DNA from: Alkalibacillus salilacus
GTDB taxonomy: Bacteria > Bacillota > Bacilli > Bacillales > Alkalibacillaceae
Reading direction: 5' to 3'
NCBI RefSeq assembly: GCF_030812915.1
Contig: NZ_JAUSTQ010000014.1
Coordinates: 1-53,385 of the forward strand
Length of the DNA: 53,385 bases
Shown: piece after piece, positions 1 to 53,385 of the stretch
Numbering within the stretch: position 1 is the first letter of the stretch
How the letters are laid out: each line of letters begins with the position of its first letter
Program-made: the position numbers and the translations under genes
The notes under the pieces: generated by a model
The model's input: the letters and a program-made list of their open reading frames with translations, nothing else
Databases searched by the model: none
What the model was told of the DNA's origin: nothing

Positions 1-4
1 AATA

Positions 5-14
5 CTCTCCTCCT
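5..14 (-). promoter_or_regulatory. Shine-Dalgarno-like site of a minus-strand gene beyond the left edge
   Basis: Read on the minus strand this is AGGAGGAGAG, a near-perfect ribosome binding site, with the window ending a few bases later. It suggests that a minus-strand gene begins just outside the window, downstream of the cls-like gene. Nothing else is recognised in positions 15-155. Confidence 0.35.
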
Positions 15-155
15 GGTAATCGTTTTTGTGGTTGAAAACATTGTACCATGTGGAGAGGAAAATGACCCTTTTTACACAATTATATGGACTCTATCTCCTT
101 CTATTTCCTTTATCCATTATAAATAATATCCCACAATTCAATACGAAATAAACAT

Positions 156-1325
156 TTATAAATAGAAACGCAATACCCGAGCCAGGCACTTTTTGATATG
201 AAACACCAAAGCATTAGGTGTTTTAAACCAAGCATCGTACAAGGGCATAGCGGCTCGAAGATCACGATTAAAATATCCTTGTACTGTTTTAACAGCGGTT
301 TCATCCTTAATCAACATATTAACTTCTTCATTTAAATAAAGACTGCGTAAGTCAAAATTGGCTGTACCAACATCTGCTACTTTACCGTCAATAATCAAAG
401 ACTTCGCATGATAAAATCCTCGATAAAATAAATAAACGCTAGCTCCATATTTGGCCATTTCACGAAGATAAGGAGCGGATGCTTCTTTGACAAAGGGATG
501 ATCAGAATCGTGTGGGTACAAGATGTCGATATGGACGCCTGCTTTCAACTTCTCAATTAATAAAGCCTTAAGCTGTTTGCTTGGAATAAAATAAGGGCTA
601 CCAATCTGGATGGTCTCTTGGGCGGAATTAATTAGGTCTAGAAATGTAGATTCTAATGTTCCACCACTTGATGCAATTAGTTGCATTTGAGTATTTCCTC
701 GATCTAGCTCGGTCTTAGGTAAGGTAATCGATTCTGAAGTATTATGACGCCAATCAAATATGAATTGATCCGATAAGTCCTCAATAATTTCTCCCGTCAA
801 TCGCATATGGTAATCACGCCAACGTGAGAATTGATCGCCTTGGTTAATATATTGATTACCTACATTAAATCCCCCTAAATAGCCTATATGTCCATCAATA
901 ACGGTAATTTTTCGGTGATTTCGCTCATTTATTGATTGAATAGGGTGTTTAATCGAAACCCGATTGCTATAAACGACTTGAACGCCAGCTTGTTTTAACG
1001 TTTCGATTTTATCTTTGGCTATTGTTCGTGACCCCATTTGATCAATGAGTAAATATACAGGGACACCAGAAGAGGCCTTCTCCTGCAAAACTGTTAAGAT
1101 GTGGTGGCCGAATAAATCATTTTTTATAATGAAAAATTGCACACAAATCCAACTCTTAGCATTGCGAATATCTTCTATATAATGTTGGAATAAGCGATGA
1201 CCATTGACGAAAAATGTCATATCACTATGTCGAACGGGATAGGTAGGTTCAGATTTAGATGAGTGACTGGTTTGAAGCCAAAGTGTGACTAATATAATGA
1301 TAGCAATCGCGATTAACACCCACAT
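156..1325 (-). CDS. Minor cardiolipin synthase / phospholipase D-like protein (YwjE type)
   Basis: The 389-residue protein has two phospholipase D catalytic motifs: HRK with D at residues 137-144 and HAK with D at about 306-313. One N-terminal membrane segment (about residues 2-17) precedes them. Members of this family condense two phosphatidylglycerol molecules into cardiolipin at the membrane. Length and single N-terminal anchor fit the YwjE/ClsB-like minor synthases better than the major ClsA, which has two N-terminal helices. The ATG start follows AAGGAGGAAAC on the minus strand. The gene is divergent from fadF, next to which ywjE also lies in B. subtilis, and shares its 180-nt control region. 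The substrate is inferred from family only. Confidence 0.85.
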   Translation of the reverse strand: MWVLIAIAIIILVTLWLQTSHSSKSEPTYPVRHSDMTFFVNGHRLFQHYIEDIRNAKSWICVQFFIIKNDLFGHHILTVLQEKASSGVPVYLLIDQMGSRTIAKDKIETLKQAGVQVVYSNRVSIKHPIQSINERNHRKITVIDGHIGYLGGFNVGNQYINQGDQFSRWRDYHMRLTGEIIEDLSDQFIFDWRHNTSESITLPKTELDRGNTQMQLIASSGGTLESTFLDLINSAQETIQIGSPYFIPSKQLKALLIEKLKAGVHIDILYPHDSDHPFVKEASAPYLREMAKYGASVYLFYRGFYHAKSLIIDGKVADVGTANFDLRSLYLNEEVNMLIKDETAVKTVQGYFNRDLRAAMPLYDAWFKTPNALVFHIKKCLARVLRFYL

Positions 1326-1385
1326 AAACAGTTTCCTCCTTCTTGACTAGTTTTCGAAAAGGGTAGTGAATTATGCAAAAAGTCA

Positions 1386-1413
1386 TTGACTGAATGCTCA
1401 TTCAGTGTATAAT
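1386..1413 (+). promoter_or_regulatory. fadF sigma-A promoter with a FadR/TetR-like operator between -35 and -10
   Basis: TTGACT (1386-1391) and TATAAT (1408-1413) are 16 nt apart. The inverted repeat TGACTGAATGCTCATTCA (1387-1404) fills the space between them, which is a classical repression layout. The B. subtilis FadR operator, as I remember it, is TGAATGA and TCATTCA around a 4-nt centre; this site fits with one arm mismatch. A similar 18-mer lies at 10033-10050 before the thiolase operon, with 14 of 18 bases identical. It could also affect the divergent cls-like gene. Confidence 0.7.
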
Positions 1414-1467
1414 AAATTATAAGAAAACTTGTTCAATTCTGACGCTCTCGTGTTAAAATGTTTATTA

Positions 1468-1481
1468 TGAAAGCGGTCACA
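1468..1481 (+). promoter_or_regulatory. Catabolite-responsive element (cre) in the fadF leader
   Basis: TGAAAGCGGTCACA matches the CcpA cre consensus TGWAANCGNTNWCA at every position. It lies between the predicted transcription start and the fadF ribosome site, where bound CcpA would act as a roadblock. A one-mismatch cre occupies the comparable place before the thiolase operon at 10068. Confidence 0.7.
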
Positions 1482-1506
1482 GGTAATACTACTAGGGGGG
1501 AGACAG

Positions 1507-3624
1507 ATGGAAATGTTGTTATGGGTGAATTGGGTTGCATTTCTAGCGATTACAGTATATGCATTATTCTTGTTCGTCAAAGTGGTACGAACACGAATTG
1601 CTTACATTAAATTGGGTCGAAAAACAGAATTTGACCATGACGTGAAACAACGGCTAAAAGATATTGGTGTTTATGTATTTGGGCAGAAGAAACTGTTAAA
1701 AGATGCTAAATCAGGCGCCATTCACGTGATGATGTTTTACGGCTTTTTACTCGTGCAATTTGGGGCGATTGATTACATATGGAAAGGGCTAAATCCAGGA
1801 TCGCATTTACCGTTTGGGATATTTTATCCAGGGTTCGTCTTTTTCCAAGAGCTTGTCACATTAACGATTTTGGTGGCTGTTGTATGGGCGTTCTACCGCC
1901 GTTACATCGAGAAGCTCGTTCGCTTAAAGCGCGGTTTTAAAGCTGGATTGGTCTTGATTTTCATCGGTACACTGATGGTCACGGTATTAGCAGGTAATGG
2001 TTTTGGCATGATTTGGCATGGTCATGAAGCGGCATGGACTGAGCCAGTTGCATCCGTTATAGCACTGGCCTTCTCTTGGGTGAGTCCGACTGTGGCCACT
2101 GTTTTATTCTATATTATGTGGTGGATTCACTTAGTGGCGTTACTTGCCTTTTTAGTTTATGTACCACAATCAAAACACGCTCACTTACTAGCAGGTCCAG
2201 CGAATGTTTACTTCAATCGCGATAAGAACCATGGTAAGCTTGAGCCGATTAATTTCGACATGGATGAAATGGAAGAATCGGATGAGGAACCATCATTCGG
2301 TGTCGGTAAAGTTGAAGATTTAAGTGATTTACAACTACTAGATTTATACGCCTGTGTTGAGTGTGGTCGTTGTACAGACGTTTGTCCATCATCAGTTTCA
2401 GGTAAAATGTTATCGCCAATGGATGTTTTAGTGAAAATCCGCGATCATTTAACTGAAAAAGGTGCTGCTGTAACAGGTCAAACACCGTGGGTTCCGTCTT
2501 ATGCGTTTTCTGATGCGACAGGAAACCAAGTCGTCGACCCAAACAGCCCACTATCTAGTCAGGTGACAAGCAAAGAATTAATTGGTGATGTTGTCACAGA
2601 AGAAGAGCTTTGGGCGTGTACGACATGCCGTAACTGTGAAGACGCTTGTCCGGTAATGAACCAACACGTTGACACGATTATTGACCTTCGTCGTTACTTG
2701 GTGATGACAGAAGGTAAAATGGATCCTGAGGCGCAGCGAGCTATGACAAACATTGAACGCCAAGGTAATCCGTGGGGCTTATCGAAGAAAGACCGCGAAA
2801 ATTGGCGTGAAGAAGACGAAACGTTAAACGTTCCAACAGTTAAAGAACTAGAAAAAGAAGGAGAAGAATTCGAATACTTATTCTGGGTTAGTTCAATGGG
2901 CTCTTACGATAATCGTAGCCAAAAAATTGCGATGGCCTTTGCCCGCTTGATGAACAAAGCAGGCATTAAATTTGCGATTTTAGGTAACAAAGAACGTAAC
3001 TCTGGTGATACACCACGTCGTATGGGTAATGAGTTCTTATTCCAAGAATTAGCTGAGAAGAATATTAAAGAATTCGAGAAGAATGACATTAAGAAGATCG
3101 TAACTATCGATCCGCATGCTTATAATATTTTCAAAAATGAGTATCCAGATTTCGGTTTTGAAGCTGAAGTTTATCACCATACTGAACTTTTAGCAGAACT
3201 TATTAATGAAGGCCGCCTTGAACCGAAAGAAGCGGTCAATGAGAAGATCACCTTCCACGACTCTTGTTACTTAGGGCGTTATAATGAAGTTTATAACCCA
3301 CCGCGTGATATTCTACAGTCCATTCCGGGAGTAGAATATGTCGAAATGAAACGAAACAAAGAGAATGGTATGTGCTGTGGCGCTGGTGGGGGTATGATGT
3401 GGATGGAAGAAACATCAGGTAACCGAATTAATGAGGCCCGTACAGAACAAGCGTTAGAAGTGAATCCAAATACTATTTCCAGTGGTTGCCCGTTCTGTTT
3501 AATGATGTTAACAGACGGAACAAAGGCCAAAGAAGTCGAAGAAGAAGTCACCACACAAGACGTAGCAGAAGTATTAGAACGCTCGATCTTTGGTGAAGAA
3601 GCAAAAGTAGAACAACCAGCATAA
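1507..3624 (+). CDS. fadF: FadF-type iron-sulfur oxidoreductase (YwjF), probable acyl-CoA dehydrogenase electron acceptor
   Basis: The 705-residue protein has about five N-terminal membrane helices (residues 1-220) followed by a cytosolic part. That part holds two 4Fe-4S motifs, CVECGRCTDVCP and CTTCRNCEDACP, and two CCG-type cysteine domains containing CYLGRYNE and CCGAGGG, as in GlpC and heterodisulfide reductase HdrD. The family is proposed to pass electrons from acyl-CoA dehydrogenases or ETF to the membrane quinone pool. The length equals that of B. subtilis YwjF. The start follows a GGGGGGAGA site. The promoter carries a FadR-like operator and a cre, supporting a role in fatty-acid oxidation. 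The substrate is inferred. Confidence 0.88.
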   Translation: MEMLLWVNWVAFLAITVYALFLFVKVVRTRIAYIKLGRKTEFDHDVKQRLKDIGVYVFGQKKLLKDAKSGAIHVMMFYGFLLVQFGAIDYIWKGLNPGSHLPFGIFYPGFVFFQELVTLTILVAVVWAFYRRYIEKLVRLKRGFKAGLVLIFIGTLMVTVLAGNGFGMIWHGHEAAWTEPVASVIALAFSWVSPTVATVLFYIMWWIHLVALLAFLVYVPQSKHAHLLAGPANVYFNRDKNHGKLEPINFDMDEMEESDEEPSFGVGKVEDLSDLQLLDLYACVECGRCTDVCPSSVSGKMLSPMDVLVKIRDHLTEKGAAVTGQTPWVPSYAFSDATGNQVVDPNSPLSSQVTSKELIGDVVTEEELWACTTCRNCEDACPVMNQHVDTIIDLRRYLVMTEGKMDPEAQRAMTNIERQGNPWGLSKKDRENWREEDETLNVPTVKELEKEGEEFEYLFWVSSMGSYDNRSQKIAMAFARLMNKAGIKFAILGNKERNSGDTPRRMGNEFLFQELAEKNIKEFEKNDIKKIVTIDPHAYNIFKNEYPDFGFEAEVYHHTELLAELINEGRLEPKEAVNEKITFHDSCYLGRYNEVYNPPRDILQSIPGVEYVEMKRNKENGMCCGAGGGMMWMEETSGNRINEARTEQALEVNPNTISSGCPFCLMMLTDGTKAKEVEEEVTTQDVAEVLERSIFGEEAKVEQPA

Positions 3625-3630
3625 TTCAAT

Positions 3631-3670
3631 AAACCCTATATGGTTTTTTATATCCATATAGGGTTTTTTA
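3631..3670 (+). terminator. Intrinsic terminator of fadF
   Basis: AAACCCTATATGG (3631-3643) pairs perfectly with CCATATAGGGTTT (3654-3666), followed by a T run. Confidence 0.9.
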
Positions 3671-3996
3671 TACAAAGCTGTGAATGGTTATTCAAATGTC
3701 GTTAATTGTCGTGAAATTATTATACTAATTTAATAATTCTTCTACAAAAAATGGCTTGATTAATTAATAAACCATGATAAAATAAACGAATAAGAATTCA
3801 GAAAATAGAGTCAAATGACAATAAACTATATTTTTAGAAAATTAAAAAACATCTTGCTTTTCTAAAATTCATTCATTACAATAACAGTTATAAATTCAAT
3901 TAACAGAATGATGACAATATTAAAGTTTTTTTAAGTTTAATTTTCAGAATTTACTATCAATAACAATCAGCAAGAAAATAATGATCAAGGGTGATG
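3671..3996 (+). promoter_or_regulatory. AT-rich control region of the opp operon with candidate CodY boxes
   Basis: No gene fits in this 326-nt gap. TATTTTTAGAAAATT (3829-3843) matches the CodY box AATTTTCWGAAAATT at 13 of 15 positions, and AATTTTCAGAATTTA (3939-3953) at 12 of 15. A weaker 11 of 15 match starts at about 3795. CodY is known to repress peptide permeases in B. subtilis (dpp). The region is so AT-rich that some matches may be chance. No confident -35/-10 pair was found. Confidence 0.4.
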
Positions 3997-5022
3997 GTGT
4001 TGAGTCAGGAACTATTAAAGATTAATAATTTATCAACGTCGTTTCAGATCGACGAAGAATATTACGCGGCTGTTGATGACGTTTCATTAACGGTTCGAGA
4101 AAATGAAGTGCTAGCGATTGTAGGAGAATCAGGGTCAGGTAAAAGTGCCACAGCCTTCTCGATTATGGGTTTACACAATCGAGGGAAAATCGAAGGTGAA
4201 ATGTTATTCCAAGGTCAAGACCTTGCTAAATTATCAACATCAGAAATGAATAAGATTCGTGGTAAAGACATGTCAATGATCTTCCAAGATCCTTTGACAG
4301 CTCTTAACCCACTGATGGAAATCGGCGTGCAAATCGGAGAAGTTTTATTATTACATAATAAGAACATGTCTAAGACAGAACGACGAAATTATGCAATCGA
4401 ACTACTTGGTCGAGTAGGAATCCCGAGACCTGAACGTGTTGTTGACCAATTTCCACACGAATTATCTGGCGGTATGAGACAGCGTGTGATTATCGCGATT
4501 GCGATCGCTAATCAACCTAAGTTATTAATAGCAGACGAGCCGACAACGGCATTGGATGTGACCATTCAAGCTCAGATTCTTGACTTGATTCAAGAGCTAA
4601 AAGATGACCTGAATTCAGGGGTTATTTTAATCACCCACGACTTAGGGGTTGTTGCTGAAATGGCTGACCGTGTGGCTGTTATGTACGCGGGTCAAATCGT
4701 TGAAGAATCAGATGTTGAATCGGTTTTCGTTAATCCGCAGCATCCTTATACGCGATCGCTACTCAGTTCCATTCCAGCAACAGATTATGCACAAGATCGT
4801 TTACATGTGATTCAAGGAATTGTGCCATCACTTAAGCATTTACCACGTACTGGTTGCAGGTTTAAAGGACGAATACCTTGGATTGATGATGATGCCCATG
4901 AAGATCATCCAGTCTTACATGAAGTGAGCGAAGGCCACTTTGTGCGTTGTACGTGTTATCAGCATTTTTACTTCCCAGATGAGAACAAGGAGGACCAAGC
5001 AAATGGCGTTACTGAAGGTTGA
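3997..5022 (+). CDS. oppD: Oligopeptide ABC transporter ATP-binding subunit OppD/DppD
   Basis: This ATPase of a peptide importer has Walker A GESGSGKS (about 43-50), signature LSGGMRQR, Walker B LLIADEPTTALD, and a C-terminal oligopeptide-transporter extension with TGCRF. It pairs with OppF to power import through OppBC. GTG at 3997 is chosen because AAGG at 3987-3990 lies 6 nt upstream; GTG 3991, ATG 3994 and TTG 4000 are in frame and cannot be excluded. It overlaps oppF by 20 nt, which implies translational coupling. Whether the substrate is di- or oligopeptide cannot be told. Confidence 0.88.
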   Translation: MLSQELLKINNLSTSFQIDEEYYAAVDDVSLTVRENEVLAIVGESGSGKSATAFSIMGLHNRGKIEGEMLFQGQDLAKLSTSEMNKIRGKDMSMIFQDPLTALNPLMEIGVQIGEVLLLHNKNMSKTERRNYAIELLGRVGIPRPERVVDQFPHELSGGMRQRVIIAIAIANQPKLLIADEPTTALDVTIQAQILDLIQELKDDLNSGVILITHDLGVVAEMADRVAVMYAGQIVEESDVESVFVNPQHPYTRSLLSSIPATDYAQDRLHVIQGIVPSLKHLPRTGCRFKGRIPWIDDDAHEDHPVLHEVSEGHFVRCTCYQHFYFPDENKEDQANGVTEG

Positions 5023-5935
5023 TGATCTAAAAATACACTTTCCTATTCATGGGGGAATATTAAACAGAAAAATTGATGAAGTTAAAGCCGTCGATGGCGT
5101 TTCATTTGAAGTGCGAGAAGGCGAAACATACGGCCTTGTTGGTGAGTCAGGTTCAGGTAAGACGACGACAGGGAAAGCGGTTATGGGATTGAATAATATT
5201 ACGGATGGCGATATTTACTTTGAAGATAGTCATTTGAATGCTAAGAAAGGTAAAAAGGTTGATGTCCGTAATGATATTCAAATGATTTTCCAAGACCCGT
5301 ATTCAAGTTTGAACCCAAGAAAACGGGTAATTGATATCGTTGCTGAACCGATTCGAAATTACGAAAAACTATCGAAGGATGAAGAGAAAAAACGGGTACA
5401 AGAGTTACTTGAACGCGTTGGAATCAGTTCAGACAGTATTATGAAATATCCACACGAATTCTCAGGTGGTCAACGGCAACGTATAGGTGTTGCCCGTGCG
5501 ATTGCATTAAATCCAAAACTCATTATTGCAGATGAGCCTGTATCAGCCTTAGACGTTTCTGTTCAAGCTCAAGTGCTGAACTTCTTACAAGATATTCAAA
5601 AAGAAATGGATTTAACTTTATTCTTCATTGCTCACGACTTAGGCGTTATTAAACATATGTGTGACCGCATCGGCATTATGTATCAGGGCCGTTTGGTTGA
5701 AGAAGGATTAACAGAAGAAATTTTCAACAATCCGCAACACATTTACACGAAACGTCTAGTCGCGGCTATTCCAGACGTGGATCCACGAAACCGGGAGAAA
5801 CATCGAGAATTTCGTGCGCAAATTAAAGAAGAATATCAGCAATCATTTTATGACTACTTTAATGAAGAAGGCTTGGCGTTTAACCTCAAGCAAATTACAG
5901 ACACACACAAAGTAGCTTTACCAGAAAGAGGTTGA
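5003..5935 (+). CDS. oppF: Oligopeptide ABC transporter ATP-binding subunit OppF
   Basis: This is the second ATPase of the permease, 310 residues, with Walker A GESGSGKT (about 47-54), signature FSGGQRQR and Walker [13 protein letters not shown]. An upstream in-frame extension to 4940 exists, but ATG 5003 has AAGGAGG at 4987-4993 with 9-nt spacing and matches the usual OppF N-terminus. The start lies inside oppD, so translation is probably coupled. The final 30 residues extend past the core ABC domain, as in other OppF proteins. Confidence 0.9.
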
Positions 5936-5941
5936 TCGATT

Positions 5942-6904
5942 ATGTGGAAATTTATCGTACGAAGATTAATCATAACATTGCCGCAGCTATTATTATTGAG
6001 TTTACTCGTGTTCTTTATGGCTTCGCTCATGCCAGGGGATGCCTTTACTAGCCAAATTGACCCAAGTCTTTCACAAGATGCGATTGAAGAACAACGTGAG
6101 CGTTTAGGTCTAAATGACCCATGGTATCAGCAATATGGCAGATGGGTTTCTGGTGTAGCTGAAGGTGACTTCGGGACATCAACAGCGCATTACCGACCAG
6201 TAACTGATTTGATTTGGGAGCGAATGATTAATACGATTTGGTTATCCTTATTATCTGTTATATTCATTTATGCGATTGGAATTCCTTTAGGTATTATTAG
6301 TGGTCGTTGGAATGATCGTTTAGTCGATCAAATCATAACAGGCTATACATACTTAGGGTTTGCGACACCAATCTTTATTTTCGCATTAGTTGTCCTGTTT
6401 TTCTTCGGATTTACACTAGGATGGTTCCCAACAGGTGGCTCTGTCGCCTCAGGACTAGAACCAGGATCGTTTGAATACATTGTTAGTAAGTTGCATCACT
6501 TATTATTACCAGCTTTATCGATTGCGTTAATCGGTGTGGTTGGTACAGTGCAATATTTACGTAGTGAGATTATAGACACGAAGCAAAAAGACTTTATTAT
6601 TACAGCTAGAGCAAAAGGTGCACCAGAGTCTCGTGTATACAACCGTCATATCTTCCGTAACTCTGTTTTACCGATTGCAGCGTTTTTCGGTTATGAGATT
6701 ACGATGCTTATTACTGGATCAGTCTTTGTTGAACAAATTTTCAGCTATCCAGGGATGGGTAACTTGTTTATCGAGTCAATTTTAATCCGTGACTTCCCAG
6801 TTGTAACGGCAGTCGTACTGCTATTCGGACTCGCGGCCATACTCGGTGCATTATTATCCGACATTATTTTAAGTATTGTTGATCCACGTATCCGTATTAA
6901 ATAA
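5942..6904 (+). CDS. oppB: Oligopeptide ABC transporter permease OppB
   Basis: The 320-residue membrane protein starts with the typical MWKFIVRRL segment and a first helix. A periplasmic-side loop containing DPWYQQYG follows, then about five further helices. The EAA-type loop ARAKGAPESRVYNRHIFRNS, which docks the ATPases, is at about 221-240. It begins 6 nt after oppF and ends just before oppC. Permeases in which AppB/OppB precedes AppC/OppC have the same arrangement. Confidence 0.9.
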   Translation: MWKFIVRRLIITLPQLLLLSLLVFFMASLMPGDAFTSQIDPSLSQDAIEEQRERLGLNDPWYQQYGRWVSGVAEGDFGTSTAHYRPVTDLIWERMINTIWLSLLSVIFIYAIGIPLGIISGRWNDRLVDQIITGYTYLGFATPIFIFALVVLFFFGFTLGWFPTGGSVASGLEPGSFEYIVSKLHHLLLPALSIALIGVVGTVQYLRSEIIDTKQKDFIITARAKGAPESRVYNRHIFRNSVLPIAAFFGYEITMLITGSVFVEQIFSYPGMGNLFIESILIRDFPVVTAVVLLFGLAAILGALLSDIILSIVDPRIRIK

Positions 6905-6927
6905 CAGAGTTGCAGGGGGTGAAACGA

Positions 6928-7836
6928 GTGAGTAATCAACAAACAGAGAAAGTCATTGAACAAAAAGTAGAAAAAAGTCCTTCTGGTTTATCGATTTTCT
7001 GGAAGGAAATTTTGAGGGATAAATTAGCGTTAGTATCATTATTATTTCTTGTATTAACGACGATTGCAGTATTCGGTGTATCAATATTACTAGATAAAGA
7101 CGAAATTGTTCGAGTTGATCCGTTTGCGATTTATGAACCACCATCAGAACTATTTCTTTTAGGTACAGACCAAGGTGGTCGTGATATATTTGGTCAGTTA
7201 ATTATCGGTACCCGTAACTCGTTATCAGTTGGTATCTTGGTAACGATCATGTCAGGGTTTATTGGAATTGTTTTTGGAGTCGTTTCAGGCTACTTTGGTG
7301 GTCATGTGGATAACGTCATGATGCGTATTGTTGACTTTTTCATGGTACTTCCAAACATTATGATTATTATCGTATTCGTTACGATTGTTCCAAAGTATAG
7401 TGTTATGACCTTCTCACTTGTGATGACAGCATTCTTATGGATGGGAATAGCGAGATTGATTAGGTCGAGGGCTTTACAGGAGAAAGAACTTGATTATGTC
7501 CAAGCATCCAGGACATTAGGTTCATCACATATGAAAATCATTTTTACACAAGTATTACCGAATATTATGTCACTGATTGTGGTGACGATGACGCTTAACT
7601 TAGCGGCAAACATCGGAATTGAATCGGGCCTATCATTCTTAGGTTTCGGATTCCCGCAAGATACTCCGAGTTTAGGAACATTACTGAGTTATGCGACTAA
7701 CCCAACCACTTTAGAGCAACGCTGGTGGATTTGGGTACCAGCTGCCATTTTAATCTTAGTCTTAATGTTAGCCGTTCGTAACGTCGGTGAAGCATTAAAG
7801 CGTGCGGCAGATGCAAGACAACGCCGTGCATCCTAA
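6928..7836 (+). CDS. oppC: Oligopeptide ABC transporter permease OppC
   Basis: The 302-residue permease has an N-terminal cytosolic segment, a first helix and the conserved loop motif LGTDQGGRDIF, then five helices with the EAA-type sequence ASRTLGSSHMKIIFTQVLPN. It forms the pore with OppB. GTG 6928 is preferred over TTG 6910 because GGGGGTGA (6915-6922) lies 5 nt upstream of it. Two stem-loops follow before oppA, so oppA expression may differ from that of the upstream genes. Confidence 0.88.
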   Translation: MSNQQTEKVIEQKVEKSPSGLSIFWKEILRDKLALVSLLFLVLTTIAVFGVSILLDKDEIVRVDPFAIYEPPSELFLLGTDQGGRDIFGQLIIGTRNSLSVGILVTIMSGFIGIVFGVVSGYFGGHVDNVMMRIVDFFMVLPNIMIIIVFVTIVPKYSVMTFSLVMTAFLWMGIARLIRSRALQEKELDYVQASRTLGSSHMKIIFTQVLPNIMSLIVVTMTLNLAANIGIESGLSFLGFGFPQDTPSLGTLLSYATNPTTLEQRWWIWVPAAILILVLMLAVRNVGEALKRAADARQRRAS

Positions 7837-7847
7837 TTTTGATACAG

Positions 7848-7906
7848 TCGTTCGTCTCTTAATTGAGATGACGATTAGTATATATTTCATGTCAGTTAAC
7901 CTGACA
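7848..7906 (+). other. Two stem-loops between oppC and oppA
   Basis: An imperfect stem around TCGTCTC and GAGATGACGA is followed by a perfect one, TGTCAG (7890-7895) with CTGACA (7901-7906). Neither has a T run, so they look like mRNA processing or stability elements rather than terminators. The abundant binding protein gene lies just downstream. Confidence 0.5.
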
Positions 7907-7938
7907 AACTACTTTAAGAAAAAAGGGGAGGTATTTAC

Positions 7939-9828
7939 ATGAGCAAATCTATTACGGGCAAACTGTTTTTTGTCCTAATGCTCGCTCTGTTCCTTGTTCT
8001 AGCTGCATGTGGCGGCGATGATGAAGGAAATGAAGAAGCCGGTGGTGGCTCAGAAGAAGGTTCAGAAGAATCAGAAGGAAGTGAAGGTGGCGAGGAAGAT
8101 TCGGAAGGAAGCAGTGAAGAAGAGACTGATCCGGAAGATAAAATCTATGACATCGAGAATTTTCCAAACCAAACTTCAAATGAAGAAGATCCGATTGACG
8201 GTGGCCATTTAAACTTCGGACTTGTTTCCGATACAGTGTTTGAAGGTACGCTACAATATAACTTCTATTCAGGTGACCCTGACTCACAGATCCTGCAATT
8301 CATTGATGAAGCAATGCTAGGTATGGACACAGACCATACGTATAACAATGAAGGTCCAGCGACATTTGAAGCAAATGAAGAAGAAGGTTCAATTACGTTT
8401 GAAATTAAAGATGGCGTTAACTGGCACGATGGTGAACCAGTAACAGCTGAAGACTGGGTATATTCTTATGAAGTAATCGGACATCCTGATTATACAGGTG
8501 TTCGTTACGGTACAGTTGGTTTCACATTAATTGAAGGTATGGAAGAATATCATAATGGTGAAGCGGATGAAATCTCTGGAATCGAGATTCATGACGAAAA
8601 ATCATTCACTATTAATTATGAGCGTCTAACACCATCATTAACTTCAGGTGGTATTTGGACATATGCAATGCCGAAACACGTATTTGAAGATATTCCTGTA
8701 GCTGATATGGCTGAAAGTGATCCAGTTCGCGAAAACCCAATCGGCATGGGACCATTCAAAGTTGATTCAATCGTACCAGGTGAATCAGTTGAGCTAACAG
8801 CGAATGAAGATTATTGGGACGGTGAACCGAACTTAGACGGTGTAACTGTTAAAGTTGTTAACCCGAACGTCGTTGCTCAAGAACTTGAAACTGGTGGGGT
8901 AGATGTTGTTGATGCATTCCCTGCAGACCAGTATCCAGAAAATTCAAACATGGAAAATGTTGAGTGGTTAGGTGATGTTGCTGGTTCTTACAGTTACATT
9001 GGCTTTAAACTAGGTGACTGGAATGCTGAAGAAAATAGAGTTAATTATAAGCCAGACGAAATGAAGATGGGAGACGTTGAACTACGTCGTGCAATGTGGT
9101 ACGCAGTAGATAACAACGGTGTCGGTGAAAACTTCTATAATGGCTTGCGTTGGAATGCAACAACATTAATTACGCCATGGCATGAAAACTTCCATGACGA
9201 ATCCATTGAAACACCGACTTATGATGCTGATGAAGCTAATCGCATTTTAGATGAAGCAGGTTATGAGGACACGAATGGTGATGGTATGCGTGAAACACCA
9301 GATGGTGAAGAATTAACAATTAACTTTGCTTCTATGTCAGGTGGCGAATCAGCTGAACCGATTGCAAACTACTACATGCAACAATGGGAACAAGTTGGTC
9401 TAGACGTACAATTAGTTGATGGTCGACTTCTTGAATTCAACCAGTTCTATGATCGCGTAGGTCAAACAGGTGAAGATGACCCTGCAATCGATATCTATGC
9501 AGGTGCATGGAGTGTTGGTTCTGACGTTGACCCAACAGGTCTATATGGACCTACACAAATCTTTAACTTCCCTCGTTATGAGAGCGAAGAAAATACTGAG
9601 CTTCTAGAGGATGGTATTTCTGAAGAAGCATTTGATCAAGAATATCGTAAAGAAGTTTACAGCGACTGGCAAGAACTAATGGTAGAGGAAATTCCAGTAT
9701 TCCCTACACTATATCGTTCTGAAATCTATCCAGCTAACGAGCGTGTAACAAACTACGATATTACAAGATATGCGATTGAATGGCAAGATGTAGGCGTAAC
9801 ACAAGAAGAACCTGTTACAGCTGAATAA
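7939..9828 (+). CDS. oppA: Oligopeptide-binding lipoprotein OppA
   Basis: This 629-residue extracytoplasmic solute-binding protein of family 5 delivers peptides to OppBC. A signal peptide ends in lipobox LAAC, with C24 the expected lipidated residue. Next comes a strongly acidic Gly/Ser/Glu linker (about 25-70), then the binding domain with the family motif DGVNWHDGEPVTAEDW. The long acidic linker and acidic body fit a salt-tolerant organism. The start follows AAAGGGGAGG. Placing the binding protein last (D-F-B-C-A) differs from the A-first order of B. subtilis opp. A terminator follows. Confidence 0.93.
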   Translation: MSKSITGKLFFVLMLALFLVLAACGGDDEGNEEAGGGSEEGSEESEGSEGGEEDSEGSSEEETDPEDKIYDIENFPNQTSNEEDPIDGGHLNFGLVSDTVFEGTLQYNFYSGDPDSQILQFIDEAMLGMDTDHTYNNEGPATFEANEEEGSITFEIKDGVNWHDGEPVTAEDWVYSYEVIGHPDYTGVRYGTVGFTLIEGMEEYHNGEADEISGIEIHDEKSFTINYERLTPSLTSGGIWTYAMPKHVFEDIPVADMAESDPVRENPIGMGPFKVDSIVPGESVELTANEDYWDGEPNLDGVTVKVVNPNVVAQELETGGVDVVDAFPADQYPENSNMENVEWLGDVAGSYSYIGFKLGDWNAEENRVNYKPDEMKMGDVELRRAMWYAVDNNGVGENFYNGLRWNATTLITPWHENFHDESIETPTYDADEANRILDEAGYEDTNGDGMRETPDGEELTINFASMSGGESAEPIANYYMQQWEQVGLDVQLVDGRLLEFNQFYDRVGQTGEDDPAIDIYAGAWSVGSDVDPTGLYGPTQIFNFPRYESEENTELLEDGISEEAFDQEYRKEVYSDWQELMVEEIPVFPTLYRSEIYPANERVTNYDITRYAIEWQDVGVTQEEPVTAE

Positions 9829-9840
9829 TTAAGATGAATA

Positions 9841-9873
9841 AAAGCCGAGAGACTCAGTCTCTCGGCTTTTTCT
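9841..9873 (+). terminator. Intrinsic terminator of the opp operon
   Basis: AAAGCCGAGAG pairs perfectly with CTCTCGGCTTT around a short loop and is followed by TTTTT. Confidence 0.92.
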
Positions 9874-9904
9874 TATGATGTATTTAAGTTTTAAATAATT
9901 GCAC

Positions 9905-9985
9905 TGACTTAACTCAAAACTCCCCGAAGTTTTGAGTTAAGTCAGCTCATTTTTGAAATAAATAAGAGGATTTATTTCAAAAGTG
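9905..9985. repeat. Two adjacent perfect palindromes at the opp/thiolase boundary
   Basis: Arm 9905-9921 pairs with 9928-9944 over 17 bp without mismatch around the loop CCCCGA. Arm 9948-9963 pairs with 9970-9985 over 16 bp with one G-T pair. The forward arms contain TTTTGAGTTAA and TTTTGAAATAA exactly 21 nt apart. The second resembles units of the array at 35850-36000, so this looks like an inverted-pair form of the intergenic repeat family. No T run marks them as terminators. Confidence 0.75.
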
Positions 9986-10031
9986 AAGAACCAAAACCTT
10001 ATTGAACAAAAATTATAAAAAATCTGCAAAA

Positions 10032-10064
10032 TTGAACGAACGCTCAATCAATATATGTTATAAT
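10032..10064 (+). promoter_or_regulatory. Acyl-CoA operon promoter with a FadR/TetR-like operator
   Basis: TATAAT (10059-10064) is preceded by TG with one base between, an extended -10. TGAACGAACGCTCAATCA (10033-10050) is an inverted repeat covering the -35 region and shares 14 of 18 bases with the fadF operator. The TetR gene in this operon is the obvious candidate for binding both; FadR encoded elsewhere is the alternative. Confidence 0.65.
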
Positions 10065-10067
10065 ACA

Positions 10068-10081
10068 TGATAGCGGTTACA
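10068..10081 (+). promoter_or_regulatory. Catabolite-responsive element upstream of the acyl-CoA operon
   Basis: TGATAGCGGTTACA matches the cre consensus TGWAANCGNTNWCA at 13 of 14 positions. It sits directly downstream of the -10 element, over the predicted transcription start, so CcpA would block initiation when preferred sugars are present. Confidence 0.6.
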
Positions 10082-10102
10082 TAACGATAGAGGAGGTTTA
10101 TT

Positions 10103-11290
10103 ATGACAAAAACAGTCATTGTTGCAGGTGCTCGTACGCCGTTCGGTAAGTTCGGTGGCGCCTTAGCACCTTTAACAGCAGCTCAACTCGGAGGTATAGC
10201 GATTAAAGAGTCGCTGAAACGAGCGAATGTCGATGCAGCTGATGTGCAAGAAGTCATCATGGGATCAGTGCTTCAAGGTGGTCAAGGACAGCTACCATCA
10301 CGGCAAGCGTTACGTGAAGCTGGTCTGCCGTGGGGTACGAAAACAGAGACGATTAACAAAGTTTGTGCATCAGGCATGCGCAGTGTCGCTTTAGGTGACA
10401 TGCTCATTCGCCTCGGTGAAGAGGAGGTCATTGTCGCAGGTGGTATGGAAAGCATGAGCCAAGCGCCATATTTCATACCGAATGCACGATGGGGCTTCCG
10501 TATGGGGGATCAGAAAGTGAAAGACATGATGATTCATGATGGCCTAACATGCTCATTTGAAAATGTTCATATGGGAAGCTACGGTAATCGAACAGCTGAT
10601 AAATTTAATCTATCACGTGAACAACAAGATGAATGGGCAGCGCGCAGTCATGAACGCGCAGTTCAAGCAACAAAAGACGGTAAATTAGCTGATGAAATCG
10701 CGACTGTCGAAGTTCCACAACGGAAAAAAGATCCGATTCAAGTGACGGAAGATGAAGCACCACGTGAAGATACCACAGCCGAGAGCTTAGCTAAACTAAA
10801 ACCTGCTTTCGATAAAGATGGCACGATCACAGCAGGGAATGCACCTGGTGTTAACGATGGTGCCGCTTCAATGGTCTTAATGTCAGAAGACAAAGCCAAT
10901 CAAACTGGGCAAACGCCTCTTGCAACGATTTTAGGTCATGAAGAAGTGGCAGTTGAAGCTGAGCGTTTTCCAGAGACCCCAGGTATTGTGATTAACAACT
11001 TACTTGAAAAGACAGGTTATTCTAAAGACGATATCGACCTATTTGAAGTGAACGAAGCATTTGCGGCTGTATCACTTGCGAGTAGTGAGATCGCGGGACT
11101 TGATCCAGCAAAAGTTAACGTTAACGGTGGTGCCGTTGCCTTAGGTCACCCGATCGGCGCAAGTGGCGCGCGTATTATTCTAACTTTAGCCTACGAATTA
11201 AAACGTCGCGGAGGCGGATTAGGTATTGCGTCCATCTGCTCAGGAGGCGGCCAAGGTGACGCCTTATTAATCGAAGTACCGAAGCAATAA
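10103..11290 (+). CDS. Acetyl-CoA C-acetyltransferase (thiolase)
   Basis: This 395-residue thiolase reversibly cleaves acetoacetyl-CoA, or longer 3-ketoacyl-CoA, with CoA. The acylated cysteine is C88 in NKVCASGMRS; H349 (GHPIGASG) and C379 (CSGGGQGDA) complete the active site. The length is typical. It starts the acyl-CoA operon after an AGGAGG site. It resembles MmgA/ThlA-type enzymes. Chain-length preference cannot be read from the sequence. Confidence 0.9.
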   Translation: MTKTVIVAGARTPFGKFGGALAPLTAAQLGGIAIKESLKRANVDAADVQEVIMGSVLQGGQGQLPSRQALREAGLPWGTKTETINKVCASGMRSVALGDMLIRLGEEEVIVAGGMESMSQAPYFIPNARWGFRMGDQKVKDMMIHDGLTCSFENVHMGSYGNRTADKFNLSREQQDEWAARSHERAVQATKDGKLADEIATVEVPQRKKDPIQVTEDEAPREDTTAESLAKLKPAFDKDGTITAGNAPGVNDGAASMVLMSEDKANQTGQTPLATILGHEEVAVEAERFPETPGIVINNLLEKTGYSKDDIDLFEVNEAFAAVSLASSEIAGLDPAKVNVNGGAVALGHPIGASGARIILTLAYELKRRGGGLGIASICSGGGQGDALLIEVPKQ

Positions 11291-11307
11291 TTGAAGGAGG
11301 AATCGGC

Positions 11308-12159
11308 ATGGCAGTTCAAAACATTATGGTCGTTGGAGCTGGCCAAATGGGGGCAGGGATTGCTCAAGTTTTTGCCCAAGCTGGCTTCGACGTGAAACTA
11401 AATGATATCTCAGAAGAATCATTAACAAAAGGCTATCAAGGCATCGAAAAGCGACTTGATCGACAAATCGAAAAAGAACGCATCACAGCTGATGATAAGA
11501 CGAACACGTTGAACCAAATTCAGACAACGTCAGATATCAATGCTGCGAGTGATCGGGATTTAATTATTGAAGCGGTCGTCGAGACGATGGAAGTCAAAAC
11601 AAAGGTTTTTCAAAAACTTGATGAAGTCGCACCACAACACGCGATTTTAGCGACGAATACATCATCTTTACCCATTACGGATATCGCAGCGGTAACTAAT
11701 CGTCCTGAACAAGTAATCGGCATGCACTTTATGAATCCGGTGCCAGTGATGAAGCTCGTTGAAGTGATTCGTGCGATTCAGACAAGTGACGCATCTTATC
11801 AAACGATTCAAGAAGCAACTGAAAAGCTCGGTAAAACACCAGTTGAAGTGAATGACTATCCTGGTTTTATTTCTAACCGTGTCTTGATGCCAATGATTAA
11901 CGAAGCGATTTATACAGTCTTTGAAGGTGTTGCGAAACCTGAAGATGTTGATAGTGTCATGAAGCTTGGTATGAATCATCCCATGGGACCGCTTCAACTC
12001 GCTGATTTCATTGGATTAGATACATGTCTCTACATTATGGAAATTTTACACGAAGGCTTCGGCGACAGTAAGTATCGTCCGTGCCCACTGTTGCGTAAAT
12101 ACGTGAGTGCGGGGTGGTTAGGCAAGAAGTCAGGTCGTGGTTTTTACGTCTATGATTAA
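11308..12159 (+). CDS. 3-hydroxybutyryl-CoA / 3-hydroxyacyl-CoA dehydrogenase
   Basis: The 283-residue protein has an N-terminal Rossmann fold with GAGQMGAGIAQ (about 9-19) for NAD and the catalytic HFMNPVPVM region. It ends with the helical C-terminal domain. It oxidises 3-hydroxyacyl-CoA to 3-ketoacyl-CoA, the step before thiolase. It resembles MmgB/Hbd and lies 17 nt after the thiolase gene, with its own GGAGG. Confidence 0.9.
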   Translation: MAVQNIMVVGAGQMGAGIAQVFAQAGFDVKLNDISEESLTKGYQGIEKRLDRQIEKERITADDKTNTLNQIQTTSDINAASDRDLIIEAVVETMEVKTKVFQKLDEVAPQHAILATNTSSLPITDIAAVTNRPEQVIGMHFMNPVPVMKLVEVIRAIQTSDASYQTIQEATEKLGKTPVEVNDYPGFISNRVLMPMINEAIYTVFEGVAKPEDVDSVMKLGMNHPMGPLQLADFIGLDTCLYIMEILHEGFGDSKYRPCPLLRKYVSAGWLGKKSGRGFYVYD

Positions 12160-12180
12160 GGTGAGCAGGAGGAACCCCTC

Positions 12181-13320
12181 ATGAATTTGCAGTTTACAGA
12201 AGAACAAATGATGATGCGCAAGATGGTGCGAGATTTCGCTCAGCAAGAAGTCGCGCCAGCTGTCGAACAGATGGAAAGAGAAGACCGTTTTCCTCAAGAA
12301 TTACTCGCAAAAATGAGCGAACTAGGACTACTTGGGATTCCGATCAGTGAAGAACGTGGTGGAGCAGGTATGGATTACACGTCTTATATAATCGCGATTC
12401 ACGAATTGTCGAAAGTGAGTGCGACGCTAGGCGTGATTTTATCCGTGCACACGTCAGTTGGGACTTTTCCGATTTTGAAATTTGGTACAGAAAAACAAAT
12501 TAATCACTATATCCCGAAATTAGCTTCGGGCGAATATCTTGGTGCTTTTGCTTTAACCGAACCTCAGGCTGGTAGTGATGCTAGTAATTTGAAAACAAAA
12601 GCCGTTAAAGATGGCGATGATTACATCCTAAGCGGCTCAAAAGTGTTTATGACAAATGGTGGATTTGCGACGACCTATATCGTGTTTGCTAATACGAACC
12701 CAGAACTCGGGCATAAAGGGGTATCCGCATTTATCGTTGAAGATGGAACTCCAGGCTTTGAAATCGGAAAAGCCGAGGAAAAAATGGGCTTACATGGATC
12801 GAGTACTGTTTCATTAGCATTTGATCAGTGTCGCGTCCATCAATCACAAATGCTCGGCGAAGAGGGAGAAGGCTTTAAGATCGCGATGGCGAACTTAAAT
12901 ATCGGTCGAATCGGGATTGCGGCTCAAGCTCTCGGTATTGCAGAAGCGTCATTTGAAGCAGCGACGGACTATGCGAAAGAACGTGAACAATTCGGTAAGC
13001 CGATCGCGAAACATCAAGGTGTGTCATTTAAACTGGCAGACATGGCGACAGCGGTTGAATCTGCGAAACTATTAGTCTATAACGCTGCTTCAACGTATGA
13101 AGCTGGAGAAGATGCGAGTATGCAAGCGTCGATGGCGAAGAAATTCGCATCACAAACAGCAATGGACACAGCGATCGAAGCTGTTCAAGTCTTCGGTGGC
13201 TATGGTTACACGAAAGACTATCCTGTTGAGCGTTATTTCCGTGACTCAAAAATTACTCAAATCTACGAAGGAACGACCGAAGTCCAGAACATGGTCATCA
13301 GTCGTCAGTTGCTGAAATAA
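12181..13320 (+). CDS. Acyl-CoA dehydrogenase (first of two)
   Basis: The 379-residue FAD enzyme introduces the alpha-beta double bond in acyl-CoA. It shows the family signatures ALTEPQAGSDAS and [20 protein letters not shown], with the catalytic base E363 in IYEGT. Electrons probably go through ETF to FadF. It lies 21 nt after hbd and is about half identical to the next gene, so the pair is a tandem duplication with diverged specificity. Short-chain or branched-chain acyl-CoA is likely from context, but not proven. Confidence 0.9.
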   Translation: MNLQFTEEQMMMRKMVRDFAQQEVAPAVEQMEREDRFPQELLAKMSELGLLGIPISEERGGAGMDYTSYIIAIHELSKVSATLGVILSVHTSVGTFPILKFGTEKQINHYIPKLASGEYLGAFALTEPQAGSDASNLKTKAVKDGDDYILSGSKVFMTNGGFATTYIVFANTNPELGHKGVSAFIVEDGTPGFEIGKAEEKMGLHGSSTVSLAFDQCRVHQSQMLGEEGEGFKIAMANLNIGRIGIAAQALGIAEASFEAATDYAKEREQFGKPIAKHQGVSFKLADMATAVESAKLLVYNAASTYEAGEDASMQASMAKKFASQTAMDTAIEAVQVFGGYGYTKDYPVERYFRDSKITQIYEGTTEVQNMVISRQLLK

Positions 13321-13336
13321 AAGGAGGAAACAATAG

Positions 13337-14479
13337 ATGAATTTTCAACTATCTGAAGAACAACAAATGTTACGAAAAATGGTCCGCGATTTTGCAGTCA
13401 ATGAAGTTGAACCAACGGCGGCAGAACGAGACGAAGAAGAACGCTTTGACCGCGGCATTTTTGATCAAATGGCCGAACTTGGTCTAACTGGGATTCCGTG
13501 GCCAGAAGAATACGGCGGTATTGGCTCAGATTTCGTCAGTTATGCGATTGCTGTTGAAGAACTATCACGCGTTTGTGCATCAACGGGTGTAACTCTATCA
13601 GCCCATATTTCCCTAGCGAGCTGGCCAATCTACACATACGGTAACGAAGAACAAAAACAAAACTTCCTGCAACGTCTAGCAACTGGTGAAGCTTTAGGGG
13701 CTTACGCCTTATCTGAGCCTGGCGCAGGTAGTGACGTGTCATCCATGAAGACAACGGCGAAACTTGATGGCGATGAATACGTGCTTAACGGTTCAAAAGT
13801 ATGGATCACCAATGGTGGTGTTGCTGATATTTATGTCGTGTTTGCGAAAACAGACATGGATGCGAAACATAAAGGCATTTCCGCATTTATCGTTGAAAAA
13901 GGAACAGAAGGCTTTAGTTTTGGTAAAAAAGAAGAGAAACTGGGAATCCGTTCGTCACCAACAACTGAACTAATCTTCGAAAATTGCCGTATTCCAAAAG
14001 AGAATATGCTAGGCGCTGAAGGTGACGGCTTCAAGATTGCGATGACAACACTAGATGGTGGTCGTAACGGCATCGCAGCTCAAGCGGTCGGGATTGCTCA
14101 AGGCGCGCTTGATAAAGCGACGGATTATGCGAAAGAGCGCGAACAGTTTGGTAAACCGATTGCGAAAAATCAAGGGATTTCGTTTAAGCTTGCTGATATG
14201 GCAACCAATATCGAAGCATCTCGTCTATTGACCTATCAAGCGGCTTATAACGAATCAGAAGGTTTGCCGTATCAGAAAGAATCTGCGATGGCGAAATTAT
14301 TTGCTGGTGATACAGCGATGAACGTCACAGTTGAAGCTGTTCAAGTTTATGGTGGTTATGGTTACACGAAAGATTATCCGGTTGAGCGTTATATGCGCGA
14401 TGCGAAAATTACGCAAATTTATGAAGGCACACAAGAAATTCAACGTCTTGTCGTTGGCCGCATGGTAACGAAAGACTAA
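13337..14479 (+). CDS. Acyl-CoA dehydrogenase (second of two)
   Basis: This is a 380-residue paralogue of the preceding enzyme. It has [31 protein letters not shown] and catalytic E363 in IYEGT. The two copies keep the same FAD-binding signatures but differ around residues 80-110 and at the C-terminus, which fits different acyl chains. It lies 16 nt after the first copy with an AAGGAGG site. Butyryl-CoA or isobutyryl-CoA are plausible substrates given the downstream mutase. Confidence 0.9.
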
Positions 14480-14501
14480 TAGATCGAAAGGAAGGACTCA
14501 T

Positions 14502-15443
14502 ATGGAGCAACTGGCAGAACGAATCGCAAAACAAGATCAGCGCGCATTAGCCCGAGCGATTACCATGGTGGAAAATGATCACCCAGAGAAATTGGCGCTC
14601 TTAAGTGCGATTAATCAGCGTAAGCAAGGGTCTCATTACGTTGGAATCACGGGCTCACCTGGCGCTGGGAAAAGCTCGCTGCTTGATCATCTTGTGACCC
14701 ATTTACGTGAGCAAGACAAAACAGTTGCGATTATCGCCGTTGATCCGACGAGTCCCTTTAGTGGTGGTGCGCTTCTTGGCGATCGAGTCCGCATGCATAA
14801 ACATTTCACTGATGAACAAGTGTTTATTCGAAGTATGGCAACGCGTGGTAGTCTTGGCGGCTTGGCACGTGCAACAAAGGACGCGATCCGGGCGTGTGAT
14901 GCGTATGGGTTTGATTATATTTTTGTTGAAACAGTCGGCGTTGGCCAATCAGAACTCGATATTATGAAAGTGGTTGATACAACTGCTGTTGTGCTAACGC
15001 CGAATTCAGGCGATGTGATGCAAGTGTTTAAAGCAGGCATTATGGAAATTGCCGATTTATTTATTATTAACAAAGCTGACTTGCCTGGTGTTCGTCAATT
15101 GAAAAATCAGCTGTATGACATGATTCATATGGTCGGTTACGAACAGTTTGAACCACGAGTGATCGAAGCTGTTTCGACGAATGAGCCTAAAGGTTTTGAT
15201 AAAATGGTGCGTGCTTTCGAGCAGCACAGAGATTATTTAGAAACTTCTGAAGCAGGTATCAAGAAACGCCAAGAACAATTGAAGCATGAAGTTTACGATT
15301 TAATTCATGATGCTGTGTATAAAGATGTGGTTCACATGGTTGAAAATGATGAGAAGCTATTGTATGAATTAGACAACGTAACAGACCCTTATCAACTAGC
15401 TGATCAATGGCTAAGAGCGTGGAAGGGGGCAGGTGATGGTTAA
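14502..15443 (+). CDS. MeaB/ArgK-family GTPase, chaperone of a B12-dependent acyl-CoA mutase
   Basis: The 313-residue P-loop GTPase has Walker A GSPGAGKS (51-58), [16 protein letters not shown], the switch ETVGVGQSE, and base-recognition NKAD. MeaB proteins load and protect coenzyme B12 in methylmalonyl-CoA mutase. Here the neighbouring mutase (IcmF) has its own built-in G-domain, so this free copy may serve another mutase or assist IcmF. It overlaps the TetR gene by 8 nt. Confidence 0.88.
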   Translation: MEQLAERIAKQDQRALARAITMVENDHPEKLALLSAINQRKQGSHYVGITGSPGAGKSSLLDHLVTHLREQDKTVAIIAVDPTSPFSGGALLGDRVRMHKHFTDEQVFIRSMATRGSLGGLARATKDAIRACDAYGFDYIFVETVGVGQSELDIMKVVDTTAVVLTPNSGDVMQVFKAGIMEIADLFIINKADLPGVRQLKNQLYDMIHMVGYEQFEPRVIEAVSTNEPKGFDKMVRAFEQHRDYLETSEAGIKKRQEQLKHEVYDLIHDAVYKDVVHMVENDEKLLYELDNVTDPYQLADQWLRAWKGAGDG

Positions 15444-16077
15444 AGAAATAAGTTCATCCATTAAAGACGAAACATTGATTCAAAAACGGCGAGCTCAACT
15501 GCAAAAAGGTGCAGTGACGCTATTTAAAGATAAAGGATTTCACCGGGCGACGACACGGGAGATCGCTAAAGCGGCCGGTTTTAGTATCGGCACGCTCTAT
15601 GAATATATTCGGACGAAAGAAGACGTGCTATTTCTCGTCTGTGATGCGATTTACGATGAAGTGAAGTCGCGTATGGAATCGGTCATTGATACCAATGAAA
15701 CGTCAGAAGATGCGCTTTATCAAGCGGTCAAGTCGTATTTCCATGTGATGGATGATCTACAAGATGAAGTGTTGATTTTGTATCAAGAATTAAAGGCCTT
15801 ACCAAAAGATGCACAAGATTATGTTTTGAATAAAGAAATCGAAATGATGCAGTTGTTTGAACGAATTTTAACTAATAATTATCCATCAGTTTTAAGTGAA
15901 CGAGACATAGTGCTAATGGCGAATAACATTTTTATTCAAGGACAAATGTGGGGCTTTCGACGTTGGACTCTACAGAAGACTTTTACATTAGAGGACTATA
16001 CGAATCTTCAATTTAAATGGTTAACAAACCAATTGTCGTATGAAGCTTATAATCAAAAGCAAGGAGGCGTGTCATAA
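15436..16077 (+). CDS. TetR/AcrR-family regulator of the acyl-CoA operon
   Basis: The 213-residue protein has an N-terminal helix-turn-helix (about 20-65, containing [20 protein letters not shown]) and an all-helical ligand domain. ATG 15436 is chosen over GTG 15433 because AAGGGGG (15423-15429) then has 6-nt spacing. Its location inside the operon and the paired operators at 1387 and 10033 suggest that it represses its own operon and fadF, released by an acyl-CoA. The ligand is unknown. The stop codon overlaps the icmF start by one base. Confidence 0.82.
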
Positions 16078-19000
16078 TGCAGCAAGTGGAAGCATATCAA
16101 GTCAAAAATCCTGTAAGGTTTGTAACAGCATCAAGTTTATTCGACGGGCATGATGCATCGATTAATATTATGCGACGAATATTGCAAGCGAGCGGTGCAG
16201 AGGTTATTCATTTAGGGCATAATCGCTCAGTCGAAGCAGTGGTGAACGCGGCGATTCAAGAAGACGCACAAGGAATAGCGATTTCGTCTTATCAGGGAGG
16301 TCATGTCGAATATTTCAAATACATGGTCGACTTATTAAATGAAAAAGGCGCGGGTCATATCCGTGTTTACGGCGGTGGTGGCGGTGTTATTTTGCCACGT
16401 GAAATTAAAGAACTTCATGAATATGGTGTCGCACGTATCTTTTCGCCTGAAGATGGTCGTGAAACAGGGCTTCAGGGCATGATTAATACGATGTTAGAAG
16501 AGTGCGATCACCCAACGCCGATTGAATTAGAAGCAGATGCGAAAGCTGCGAAAGATGGCGACAATCAAGCAGTTGCTAGGTTAATTACCCATGTGGAAAA
16601 TGGATCGGTTTCAAGTGAAGAGTTAGATCGACTGCTAGCGATTGACGGGTCAAGTGTACCTGTTATGGGGATTACCGGAACAGGTGGTGCTGGTAAAAGT
16701 TCCCTAACCGATGAATTAATTCGTCGCTTTTTAAACGAAGTTCCTGATAAGAAAATTGCGGTTATTTCAGTCGACCCAACGAAGAAGAAAACGGGCGGCG
16801 CATTGCTTGGTGATCGAATTCGCATGAATGCGATTTTTGATTCGCGTGTTTACATGCGTTCACTTGCCACGCGTGATTCGAAAAGTGAGTTGTCGAAAGC
16901 AATTACCGATGCGATTAATGTCACGAAAGCGGCGCATTTTGATTTTATTATTGTTGAGACGAGCGGTATCGGGCAAGGTGACGCCGAAATCACCGAAATT
17001 ACGGACTTGTCGATGTATGTGATGACAGCTGAATTCGGTGCACCTTCACAGCTTGAGAAGATCGACATGATCGATTTTGCTGACTTTATTGTCATTAATA
17101 AATTCGAACAAAAAGGCTCTGATGATGCACTTAAACAAGTCCGCAAACAGTACGAGCGTAGTCATATGTTATTTCATGAAGACCATGCGACATTCCCGGT
17201 TTTTGGAACGATCGCGAGCCAGTTTAACGATGCGGGCACGAACACCTTATTTGCTGCCATGATTGAAACATTAAATGAGCGTTATGATTGGAATGTTGAA
17301 GTGCCGTTTGATACGAGTGTGAAAATTGCTGAGAAGCAAAACTTAATCATTCCACCTGAGCGTCGTCAGTACTTACGTGATATTGCTGAAACGGTTCGTG
17401 GTTATAAAGAACATGCGCGTCGTCAAAGTGAGCTCGCAAGTAAAGTCTATCAGTTGAAGGGGACAAAAGATGAACTCGCGGGTCACGAAATTGATGCGCT
17501 TGATCAGCTGATTGCCGATTATGAACAACAATTAGATTTAGAAAGTACGAAAAAGTTAGCTGATTATGATCAATTCCAAGAAACGTATTCTCAGGACGAA
17601 ATGAGTTATGAAGTACGCGGTAAAGAATTCAAAGTCGAGATGAACACAGAAAGTTTGTCAGGTATTAAGATTCCTAAAGTCGCACTTCCGAATTATCAAG
17701 ACTGGGGCGATCGCTTGCAGTTTATGATGCTTGAGAATCTACCAGGCTATTTCCCTTATACGGCTGGTGTGTTCCCGTTCAAGCGTCGCGGTGAAGATCC
17801 GACTCGTCAGTTCGCGGGTGAAGGAACGCCAGAGCGGACAAATCGTCGTTTTCATTACTTATCCGAGAATGAACCAGCGAAACGTTTGAGTACAGCGTTT
17901 GACTCGGTCACACTTTACGGTGAAGATCCGGATGAGCGTCCAGATATTTACGGTAAAGTCGGCGAATCAGGTGTCAGTATTTGTACAGTTGAGGATATGA
18001 AGAAACTGTATGACGGTTTTGATTTAAGTGATCCGAAGACCTCGGTATCGATGACCATTAATGGACCAGCGCCGATCATTTTAGCGATGTTCTTTAATGC
18101 AGCTGTGGATCAGCAAGTCGAGAAGTTTAAAGAAGAAAATGGTCGTGAGCCGAGCGCGGAAGAACATGAGCATTTGAAGGCAGAAACAATTTCAGTTGTA
18201 CGCGGAACAGTTCAGGCTGATATTTTGAAAGAAGATCAAGGTCAAAACACATGTATCTTCTCAACCGAGTTTGCCCTGCGGATGATGGGTGATATTCAAG
18301 AATATTTTATCGAGCAAGATGTGAAGAACTACTATTCCGTGTCTATCTCGGGCTATCATATTGCTGAAGCGGGTGCGAATCCAATTAGTCAGCTGGCGTT
18401 CACATTGGCGAACGGCTTTACGTATGTCGAATATTACTTAAGTCGCGGCATGGATATTAATAAATTTGCACCAAACCTGTCGTTCTTCTTCTCGAATGGT
18501 CTGGATCCTGAGTATACCGTGATTGGTCGTGTCGCTCGCAGGATTTGGGCTGTCGCGATGCGTGATAAATATGGCGCAGACGACCGTAGCCAGAAATTGA
18601 AGTACCATATTCAAACATCTGGCCGTTCACTGCACGCACAAGAAGTCGACTTTAATGATATTCGCACGACGCTTCAAGCGTTACTTGCGATTCAAGATAA
18701 TACAAACTCGCTACACACGAATGCGTATGACGAAGCGATCACGACACCGACAGAAGAATCAGTGCGTCGTGCGATGGCAATTCAGATGATTATTAGCAAA
18801 GAATTCGGCTTGACGAAGACGGAAAACTCCCTGCAAGGTTCGTATATTTTAGAAGAACTAACGGACCTTGTTGAAGAAGCTGTTTTAGCTGAATTCGAAA
18901 GTCTGAATGAACGTGGTGGCGTGCTCGGCGCTATGGAACGTCAATATCAACGCGGTAAAATCCAAGAAGAGTCACTCTATTATGAAGGAAAGAAGCACTC

Positions 19001-19307
19001 GGGCGAACTACCGATCGTTGGCGTTAACACGTATCAAAATCCAAACCCGCCATCTGAAGATGACATCAACTCGATGGAAGTCGCTCGTGCGTCACAAGAA
19101 GAAAAGCAAGGACAAATCAAAAACTTACGCGATTTCCAAGCCCGAAATGCGGCGGAAGCTGAAGTGGCTTTAGCACGATTGAAAGAAGTCGCTGCATCAG
19201 GCGGCAATATATTTGCGGAACTAATGGATACCGTCAAAGTCGCAAGCCTTGGTCAAATTACCAACGCCCTATACGAAGTCGGTGGCCAATATCGTCGCAA
19301 TATGTAA
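16077..19307 (+). CDS. icmF: Fused isobutyryl-CoA mutase IcmF
   Basis: This 1076-residue protein fuses three parts. An N-terminal B12-binding domain (about 15-150) has DGHDAS with H25 the cobalt ligand. A MeaB-like GTPase (about 195-420) has P-loop GTGGAGKS (201-208) and NKFE. A C-terminal mutase barrel starts near residue 540. The fusion order is diagnostic of IcmF, which interconverts isobutyryl-CoA and butyryl-CoA. F566 in AGVFPF occupies the position where methylmalonyl-CoA mutases carry Tyr, supporting a non-carboxylated substrate. It is the last gene of the operon, linking branched C4 acyl-CoA to beta-oxidation. A pivalyl-CoA mutase variant cannot be excluded. Confidence 0.92.
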
Positions 19308-19322
19308 AAGCTTTTAACTAAG

Positions 19323-19360
19323 TCGTGGGATTCGACCAGGGTCGAATCCTACGATTTTTT
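19323..19360 (+). terminator. Terminator of the acyl-CoA operon
   Basis: TCGTGGGATTCGAC (19323-19336) pairs with GTCGAATCCTACGA (19341-19354), with one G-T pair, followed by six T. Confidence 0.92.
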
Positions 19361-19430
19361 AATTTAATGGAGATTTAGTGTGGGAATGGGGATCAGCGAG
19401 TTCAGCGATGAGTAGGAAGAAGTGAGTCGC

Positions 19431-19585
19431 CGATATTTTTGGTATATCAGCGATTTCGTATATAATAGCGCCGATAATTAAGCGGTAACGGCGCCTTTAA
19501 AATTTTATCGGCGCCCTCGGAAATATAACGGCGCCTCAGCAAATATATCGGCGTTCGCTGAAATACAACGGCTGGCGCCGAAAAC
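19431..19585. repeat. Tandem 20-nt array with GGCGCC cores between icmF and rpoE
   Basis: Units of the form ATATAACGGCGCC recur with the core at 19490, 19510, 19530, 19550 and 19570, exactly 20 nt apart. More degenerate units in phase lie at 19430, 19450 and 19470. Flanks vary while the position of the core does not. No coding potential was recognised. The rest of the 402-nt gap (19361-19430 and 19586-19709) shows no clear feature apart from the rpoE upstream region. Confidence 0.8.
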
Positions 19586-19709
19586 TTTCCACAGCCAATA
19601 CTCCATATCAATCATTATAATTTGTTCTTGAATTGACGATGATATATGATATTCTGTAAACTAGGAAAGTAGCTAAAGTTACTGCTAACTGGATAAAGGA
19701 GTGCTGGTT

Positions 19710-20186
19710 GTGAGCTTAGAAAAGTATACACAAGAAGAAATTCAAGAAATGTCGATGATTGATATTGCTTATGAAATCATGCTTGGCGATCATCAAGCGA
19801 AAAATTTCCAAGATATGTACCAGCTTGTTGCTGAAGCGAAAGAGTTCAGTCAGAAAGAAAAAGAACAATACATTTCACAGTTTTATACCGACCTTAATAT
19901 TGACGGTCGTTTCCTATCAGTCGGTTCCAATCTATGGGGCTTAAAGCATTGGTACCCGTTTGATCAAACGGTAGAAGATGCGTTTGTTGCTGAGGAGAAA
20001 CCGAAGAAGAAGCAGAAGAAAAAGAAAAAAGATAAAGCAGAAGAACCAGCAGCTGAAGATGAAACCCTGCTTGAAGATGATATTGACACATCGGGTGAGG
20101 AGTCTGAATCAGAAGAACTCTTTGAAGATGAAGTCGATGATCTCGAGAAGAACTTAGATAAAGGCGACGAAGAAGAAGACTTATAA
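19710..20186 (+). CDS. rpoE: RNA polymerase delta subunit
   Basis: The 158-residue protein has the RpoE winged-helix N-terminal domain (about 1-90), a lysine-rich stretch, and an unstructured acidic tail rich in Glu and Asp. Delta helps polymerase recycling and raises promoter selectivity in Firmicutes. GTG 19710 is chosen over GTG 19701 because AAAGGAG ends at about 19701, giving 8-nt spacing. It precedes pyrG, as in B. subtilis. The acidic tail is a family trait, not proof of halophily. Confidence 0.93.
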   Translation: MSLEKYTQEEIQEMSMIDIAYEIMLGDHQAKNFQDMYQLVAEAKEFSQKEKEQYISQFYTDLNIDGRFLSVGSNLWGLKHWYPFDQTVEDAFVAEEKPKKKQKKKKKDKAEEPAAEDETLLEDDIDTSGEESESEELFEDEVDDLEKNLDKGDEEEDL

Positions 20187-20193
20187 AGTATGC

Positions 20194-20233
20194 TTGACTT
20201 TCCCTTAGTTCAGGCGTATTATTCTATGTGGGC
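20194..20233 (+). promoter_or_regulatory. pyrG promoter with a GGGC start for CTP-sensitive reiterative transcription
   Basis: TTGACT (20194-20199), a 17-nt spacer and TATTAT (20217-20222) lead to GGGC at 20230-20233, placed where transcription should begin. In B. subtilis pyrG the transcript starts GGGC, and low CTP causes polymerase to add extra G residues there. The start point is predicted, not measured. Confidence 0.75.
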
Positions 20234-20251
20234 TCTCTAAAAAACGTAATT

Positions 20252-20287
20252 AAAGCTCCCGAAATTAGTTTCGGGAGCTTTTTTTGT
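20252..20287 (+). terminator. pyrG attenuator
   Basis: AAAGCTCCCGAAA (20252-20264) pairs with TTTCGGGAGCTTT (20269-20281), then T residues. It lies downstream of the pyrG promoter, so it is the pyrG attenuator and may also end rpoE transcripts. Its left arm GCTCCC is complementary to a 5' poly-G plus GGGCTC, the antiterminator pairing known from B. subtilis. Confidence 0.8.
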
Positions 20288-20326
20288 TTTTATAGACGAA
20301 TTTGAAACTAAACTCCAATTAATTAA

Positions 20327-21958
<1,632 letters not shown>

Positions 21959-22052
21959 GCTAATTGTGTACAAAATTGTGAAATGGATTGATTTTCCTAT
22001 TACAATCATGTAAAGTGAGATTGAAGAAGTCGAACTGGAAACAGGTGATGGT

Positions 22053-22412
22053 ATGGGAAAGTATCAAGCTGTTGTCGTAGATGACGAAGAAGCTATTGCA
22101 ACATTAATGGCTGCTTTTTTAAAACAAGAAGGGCTAGAGGTTAAACAGTTTACAAACTGTCACGAAGCATTAGAGGCGATGAAAGATATTCGGACAGACC
22201 TTTACTTTGTTGATTATTTATTACCTTCAATGAAAGGTGATCAATTTATGGCGAAACTTCGAGATGAAGGTGAAACAGCACCCGCGATTCTAATGACAGG
22301 CATGGGAAGAGGCCATTTGGAACAAGAAACAGCTGAGTTTTTTCAAGACGTATTGGAAAAGCCGTTCACATTAGAGGACGTCTCACAAGTCGTGCACTAT
22401 TTTTTAAAATAA
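22053..22412 (+). CDS. Single-domain response regulator at the spo0F position
   Basis: The 119-residue receiver aligns without gaps to Spo0F through residue 82: acidic pair D10 D11, phosphoacceptor D54 in FVDYLLPSMKG, T82, and K103 in EKPF. It lies between pyrG and transaldolase, where spo0F sits in B. subtilis (fbaA, which follows spo0F there, is absent here). However, the Spo0F residues at 12, 14 and 16 that contact kinases and Spo0B (Gln, Gly, Arg) are Glu, Ala and Ala. It may be a strongly diverged Spo0F or a replacement with another partner. No output domain is present. Confidence 0.75.
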   Translation: MGKYQAVVVDDEEAIATLMAAFLKQEGLEVKQFTNCHEALEAMKDIRTDLYFVDYLLPSMKGDQFMAKLRDEGETAPAILMTGMGRGHLEQETAEFFQDVLEKPFTLEDVSQVVHYFLK

Positions 22413-22433
22413 CTAAAAAGCCCTGAAGTTATC

Positions 22434-22462
22434 TTGCGAAAAATCGACACACTTGGTATTCT
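22434..22462 (+). promoter_or_regulatory. Possible sigma-A promoter upstream of the small ORF and tal
   Basis: TTGCGA (22434-22439) and TATTCT (22457-22462) are separated by 17 nt. The spacing is ideal, but the -10 is imperfect. Confidence 0.4.
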
Positions 22463-22506
22463 AGTAAGAGAATAGATGTAGAATAACATTAGGGGAGGAA
22501 ACCGTC

Positions 22507-22581
22507 GTGTCCACACTATTATCTAAGGTTAGTCACAACTCACGAGTAGATGTAGACGGTTTTCTGACGATAGACATGTGA
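22507..22581 (+). CDS. Possible 24-residue small protein or leader peptide
   Basis: GTG 22507 is placed 8 nt after the strong site AGGGGAGG (22491-22498) and runs 24 codons to TGA. The product has no cysteine or membrane segment and ends FLTIDM. A promoter-like sequence precedes it and an 11-bp hairpin with T residues follows, so it looks like a self-contained transcript between the response regulator and tal. I do not recognise it. Without conservation data it may be a chance ORF. Confidence 0.4.
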   Translation: MSTLLSKVSHNSRVDVDGFLTIDM

Positions 22582-22588
22582 TGAAATT

Positions 22589-22619
22589 GGCTGACTCAGC
22601 ACGACTGGGTTAGCCTTTT
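22589..22619 (+). terminator. Hairpin between the small ORF and transaldolase
   Basis: GGCTGACTCAG (22589-22599) pairs with CTGGGTTAGCC (22605-22615), with two G-T pairs, followed by TTTTC. It is a terminator or attenuator before tal. Confidence 0.6.
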
Positions 22620-22655
22620 CGTGTATCAACAGATATTAAAAGGAGACGGATTGAC

Positions 22656-23303
22656 ATGAAATTTTTTATTGATACAGCGAATTTAGATGAAATTAAAGAA
22701 GCAAATGCATTAGGCATTTTATCAGGTGTCACAACAAACCCTTCACTTGTTGCAAAGGAAGGTGTGTCTTTTCACGACCGATTAAAAGAAATTACGCAAG
22801 AAGTGACGGAAGGATCTGTTAGTGCTGAGGTGATTTCTGAAGACGCAGAAGGTATGCTGAAAGAAGCAGAAGAACTGGTCAAGATTGCTCCGAATATCAC
22901 GGTGAAATTACCGATGACATTAGAAGGCCTAAAAGCGTGTAAAGCGTTAACAGATATTGGAGTCAAAACTAACGTAACACTTGTTTTCTCTGCGAACCAA
23001 GCACTACTCGCTGCACGTGCAGGCGCAACTTATGTGTCACCTTTCTTAGGGCGCCTGGATGATATGGGGCAAAATGGCCTACATTTAATTAACGAGATCG
23101 CAACGATTTTTGATACACATGGTATTGATACAGAGATTATTGCAGCAAGCGTACGCCATTCGATGCACGTTTCAGAAGCAGCGATTAATGGCGCGCATAT
23201 TGCAACGGTTCCATTTAAAGTCATTCAGCAACTAGTTAAACATCCATTAACTGACCAAGGCATTGAAAAATTCTTAAATGATTGGGAGCAAGCGAATAAA
23301 TAA
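22656..23303 (+). CDS. tal: Transaldolase / fructose-6-phosphate aldolase-like enzyme (YwjH type)
   Basis: The 215-residue TIM-barrel enzyme begins [13 protein letters not shown] and has GVTTNPSL and the Schiff-base lysine in VKLPMT. This small subfamily transfers dihydroxyacetone units in the pentose phosphate pathway; related proteins cleave fructose 6-phosphate. It lies between the spo0F position and murZ, as in B. subtilis. The ribosome site is AAAGGAG. Transaldolase activity is more likely than aldolase for Bacillaceae members. Confidence 0.9.
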
Positions 23304-23367
23304 TTCATCATAAGCTAGGGTACGCTAACAGTTAAAGGATGAATGAACCTAATAAGGAGCATGGCAT

Positions 23368-24654
23368 ATGGATAAATTGCTAATTGAAGGCGGCCATCAA
23401 TTAAACGGTGAAGTGCGGGTTAGCGGGGCTAAAAATAGTGCGGTAGCTTTGTTGCCAGCGACTATTTTAGCTGAATCTGAGGTCACCATTGAAGGCCTTC
23501 CGAATATTTCCGACATTCAAATATTAAAAGAATTATTACGCGACATCGGCGGTGACGTGGAACAAAACGGTGAGGATATCACGATTGATCCGACGCATAT
23601 GGTCTCAATGCCTTTACCGAACGGACGTGTGAAGAAGTTACGTGCCTCTTATTACTTCATGGGTGCAATGCTTGGCCGTTTTAAGAAGGCTGTGATTGGT
23701 TTGCCTGGTGGTTGCAATTTAGGTCCACGTCCGATTGACCAGCATATTAAAGGATTTGAAGCCTTAGGTGCTCAAGTAACGAATGAACAAGGTGCTATTT
23801 ATTTGCAAGCTGATGAACTAATCGGTGCGAAAATATATTTAGACGTTGTTAGTGTTGGTGCCACGATTAATATTATGCTAGCGGCCGTTAGAGCAAAAGG
23901 AAAGACGACGATCGAAAATGCGGCCAAAGAGCCAGAAATTATCGATGTAGCTACATTATTAAATAGTATGGGTGCCAATATTAAAGGTGCTGGGACTGAC
24001 GTGATTCGGATTGAAGGCGTCGATGAGTTAAAAGGATGCCAGCACACGATTATCCCAGACCGGATTGAAGCGGGGACTTATACGATTTTGGCTGCTTCAA
24101 AAGGTGAAGAAGTAACCATTGATAATGTCATCCCGACTCACCTCGAATCGTTAACGGCTAAATTACGTGAAATGGGCGTTGAAATCGAAGAAGGAACAGA
24201 TTATCTCGTCGTCCGCGGTAACCGGAAATTAAATAGTGTCGATATTAAAACACTCGTCTATCCAGGTTTCCCAACTGATTTGCAACAACCTTTTACATCG
24301 TTGTTAACCCAGGCGCACGGAACGAGTATTGTGACCGACACCATTTATCAAGCGCGGTTTAAGCATATTGATGAATTGAGACGGATGAATGCGAATATTA
24401 AAGTTGAAAGCAATTCTGCTGTCATATCTGGACAATCCCCACTTGAAGGTGCGAAAGTTAAAGCGAGTGATTTGCGTGCTGGTGCGGCCTTAGTTATCGC
24501 GGGATTAATGGCAGATGGCGTAACTGAAGTCGTAGGCCTTGATCATATTGAAAGAGGTTACGACCAAATTACAGAAAAACTTAAAAGCCTCGGAGCTGTT
24601 GTATGGCGCGAGCAAATGTCTGAAGAAGATAAAAAGTTGTTCCAAAATGCGTGA
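23368..24654 (+). CDS. murZ: UDP-N-acetylglucosamine 1-carboxyvinyltransferase, second paralogue (MurZ/MurAB)
   Basis: The 428-residue enolpyruvyl transferase has GAKNSAV near the N-terminus for UDP-GlcNAc and catalytic C116 in [15 protein letters not shown], the fosfomycin target. It adds phosphoenolpyruvate to UDP-GlcNAc, the first committed step of peptidoglycan synthesis. The window encodes a second copy (49754-51052). This one is assigned MurZ/MurAB because of its place between tal and glpX. Confidence 0.93.
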
Positions 24655-24693
24655 AACGTTGACTAGAGCATTTTAAAAAGGGGAGTCATAACC

Positions 24694-25662
24694 ATGGAAA
24701 GAAGTTTATCGATGGAAGTTGTTCGTGTGACTGAAGCGGCTGCGCTAGCGTCTGCTCGTTGGATGGGACGTGGTGAGAAAGAAGAAGCTGATGGCGCTGC
24801 AACAGAAGCGATGCGAACGGTCTTCGATACCGTTCCGATGCAAGGAACTGTCGTGATCGGCGAAGGGGAAAAAGACGAAGCACCGATGCTATACATAGGC
24901 GAAGAAGTAGGACAAGGCCAAGGACCTGAAGTCGATATTGCTGTTGACCCTGTTGAGGGAACGAATATTGTCGCACTTGGTACTTGGAATGCATTGTGTG
25001 TTGTAGGCATTGCTGACCGTGGCGAGTTACTCCATGCACCAGATATGTATATGGAGAAAATCGCAGTCGGACCTGAAGCAGTTGGAAAAGTTGATTTAAA
25101 CGCTTCAACAGCTGATAACTTGAAAGCTGTCGCTGATGCAAAAGGAAAAGACGTTGAAGACGTGGTTGTTGTCGTTTTAAATCGACCACGCCATGACCAA
25201 TTGATTCAAGAAATTCGTGAAGCAGGTGCTCGAATTAAACTGATTCCTGATGGTGACGTAGCAGCTTCTATTAATGCTGCCTTTGACCATACAGGTGTGG
25301 ATATGTTGATGGGGACAGGTGGTGCCCCAGAAGGTGTGTTATCTGCAATTGGTTTAATGTGTTTAGGTGGCGAAATTCAAGGCCGTTTAAAACCAGTTGA
25401 TGATGAACAAACAGAACGCTGCCGAGGTATGGGTATTGAAGATGTCAACCGCGTCTTAACGATGAAAGACCTATGCGGTGGCGACGATGCCATTTTCGCT
25501 GCGACTGGTATTACGGACGGAGAACTCTTACAAGGCGTGCAATTCAAAGGCGATAAAGCAACAACAGAAACAGTTGTTATGCGCGCCAAATCAGGCACAG
25601 TCCGCTTCATCGACGGCACTCATAGTTTAGCTAAGAAACCTGATTTAGTGATGAAAGATTAA
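24694..25662 (+). CDS. glpX: Fructose-1,6-bisphosphatase class II
   Basis: The 322-residue enzyme has [11 protein letters not shown] and DPVEGTN, the metal-binding motifs of the class II (GlpX) phosphatases, and AAIGLM-type helices later. It hydrolyses fructose 1,6-bisphosphate in gluconeogenesis. The start follows AAAGGGGAG. In B. subtilis the equivalent gene (ywjI) also precedes rho. The gene is followed by a structured repeat rather than by a simple terminator. Confidence 0.93.
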
Positions 25663-25753
25663 TAACTACACAAAGTGGCTGGTACAGAGGCTTATTTGTT
25701 TTACAAATGACGAATGTTAGAAAACAACGTTAGTTAAGTAGTTATAAAGCGGA

Positions 25754-25924
25754 ATCAAAATGCGAAGACTCCTGGTCGACTAAAAGCGGTCACGTCCTGT
25801 GACCAACGCCGACATTAGACCGTCCGGGTCGTCACGGGAACAGCACGAGACTCAAGACCCCGCAGGAAGTGCTTTTCTTCCGAGGAGGCTTGAGCCGTGC
25901 CCGCGGAAAGCGGAGCGTTTTGAT
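25754..25924 (+). repeat. Long structured interspersed repeat, copy 1 (with internal insertion)
   Basis: Outer arm ATCAAAATGC (25754-25763) pairs with GCGTTTTGAT (25915-25924). Inside, GCAC (25843-25846) pairs with GTGC (25897-25900), CTCAAG (25851-25856) with CTTGAG (25889-25894), and GGAAG (25865-25869) with CTTCC (25877-25881). CCTG and GGG (25771-25774, 25836-25838) can pair instead with CCCGCAGG (25859-25866), which is mutually exclusive with part of the other fold. A second copy at 28001-28158 keeps these pairings with different bases. Similar sequences recur in Bacillaceae genomes in my recollection; I know no established name. Confidence 0.8.
25775..25835 (+). ncRNA. Double hairpin resembling the Bacillaceae-1 RNA motif, inside repeat copy 1
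   Basis: GGTCAC (25788-25793), loop GTCCT and GTGACC (25799-25804) form a perfect hairpin. GACC (25818-25821), loop GTCCG and GGTC (25827-25830) form a second, extended by GAC with GTC. The published Bacillaceae-1 motif, as I remember it, consists of two hairpins with RUCCU loops. Copy 2 of the surrounding repeat lacks these about 60 nt, joining CCTG directly to TGGGAACAG. The name is a recollection and should be tested with its covariance model. Confidence 0.5.
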
Positions 25925-25946
25925 GGAGCGTCATTCAAGCAGAAGG

Positions 25947-25985
25947 CCCGAACGGTTAATTTTTATTATAATTGTTCGGGTTTTA
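25947..25985 (+). terminator. Terminator after repeat copy 1
   Basis: CCCGAAC (25947-25953) pairs with GTTCGGG (25974-25980), followed by TTTTA. It would end transcripts from glpX that pass through the repeat, before the rho promoter. Confidence 0.65.
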
Positions 25986-26040
25986 CTTTGCCTTATAAGG
26001 TATTGTCTCAAGCTCTTCCTTTTTACACCAACCGAACACC

Positions 26041-26069
26041 TTGCCTAAAACGTAAAAACACGATACAAT
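26041..26069 (+). promoter_or_regulatory. rho promoter
   Basis: TTGCCT (26041-26046), a 17-nt spacer and TACAAT (26064-26069). The predicted leader to the rho start is about 100 nt and AT-rich, with nothing else recognised in it. Confidence 0.65.
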
Positions 26070-26178
26070 ATAACAGTTATACCTCATATAACTATTTCTT
26101 CTCACATATAATTGACAACCCAAACAAACTTATTTCCAAATATAAACAAATAAAATTTCATAAAAGTGTGGTGTTTTT

Positions 26179-27453
26179 GTGTCAAATCATATGACAATCG
26201 CACAATTAGAAACGAAAAATTTAAAAGAACTGTACGAGCTAGCTCGTGAATTCGGCGTTTCTTATTATGCGAAACTAAACAAAAAGGAATTAATTTTTGC
26301 GATCCTAAAAGCGCAAACTGAACAAGACGGTAAACTGTTTGTTGACGGCGTCTTAGAGATTATCCAGTCAGAAGGCTTTGGTTTCTTACGTCCGATTAAC
26401 TATGCGCCAAGCCCAGAAGACATTTATATCTCCGCTTCACAAATTCGCCGTTTTGACTTAAGAAATGGTGATCTTGTTTCAGGTAAAGCTCGCCCGCCGA
26501 AAGAAAACGAACGTTACTTCGGCTTACTACATGTCGATGCGGTAAATGGGGACAATCCTGAAAGCGCCAAAGAACGGATTCACTTCCCGGGCTTAACGGC
26601 TTTATACCCAGATCGTAAAATGAATCTCGAGACAAAATCGAACGTTTTAGCAACCCGAATTATGGACATGATGGCGCCCGTCGGTTTTGGCCAGCGTGGA
26701 CTAATCGTTGCGCCACCTAAAGCAGGTAAAACGATGATTTTAAAACAAGTAGCCAATAGCATTAAACAAAATCATCCCGACTCAAAATTAATTATCTTGC
26801 TGATCGATGAACGTCCGGAAGAAGTGACGGATATTGAACGGTCAGTTGATGAAGACGTCGATGTCGTCAGTTCGACCTTCGATGAAGTGCCCGAAAATCA
26901 TATTAAAGTGTCCGAGCTTGTATTAGACCGCGCGATGCGTTTAGTCGAGCATAAACAAGACGTGATTATTTTAATGGACAGTATTACACGCTTAGCCCGT
27001 GCGTATAACTTAGTGATTCCACCAAGTGGTCGGACGTTATCTGGTGGTATCGACCCTGCTTCATTCCACCGTCCAAAGCGTTTCTTCGGTGCGGCTCGTA
27101 ATATTGAAGAAGGCGGTAGTTTGACTGTACTAGCAACTGCATTAGTCGATACAGGCTCACGCATGGATGACGTCATTTATGAAGAATTTAAAGGAACAGG
27201 CAATATGGAATTACATCTTGATCGTCGTATGGCTGAACGCCGCATCTTCCCGGCGATTGACGTGCTTAAATCAGGTACCCGCAAAGAAGAGCTCCTTTTA
27301 TCAAAAGAACATCTTGATAAGACATGGGCGATTCGAAAAACGATGCAAGATCAACATGATTTCTTAGACCGCTTCTTACGTCGTCTACGTAACTCGAAGA
27401 ATAACGACGAATTCTTTAAGATTATGGATGATGAAATGAAAGGTAAACAATAA
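26179..27453 (+). CDS. rho: Transcription termination factor Rho
   Basis: The 424-residue hexameric RNA helicase has an N-terminal helical domain, a cold-shock-like primary RNA-binding domain with EGFGFLRP (about 65-72), Walker A APPKAGKT (about 178-185) and Walker [17 protein letters not shown]. It releases RNA from polymerase. No good Shine-Dalgarno sequence precedes GTG 26179 or the in-frame ATG 26191. GTG is kept because the N-terminal length then matches B. subtilis Rho, with a weak GTGGTG upstream. Poor initiation may hold Rho low. Confidence 0.95.
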
Positions 27454-27469
27454 GAATTGATTGGAGACC

Positions 27470-27498
27470 TTGCAATCTAAAACCTGAGTTGATATAAT
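27470..27498 (+). promoter_or_regulatory. Promoter of the L31 gene
   Basis: TTGCAA (27470-27475), exactly 17 nt, then TATAAT (27493-27498). It gives the L31 gene its own transcript separate from rho. Confidence 0.8.
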
Positions 27499-27517
27499 CT
27501 CTCTGTATGACTTGGAA

Positions 27518-27546
27518 GTTAACAATCGGTTAACGAACGGTTTAAA
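27518..27546 (+). promoter_or_regulatory. Three GTTAA-type boxes 11 bp apart in the L31 leader
   Basis: GTTAAC at 27518 and 27529 and GGTTTAA with its G at 27540 share one helical face, just downstream of the predicted transcription start. They may be a repressor site or part of the leader RNA. They do not fit the Zur box known for the B. subtilis type B L31 gene. Confidence 0.3.
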
Positions 27547-27591
27547 TCAACTCTGTTTCCACAGGATTCAGGGCAAGAAGGAGTGTTAAGC

Positions 27592-27837
27592 ATGAGACAA
27601 GATATCCATCCGGAATATCGTCAGGTTGTATTTTTAGATACAAGCTCTGATTTCAAATTTCTAAGTGGTTCAACACTAGAATCTGATGAAACGATTGAAT
27701 GGGAAGACGGTAATGAGTACCCATTAATTCGTGTTGAAATCAGTTCAGCTTCCCATCCGTTCTACACTGGTAAGCAAAAAGCCGACAAAGTTGGTGGCCG
27801 TGTAGACCGCTTCAAGAAGAAATACAACTTGTCATAA
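27592..27837 (+). CDS. rpmE2: Ribosomal protein L31, cysteine-free type B
   Basis: The 81-residue protein has the L31 signature HPFYTGKQK and the C-terminal [10 protein letters not shown]. It has no cysteine at all, so it is the zinc-independent type B (YtiA/RpmE2), about 15 residues longer than the zinc-binding L31. It occupies the place between rho and tdk where B. subtilis has the zinc-binding rpmE. ATG 27592 is set by GGAG at 27579-27582; the in-frame GTG 27583 overlaps that site. L31 links the ribosomal subunits. Confidence 0.92.
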
Positions 27838-27858
27838 TAACAAAGATTCAATTAAAGG

Positions 27859-27951
27859 AGCTGACCGTATCTTTCAGCTAAACACCATACGAGATGATCT
27901 AACAAACTTTATTTCACCGTGTGGACATTTAGCCAAGACGGTCAGCTTTTT
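27859..27951 (+). terminator. Long branched terminator after the L31 gene
   Basis: AGCTGACCGT (27859-27868) pairs perfectly with ACGGTCAGCT (27938-27947), followed by TTTTT. Sixty-nine bases lie between the arms, far more than in an ordinary terminator. Confidence 0.65.
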
Positions 27952-28000
27952 TATTTTGTTTTGAAGAATAATATATTGTTTATGCATTATTAGTAAAATA

Positions 28001-28158
28001 CCTAGTTGTTGAATTGTGAGAAGCGAAGGTGGCGACTCCTGTGGGAACAGCACGAGTCTCGAGACCCCGCAGGCCACGTCTTTTGGCCGAGGAGACTCGA
28101 GCCGTGCCCACGGAAAGCGTCCACCGAAAGCGGATCACAATATCAACAACGTACTAGG
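28001..28158 (+). repeat. Long structured interspersed repeat, copy 2
   Basis: Left arm 28001-28019 pairs with 28135-28158 over about 19 bp with two small bulges (CCTAG with CTAGG outermost). Inside are GGTGG (28029-28033) with CCACC (28120-28124), CTCGAG (28058-28063) with CTCGAG (28096-28101), and GGCCA (28072-28076) with TGGCC (28084-28088). CCTGTGGG (28038-28045) can alternatively pair with CCCGCAGG (28066-28073). Compared with copy 1, three stems differ in sequence yet stay paired. It lies between the L31 terminator and tdk; no other gene is seen in 27952-28283. Confidence 0.8.
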
Positions 28159-28283
28159 GTAAACTTTTTATTCAGTGAAATAGCAATCATATTTCGGCAG
28201 TCAGCGACAAGGTTGGCCGCCCTTTTTAATCATCATCTTGCGAAAAATGTAAAAGTTTGTATAAATGAGGTGCGAAAATCATG

Positions 28284-28907
28284 ATGTATGTAATGAAACA
28301 CAGTGGCTGGCTTGAAGTCATTTGTGGCAGTATGTTTTCCGGTAAATCAGAAGAGTTAATCCGCCGCGTGCGCCGAGCGACATACGGCAATTTGAATGTA
28401 CGCGTATTTAAACCAGCAATCGATAATCGCTATGATGACGAATCAATCGTTTCTCACAACGGCAATTCGATTATCGCTCGACCAATTGATGATGTCCAAG
28501 ATATTTACGATAATATCGACGACAGTGTGGATATGGTCGGGATCGATGAAGTGCAATTTTTTGATAATCAAGTGATTGAAGTCGCTCAGTACTTAGCAGA
28601 TCAAGGTGTACGCGTCATAGTGGCTGGATTAGATCAAGATTTCCGCGGCGAACCATTTGGTGCACTACCGCAACTTCTTGCGATGGCAGAAAACGTAACG
28701 AAATTAAATGCGATTTGCCCTTACTGTGGTTCTCCAGCAAGTCGGACTCAACGCTTAATTGATGGGAAACCCGCATCTTATGATGATCCGGTTATTTTAG
28801 TCGGTGCATCTGAATCGTACGAGCCTCGTTGTCGTCATCATCACGAAGTGCCGAATCACCCTCGTTCAGCCAACGATCAGCTTAAAACACGCTCGTCACA
28901 AAATTAA
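28284..28907 (+). CDS. tdk: Thymidine kinase
   Basis: The 207-residue type II thymidine kinase has P-loop [14 protein letters not shown] (about 15-28), Walker B-like IDEVQFF, and the zinc ligands CPYC and CRHHH. It phosphorylates thymidine in pyrimidine salvage. ATG 28284 gives the N-terminus [11 protein letters not shown], closely matching B. subtilis Tdk; ATG 28281 one codon earlier is equally served by GAGGTG at 28267. It is followed by a strong hairpin. Confidence 0.95.
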
Positions 28908-28916
28908 ATCTGACGC

Positions 28917-28960
28917 TTGAAAACCAGTCTTGATTGAAGTCAATCTCGACTGGTTTTCAA
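28917..28960 (+). terminator. Terminator after tdk
   Basis: TTGAAAACCAGTC (28917-28929) pairs perfectly with GACTGGTTTTCAA (28948-28960). The 18-nt loop holds a smaller TTGA/TCAA pairing. Confidence 0.75.
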
Positions 28961-29010
28961 TTGTTATTCGAAAAACGGTGTAATGGACGAAATTTTTTCA
29001 TATTCTATGG

Positions 29011-29021
29011 TATGATATAAT
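29011..29021 (+). promoter_or_regulatory. Extended -10 promoter of prfA
   Basis: TATAAT (29016-29021) is preceded by TG with one base between. The -35 region is weak, as is common for extended -10 promoters. Confidence 0.5.
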
Positions 29022-29058
29022 GTGGAATAATTAACGAAATGTTAGAGGTGGACGTCGT

Positions 29059-30129
29059 ATGCTCGAAAAATTACAACATATCGAGGATCGTTATAATCAA
29101 CTGACGGATTTATTGATGGATCCTGAAGTCATTAACGATTCTAATAAGCTACGTAAATATTCAAAAGAACAGGCCGATATTCAACCAATCGTTGAAAAAT
29201 ACCGGAAATATAAAGATCTCCAACAACAAATCGCAGATGCCAAAACAATGATCTCAGAAGAATCAGATAAAGATGTCATTGATATGGCAAAAGAAGAATT
29301 AGAAGAATTAGAACCACAAGTAGAACCAATGGAAGAAGAGCTTAAGTTCTTATTGATTCCGAAAGATCCAAACGATGATAAGAACGTCATCATGGAAATT
29401 CGCGGTGCTGCTGGTGGTGACGAGGCTGCTTTATTTGCCGGCGACTTGTACCGCTTGTATTCACGTTATGCGGAATCACAAGGTTGGCGCATTGAAGTGA
29501 TTGAGTCTCACGAAGCTGAAGTTGGCGGCTTTAAAGAAATTATTTTTATGATTAACGGAACAGGGGCATTTTCTCGTTTCAAATTTGAAAACGGTGCTCA
29601 CCGCGTTCAGCGTGTTCCTGATACGGAATCTGGCGGCCGAATTCATACATCAACATCGACTGTTGCTGTTTTACCAGAAGCAGAAGAAGTTGAGGTTAAT
29701 ATTCAGGATAATGATATCCGCGTCGACACATTTACTTCAAGTGGTCCAGGTGGTCAAAGTGTTAATACGACGATGTCAGCCGTCCGTTTAACACATGAGC
29801 CGACTGGTGTTGTGGTGTCATGTCAGGACGAAAAATCACAAATTAAAAACAAAGAAAAAGCCATGAAAGTTCTTCGTGCGCGTATTTATGAGATGGAGCA
29901 AGCGAAGGCGCAAGAAGAATATGATGAAAACCGTAAATCAGCGGTCGGTACAGGTGACCGTTCAGAACGCATCCGTACGTACAATTACCCACAAAACCGA
30001 GTAACAGACCATCGCATTAACTTAACGATTAATAAATTAGATCAAGTGATGGAAGGAAAAATCGATGAAATTATCGATTCCCTTCTCATTCAAGAACAAA
30101 CAGAGAAATTAGAAGAACTTGGTGAGTAA
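29059..30129 (+). CDS. prfA: Peptide chain release factor 1
   Basis: The 356-residue release factor reads UAA and UAG. The stop-codon recognition tripeptide is P187-D-T189 ([10 protein letters not shown]), typical of RF1 rather than RF2, and the GGQ motif is at 231-233. GGQ triggers peptide release and is methylated on Gln by PrmC, encoded next. The start follows a GAGGTGG site. Confidence 0.96.
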
Positions 30130-30130
30130 T

Positions 30131-30973
30131 ATGACTTTTAATACGGTGCAAGAAGCCCGAGTTTGGGCTTCTTCTTTTTTAGAGCAGCATGATCGTGAAC
30201 CGCGTGTTGGCGAGTTGTTGTTACGGTATTTGTTGGGGGTTAGTCATAGTCAGTGGCTAGCAATGGGTCGTGATTCACTTGATCAAGGTTTGGCTGACAC
30301 CTTTGTTGCTTGGATTCATGAGCATGCAGAAACAGGCAAGCCTATAGAACATTTCACGAAAGAAGTGGACTTTTTTGATGATACGTTTTATGTAGATGAG
30401 CGTGTCTTAATCCCTCGCCCAGAAACAGAAGAGTTAGTGTTAGCTGTTTTAAATGAATTAGACGACGGTGAGATGGTCGTTGATGTCGGGACAGGAAGTG
30501 GAGTTATCGCCCTTTCGTTAAAAGGTCGATTGAAGGACGCAACGGTAATCGGAACGGATTTGTCAGAAGATGCGTTGGCTGTAGCGCGTTCAAATGGTGA
30601 GCAACTAGAGCGAGATGTTTTGTGGAAGTCGGGTGATTTTTTGAGGCCTGTGTTGGATGAGGGGATTACGCCTGATGTCATTGTGTCGAATCCGCCTTAT
30701 ATCCCGCATGCTGAACGTGATTCGTTATCGGAAACTGTTTCGCTACATGACCCAGCTGAAGCATTATTTGCTGAAAAGAATGGACTCGCTTCTTATGACA
30801 CGATCATGAAGCAAGTTATGCAATTTGATACTAGGCCGAAATTAATCGCCTTTGAAATTGGCTATGACCAAGGCGAAAGCGTCCCTGACTTGATCCAATC
30901 CTATGATCCTGCAGCAAACGTTCGAGTGCTACAAGATATAAACGGAAAAGATCGTATTGTTTTATGGAATTGA
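30131..30973 (+). CDS. prmC: Release factor glutamine methyltransferase PrmC
   Basis: The 280-residue S-adenosylmethionine-dependent enzyme has VDVGTGSGVIALSL and the diagnostic NPPYIPHAE motif. It methylates the GGQ glutamine of release factors. It starts one base after the prfA stop; ATG 30131 is served by GGTGAG at 30121-30126, inside the end of prfA, so the two are translationally coupled. In-frame TTG 30119 and GTG 30122 lack a ribosome site. Confidence 0.94.
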   Translation: MTFNTVQEARVWASSFLEQHDREPRVGELLLRYLLGVSHSQWLAMGRDSLDQGLADTFVAWIHEHAETGKPIEHFTKEVDFFDDTFYVDERVLIPRPETEELVLAVLNELDDGEMVVDVGTGSGVIALSLKGRLKDATVIGTDLSEDALAVARSNGEQLERDVLWKSGDFLRPVLDEGITPDVIVSNPPYIPHAERDSLSETVSLHDPAEALFAEKNGLASYDTIMKQVMQFDTRPKLIAFEIGYDQGESVPDLIQSYDPAANVRVLQDINGKDRIVLWN

Positions 30974-30978
30974 TTAAA

Positions 30979-31019
30979 AAGAGAGCGCATTCCCTATTTG
31001 AAAGGGGATGCGCTCTCTT
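30979..31019. terminator. Terminator after prmC, possibly bidirectional
   Basis: AAGAGAGCGCATTCCC (30979-30994) pairs with GGGGATGCGCTCTCTT (31004-31019) with one G-T pair. It has T residues after it and A residues before it, so it can serve prmC and the convergent acetyltransferase gene. Confidence 0.9.
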
Positions 31020-31023
31020 AATT

Positions 31024-31137
31024 TTTGAATAAACTGCTAAATTGTGAGACAATCCATCTCAATTATGAGACAATCCTACTTAATTATGAGACAATCCATC
31101 CCAATTATGAGACAATCCCAACTCATTATTTAATAAA
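31024..31137. repeat. Tandem 21-nt array between prmC and the minus-strand acetyltransferase
   Basis: Four near-identical units containing AATTATGAGACAATCC place TGAGAC at 31045, 31066, 31087 and 31108, exactly 21 nt apart. Degenerate units with TTTGAATAAAC and TTAATAAAC flank them. Each core reads ATTRT-GAG-AYAAT, a dyad. Confidence 0.85.
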
Positions 31138-31683
31138 CTAAGTGGCGAGCCATTCGTCTTGGAGCATGCCATAAACCGTATGGTCGACGACGCCACTGCT
31201 TAAGCGTTCAACGGCGCGTAATGTTCCTTCCTCTGTAAAGCCAAGTCGTTCAGGGATTGCGCGACTTCTTGTGTTCCCGCTCGCTGCACGGATTTCCACT
31301 TTATTCATATTAAGTTGGTCGAATGCGTGTGCCATTAAGGTGGATGTCGCTTTCGTCATGATACCGAAGCCTTGATAAGACTCTGCTAACCAGTAGCCAA
31401 TATGCGCAACGCCATTTTTCCAATCCAATAAATTATAACCAACGACACCCGCGATATGCCCTCGGAACACGATCACAGCATTCATCCCTTTGCTGTCGGC
31501 ATAAAGCTGTTTAGAGGCTTTAATATACTGAGCAGTATCCTCAGGTTTAGTCGTTTGATCAACCCAAGCCAACCATTCCCTCAAATGTTCACGATTGTTA
31601 TCGGTTAAAGCAAAAAGCTCCCCCAAATCGCTATCGTCAACTAATTTTAAATAAAGCTCATCATCGATTGTGTATGTAAACAT
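31138..31683 (-). CDS. GNAT acetyltransferase, RimL/YdaF type
   Basis: The 181-residue protein has the GNAT fold with HIGYWLAESYQGFGIMTKA as the acetyl-CoA loop region and SRAIPERLGFTEEG, typical of RimL-like ribosomal-protein serine acetyltransferases. It strongly resembles B. subtilis YdaF in length and motifs. The substrate is unknown. It starts after AGAGGAGGGG on the minus strand. It is the only minus-strand gene after cls in the window, sits between prmC and spoIIR and is bracketed by two different arrays, so it is probably a later insertion into the conserved order. Confidence 0.87.
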   Translation of the reverse strand: MFTYTIDDELYLKLVDDSDLGELFALTDNNREHLREWLAWVDQTTKPEDTAQYIKASKQLYADSKGMNAVIVFRGHIAGVVGYNLLDWKNGVAHIGYWLAESYQGFGIMTKATSTLMAHAFDQLNMNKVEIRAASGNTRSRAIPERLGFTEEGTLRAVERLSSGVVDHTVYGMLQDEWLAT

Positions 31684-31744
31684 TGAAACCCCTCCTCTTA
31701 TAATATGAGATGACTATTTTTGATCGGCTCAATTAATGAAGTAT

Positions 31745-31930
31745 TTGAGCGCAAGTTAAATTAAATGTGCGGCAATTAAAATAAATGAGCGATTTCCTAC
31801 CAGAATAGTGCGCCTAACAAAATAAATGAGCGCCATTCGAAATAATCGGGCGACTTCAAAAATAAATGAGCGACCTTCACTATTAATTGTGCGACTCCGA
31901 CTCCAACCCCGCCCCAATATGAGCGACCCT
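31745..31930. repeat. Tandem 20-21-nt array upstream of spoIIR
   Basis: Units of the type AAATAAATGAGCGAC place GCG at 31749, 31769, 31789, 31810, 31830, 31850, 31870 and 31891. Steps are 20, 20, 21, 20, 20, 20 and 21 nt, with one more unit at 31923 after a longer step. It fills most of the 358-nt divergent gap. The irregular step excludes a coding explanation. Confidence 0.85.
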
Positions 31931-31977
31931 CTTAATCATCCTAATCAATTTTCAATCATTCTACCATAAATCTAGAT

Positions 31978-32007
31978 GTATATCTTCAAGAAATCTCGGA
32001 AATGATG
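31978..32007 (+). promoter_or_regulatory. Sigma-F-like promoter of spoIIR
   Basis: GTATA (31978-31982), 15 nt, then GGAAATGATG (31998-32007). The sigma-F consensus, roughly GYATA then GGNRANANTW, is met except for one position. spoIIR is a forespore sigma-F gene in B. subtilis. The spoIIQ promoter has identical geometry. Confidence 0.65.
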
Positions 32008-32041
32008 AGATTACAAGATTACGAGAAAGGGTTGAGTGGGG

Positions 32042-32644
32042 ATGCGAGTTATTATTTTAATATTAATTGGACTTATATTGATGCCGATATTTTGGGTAGA
32101 TGCAGTGGCTGAGGAAGAATCGGAATCTGAATTTGTGGTGATTCCAGATGAAGCGATTAGACTTCGGATTTTAGCTGATTCAAATAGTGAAAAGGATCAA
32201 GCAGAGAAACGCATGATCCGAGATGAGGTAAATGAACAAATTACGGAGTGGGTCGAAACACTAACTTCAATAGACGAAGCGCGAGCAACTATTAAACAAA
32301 ACTTACCAGAAATCGAAGCGATTGTGGACCAAAATACAGACGACTCCTTTTCAGTAGAATTTGGAGAGGTGATGTTTCCTGATAAAGTTTACGACCGTTT
32401 TGTTTATCCTGCAGGTGAATATGAAGCCATTTTAATCACGATTGGAGAAGGTGAAGGCGATAATTGGTGGTGTGTCTTGTTTCCACCGTTATGCTTTGTA
32501 GAGTTTTCTGATGGTGGTGCGGTTTTAGAGCATGATGAAGATGAGGAAGTTGAACAAAAAGAATCCGAGCCCAATGAAGAAGAGAAGCGGGAAACCGCAT
32601 TTTTCATCTGGGAATGGTTAAAAAATCTATTTAATTGGGCATAA
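32042..32644 (+). CDS. spoIIR: Stage II sporulation protein R
   Basis: The 200-residue secreted signal protein from the forespore activates the SpoIIGA protease and so pro-sigma-E in the mother cell. A signal peptide (about 1-22) is followed by the SpoIIR domain with AIRLRILADSNSEKDQ and NWWCVLFPPLCFVE. The C-terminal part is very acidic and then ends in a hydrophobic FFIWEWLKNLF segment. ATG 32042 fits the AAAGG at 32026-32030; GTG 32036 is possible. It is monocistronic under a sigma-F-like promoter. Confidence 0.93.
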   Translation: MRVIILILIGLILMPIFWVDAVAEEESESEFVVIPDEAIRLRILADSNSEKDQAEKRMIRDEVNEQITEWVETLTSIDEARATIKQNLPEIEAIVDQNTDDSFSVEFGEVMFPDKVYDRFVYPAGEYEAILITIGEGEGDNWWCVLFPPLCFVEFSDGGAVLEHDEDEEVEQKESEPNEEEKRETAFFIWEWLKNLFNWA

Positions 32645-32695
32645 TTTGTGAGAACGTCTCATAGCTTAATAGAAAAAGGCGAGGAGGCGTTCGAA

Positions 32696-33112
32696 ATGAT
32701 GACAATTGAACCGATCCAAGATGTATCTGAAGACGTATTAAATCATTTTTTTACTGAGGAACAAAAGCCAACCCACCAATGGGAGTGGGATTATGGTTAT
32801 CTAACGTTAATTGATAATGAAGCGATAGCTTTCTTCGTATTAGATCCTGTTAGTCAAGAAGATGCTTGGCTGAGACGTCTGTGGGTAAAAGGTGGCTCCA
32901 ATCCAGCGCTGATGTTGATGATGTTTGAATGGATTGGGGATTATGCTGTTAAAGCTAATTTTCATAACCTTTACACGCACCTCGATGATCCGAGTAAGCA
33001 AGTGTTACTAGAAATGAATCAATTTAAACCATCTGTCGAGGCGCCTGTTGAAAATAAAGAGAAGCGCGGTCATTGGTATGTGAAATCTTTAAACGTTCAA
33101 ACCACGTCATGA
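32696..33112 (+). CDS. GNAT-like protein at the ywlB position
   Basis: The 138-residue cytosolic protein has LRRLWVKGG and a following helix like the acetyl-CoA-binding region of GNAT acetyltransferases, but lacks a clear Q/RxxGxG/A motif. Its place between spoIIR and tsaC matches ywlB of B. subtilis, annotated as an acetyltransferase. ATG 32696 is set by GAGGAGG at 32681-32687; an upstream extension to 32648 lacks a ribosome site. The function is unknown. Confidence 0.6.
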   Translation: MMTIEPIQDVSEDVLNHFFTEEQKPTHQWEWDYGYLTLIDNEAIAFFVLDPVSQEDAWLRRLWVKGGSNPALMLMMFEWIGDYAVKANFHNLYTHLDDPSKQVLLEMNQFKPSVEAPVENKEKRGHWYVKSLNVQTTS

Positions 33113-33181
33113 CGATTGCACTTTCGGCGCATTCCTTCCATAATATAAACTAGCGATGGACGAGAGAAAAGGAGTACGACG

Positions 33182-34204
33182 ATGGAAACAAAACATTGGA
33201 CAAGTCATGATGAACTTAATAATCAGGCGATACAAGAAGCGGCTGATCGTTTAAAACAAGGTGAAACTATTGCGTTTCCAACTGAAACGGTTTACGGCTT
33301 AGGAGCAGATGCGACGAATGATCAAGCTGTTTCGCAAATTTTTCAAGCAAAAGGTCGCCCAGCTGATAATCCGCTCATTGCGCATGTTGGCTCGAGCGAT
33401 TTAATATATGATTATGTGACGGACGTATCAAAGGATGCTCAAGCTTTAATTAAAGCGTTTTGGCCAGGGCCTTTAACACTCATTTTACCTGCTAAGTCGA
33501 AACTTGCAGAAAAAGTAACAGCTGGTTTGACGACAGTTGGTTTTCGCATGCCGGATCATCCCGTTGCTTTGGCGTTGCTTCAGGCAGCAAACATACCAGT
33601 TGCGGCCCCGAGCGCCAATCGTTCTGGAAAACCGAGTCCAACTGCGGCTGACCATGTATTGCATGATTTAGACGGAAAAATCCATGGTGTATTAGATGGT
33701 GGAACGACCGGCGTTGGCGTTGAATCAACAGTTATTGATATGACACTCGATCCGCCGATGATTTTGCGACCAGGCGGTGTGACACAGACGGAAATTGAAG
33801 CCGTAATTGGCCCCGTCAACCTAGCCCCCTCTTTACAAGCAGAGGATGATGCACCACGTTCTCCGGGCATGAAGTATAAACATTATGCGCCTGACTGTCC
33901 GATTTGGATTGTAAAGGGTGGAGCCGAGCGCATGAAACAAGTGACTCATGACTTACAACAACAAGGCAAACGAATTGGCTTTATGGTTAGTGATGAGCGC
34001 GCGATAGAGTTGGATCAAGATCACATATATAGACTTGGATCACAAAAAGATTTACTAGCCATCACGCGTCATTTATACGACCGCCTACGTCAGATTGATG
34101 ACTCAGATTATGAGATTATTCTGGCTGAAGCATTCCCGAAAGAAGGAATCGGCGAAGCTTTAATGAATCGACTTGAAAAAGCAGCGAGCGAAACAATTGA
34201 ATGA
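33182..34204 (+). CDS. ywlC: Threonylcarbamoyl-AMP synthase (Sua5/YwlC type)
   Basis: The 340-residue enzyme makes threonylcarbamoyl-AMP from threonine, bicarbonate and ATP for the t6A37 tRNA modification. The N-terminal YrdC domain has GETIAFPTETVYGLGADA and KGRPADNPL. A C-terminal Sua5 domain begins near APRSPGMKYKHYAP. The two-domain form is the long Sua5 type. The start follows AAAGGAG. Confidence 0.94.
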   Translation: METKHWTSHDELNNQAIQEAADRLKQGETIAFPTETVYGLGADATNDQAVSQIFQAKGRPADNPLIAHVGSSDLIYDYVTDVSKDAQALIKAFWPGPLTLILPAKSKLAEKVTAGLTTVGFRMPDHPVALALLQAANIPVAAPSANRSGKPSPTAADHVLHDLDGKIHGVLDGGTTGVGVESTVIDMTLDPPMILRPGGVTQTEIEAVIGPVNLAPSLQAEDDAPRSPGMKYKHYAPDCPIWIVKGGAERMKQVTHDLQQQGKRIGFMVSDERAIELDQDHIYRLGSQKDLLAITRHLYDRLRQIDDSDYEIILAEAFPKEGIGEALMNRLEKAASETIE

Positions 34205-34284
34205 TTCATCACACGCGTTCTTCTAAACAGAGATAGACGAGCATAGATTAAACTAGAATGCTCGACGTTTAGGAGGATCCGCGT

Positions 34285-34830
34285 GTGATGTTTTTTTATG
34301 AGAGTGTAGTTCCTTATGTGTTAATAGCTTTTGCAATCGGAATGGATGCATTTTCCGTCAGTTTAACTGTTGGCATGACGCACAGACGTTTAAGATGGTG
34401 GCTGTACTTTGTTGTGCTTGTCGGGGCATTTCACGTGATGATGCCCTTGGCTGGTATTGGATTCGGTGAATTTTTGTCGGAACAGTTTGGTCAAATGGCT
34501 CAGGTCATTGGCGGTTGGATGCTTGTAGTGATTGGCATCCAAATGGTAATCTCAACGTTTTGGCAACATGATCTGAACAAGTCTTTATCCGTTTTTGGCT
34601 TAATGGTACTTGCCTTTACGGTTAGTTTAGATAGCTTTTCAGTAGGCGTATCGATCGGAATGATTGGTGCACATGTTTTTGTAATCGCGGTTATGTTTGG
34701 TCTTGTGAGTATGGTGTTAAGTTGGTTCGGCTTAATGTTAGCACGTCATAGTCGGAAATGGTTTGGTGTTTACTCTGAAGCGTTCGGTGGGCTCGTCCTG
34801 ACAGTTTTAGGTTTACAGATGGTGTGGTAA
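34285..34830 (+). CDS. mntP: Manganese efflux pump MntP
   Basis: The 181-residue membrane protein has six predicted helices in two repeats, each with an Asp motif: IGMDAFSVSLTVGM near residue 18 and SLDSFSVGVSIGM near 112, as in MntP/YwlD exporters of Mn(II). The B. subtilis ywlD lies at the same place. GTG 34285 has AGGAGG with 8-nt spacing; ATG 34288 is the alternative. A 7-bp hairpin (34238-34264) precedes the ribosome site, but no yybP-ykoY manganese riboswitch was recognised. Confidence 0.9.
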   Translation: MMFFYESVVPYVLIAFAIGMDAFSVSLTVGMTHRRLRWWLYFVVLVGAFHVMMPLAGIGFGEFLSEQFGQMAQVIGGWMLVVIGIQMVISTFWQHDLNKSLSVFGLMVLAFTVSLDSFSVGVSIGMIGAHVFVIAVMFGLVSMVLSWFGLMLARHSRKWFGVYSEAFGGLVLTVLGLQMVW

Positions 34831-34901
34831 ATGACATGACAAAGCACGCGTTTTCAAGTAAAATAGAATTGATGTTAAGTAGGAGTCAGGAGGGAAGCGC
34901 G

Positions 34902-35342
34902 TTGCATCGTGTATTATTTGTTTGTACAGGCAACACGTGTCGCAGTCCAATGGCTGAGGCGATTATGAAAGAGAAATATCCAGAAATTGATGTACAATCA
35001 GCCGGCATGATGGCGTCACATGGTCAACATGCCAATGGCAAAGCAGTCGAAGCAATGGACGGAAGAGGCATGATTCAAGAACATATATCACAGCCTGTTA
35101 CCCGTGAATTATTAAGTTGGGCTGATCTAGTTTTAACCATGACAAGCCAACATAAAGAAGCGTTAAAACTAGAGTACACGCACTTTGATGATAAGTTGTT
35201 TACGTTAAAAGAATTCCTCGATGAGCCCGAACATGATATTGCTGATCCAATTGGGTTTGATATTGAAACATATGAAAACACACGCGAACAATTAGAATAC
35301 TATATTGATTTATTAGTACAAAAAATGGAGGAAGAAACATGA
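34902..35342 (+). CDS. ywlE: Protein arginine phosphatase YwlE
   Basis: The 146-residue low-molecular-weight phosphatase has the P-loop CTGNTCRS (C8-S15) and the acid motif ADPIGFD. Thr in CTGNTCR corresponds to T11 of B. subtilis YwlE, the residue that selects phosphoarginine over phosphotyrosine. YwlE removes the McsB arginine marks that send proteins to ClpCP. TTG 34902 is chosen because AGGAGGG at 34888-34894 lies 7 nt upstream and the N-terminus then begins MHRVLFVCTG; the upstream extension to 34824 is not supported. The stop overlaps rpiB by 4 nt. Confidence 0.9.
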   Translation: MHRVLFVCTGNTCRSPMAEAIMKEKYPEIDVQSAGMMASHGQHANGKAVEAMDGRGMIQEHISQPVTRELLSWADLVLTMTSQHKEALKLEYTHFDDKLFTLKEFLDEPEHDIADPIGFDIETYENTREQLEYYIDLLVQKMEEET

Positions 35343-35779
35343 GAGTCATTTTAGCATCAGACCACGGCGGTCAAAATTTACGTGAAGACATTGCGAATCT
35401 ATTAGAAGAAATGAATGTTGAATTTGAAGATATAGGTTGCGACTGTGAAGGATCCGTTGATTATCCTGATTACGGGATTCCAGCAGCTGAGCGCGTAGCA
35501 AGTGGCGAATTCGATTACGGCATCGTCATTTGCGGGACAGGCATTGGCATGTCCATTTCAGCAAATAAAGTAAAAGGTGCGCGTTGTGCCCTTGTCCACG
35601 ACGTCTTTAGCGCAAAAGCAACCCGTCAACATAATGACGCCAATATTCTTGCGATGGGCGAGCGCGTCATTGGCCCAGGCCTAGCACGCGAGATCGTGAC
35701 CACGTTCTTATCAGAATCCTATGAAGGCGGTCGTCATGCGAATCGTGTTGAAAAAATGATGGCATACGAAAACCAATAA
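35339..35779 (+). CDS. rpiB: Ribose-5-phosphate isomerase B
   Basis: The 146-residue enzyme interconverts ribose 5-phosphate and ribulose 5-phosphate. It starts MRVILASDHGG and has the catalytic cysteine in VICGTGIGMSISANK, both typical of the RpiB/LacAB family. Its ATG overlaps the ywlE stop (ATGA), giving coupled translation, as for ywlE-ywlF in B. subtilis. Confidence 0.93.
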   Translation: MRVILASDHGGQNLREDIANLLEEMNVEFEDIGCDCEGSVDYPDYGIPAAERVASGEFDYGIVICGTGIGMSISANKVKGARCALVHDVFSAKATRQHNDANILAMGERVIGPGLAREIVTTFLSESYEGGRHANRVEKMMAYENQ

Positions 35780-35788
35780 TGGATGAGA

Positions 35789-35824
35789 AATCGAGGCGCT
35801 CTGATGAGTGCCTCGATTTTTTGT
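35789..35824 (+). terminator. Terminator after rpiB
   Basis: AATCGAGGC (35789-35797) pairs with GCCTCGATT (35810-35818), followed by TTTT. Confidence 0.9.
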
Positions 35825-35849
35825 CCTCTGAACTTATTAAATTAATCCG

Positions 35850-36000
35850 CTAATTTTTGAAATAACTAGGTTGAATTATGAGATAAACCCACCCAATAAT
35901 GAGATAACTTCAAAAATCCAAGCCAACTCGCTGAAGTATTTAAATAAATAAGCTCATTTATGAAATAACAACACGAAGTTATCTCATAAATTCAAGCAAA
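35850..36000. repeat. Tandem 21-nt array with an inverted unit, between rpiB and ywlG
   Basis: Units like AATTATGAGATAACTTC put TGA at 35858, 35879 and 35900. A further unit at 35961 is about three periods away, with weaker material between. At about 35972-35995 the sequence GAAGTTATCTCATAAATTC is the reverse complement of the same unit. The unit resembles those at 31024-31137 and the second palindrome at 9948. Nothing else is seen in this 328-nt gap apart from the rpiB terminator and the ywlG promoter. Confidence 0.75.
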
Positions 36001-36061
36001 AATCTAATAAATGAATGGCTAACATAGTCGAATAAAAAACATATACCTATTCAGAATTTTT

Positions 36062-36070
36062 TGTTATACT
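36062..36070 (+). promoter_or_regulatory. Extended -10 promoter of ywlG
   Basis: TGTTATACT is an extended -10 element 38 nt upstream of the ywlG start. No good -35 is visible. Confidence 0.4.
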
Positions 36071-36107
36071 TTGAAGTAGAAGAGTGCTCAGGTGAGGAGG
36101 GATTCGC

Positions 36108-36653
36108 ATGACATTAGAGACGTTTAAATCCGACGTAAAATCTGTGATGGATGAATGGCGACAATCCTATACAGTTAGACCTGGCAAGATCATGATTATC
36201 GGTTGTTCGACCAGTGAAATTAAAGGTGAAGCAATCGGTTCAGCTGGAAGCTCAGACTTCGCTGAAATTTTGTTCAAAGAACTGAAAGCGTTTCAACAAG
36301 ATACGGGCGTTCATATTGTTTTTCAATGTTGTGAGCACCTAAACCGTGCGATCGTATTAGAACGATCGCTACAACAAACGCTTGGGATTCCCGAAGTAAG
36401 TGCCGTCCCTCATGCGAAGGCAGGAGGCTCCATGGCTACTTATGCTTACCATCATATGGACGAGCCTGTTTTAATCGAATCGATCCAAGCCGACCTAGGC
36501 ATGGACATCGGTGACACTTTGATCGGAATGCATTTGAAACCCGTCGCTGTCCCGATTAGATTTCCTATTAAAACGCTTGGCGACGCCCATGTGACGTACG
36601 CTTATACACGGCCGAAATTAATCGGCGGTGAACGTGCGATTTATCACGCGTAA
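36108..36653 (+). CDS. ywlG: YwlG family protein (UPF0340)
   Basis: The 181-residue cytosolic protein of a conserved Firmicutes family has GCSTSEIKGEAIG near residue 31 and CCEHLNRAIVLER near 76. Its place between rpiB and glyA is the same as in B. subtilis. The biochemical role is not established. It starts after GAGGAGGG and is followed by a short hairpin before glyA. Confidence 0.88.
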   Translation: MTLETFKSDVKSVMDEWRQSYTVRPGKIMIIGCSTSEIKGEAIGSAGSSDFAEILFKELKAFQQDTGVHIVFQCCEHLNRAIVLERSLQQTLGIPEVSAVPHAKAGGSMATYAYHHMDEPVLIESIQADLGMDIGDTLIGMHLKPVAVPIRFPIKTLGDAHVTYAYTRPKLIGGERAIYHA

Positions 36654-36656
36654 TCT

Positions 36657-36680
36657 ATGTCAGCACTCAGTTGCTGACAT
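36657..36680 (+). other. Hairpin between ywlG and glyA
   Basis: ATGTCAGCA (36657-36665) pairs perfectly with TGCTGACAT (36672-36680) around CTCAGT. No T run follows, so it may be a processing or partial termination element immediately before the glyA ribosome site. Confidence 0.6.
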
Positions 36681-36704
36681 TATATACATAAGGAGGCTTT
36701 ACTC

Positions 36705-37952
36705 ATGACACATTTACACAATCAGTTAAACGAAGTAGACCCAGACATGCTTAAAGCGATTAACCAGGAGAAAAACCGTCAACACGACAAAATTGAATTA
36801 ATTGCGTCCGAAAACTTTGTCTCTGAAGCGGTAATGGAAGCAGCAGGCTCTGTTTTAACCAACAAATATGCAGAAGGCTATCCACATCGCCGTTATTACG
36901 GTGGCTGTGAATACGTGGATATCGCAGAAGACCTAGCGCGCGACCGTGCTAAAGAATTATTCGGTGCTGATCACGCCAACGTCCAGCCACATTCCGGTGC
37001 TCAGGCGAATATGGCCGTCTATTTTGCCGCGCTAAAACCAGGCGATACGATTCTAGGCATGAATTTAAATCACGGTGGGCACCTCACGCACGGAAGTCCT
37101 GTTAACTTCAGTGGTAAACTGTATAATGTCGTCGATTATGGCGTCGATGAAGATAGTGAAACGATCGACTATGACGCACTGTTAGAAAAGGCGAAAGAAG
37201 TTGAACCGAAGATGATTGTCGCAGGTGCTTCAGCTTATCCACGCCAAATTGACTTCAAAAAGTTCCGTGAAATCGCTGATGAAGTCGGTGCCTACTTACT
37301 CGTCGACATGGCCCATATTGCTGGCTTAGTTGCTGCTGGCCTACATCCAAGCCCAGTTCCGCATGCTCACTTTGTGACATCAACGACGCATAAAACATTA
37401 CGCGGCCCTCGTGGTGGCTTAATTTTATGTCAAGAAGATTTCAAGAAGAAGATTGATAGTAATGTGTTCCCTGGTATGCAAGGTGGACCACTTATGCATA
37501 TTATTGCAGCGAAAGGGGTAGCCTTTAAAGAAGCGCTCGATCCATCTTTTAAAGACTACTCTAAGCAAATTATTAACAATGCGAAACGCCTTGGTGAAGC
37601 CTTGAAACAAGAAGGTATTCGTTTGGTTTCTGACGGCACAGATAACCATCTGCTATTACTAGATGTTCGCCCACTTAACTTAACTGGAAAAGTTGCTGAA
37701 GCAGCGCTTGATGAAATCGGCGTCACAACGAATAAGAACACGATTCCATTTGACCCAGAAAGTCCGTTTGTCACAAGTGGTGTTCGTATTGGAACAGCAG
37801 CTGTCACAACACGTGGATTTGGCGAAGAAGAAATGGATGAGATTGCATCGATTATCGCGTTTACGCTAAATAATCATGAAGATGAAACAAAATTAGAAGA
37901 AGCGAAAGCTCGCGTTCAAAAACTAGCTGATCGTTTTCCAATGTATTCATAA
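36705..37952 (+). CDS. glyA: Serine hydroxymethyltransferase
   Basis: The 415-residue PLP enzyme converts serine and tetrahydrofolate to glycine and methylenetetrahydrofolate. The PLP lysine is K230 in [20 protein letters not shown] and PHSGAQAN are also present. It starts after AAGGAGG and ends in a terminator. The order ywlG-glyA-upp is conserved in Bacillus. Confidence 0.96.
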
Positions 37953-37955
37953 ACT

Positions 37956-37986
37956 AAAAGTGGTGAGTGATTCTCGCCACTTTTTT
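37956..37986 (+). terminator. Terminator after glyA
   Basis: AAAAGTGGTGAG (37956-37967) pairs with CTCGCCACTTTT (37973-37984), with one G-T pair, then further T. Confidence 0.9.
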
Positions 37987-38058
37987 CTGTGTGAACGTTG
38001 CATCTATCGACAGTTTTAGGTAAAATTCAAGAGATATTGTTTAAAGGAGTTGTTTGTT

Positions 38059-38688
38059 TTGGGTAAAGTTTACGTATTTGACCATCCATTGATTCAGCAT
38101 AAGATAACTTTCATCCGTGATAAAGAGACGGGCACAAAAGCTTTTCGTGAGCTTGTCGATGAAGTTTCCGCACTGATGATGTTTGAAATTACACGCGAAT
38201 TGCCTCTCGAAGAAGTTGAAGTTGAAACCCCTGTCGCCACCGCAAAATCGAACGTCTTAGCTGGTAAAAAAGTGGGCATTATCCCAATCCTCCGAGCTGG
38301 CTTAGGCATGGTCGATGGCATTGTTGATTTAATCCCAGCCGCTAAAATTGGCCACGTCGGCTTATACCGTGATCCCGAGACACTTAAACCAGTTGAATAT
38401 TATATTAAGTTACCATCTGATATTCATGAACGTGAACTGATTGTGACAGACCCAATGCTAGCAACAGGTGGTTCAGCGATTGAAGCCATTCATTCTCTTA
38501 AGAAACGTGGTGCGACGCATATTCGTTTAATGTGCTTAATCGCAGCGCCTGAAGGGGTTGAAGCCGTACAGGAAGCACATCCTGATATTGATATTTATGT
38601 CGCTGGCTTAGACGAAAAACTCAATGAAAAAGGTTACATTATTCCAGGCCTAGGCGACGCTGGAGATCGCTTGTTTGGAACGAAATAA
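38059..38688 (+). CDS. upp: Uracil phosphoribosyltransferase
   Basis: The 209-residue salvage enzyme converts uracil and PRPP to UMP. The PRPP motif [14 protein letters not shown] is at about 129-142, and the C-terminal uracil loop contains [16 protein letters not shown] 38059 is the likely start: AAAGGAG at 38043-38049 gives 9-nt spacing, and the N-terminus [15 protein letters not shown] matches B. subtilis Upp. In-frame TTG 38050 is too close to the ribosome site. Confidence 0.95.
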
Positions 38689-38692
38689 AGAC

Positions 38693-38720
38693 AAAACGAC
38701 AGCCATGTGCTGTCGTTTTT
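38693..38720 (+). terminator. Terminator after upp
   Basis: AAAACGACAGC (38693-38703) pairs with GCTGTCGTTTT (38709-38719) around a five-base loop, with T residues. Confidence 0.92.
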
Positions 38721-38730
38721 TACATTCTCG

Positions 38731-38845
38731 CACGATTGTTAAACAAACGCTCAACATTGTTAAATATTCTGCCGGAATTATTTCACAATCCCACAAAATT
38801 ATGAAACAATGTGCGGCGATTGTTAAATAACATGAATTGTGGCCC
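38731..38845. repeat. Tandem 21-nt array between upp and the protease gene
   Basis: ATTGTTAAACAA-type cores place ATT at 38735, 38756, 38777, 38798 and 38819, exactly 21 nt apart. Variants include ATTATTTCACAAT and ATTATGAAACAAT, so the dyad ATTRT-NNN-AYAAT is kept while the centre varies. Confidence 0.8.
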
Positions 38846-38938
38846 CAATATATTTTACTAAAAAACGCATTTCCCAATTTAAGTTTGCGCATAACCCCAT
38901 CACCTTTCGCTAACCCTAACAAGCGAAGGAGTGGTCGT

Positions 38939-41047
38939 ATGCGTTTTTTATTTGCTCTTACATTAACAATCATTATGACAACATCAACTGTTTTAGCTGA
39001 AGACATGACATGGATTGTCGAAATAGACGGTGACCCCGATCAAATAGCCGAGAAGATTAAGCGAGATTATCCTTTTCTTGAGGTACTTTATACATACGAT
39101 ACATTGTTACAAGCAGTAGCGATTAAAGGAGCACAGGACGATATTAAAGACCTACATCAAGAGACATGGGTGAATGATTATGATCGCGCGCAATCCTATG
39201 AATCGCCTGCTATTCAAAATCAGTCCTCATCACTCCCCGATGATCTTCCTAATTACCAAGTTGAATCGACTGATGCGACTGGAGAAGGCATTAAAGTCGG
39301 AGTGATCGACACAGGGATTGATTATACTCACCCTGATTTAAGTGCCCAGTATCAAGGTGGCTTTGATGTTATTGATTTTGACGAGGACCCAATGGAATCA
39401 ACGACGAAAGACGGCATGCCAACGAATCATGGGACACATGTAGCGGGGATCATTGCGGCTAATGGAGATATGGAGGGGGTTGCGCCTAATGCTTCAATTT
39501 ATGGTTATCGGGCGCTCGGGCCAGGTGGCGTTGGAACCTCGGCTCATGTCTTAGCAGCTCTTGAACAAGCAGTGAAAGATGACATGAATATTATTAACTT
39601 ATCACTTGGAACGAACATCAATTCACCTGATACCCCTCTTTCAAAAGCTGTTAATCAAGCATTTGATTTAGGTCATCTAATCGTCGTTGCATCAGGTAAT
39701 AGTGGACCGGAGGATTGGACTGTTTCGACACCCGCTACTGCTCAAAAAGCAATCACAGTTGGTGCGGGTTATACTGATCAATCACAAGCGACCATCGAAG
39801 TCTTTGATGGTAAATCCATACCAGTTAGACAAATGCCGCAAAGTGGGCCGTGGCCGATAGAAGAGCGCTTTCCTTATCAATATAAAATGGAAACAAACGG
39901 CACTACTAATCTACAGGGAAAAATTTTAATGGCAAACAAAAAAGATAAATCTTATACTAAACTCATCACTGAAGCGATTAAGACTGAAGCAGAAGCGTTA
40001 ATGATTGTAACGAATGAGGATCCGAATGATTGGACGGCGACCCCAACCACAATGCCAGTCATTGTCATCACGCAAGAAGAAGCAGACCGACTTCGCAAGC
40101 ATGAAACATGGATTGAAACATCAACACAACCTATTGAAGATGGAATTGCTGAATTTAGCGCACGTGGACCTGTGACAAGTGATTGGACGATTAAACCAGA
40201 TCTATTAGCACCTGGTGTTAATGTTATGAGCACTATTCCAGGTGGGTACGCCAATTTTCAAGGGACAAGCATGGCTGCTCCGTATGTGACAGGCGTATTA
40301 GCCCTTTTGAAACAGAATCAGCCGAACGCAACGCCAGAAGAATTAAAACAACAATTGCTATCACATGCGACCCCATTTAACCAAGATAGTCGTCCTAGTG
40401 AAGCAGGGAGTGGGTGGTTAGATGTCCAATCGTTGTTTGATTCAACTTATTACATCGAGTCTAATAAGCTCCAATTTGGTTATCATCAAGCTGATCAGCC
40501 ATCAAAAACGCAGTCTATCACCGTTCATAATACGGGTGAAGAACCACTAGATATCTCTTGGAATATTCCAAAACGTCATGAGCACATCAATTGGGAACTA
40601 CCACTTTCAGAAACAATTCCAGCTCATTCAGAAAAAACTTTTCCGATTCAAGCGCATTTTCACAAAAAATTCAAGAAGAAGGGTGTTCATGAAGGTTATC
40701 TTTCATTAGAATTGGATAGTGAGAGCGTCAATTTACCCTATTTAATTGTCGGTCAAGCTGCAGATTATCCTCGGATTAATGCCGAAATAGCTGTCGAACC
40801 TTTCGCTGAAGATGAAGCCATGTTAACCTATTATGTAGCTGATTCTTTGAAAGCCCTTTCAATAGACGTCTATGACGCATCGTTTAATCATGTCCAAACC
40901 ATTACAAAACAGCCAGATGTGTCATCAGGAAAACATGAAGAAAAAGTCGATATATCCCAGTGGTCGAGCGGTTTGTACTATGTCATGGTCCAAGCAAATG
41001 ATGGCGAACAAACCTTTGATCAAAGCATAGAATTTCATCGACCATAA
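38939..41047 (+). CDS. Secreted subtilisin-like serine protease (S8) with a PA-like insert
   Basis: The 702-residue exported protease has signal peptide MRFLFALTLT to TVLA (about 1-20), a propeptide region, and catalytic D124 (VIDTGID), H164 (NHGTHVAG), N254 (ASGNSG) and S444 (GTSMAAP). The long stretch between N254 and S444 (about 290-400) fits a protease-associated insert as in Vpr. A beta-rich C-terminal domain follows residue 480. ATG 38939 is set by AAGGAG at 38925-38930. Its place between upp and the atp operon is not that of B. subtilis vpr. The substrate is unknown; nutrition or wall-protein processing is possible. Confidence 0.9.
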   Translation: MRFLFALTLTIIMTTSTVLAEDMTWIVEIDGDPDQIAEKIKRDYPFLEVLYTYDTLLQAVAIKGAQDDIKDLHQETWVNDYDRAQSYESPAIQNQSSSLPDDLPNYQVESTDATGEGIKVGVIDTGIDYTHPDLSAQYQGGFDVIDFDEDPMESTTKDGMPTNHGTHVAGIIAANGDMEGVAPNASIYGYRALGPGGVGTSAHVLAALEQAVKDDMNIINLSLGTNINSPDTPLSKAVNQAFDLGHLIVVASGNSGPEDWTVSTPATAQKAITVGAGYTDQSQATIEVFDGKSIPVRQMPQSGPWPIEERFPYQYKMETNGTTNLQGKILMANKKDKSYTKLITEAIKTEAEALMIVTNEDPNDWTATPTTMPVIVITQEEADRLRKHETWIETSTQPIEDGIAEFSARGPVTSDWTIKPDLLAPGVNVMSTIPGGYANFQGTSMAAPYVTGVLALLKQNQPNATPEELKQQLLSHATPFNQDSRPSEAGSGWLDVQSLFDSTYYIESNKLQFGYHQADQPSKTQSITVHNTGEEPLDISWNIPKRHEHINWELPLSETIPAHSEKTFPIQAHFHKKFKKKGVHEGYLSLELDSESVNLPYLIVGQAADYPRINAEIAVEPFAEDEAMLTYYVADSLKALSIDVYDASFNHVQTITKQPDVSSGKHEEKVDISQWSSGLYYVMVQANDGEQTFDQSIEFHRP

Positions 41048-41093
41048 GTCACAAGAATGTCAAAAAAACGAACTAATTTCGTCATAATATCAA

Positions 41094-41122
41094 TTGACTT
41101 ATAAAGGGTGCTATTGTATGCT
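41094..41122 (+). promoter_or_regulatory. ATP synthase operon promoter
   Basis: TTGACT (41094-41099), 17 nt, TATGCT (41117-41122). The leader to atpZ is about 120 nt, with an ACGAAAAATGCTAACG region but no recognised regulatory RNA. Confidence 0.7.
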
Positions 41123-41249
41123 AATCTAGTGTGGAATGATTAGGCTTAAAGACGAAAAATGCTAACGAATGTTAGCTAACTCGTCTGATATGAACTGGTC
41201 TAATTCAACATATCGTTGTCTGATTTTATGTGATTGGTAGGTTACGCTT

Positions 41250-41461
41250 ATGAAGTACCCTGTGAAAGGGATGGCCATCACAACTGTTATTCTCAGTCAT
41301 TTGTCCGGATCAACCATCGTGGGGATCTTTGCGGGGCGATGGCTTGATAGCGTCACTCAGACAAGCCCTCTTTTTTTAATTATCGGGTTGTTCATTGGCT
41401 TAGCCGCAGGTGTCTACGGCACGATCAAGCTAGCTAATCAGTATTTAGGAGACGACACATC

Positions 41462-41465
<4 letters not shown>
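41250..41465 (+). CDS. atpZ: AtpZ, small membrane protein of the ATP synthase operon
   Basis: The 71-residue two-helix protein (about 8-30 and 39-61) with GSTIVGIFAGRWLD belongs to the AtpZ/AtpI family. AtpZ heads the atp operon of alkaliphilic Bacillus, where with AtpI it is proposed to help Mg2+ supply and c-ring assembly; B. subtilis has only AtpI. Its stop overlaps the atpI start by 4 nt. The ribosome site is weak (GGTAGG). Confidence 0.85.
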
Positions 41466-42575
<1,110 letters not shown>

Positions 42576-42594
42576 CATTATAAAATAATACTAA

Positions 42595-42834
<240 letters not shown>

Positions 42835-42861
42835 TAAGTCTTTATTGCATGACGTTGACAT

Positions 42862-42973
42862 AATGGCGAAGTGATCTTTGAAGCTTCGCCATTCCTTTAT
42901 GTTAGGTTGTAACAAGATGACTAAAAGGAAACCGAACTTTCGCATAATTGCGGTTGGAGACGTTTTTCCTTTT
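42862..42973 (+). other. Structured spacer between atpE and atpF
   Basis: AATGGCGAAG (42862-42871) pairs perfectly with CTTCGCCATT (42884-42893). AAAAGGAAA (42923-42931) pairs with TTTCCTTTT (42965-42973) and encloses CGCA-TAAT-TGCG. The 178-nt gap is far longer than the other gaps of this operon. Its likely role is protecting the atpE message, which is needed in about tenfold excess. No T run supports full termination. Confidence 0.65.
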
Positions 42974-42994
42974 AAGCCTTAAATGAATGATTAG

Positions 42995-45602
<2,608 letters not shown>

Positions 45603-45633
45603 TAAGGAGCAAGTCTCTAAATAAAGGTGGTGA

Positions 45634-47934
<2,301 letters not shown>

Positions 47935-47941
47935 TGGGACT

Positions 47942-48390
<449 letters not shown>

Positions 48391-48392
<2 letters not shown>

Positions 48393-48427
48393 AAAAGATC
48401 TGACCCAGATGGTCAGATCTTTTTTAT
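48391..48427 (+). terminator. Terminator of the ATP synthase operon
   Basis: AAAAAAGATCTGACC (48391-48405) pairs perfectly with GGTCAGATCTTTTTT (48411-48425). The stem overlaps the atpC stop codon. Confidence 0.95.
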
Positions 48428-48444
48428 ACCCGTACATCAGTGAA

Positions 48445-48610
48445 ACTGTTTAACAATCCGGACGAATTGTTAAACAGTTTATATGTAATGTTAAACAATC
48501 TAATAAGAATGTTTAACAAACTAGTGGGATTGTCTAACAATCTTATAGGATTATTTAACAATCGAGTTGAACTGGTAAATAAGGTGAGCAAAATGTTCAA
48601 TAACAGCCGT
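48445..48610. repeat. Tandem 21-nt array between the atp operon and ywzB
   Basis: Units with TTTAACAATC cores put the AAC cytosine at 48454, 48475, 48496, 48517, 48538 and 48559, a perfect 21-nt period, with a degenerate seventh at 48580. Because 21 is seven codons, a stop-free frame with heptads like LFNNLIR arises through it, but no ribosome site supports translation. The rest of this 382-nt gap shows no feature. Confidence 0.88.
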
Positions 48611-48774
48611 GTGTTCATTTTAAATAGAACGATCCACAACACTAGCCAAACGCATCAAAATATGAGAAAATATGACATTGTATGCTATTTAATAGGAATA
48701 CTCGATTGAAATTTCCCGGGAAATACATAGAAATGTCGAATATTACCTACGAAAAAACTTGAAGAGGTGTTATA

Positions 48775-49008
48775 ATGTTAATGGAGCAAGGTATAGATGC
48801 GTTAATTGGCATCACTTCACACATTATTTTTATCATATTCGCTTGGAAAGCACTTGAAGCGATCAATATCCAAGCATTATTTAAAAAGAACAAGGAAATC
48901 GAAAGCAAATTATTATGGATTTTATTATCAATCGCATTAGGTACTACAGTTAGCAACTTCTTTTTAGACTTCATTAATTGGTCACAACGTTTACCATATT
49001 TACTATAA
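48775..49008 (+). CDS. ywzB: DUF1146 membrane protein YwzB
   Basis: The 77-residue protein has two predicted helices (about 10-30 and 46-66) with FAWKALEAINIQALFKK between them. Family and position (after atpC, before ywmB and murAA) match YwzB of B. subtilis. The function is unknown. The ribosome site is GAGGTG. Confidence 0.87.
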   Translation: MLMEQGIDALIGITSHIIFIIFAWKALEAINIQALFKKNKEIESKLLWILLSIALGTTVSNFFLDFINWSQRLPYLL

Positions 49009-49031
49009 TATTAACGTTTAAAAAGGAGCAG

Positions 49032-49070
49032 CATGGACAACCCTTAAGATAAAAGGGGGAATTGTCCATG
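49032..49070 (+). promoter_or_regulatory. Hairpin sequestering the ywmB ribosome site and start codon
   Basis: CATGGACAA (49032-49040) pairs perfectly with TTGTCCATG (49062-49070), whose last three bases are the ywmB start codon. CCC (49041-49043) pairs with GGG of the ribosome site AAAAGGGGG (49051-49059). Confidence 0.65.
49033..49047 (+). CDS. Possible 4-codon leader ORF before ywmB
   Basis: AAAAGGAG (49021-49028) precedes ATG 49033, and the frame reads MDNP then TAA. It lies wholly in the left arm of a hairpin that pairs the ywmB ribosome site and start. A ribosome here would open that hairpin. There is no evidence for the peptide itself. Confidence 0.35.
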   Translation: MDNP

Positions 49071-49718
49071 CGATTTATTTTAGTATTGCTGACATTTGTA
49101 TTAATGACAACGCCAACGGAAGGTTATTCTGAAGCTCAACTTGATGTATCAAATCTATCAAACTATGTAACAAGTTGGGAAGCTGACGAAACAACTTTTG
49201 GCTTAACAATGAAGTTGGTTTCTAGTGAAAAAGAACTAGATTCGTATAAAAATGTCTTAAATGCTCAAATCCAGGGTAATGACCACCATAAACGTTCTAT
49301 AATTGACGAATCGTTATCCGTAGTTGAGATAACACCTAACCGAAGTCAATTAATCTATCAAGTCAATACATCAAAATGGAATCAAGAAATTCATGAAGAT
49401 GTACAACAATTGTTGGAATCAAGAAATTTATCAAAATTTCTTGAAAATGGGACTCATTTCACTTTCTTTCAATCAACATTTGATAGTAAAATCGATAAGA
49501 ATTTGTTTTTAGAAAAAGTTATAGAAGATTTTGAAGTAGATTTAAAAACGCAAATAGAAGAAGAATTATTGAGTGTGATCAGTGGATACTCGCCTAACTT
49601 ACAACAACGTATTCCACATGAACAAGAGCATATTAATATTCAGTTAGCAATTCGCGAAGAGGGCGACCGAAAAAATACAGTCACAATCGGCACACCAATC
49701 CTCGTAATTGAATATTAA
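49068..49718 (+). CDS. ywmB: YwmB family secreted protein
   Basis: The 216-residue protein starts with a signal peptide (about 1-19, ending near TEGYS) and continues as a mixed alpha/beta exported protein. Position between ywzB and murAA matches YwmB. The role is not established; its neighbours point to envelope or sporulation. ATG 49068 has AAAAGGGGG 8 nt upstream; TTG 49062 is less likely. Both signals are buried in a hairpin. Confidence 0.82.
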
Positions 49719-49753
49719 ATAATATACGGACTATCGACACGGAGGGAAAGATA

Positions 49754-51052
49754 TTGGATAAAATCATCGTATCTGGAGGTAATCGTTTAAATGGCACAGT
49801 TAAAGTAGAAGGTGCTAAAAACGCAGTATTACCTGTAATTACAGCAAGTATAATGGCAAGTGAAGGGAAAACAGTACTTGAAGATGTTCCCCCTTTAGCG
49901 GATGTAGATACAATTGGTGAAGTTTTACGATACATGGACGTTGATGTAAAACGTGATGATCGTACATTATATATTGATGCTGAACAAGAACTTAAGACGG
50001 TTACACCGTTTGAATATGTTAGAAAGATGCGGGCTTCAGTCCTTGTTTTAGGACCTTTACTAGCACGTTACGGGCATGCAAAAGTCGCAATGCCTGGTGG
50101 TTGCGCGATTGGTTCTCGACCGATTGACCAACACTTAAAAGGCCTTGAAGCAATGGGTGCTAAGGTTGAAGTTGGCAATGGTTATGTGGAAGCATTCGCA
50201 TCAGATCGCTTGCAAGGCGCTCGTATTTATTTAGATTTTCCAAGCGTCGGTGCTACAGAAAATCTTATGATGGCAGCAGCCTTAGCTGAAGGAACGACTG
50301 TCATGGAAAACTGTGCACGCGAACCAGAAATTGTAGATCTCGCTAATTTCATTAATAAAATGGGCGGTAAAGTGATTGGTGCAGGTACAGAGACGATTAA
50401 GATTGAAGGTGTTGAAACGTTAAAAGGCGTAACACACAACATCATTCCTGACCGTATTGAAGCAGGTACCTTTATGGTTGCTGGTGCTATTACAAATGGC
50501 GATATCATCGTTGAAGGCGCGATTCCAGCTCATTTACGTTCTTTAATTGCGAAAATGAAAGAAATGGGCGTTCAAATTGAAGAGTTTGATAACTCAGTAC
50601 GTGTGATCGGTACGGATTTATTAAAACCAATTGATATTAAGACATTGCCTTATCCAGGCTTTCCAACAGATTTGCAAGCACAACTCATGACGTTAACAAT
50701 GCGTGCGCATGGTACGAGTGTTATTTCAGAAACAGTCTTCGAAAATCGTTTCATGCATGTTGATGAATTTAGACGAATGAGTGGCAATGCAAAAATTGAA
50801 GGACGTAGCGCGATTGTGGATGGCCCAACCCAATTACAAGGAGCCGAAGTTTCAGCTACGGACCTTCGTGCAGCAGCATCTCTTATACTTGCTGGATTAA
50901 TTGCAGACGGTCATACGACGGTGACTGAACTTCAACATCTTGACCGTGGTTATGTTGAATTCGTTGAAAAACTACAAGGATTAGGTGCTGACATTGAGCG
51001 AGTAAATGATCCATTCGTTATGAGTGAAGATTCTATGGTACAGTCGAACTAA
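49754..51052 (+). CDS. murAA: UDP-N-acetylglucosamine 1-carboxyvinyltransferase, main paralogue (MurAA)
   Basis: The 432-residue enzyme has GAKNAVLPV at 20-28 and catalytic C117 in [15 protein letters not shown], the fosfomycin-binding cysteine. It performs the first committed step of peptidoglycan synthesis. Position before spoIID identifies it as MurAA, the essential copy in B. subtilis; murZ at 23368 is the paralogue. The TTG start follows GGAGGGAAAG. Confidence 0.95.
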
Positions 51053-51079
51053 TCTATTATAATTTATTCGGTTGATTAA

Positions 51080-51110
51080 AGAGGGGCTCACGTGAGTCCT
51101 TCTTTTTTTT
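51080..51110 (+). terminator. Terminator after murAA
   Basis: AGAGGGGCTCAC pairs with GTGAGTCCTTCT, with two G-T pairs, followed by a long T run. Confidence 0.85.
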
Positions 51111-51177
51111 ATGTTCTAGTAACTTCCGTAATTGAATAGGCTAATGATAGAGCCCGTAATTAAAGGAGGTTATATGG

Positions 51178-52158
51178 TTGCAAAAACAAAGCATGATGAT
51201 TGCTATGATCCTAGTTGCTGTCATTGTAATGATTCCGACGATGATTGTGTTACCTTTTCATGATACGCCGACCGAAGCCGCACCGCCGTCAAACGACACT
51301 AATGAACAAACACAAGCCAACGGAGAAAGCGTTACTGTCAAAATTAAACGTACCGAATCAGAACAAATCGATGAGTTACCACTTGATCAATATGTAACAC
51401 AAGTGGTGGCTTCAGAAATTCCTGCTGAGTTCGAAATGGAAGCTTTGAAAGCTCAAGCGCTAGCTGCGAGGACTTATATTGCCAATAAAATGGCACATAC
51501 TGAATCCGACCAAGCTTTTCATGTTAAAGATACAGTCGATGATCAAGTCTTCCATTCTGAAAATGAATTACGCGACATGTGGGGCGTCGATTACTCAGAC
51601 CACATGCAAAAAATAGAATCAGCCGTTCAAGCAACAGAAGGCGAAATTATCACTTATGACGGCGAACCCATTACTGCTGCTTTCTTTTCGACGAGCAATG
51701 GCTTTACCGAAAATGCCGAAGATTACTGGCAAAATGAAATTCCCTATTTAAAGAGTGTTTCAAGTCCATGGGATGAAGCTTCACCTGTGTTTAATGATCA
51801 AGCTATATTTACTTACGCCGAAGTTGCTCAAAATTTAGGTTTACAAGAATCCATGGTAAATATATCGGATCTCACTCGTACAGAAAGTGGTCGAGTGGAT
51901 ACCGTAACGATTAATGACGAAACATTTTCAGGTCGTGAAGTGCGAGAACAACTAGGTTTACGATCAAACGACTTTGAAGTTGAAACAACAGCTGAGCATA
52001 TCATCTTTAAAACAAATGGATACGGCCACGGTGTTGGCATGAGTCAATACGGTGCGAACGGGATGGCAAAAGAAGGCTCCACCTATAAAGAAATTGTTCA
52101 TCATTACTATCAGGGTGTTTCTGTTGAACCGTTACAAACATTTGTCGCCACAAAATAG
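51178..52158 (+). CDS. spoIID: Stage II sporulation protein D, peptidoglycan lytic enzyme
   Basis: The 326-residue membrane-anchored protein has an N-terminal helix (about 6-27) and the SpoIID/LytB domain with VASEIPAEFEMEALKAQA-type sequence, TSNGFTEN and GYGHGVGMSQYGANGMA. It degrades septal peptidoglycan in the mother cell during engulfment, with SpoIIM and SpoIIP. TTG 51178 is set by AAAGGAGG at 51162-51169 with 8-nt spacing; the nearby ATG 51174 is in another frame. A sigma-E promoter was not clearly seen. Confidence 0.94.
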   Translation: MQKQSMMIAMILVAVIVMIPTMIVLPFHDTPTEAAPPSNDTNEQTQANGESVTVKIKRTESEQIDELPLDQYVTQVVASEIPAEFEMEALKAQALAARTYIANKMAHTESDQAFHVKDTVDDQVFHSENELRDMWGVDYSDHMQKIESAVQATEGEIITYDGEPITAAFFSTSNGFTENAEDYWQNEIPYLKSVSSPWDEASPVFNDQAIFTYAEVAQNLGLQESMVNISDLTRTESGRVDTVTINDETFSGREVREQLGLRSNDFEVETTAEHIIFKTNGYGHGVGMSQYGANGMAKEGSTYKEIVHHYYQGVSVEPLQTFVATK

Positions 52159-52177
52159 AAAATTTTTCATTTAACAG

Positions 52178-52207
52178 GTATATTCATCACCTTTTCCGGT
52201 CAGAATG
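52178..52207 (+). promoter_or_regulatory. Sigma-F-like promoter of spoIIQ
   Basis: GTATA (52178-52182), 15 nt, then GGTCAGAATG (52198-52207), fitting the sigma-F consensus except one position. It places the transcription start near 52214, so an upstream ATG at 52205 cannot be the spoIIQ start. Confidence 0.65.
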
Positions 52208-52225
52208 GTTGCTGAGGTGATGAAA

Positions 52226-52903
52226 ATGAAGGAAAGAAACATGTTCCGTGAGTCGAAGTGGAAGAAACTCACACGTCAACGCTGGTTTTACCCGACCTTG
52301 TACGTCACGCTCGTCGCGGTTGTTTTAGCAGGTGTACTCACGTTTCAATTTGTCGGAAATGACGAAGCTGAACGAGACGATGAGTTCAACTGGAGTGTCG
52401 AGCAAAACGATTTAGAAAATCAGGAAGCACAAGGTGACGATGAAACGGCAGAACCAGTCGTAGCAGAATCCGAAGATATTGTCATGCCAGTGTTACTTGG
52501 TGACGATGCAGAAATCATGACACCATTCTACGACACAGAAGCTTCAGCAGAAGAACAAGAAGACGCGCTCATTTTTTACAATAATCAGTATTACCAAAGC
52601 CAAGGCGTTGACATTACATCTCAAAACAATGAATCATTCGACGTTATTTCAGCTCTGAGCGGAACCGTCGTCTCAGTTGAAGAGGATGAACTTCTCGGCC
52701 AAACAATTGAGATTGAACACGACGAAGAACGCTCAACATTCTACGCAAGTCTTTCAGAAGTCTCAGTAGAAGAAGGCGCTGACGTAAGCCAAGGTGATGT
52801 CATTGGACAATCAGGATCCAACGTTTATTCTGATGAAGACGTGACAAAAGTCCACTTCCGACTACTCGAAAACGGAGAACCCGTTAATCCACAATTCAAA
52901 TAA
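52226..52903 (+). CDS. spoIIQ: SpoIIQ, forespore LytM-domain protein
   Basis: The 225-residue protein has a basic N-terminus, one membrane helix (about 23-43), an acidic linker and a degenerate LytM/M23 domain (about 117-225). It forms the forespore half of the SpoIIQ-SpoIIIAH channel. The zinc-ligand positions are altered: S125 stands for His in the HxGxD motif (D129 kept) and K208 for the first His of HxH (H210 kept), so it should lack peptidase activity. ATG 52226 follows GAGGTGA. Confidence 0.92.
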   Translation: MKERNMFRESKWKKLTRQRWFYPTLYVTLVAVVLAGVLTFQFVGNDEAERDDEFNWSVEQNDLENQEAQGDDETAEPVVAESEDIVMPVLLGDDAEIMTPFYDTEASAEEQEDALIFYNNQYYQSQGVDITSQNNESFDVISALSGTVVSVEEDELLGQTIEIEHDEERSTFYASLSEVSVEEGADVSQGDVIGQSGSNVYSDEDVTKVHFRLLENGEPVNPQFK

Positions 52904-52911
52904 TGGAAGAG

Positions 52912-52937
52912 AAAGCCCTGCATTTGCAGGGCTTTTT
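52912..52937 (+). terminator. Terminator after spoIIQ
   Basis: AAAGCCCTGCA (52912-52922) pairs perfectly with TGCAGGGCTTT (52925-52935), with further T. Confidence 0.92.
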
Positions 52938-53021
52938 CTTGTTTAACTGGCAATCTACCGGCAGGATACTATTGAAAAAGTACGCTCTCGTACTTGATAA
53001 GATGTGTTACCAACGAGTTTT

Positions 53022-53295
53022 GTGGAGATATCATCTAGTTTGAGTAGAATATCATCCTGATTGTTCGGTTTCCATCTAGTTGAGGTACAGTATCATCGAG
53101 TTCAACAAGAATACCATCGAGTTGGAGTACAATATCATCGACACCTAGTGAAATACCATCGAGTCTAGTACATAACCACTGTGACACATGAAAATATATA
53201 TTTAGTCTAGGTGTTCCAATCGAATCTGTTAAAAATATCATGATGACTAAGTGCGATATCATCGAGTTTAGTTTGAATACCACCCCGATGGAGTC
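53022..53295. repeat. Tandem 21-nt array downstream of spoIIQ
   Basis: Units like AATATCATCGAGTTG place CAT at 53032, 53053, 53073, 53094, 53115, 53136 and 53157, with a CAC variant at 53177. Further units at 53239, 53260 and 53281 lie about three periods later and in phase. On the minus strand they give an open frame with repeats such as LDGI and VDDIV, which has no ribosome site. Positions 53296-53385 show no certain feature; GAGGTGGGG at 53372 may precede the next gene. Confidence 0.85.
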
Positions 53296-53385
53296 AAGTC
53301 CATAATTATGTGTAAAATACATGGCAATGAAATTCAACTCTTGTCATTGATTATTTATGTGTTATCGCGATGAGGTGGGGATGGC

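Follow-up and report, generated by a model that had tools for sequence, protein, structure and literature searches.

Among the closest described counterparts of the intergenic arrays considered here are the REP/BIME elements of enterics and pseudomonads, which are likewise intergenic, lie outside transcription units, occur many times per genome and serve as targets of insertion sequences (IS). The arrays are unlike them in having no obligatory palindrome (the imperfect palindrome or stem-loop of REP/BIME has a counterpart only in those class C and A-type cores that contain palindromes), in being direct repeats at 20 or 21 nt and in falling into several core classes. The iterons of plasmid origins, direct repeats at about two helical turns on which one protein binds side by side, match the arrays in their spacing; the arrays differ in being chromosomal and numerous, at 27 loci within the 31% of the host genome that was sampled, and none of the 10 proteins scanned from the window (the whole 53,385-nt stretch of Alkalibacillus salilacus DNA analysed here) is a Rep-like replication initiator. 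With minisatellites (VNTR) the arrays share tandem units that are gained or lost whole, but in the arrays it is mainly the core that is conserved, the spacing outlasts the sequence and cores are common to different loci, as opposed to whole units being alike and decaying equally at all positions. CRISPR arrays have repeats of about 23-50 nt and spacers of about 26-72 nt, whereas repeat and spacer of the present arrays together span 20-21 nt. At the ends of certain transposons (IS21, Tn7, Mu), several binding sites for the transposase likewise follow one another at intervals of about 20 nt. Having searched 60 genomes, we rejected IS21 ends as an identity for the arrays: they show about two sites per end by eye, with different cores. 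The arrays do not form terminal repeats flanking an istAB element, and an IS21 transposase has no match in the host (G000) or its sister species (G005). IS256 ends inspected by eye are devoid of array cores. The TAACTGA direct repeats of the Beggiatoaceae (PMC4679880) are, like the arrays, short, intergenic and genome-wide; they differ in being one fixed heptamer every 7 nt, mostly facing a start codon. Among the open-access papers listed in literature searches, a scope in which subscription papers mostly do not fall, no title or abstract opening deals with such arrays, and Rfam at its gathering score gives two matches in the window, neither within an array. The features set out below suggest that the arrays belong to a system not described before, in which DNA serves for protein binding or as a landing pad.

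Periodicity, phase and genomic position

The preliminary description of the window named eight periodic stretches. Seven of these exceed 2000 dinucleotide shuffles in their recurrence at 20, 21 or 40-42 nt (five at p = 0.0005, 35850-36000 at 0.001 and 38731-38845 at 0.002), while 9905-9985 stays within the shuffle range (p = 0.086, 2000 shuffles). Inverted repeats are seen by eye in this last stretch. Among the 23 window gaps of at least 80 bp delimited by a crude ORF caller, p<0.01 is found only in the six resolved array gaps, the 53022 array being hidden under a spurious ORF in that gap list.

Table 1. Arrays and IS256-family ends in the window, with the state of the same gap in other genomes (G005, sister species)
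Position	Strand	Feature	Context	Same gap elsewhere
1..95	.	other IS256-family element end ...TTTACACAATTATATGGACTCTATC	contig edge; by-eye comparison with IS ends	
19431..19585	.	class A-type array ATAACGGCGCC, reverse GGCGCCGATA, 20-nt spacing	after terminator-like hairpin	same array plus one unit in G005
31037..31130	.	class C array AATTATGAGACAATCC, 21-nt spacing	convergent gap	class C array also in G005; other cores in G009, G010
31745..31930	.	array AAATAAATGAGCGAC, class G by motif, 20/21-nt spacing	divergent gap upstream of spoIIR	
35850..36000	.	class C array TTATGAGATAA, units partly inverted		CCGGCGAAAA array in G003 and G002; no array in G005
38731..38845	.	class C array ATTGTTAAACAAT	after terminator	one additional 21-nt unit in G005 (by eye)
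48445..48610	.	class C array ATTGTTTAACAAT, 21-nt spacing	after hairpin	gap-free alignment with G005: mismatches core 7/78, spacer 10/44
53022..53291	.	class B array TATCATCGAGTT / TACCATCGAG, 21-nt spacing	last stretch joined to, and array abutting, IS256 end at contig edge	
53292..53385	-	3' end of IS256-family element AGTCAAGTCCATAATTATGTGTAAAA...	contig edge; 11 genome copies of end	

The 20-21-nt periodicity is real and genome-wide in the host. Comparison with shuffled gaps, which had been proposed as a check on the first observation, bears it out: in the 853 kb sampled from the Alkalibacillus host (31% of the genome; gaps of at least 80 bp counted), chains of at least four units at 20 or 21 nt occupy 27 of 348 gaps, or some 8%, as against 2 of 348 shuffles. 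Across 217 host gaps (51 kb), identical 6-mers are found 110 times at lag 20 (23 expected) and 176 times at lag 21 (21 expected), with further peaks at 40-42, 60 and 63. Coding sequence is without excess at lag 20 (9 vs 13 shuffled) and shows 37 and 25 pairs at lags 21 and 42, vs 4 and 10 shuffled, which presumably come from codon structure. When motifs were picked from 1067 gaps without regard to their spacing, near-duplicate species being kept in, recurrence fell mostly at 20 nt (123) or 21 nt (271), and no other step rose above 23. Selection on helical phase or continual local turnover had been offered as explanations, and there are signs both of selection on spacing and of turnover. In addition to the two-turn spacing, spacings of 14-75 nt outside 19-22 hold a 10.4-nt phase (n = 233; z = 14.9, where 5000 jitters reach 11.1 at most). 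Gaps under the array threshold likewise hold this phase (n = 1650, z = 18.4), which is therefore not exclusive to called arrays.

Convergent gaps are the preferred location in the host, with arrays in 15 of 51 as against 12 of 297 other gaps (p = 2e-7). The earlier statement that most arrays start just after a terminator agrees by eye with the other confirmed arrays and fails for the divergent gap at 31684, which follows none. A terminator-consensus scan of 30900-48700 recovers two of the hairpins, 30979-31019 and 38693-38719, but not the ones that are visible by eye ahead of the arrays at 35850 and 48445; its total does not exceed that of shuffles (16 vs 15.5).

Core classes and their conservation

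Each unit consists of a core of about 12-13 bp and a spacer of about 8 bp, the latter nearly random in sequence. In 64 arrays, neighbouring units are identical at 0.68-0.86 of positions in a core 9-mer that was itself chosen for similarity, and at 0.33-0.42 in positions 12 to 18 after the start of the 9-mer, where random sequence gives 0.27. Cores had been thought to be locus-specific, but most fall in classes found at several loci: four classes occur on different contigs of the host, each with its typical spacing (35 of 36 class C steps are 21 nt; 32 of 44 class A steps are 20 nt, counting six arrays of which one fits A and B equally well), and no single core is common to all of them. The dyad ATTRT-NNN-AYAAT, which together with its relatives had been assigned to five loci, corresponds to class C in the window gaps at 30974, 35780, 38689 and 48393 and is not found at 9905. 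Whole-unit gains and losses and 42-nt higher-order repeats are also seen.

The comparison of orthologous gaps likewise called for at the outset shows that periodic arrays can be kept in the sister species, with cores changing less than spacers. In orthologous units, mismatches affect 147 of 1304 core and 135 of 734 spacer positions (19 out of 30 alignments, several of them reciprocal), and in four pairs without internal gaps 33 of 287 and 41 of 155, respectively (Fisher p = 9e-5); these rates come from few pairs, with cores defined by within-species similarity and ragged alignments between distant species. Sister species may carry different core classes in one gap.

In terms of distribution, arrays are present in many Bacillaceae, among them salt-loving and soil relatives of Bacillus. 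They are absent or weak in the Bacillus subtilis-group loci, so their role is dispensable in relatives. In a phylum-wide survey, which turned up 61 Bacillota genomes and covered 20 loci, each about 20 kb long, no clear array came to light. Summed over these loci, lag 21 reaches 68 and lag 20 reaches 33, each vs 20 expected, an excess that probably stems from coding sequence within gaps called wrongly; the lag-21 excess of one locus (L348) lies in a mis-called gap and was rejected as an array.

IS256-family insertion into the arrays

Insertion of IS256-family elements into these arrays is new; along with the core/spacer anatomy, the convergent-gap preference and the Bacillaceae distribution, it had been missed by the preliminary description. 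REP-targeting IS are reported by Tobes and Pareja (2006; PMC1525189) in the families IS3, IS110, IS4, IS256 and IS5. In the host, 8 of the 11 IS256-family copies stop at a class B core, and at least two phased cores lie beside 7 of these 8. Within the sampled 853 kb, the five class B arrays cover <1063 bp. The target centres are at -7 or +4/+5 from the core centre in 8 of 8 cases, i.e. at two unit phases, which suggests that the transposition machinery reads the core or whatever is bound there. This phase-locked insertion is claimed for the host genome only; in other genomes, judged by eye, the two centres are more variably placed, with about 2 to 7 bp between them.

IS256 copies also lie inside or beside arrays in eight further genomes (G005, G008, G067, G134, G086, G156, G068 and G104; 21 of the 30 loci L234-L263 were inspected, plus L235). 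Chains of at least five units occur beside IS256 at 5 of 25 loci, beside IS110 at 0 of 28 and beside IS21 at 0 of 26, the IS110 and IS21 loci being from other genomes of the same order (25 of 28 IS256, 28 of 30 IS110 and 26 of 30 IS21 loci analysed, short ones left out). Beside other IS they occur at 2 of 48 loci, in eight genomes picked because IS256 there sat in arrays (25 of 30 rve, 23 of 23 DDE_Tnp_1 and 8 of 10 IS256 loci analysed). At a looser cut of four units the counts are 8 of 25 for IS256, 0 of 28 for IS110, 2 of 26 for IS21 and 6 of 48 for other IS.

Seven insertion sites can be compared between the host and its sister species. At three of them the IS-free counterpart holds an array of the same class (L235 in G005; L225 and L233 in G000), at two an array of another class (L229 and the window end) and at two no array (L226, L231). 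The first three show that arrays need no IS, and they disfavour the idea that IS256 made the arrays.

Possible roles of the arrays

With confidence at about the midpoint of our scale, we hold that the arrays are platforms for a cooperatively binding, putative protein, being REP-like in place and as IS targets. We infer that one or a few related sequence-specific proteins would bind one core per two turns, so that the bound copies would all lie on the same helix face and could line up next to one another, forming a nucleoprotein filament of benefit to the host. Selection would hold the cores and the spacing and leave the spacer largely free, and unequal exchange would lengthen or shorten arrays by whole units. 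Sites between convergent genes, or from a terminator to the next promoter, would spare transcription, and by analogy with REP/BIME the arrays probably act at transcription-unit ends, where they would insulate, handle supercoils or anchor the nucleoid. The arrays also receive IS256-family elements, in the host genome at set unit phases. More tentatively, somewhat short of an even balance, we posit an undescribed element, widespread in Bacillaceae, that combines two-turn-locked cores, swappable classes, a host protein family and phase-locked IS256 safe harbours at transcription-unit ends. If right, this would be an overlooked layer of chromosome organization across a large bacterial group, with DNA-binding protein(s) behind it and a conserved spacing of exchangeable sequence; it would also show clearly that a transposon family can read intergenic elements of its host, helping to explain where IS256 goes.

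Alternatively, the arrays might matter chiefly to IS256-type transposons, as sinks or safe harbours whose core is read by the transposase or a partner; insertion would be steered off genes to the benefit of both host and transposon, and classes would shift as transposons shift. This we regard as unlikely, even though the concentration of ends at so few class B cores, the set phases in the host and the eight further genomes, with lower counts for the control IS, speak for it: arrays are strong in G001, G002, G003 and G010, where the IS256 search found none, copies lie outside arrays in G135 (4), G070 (4), G156 (2), G145 (1) and G117 (1), a single IS in G008 adjoins two core classes, and selection on any single sink is expected to be weak. 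It is quite unlikely that the arrays are neutral minisatellites, 20-21-nt units of unconstrained DNA that slippage or unequal crossing-over multiplied and mutation then changed. Neutral decay would strike core and spacer equally and disrupt the spacing, whereas steps concentrate on 20/21, cores change more slowly than spacers and are common to loci on different contigs; this strains a reading that draws on the whole-unit gain and loss, the higher-order repeats, the little-constrained gaps and the turnover between species.

We consider it improbable that the arrays are intrinsically curved or mechanically special DNA, the sequence acting only via helix-phased bending. The two-turn spacing and the phase held in other spacings fit this, but bending requires neither a shared 12-bp core per array nor classes common to loci, and lags 10-11 are without excess in the host. 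An RNA-level element, with transcribed repeats recognized by an RNA-binding protein, seems very improbable: some convergent arrays do sit, by eye, between a stop codon and the sole terminator seen, but others follow terminators or part divergent genes. Folded as DNA, six of eight arrays lie within the shuffle range (z = -1.53 to +1.00), a result on which a general stem-loop reading was rejected; the two exceptions, 48450-48590 (z = -5.5) and 19440-19580 (z = -2.9), both have palindromic cores.

Periodicity, unit structure and core classes

A period of 20 or 21 nt was claimed for eight intergenic stretches in the preliminary description, and it is real for seven of them, which exceed 2000 shuffles; the stretch at 9905-9985 does not. 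Across 217 gaps (51 kb), identical 6-mers recur 110 times at a lag of 20 nt (23 expected) and 176 times at 21 nt (21 expected), with further recurrence at multiples near 40-42, 60 and 63 nt. The genome of 2.73 Mb is in 30 contigs, contig 14 (53,385 bp) being the window. A sample covering 31% of that genome (853 kb) has 348 gaps of 80 bp or longer; chains of four or more units occupy 27 of these and chains of five or more 21, as against two and none in shuffles. Gaps are what a simple ORF finder with a 90-aa minimum left uncovered, and they may hide small genes.

The best 9-mer per gap, picked blind to spacing in 1067 gaps from the host genome and its relatives, exceeded in 105 gaps a threshold passed by five shuffles. 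Steps between adjacent units were of 21 nt (271), 20 nt (123), 22 nt (13) and 19 nt (8), with minor peaks at 11 (23), 31 (14), 41-42 (37) and 51-53 nt (22). Among 64 arrays in which three or more steps measure 20 or 21 nt, identity of adjacent units (random, 0.27) falls from 0.68-0.86 inside the 9-mer, through 0.45-0.64 at three or four positions flanking it on each side, to 0.33-0.42 in mid-spacer, and we therefore divide each unit into a core, some 12-13 bp long, and roughly 8 bp of spacer. With those of 19-22 nt excluded, spacings of 14-75 nt retain a 10.4-nt phase (n = 233, z = 14.9; maximum 11.1 in 5000 jitters), as do gaps under the array threshold, perhaps weak arrays themselves (n = 1650, z = 18.4).

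Assigned via motifs set by eye, the 27 arrays fall into classes C (9), A (6), B (4), D (2), G (2), E (1) and F (1), with two in no class; one array entered under A after an A/B tie (L205:14183) has a consensus, CGATGGTAA, that fits B. By eye, TCGxTGxTA is common to A and B. Both D arrays lie on contig 6, about 4 kb apart, and E and F occur once each in the host sample, E also in the sister species (G005). The sequences, earlier described as locus-specific, are better termed class-specific, since A, B, C and G are each present on different contigs and the steps are class-typical: 21 nt in C (35/36), D (12/12), E (6/6), F (3/3) and B (23/28), and 20 nt in A (32/44) and G (10/13). Arrays are found in 15 of 51 convergent gaps, compared with 6/75 +/+, 4/135 -/- and 2/87 divergent gaps (convergent versus all others, p = 2e-7). 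The ten window proteins that were scanned include release factor 1 (prfA), SpoIIR and a GNAT acetyltransferase, whose gene sits between two arrays.

Individual features of the window
Feature	Position	Remark
IS256 end	1-95	contig edge
Bacillaceae-1 RNA	25764-25831	Rfam match
L31-Firmicutes leader	27551-27583	Rfam match
ATTTCCCGGGAAAT	48711-48724	
IS256 end	53292-53385	contig edge

Divergence between species and breadth

In G005, where 46 proteins were mapped at a mean identity of 95.8%, five window arrays are still present, four with gain or loss of units by alignment or eye; in more distant species the same gap holds an array with a different core, or none. The prmC-GNAT gap carries class C in the host (G000) and G005, TTGGGGAATTA in G009, GCGCATAAAT in G010 and no array in G002 and G003, while G001 has a AATTATTGAATC array 3' of prmC with a different right-hand neighbour gene. 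After spoIIQ, class B in the host corresponds to a 21-nt ATACAGCGAAA array of class E type in G005 and a ATCAGCGCTCA array in G003. Over 19 orthologue alignments, several of them reciprocal, cores differ at 147/1304 positions and spacers at 135/734; in the four pairs that align with no internal gap the counts are 33/287 and 41/155 (p = 9e-5). Alignment gaps in the arrays of closer pairs are mainly whole units (20, 21, 40, 42), while those pairing with L094 and L161 align raggedly. A longer repeat, GGGAAcAGCACGmGTCTCGAGACCCC..., fills, in G005, the orthologues of the gaps at window 9829 and 35780 and, in G003, that of the gap at 30974; in other species these gaps are array-bearing or empty.

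Among 80 named Bacillaceae loci around spoIIR (up to 20 kb each), 33, tallied by hand from the table of counts, have an excess of 3-fold or more, with no fewer than 20 counts, at 20, 21, 40-42, 62 and 63 nt, including those of Amphibacillus, Salirhabdus, Filobacillus, Tenuibacillus, Virgibacillus, Metabacillus, Rossellomorea and Sutcliffiella. The excess is missing from spoIIR loci assigned to the groups of B. subtilis, B. licheniformis and B. pumilus. Twenty loci from other Bacillota held no clear array, though their summed counts at lag 21 were raised. A further type, the 51-53-nt array, occurs at L154, where 21 and 31 nt alternate, L103, L109 and L088. Three gaps of L074 (G036) hold 59-nt arrays with the words GGTGCC / GGGTCTG(G/A)CACC.

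IS256 elements at the arrays

At its right edge the window ends in an IS256-family element, represented by its 3' end (fragment match, 94 bits; whole-protein cut-off, 150 bits). Contig 1 opens with an IS256 copy, and the flank at the window's left edge does not match as its target duplication; rearrangement between copies may be the reason. Eleven copies of the 3' end occur in the host genome, eight of which abut a class B core (both orientations occur), with at least five class B cores at six, two at L225 and one at L226; those at L223, L224 and L230 lie elsewhere, not at a class B core. Class B arrays make up at most 1063 bp (an over-count) of the 853 kb sampled and its 105.5 kb of gap sequence, and against a generously set expectation of 10% the binomial p is 1e-6 for 8/11 and 2e-5 for 7/11. 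Assuming an 8-bp target duplication, with a single junction visible per host copy, all eight copies have their target centre at one of two distances from a core centre, modulo 21: -7 in four and +4/+5 in four; the two phases were spotted before computation, and a reverse-strand near-match at 0 (L227) and a weaker one at -6 (L226) were set aside. Such duplications are present in 17/17 full-length elements of other genomes with two ends found (best offset within 1 bp).

IS256 elements are also embedded in arrays with other cores in G005 (L235), G008 (L234, L241), G067 (L267), G156 (L272), G068 (L282), G104 (L281) and G134 (L323), and adjoin arrays in G134, G086 and G067 (L329); at L247 and L250 of G008 an array abuts the element on the single visible side. 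Across the order, chains of at least five units within about 800 bp accompany 5/25 IS256, 0/28 IS110 and 0/26 IS21 loci (p = 0.002); in eight genomes picked for the association the counts are 6/8 for IS256 and 2/48 for other IS. Against the link, 17 of these 25 IS256 loci have no chain of at least four, and copies lie outside arrays in G135 (4), G070 (4), G156 (2), G145 (1) and G117 (1); so do the members of a different IS256 subgroup in G009, G014 and G028 and the G013 copies looked at. Of these genomes, G028 was checked for arrays and holds them. At L371 (G008), an rve-type IS, not IS256, adjoins a ten-unit CCGCTCAAT array.

Seven insertion sites were compared between the host and G005: an IS-free array of the same class stands at three (L235, L225, L233), one of a different class at two (L229, A in G005; the window end, E type), and none at two (L226, L231). 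An array can thus exist without the IS, and IS256 elements most likely insert into arrays of earlier origin.

Possible role and affinities

A protein binding side by side would leave a conserved core, a free spacer, two-turn spacing and slower change in the core, and we put the chances at about even that the arrays are a platform for such a putative protein. Another reading, namely that serving as a landing pad is the main role of the arrays, we regard as unlikely. Conservation limited to the core separates the arrays from minisatellites; that they are neutral minisatellites is less probable still.

The arrays resemble REP elements in lying at transcription-unit ends and convergent gaps and in being IS targets, a published account naming IS of five families, IS256 included, as targeting REP elements (PMC1525189). 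They differ from REP elements in needing no palindrome and from CRISPR in unit size. We found no such arrays described in the open-access literature, judging by titles and abstract openings. No known family among those tested accommodates the arrays.

Separately, ATTTCCCGGGAAAT, which we take to match the Noc-binding site, lies upstream of a small, presumably ywzB-like gene, and by eye has counterparts within this gap in G001, G002, G003, G009 and G010.
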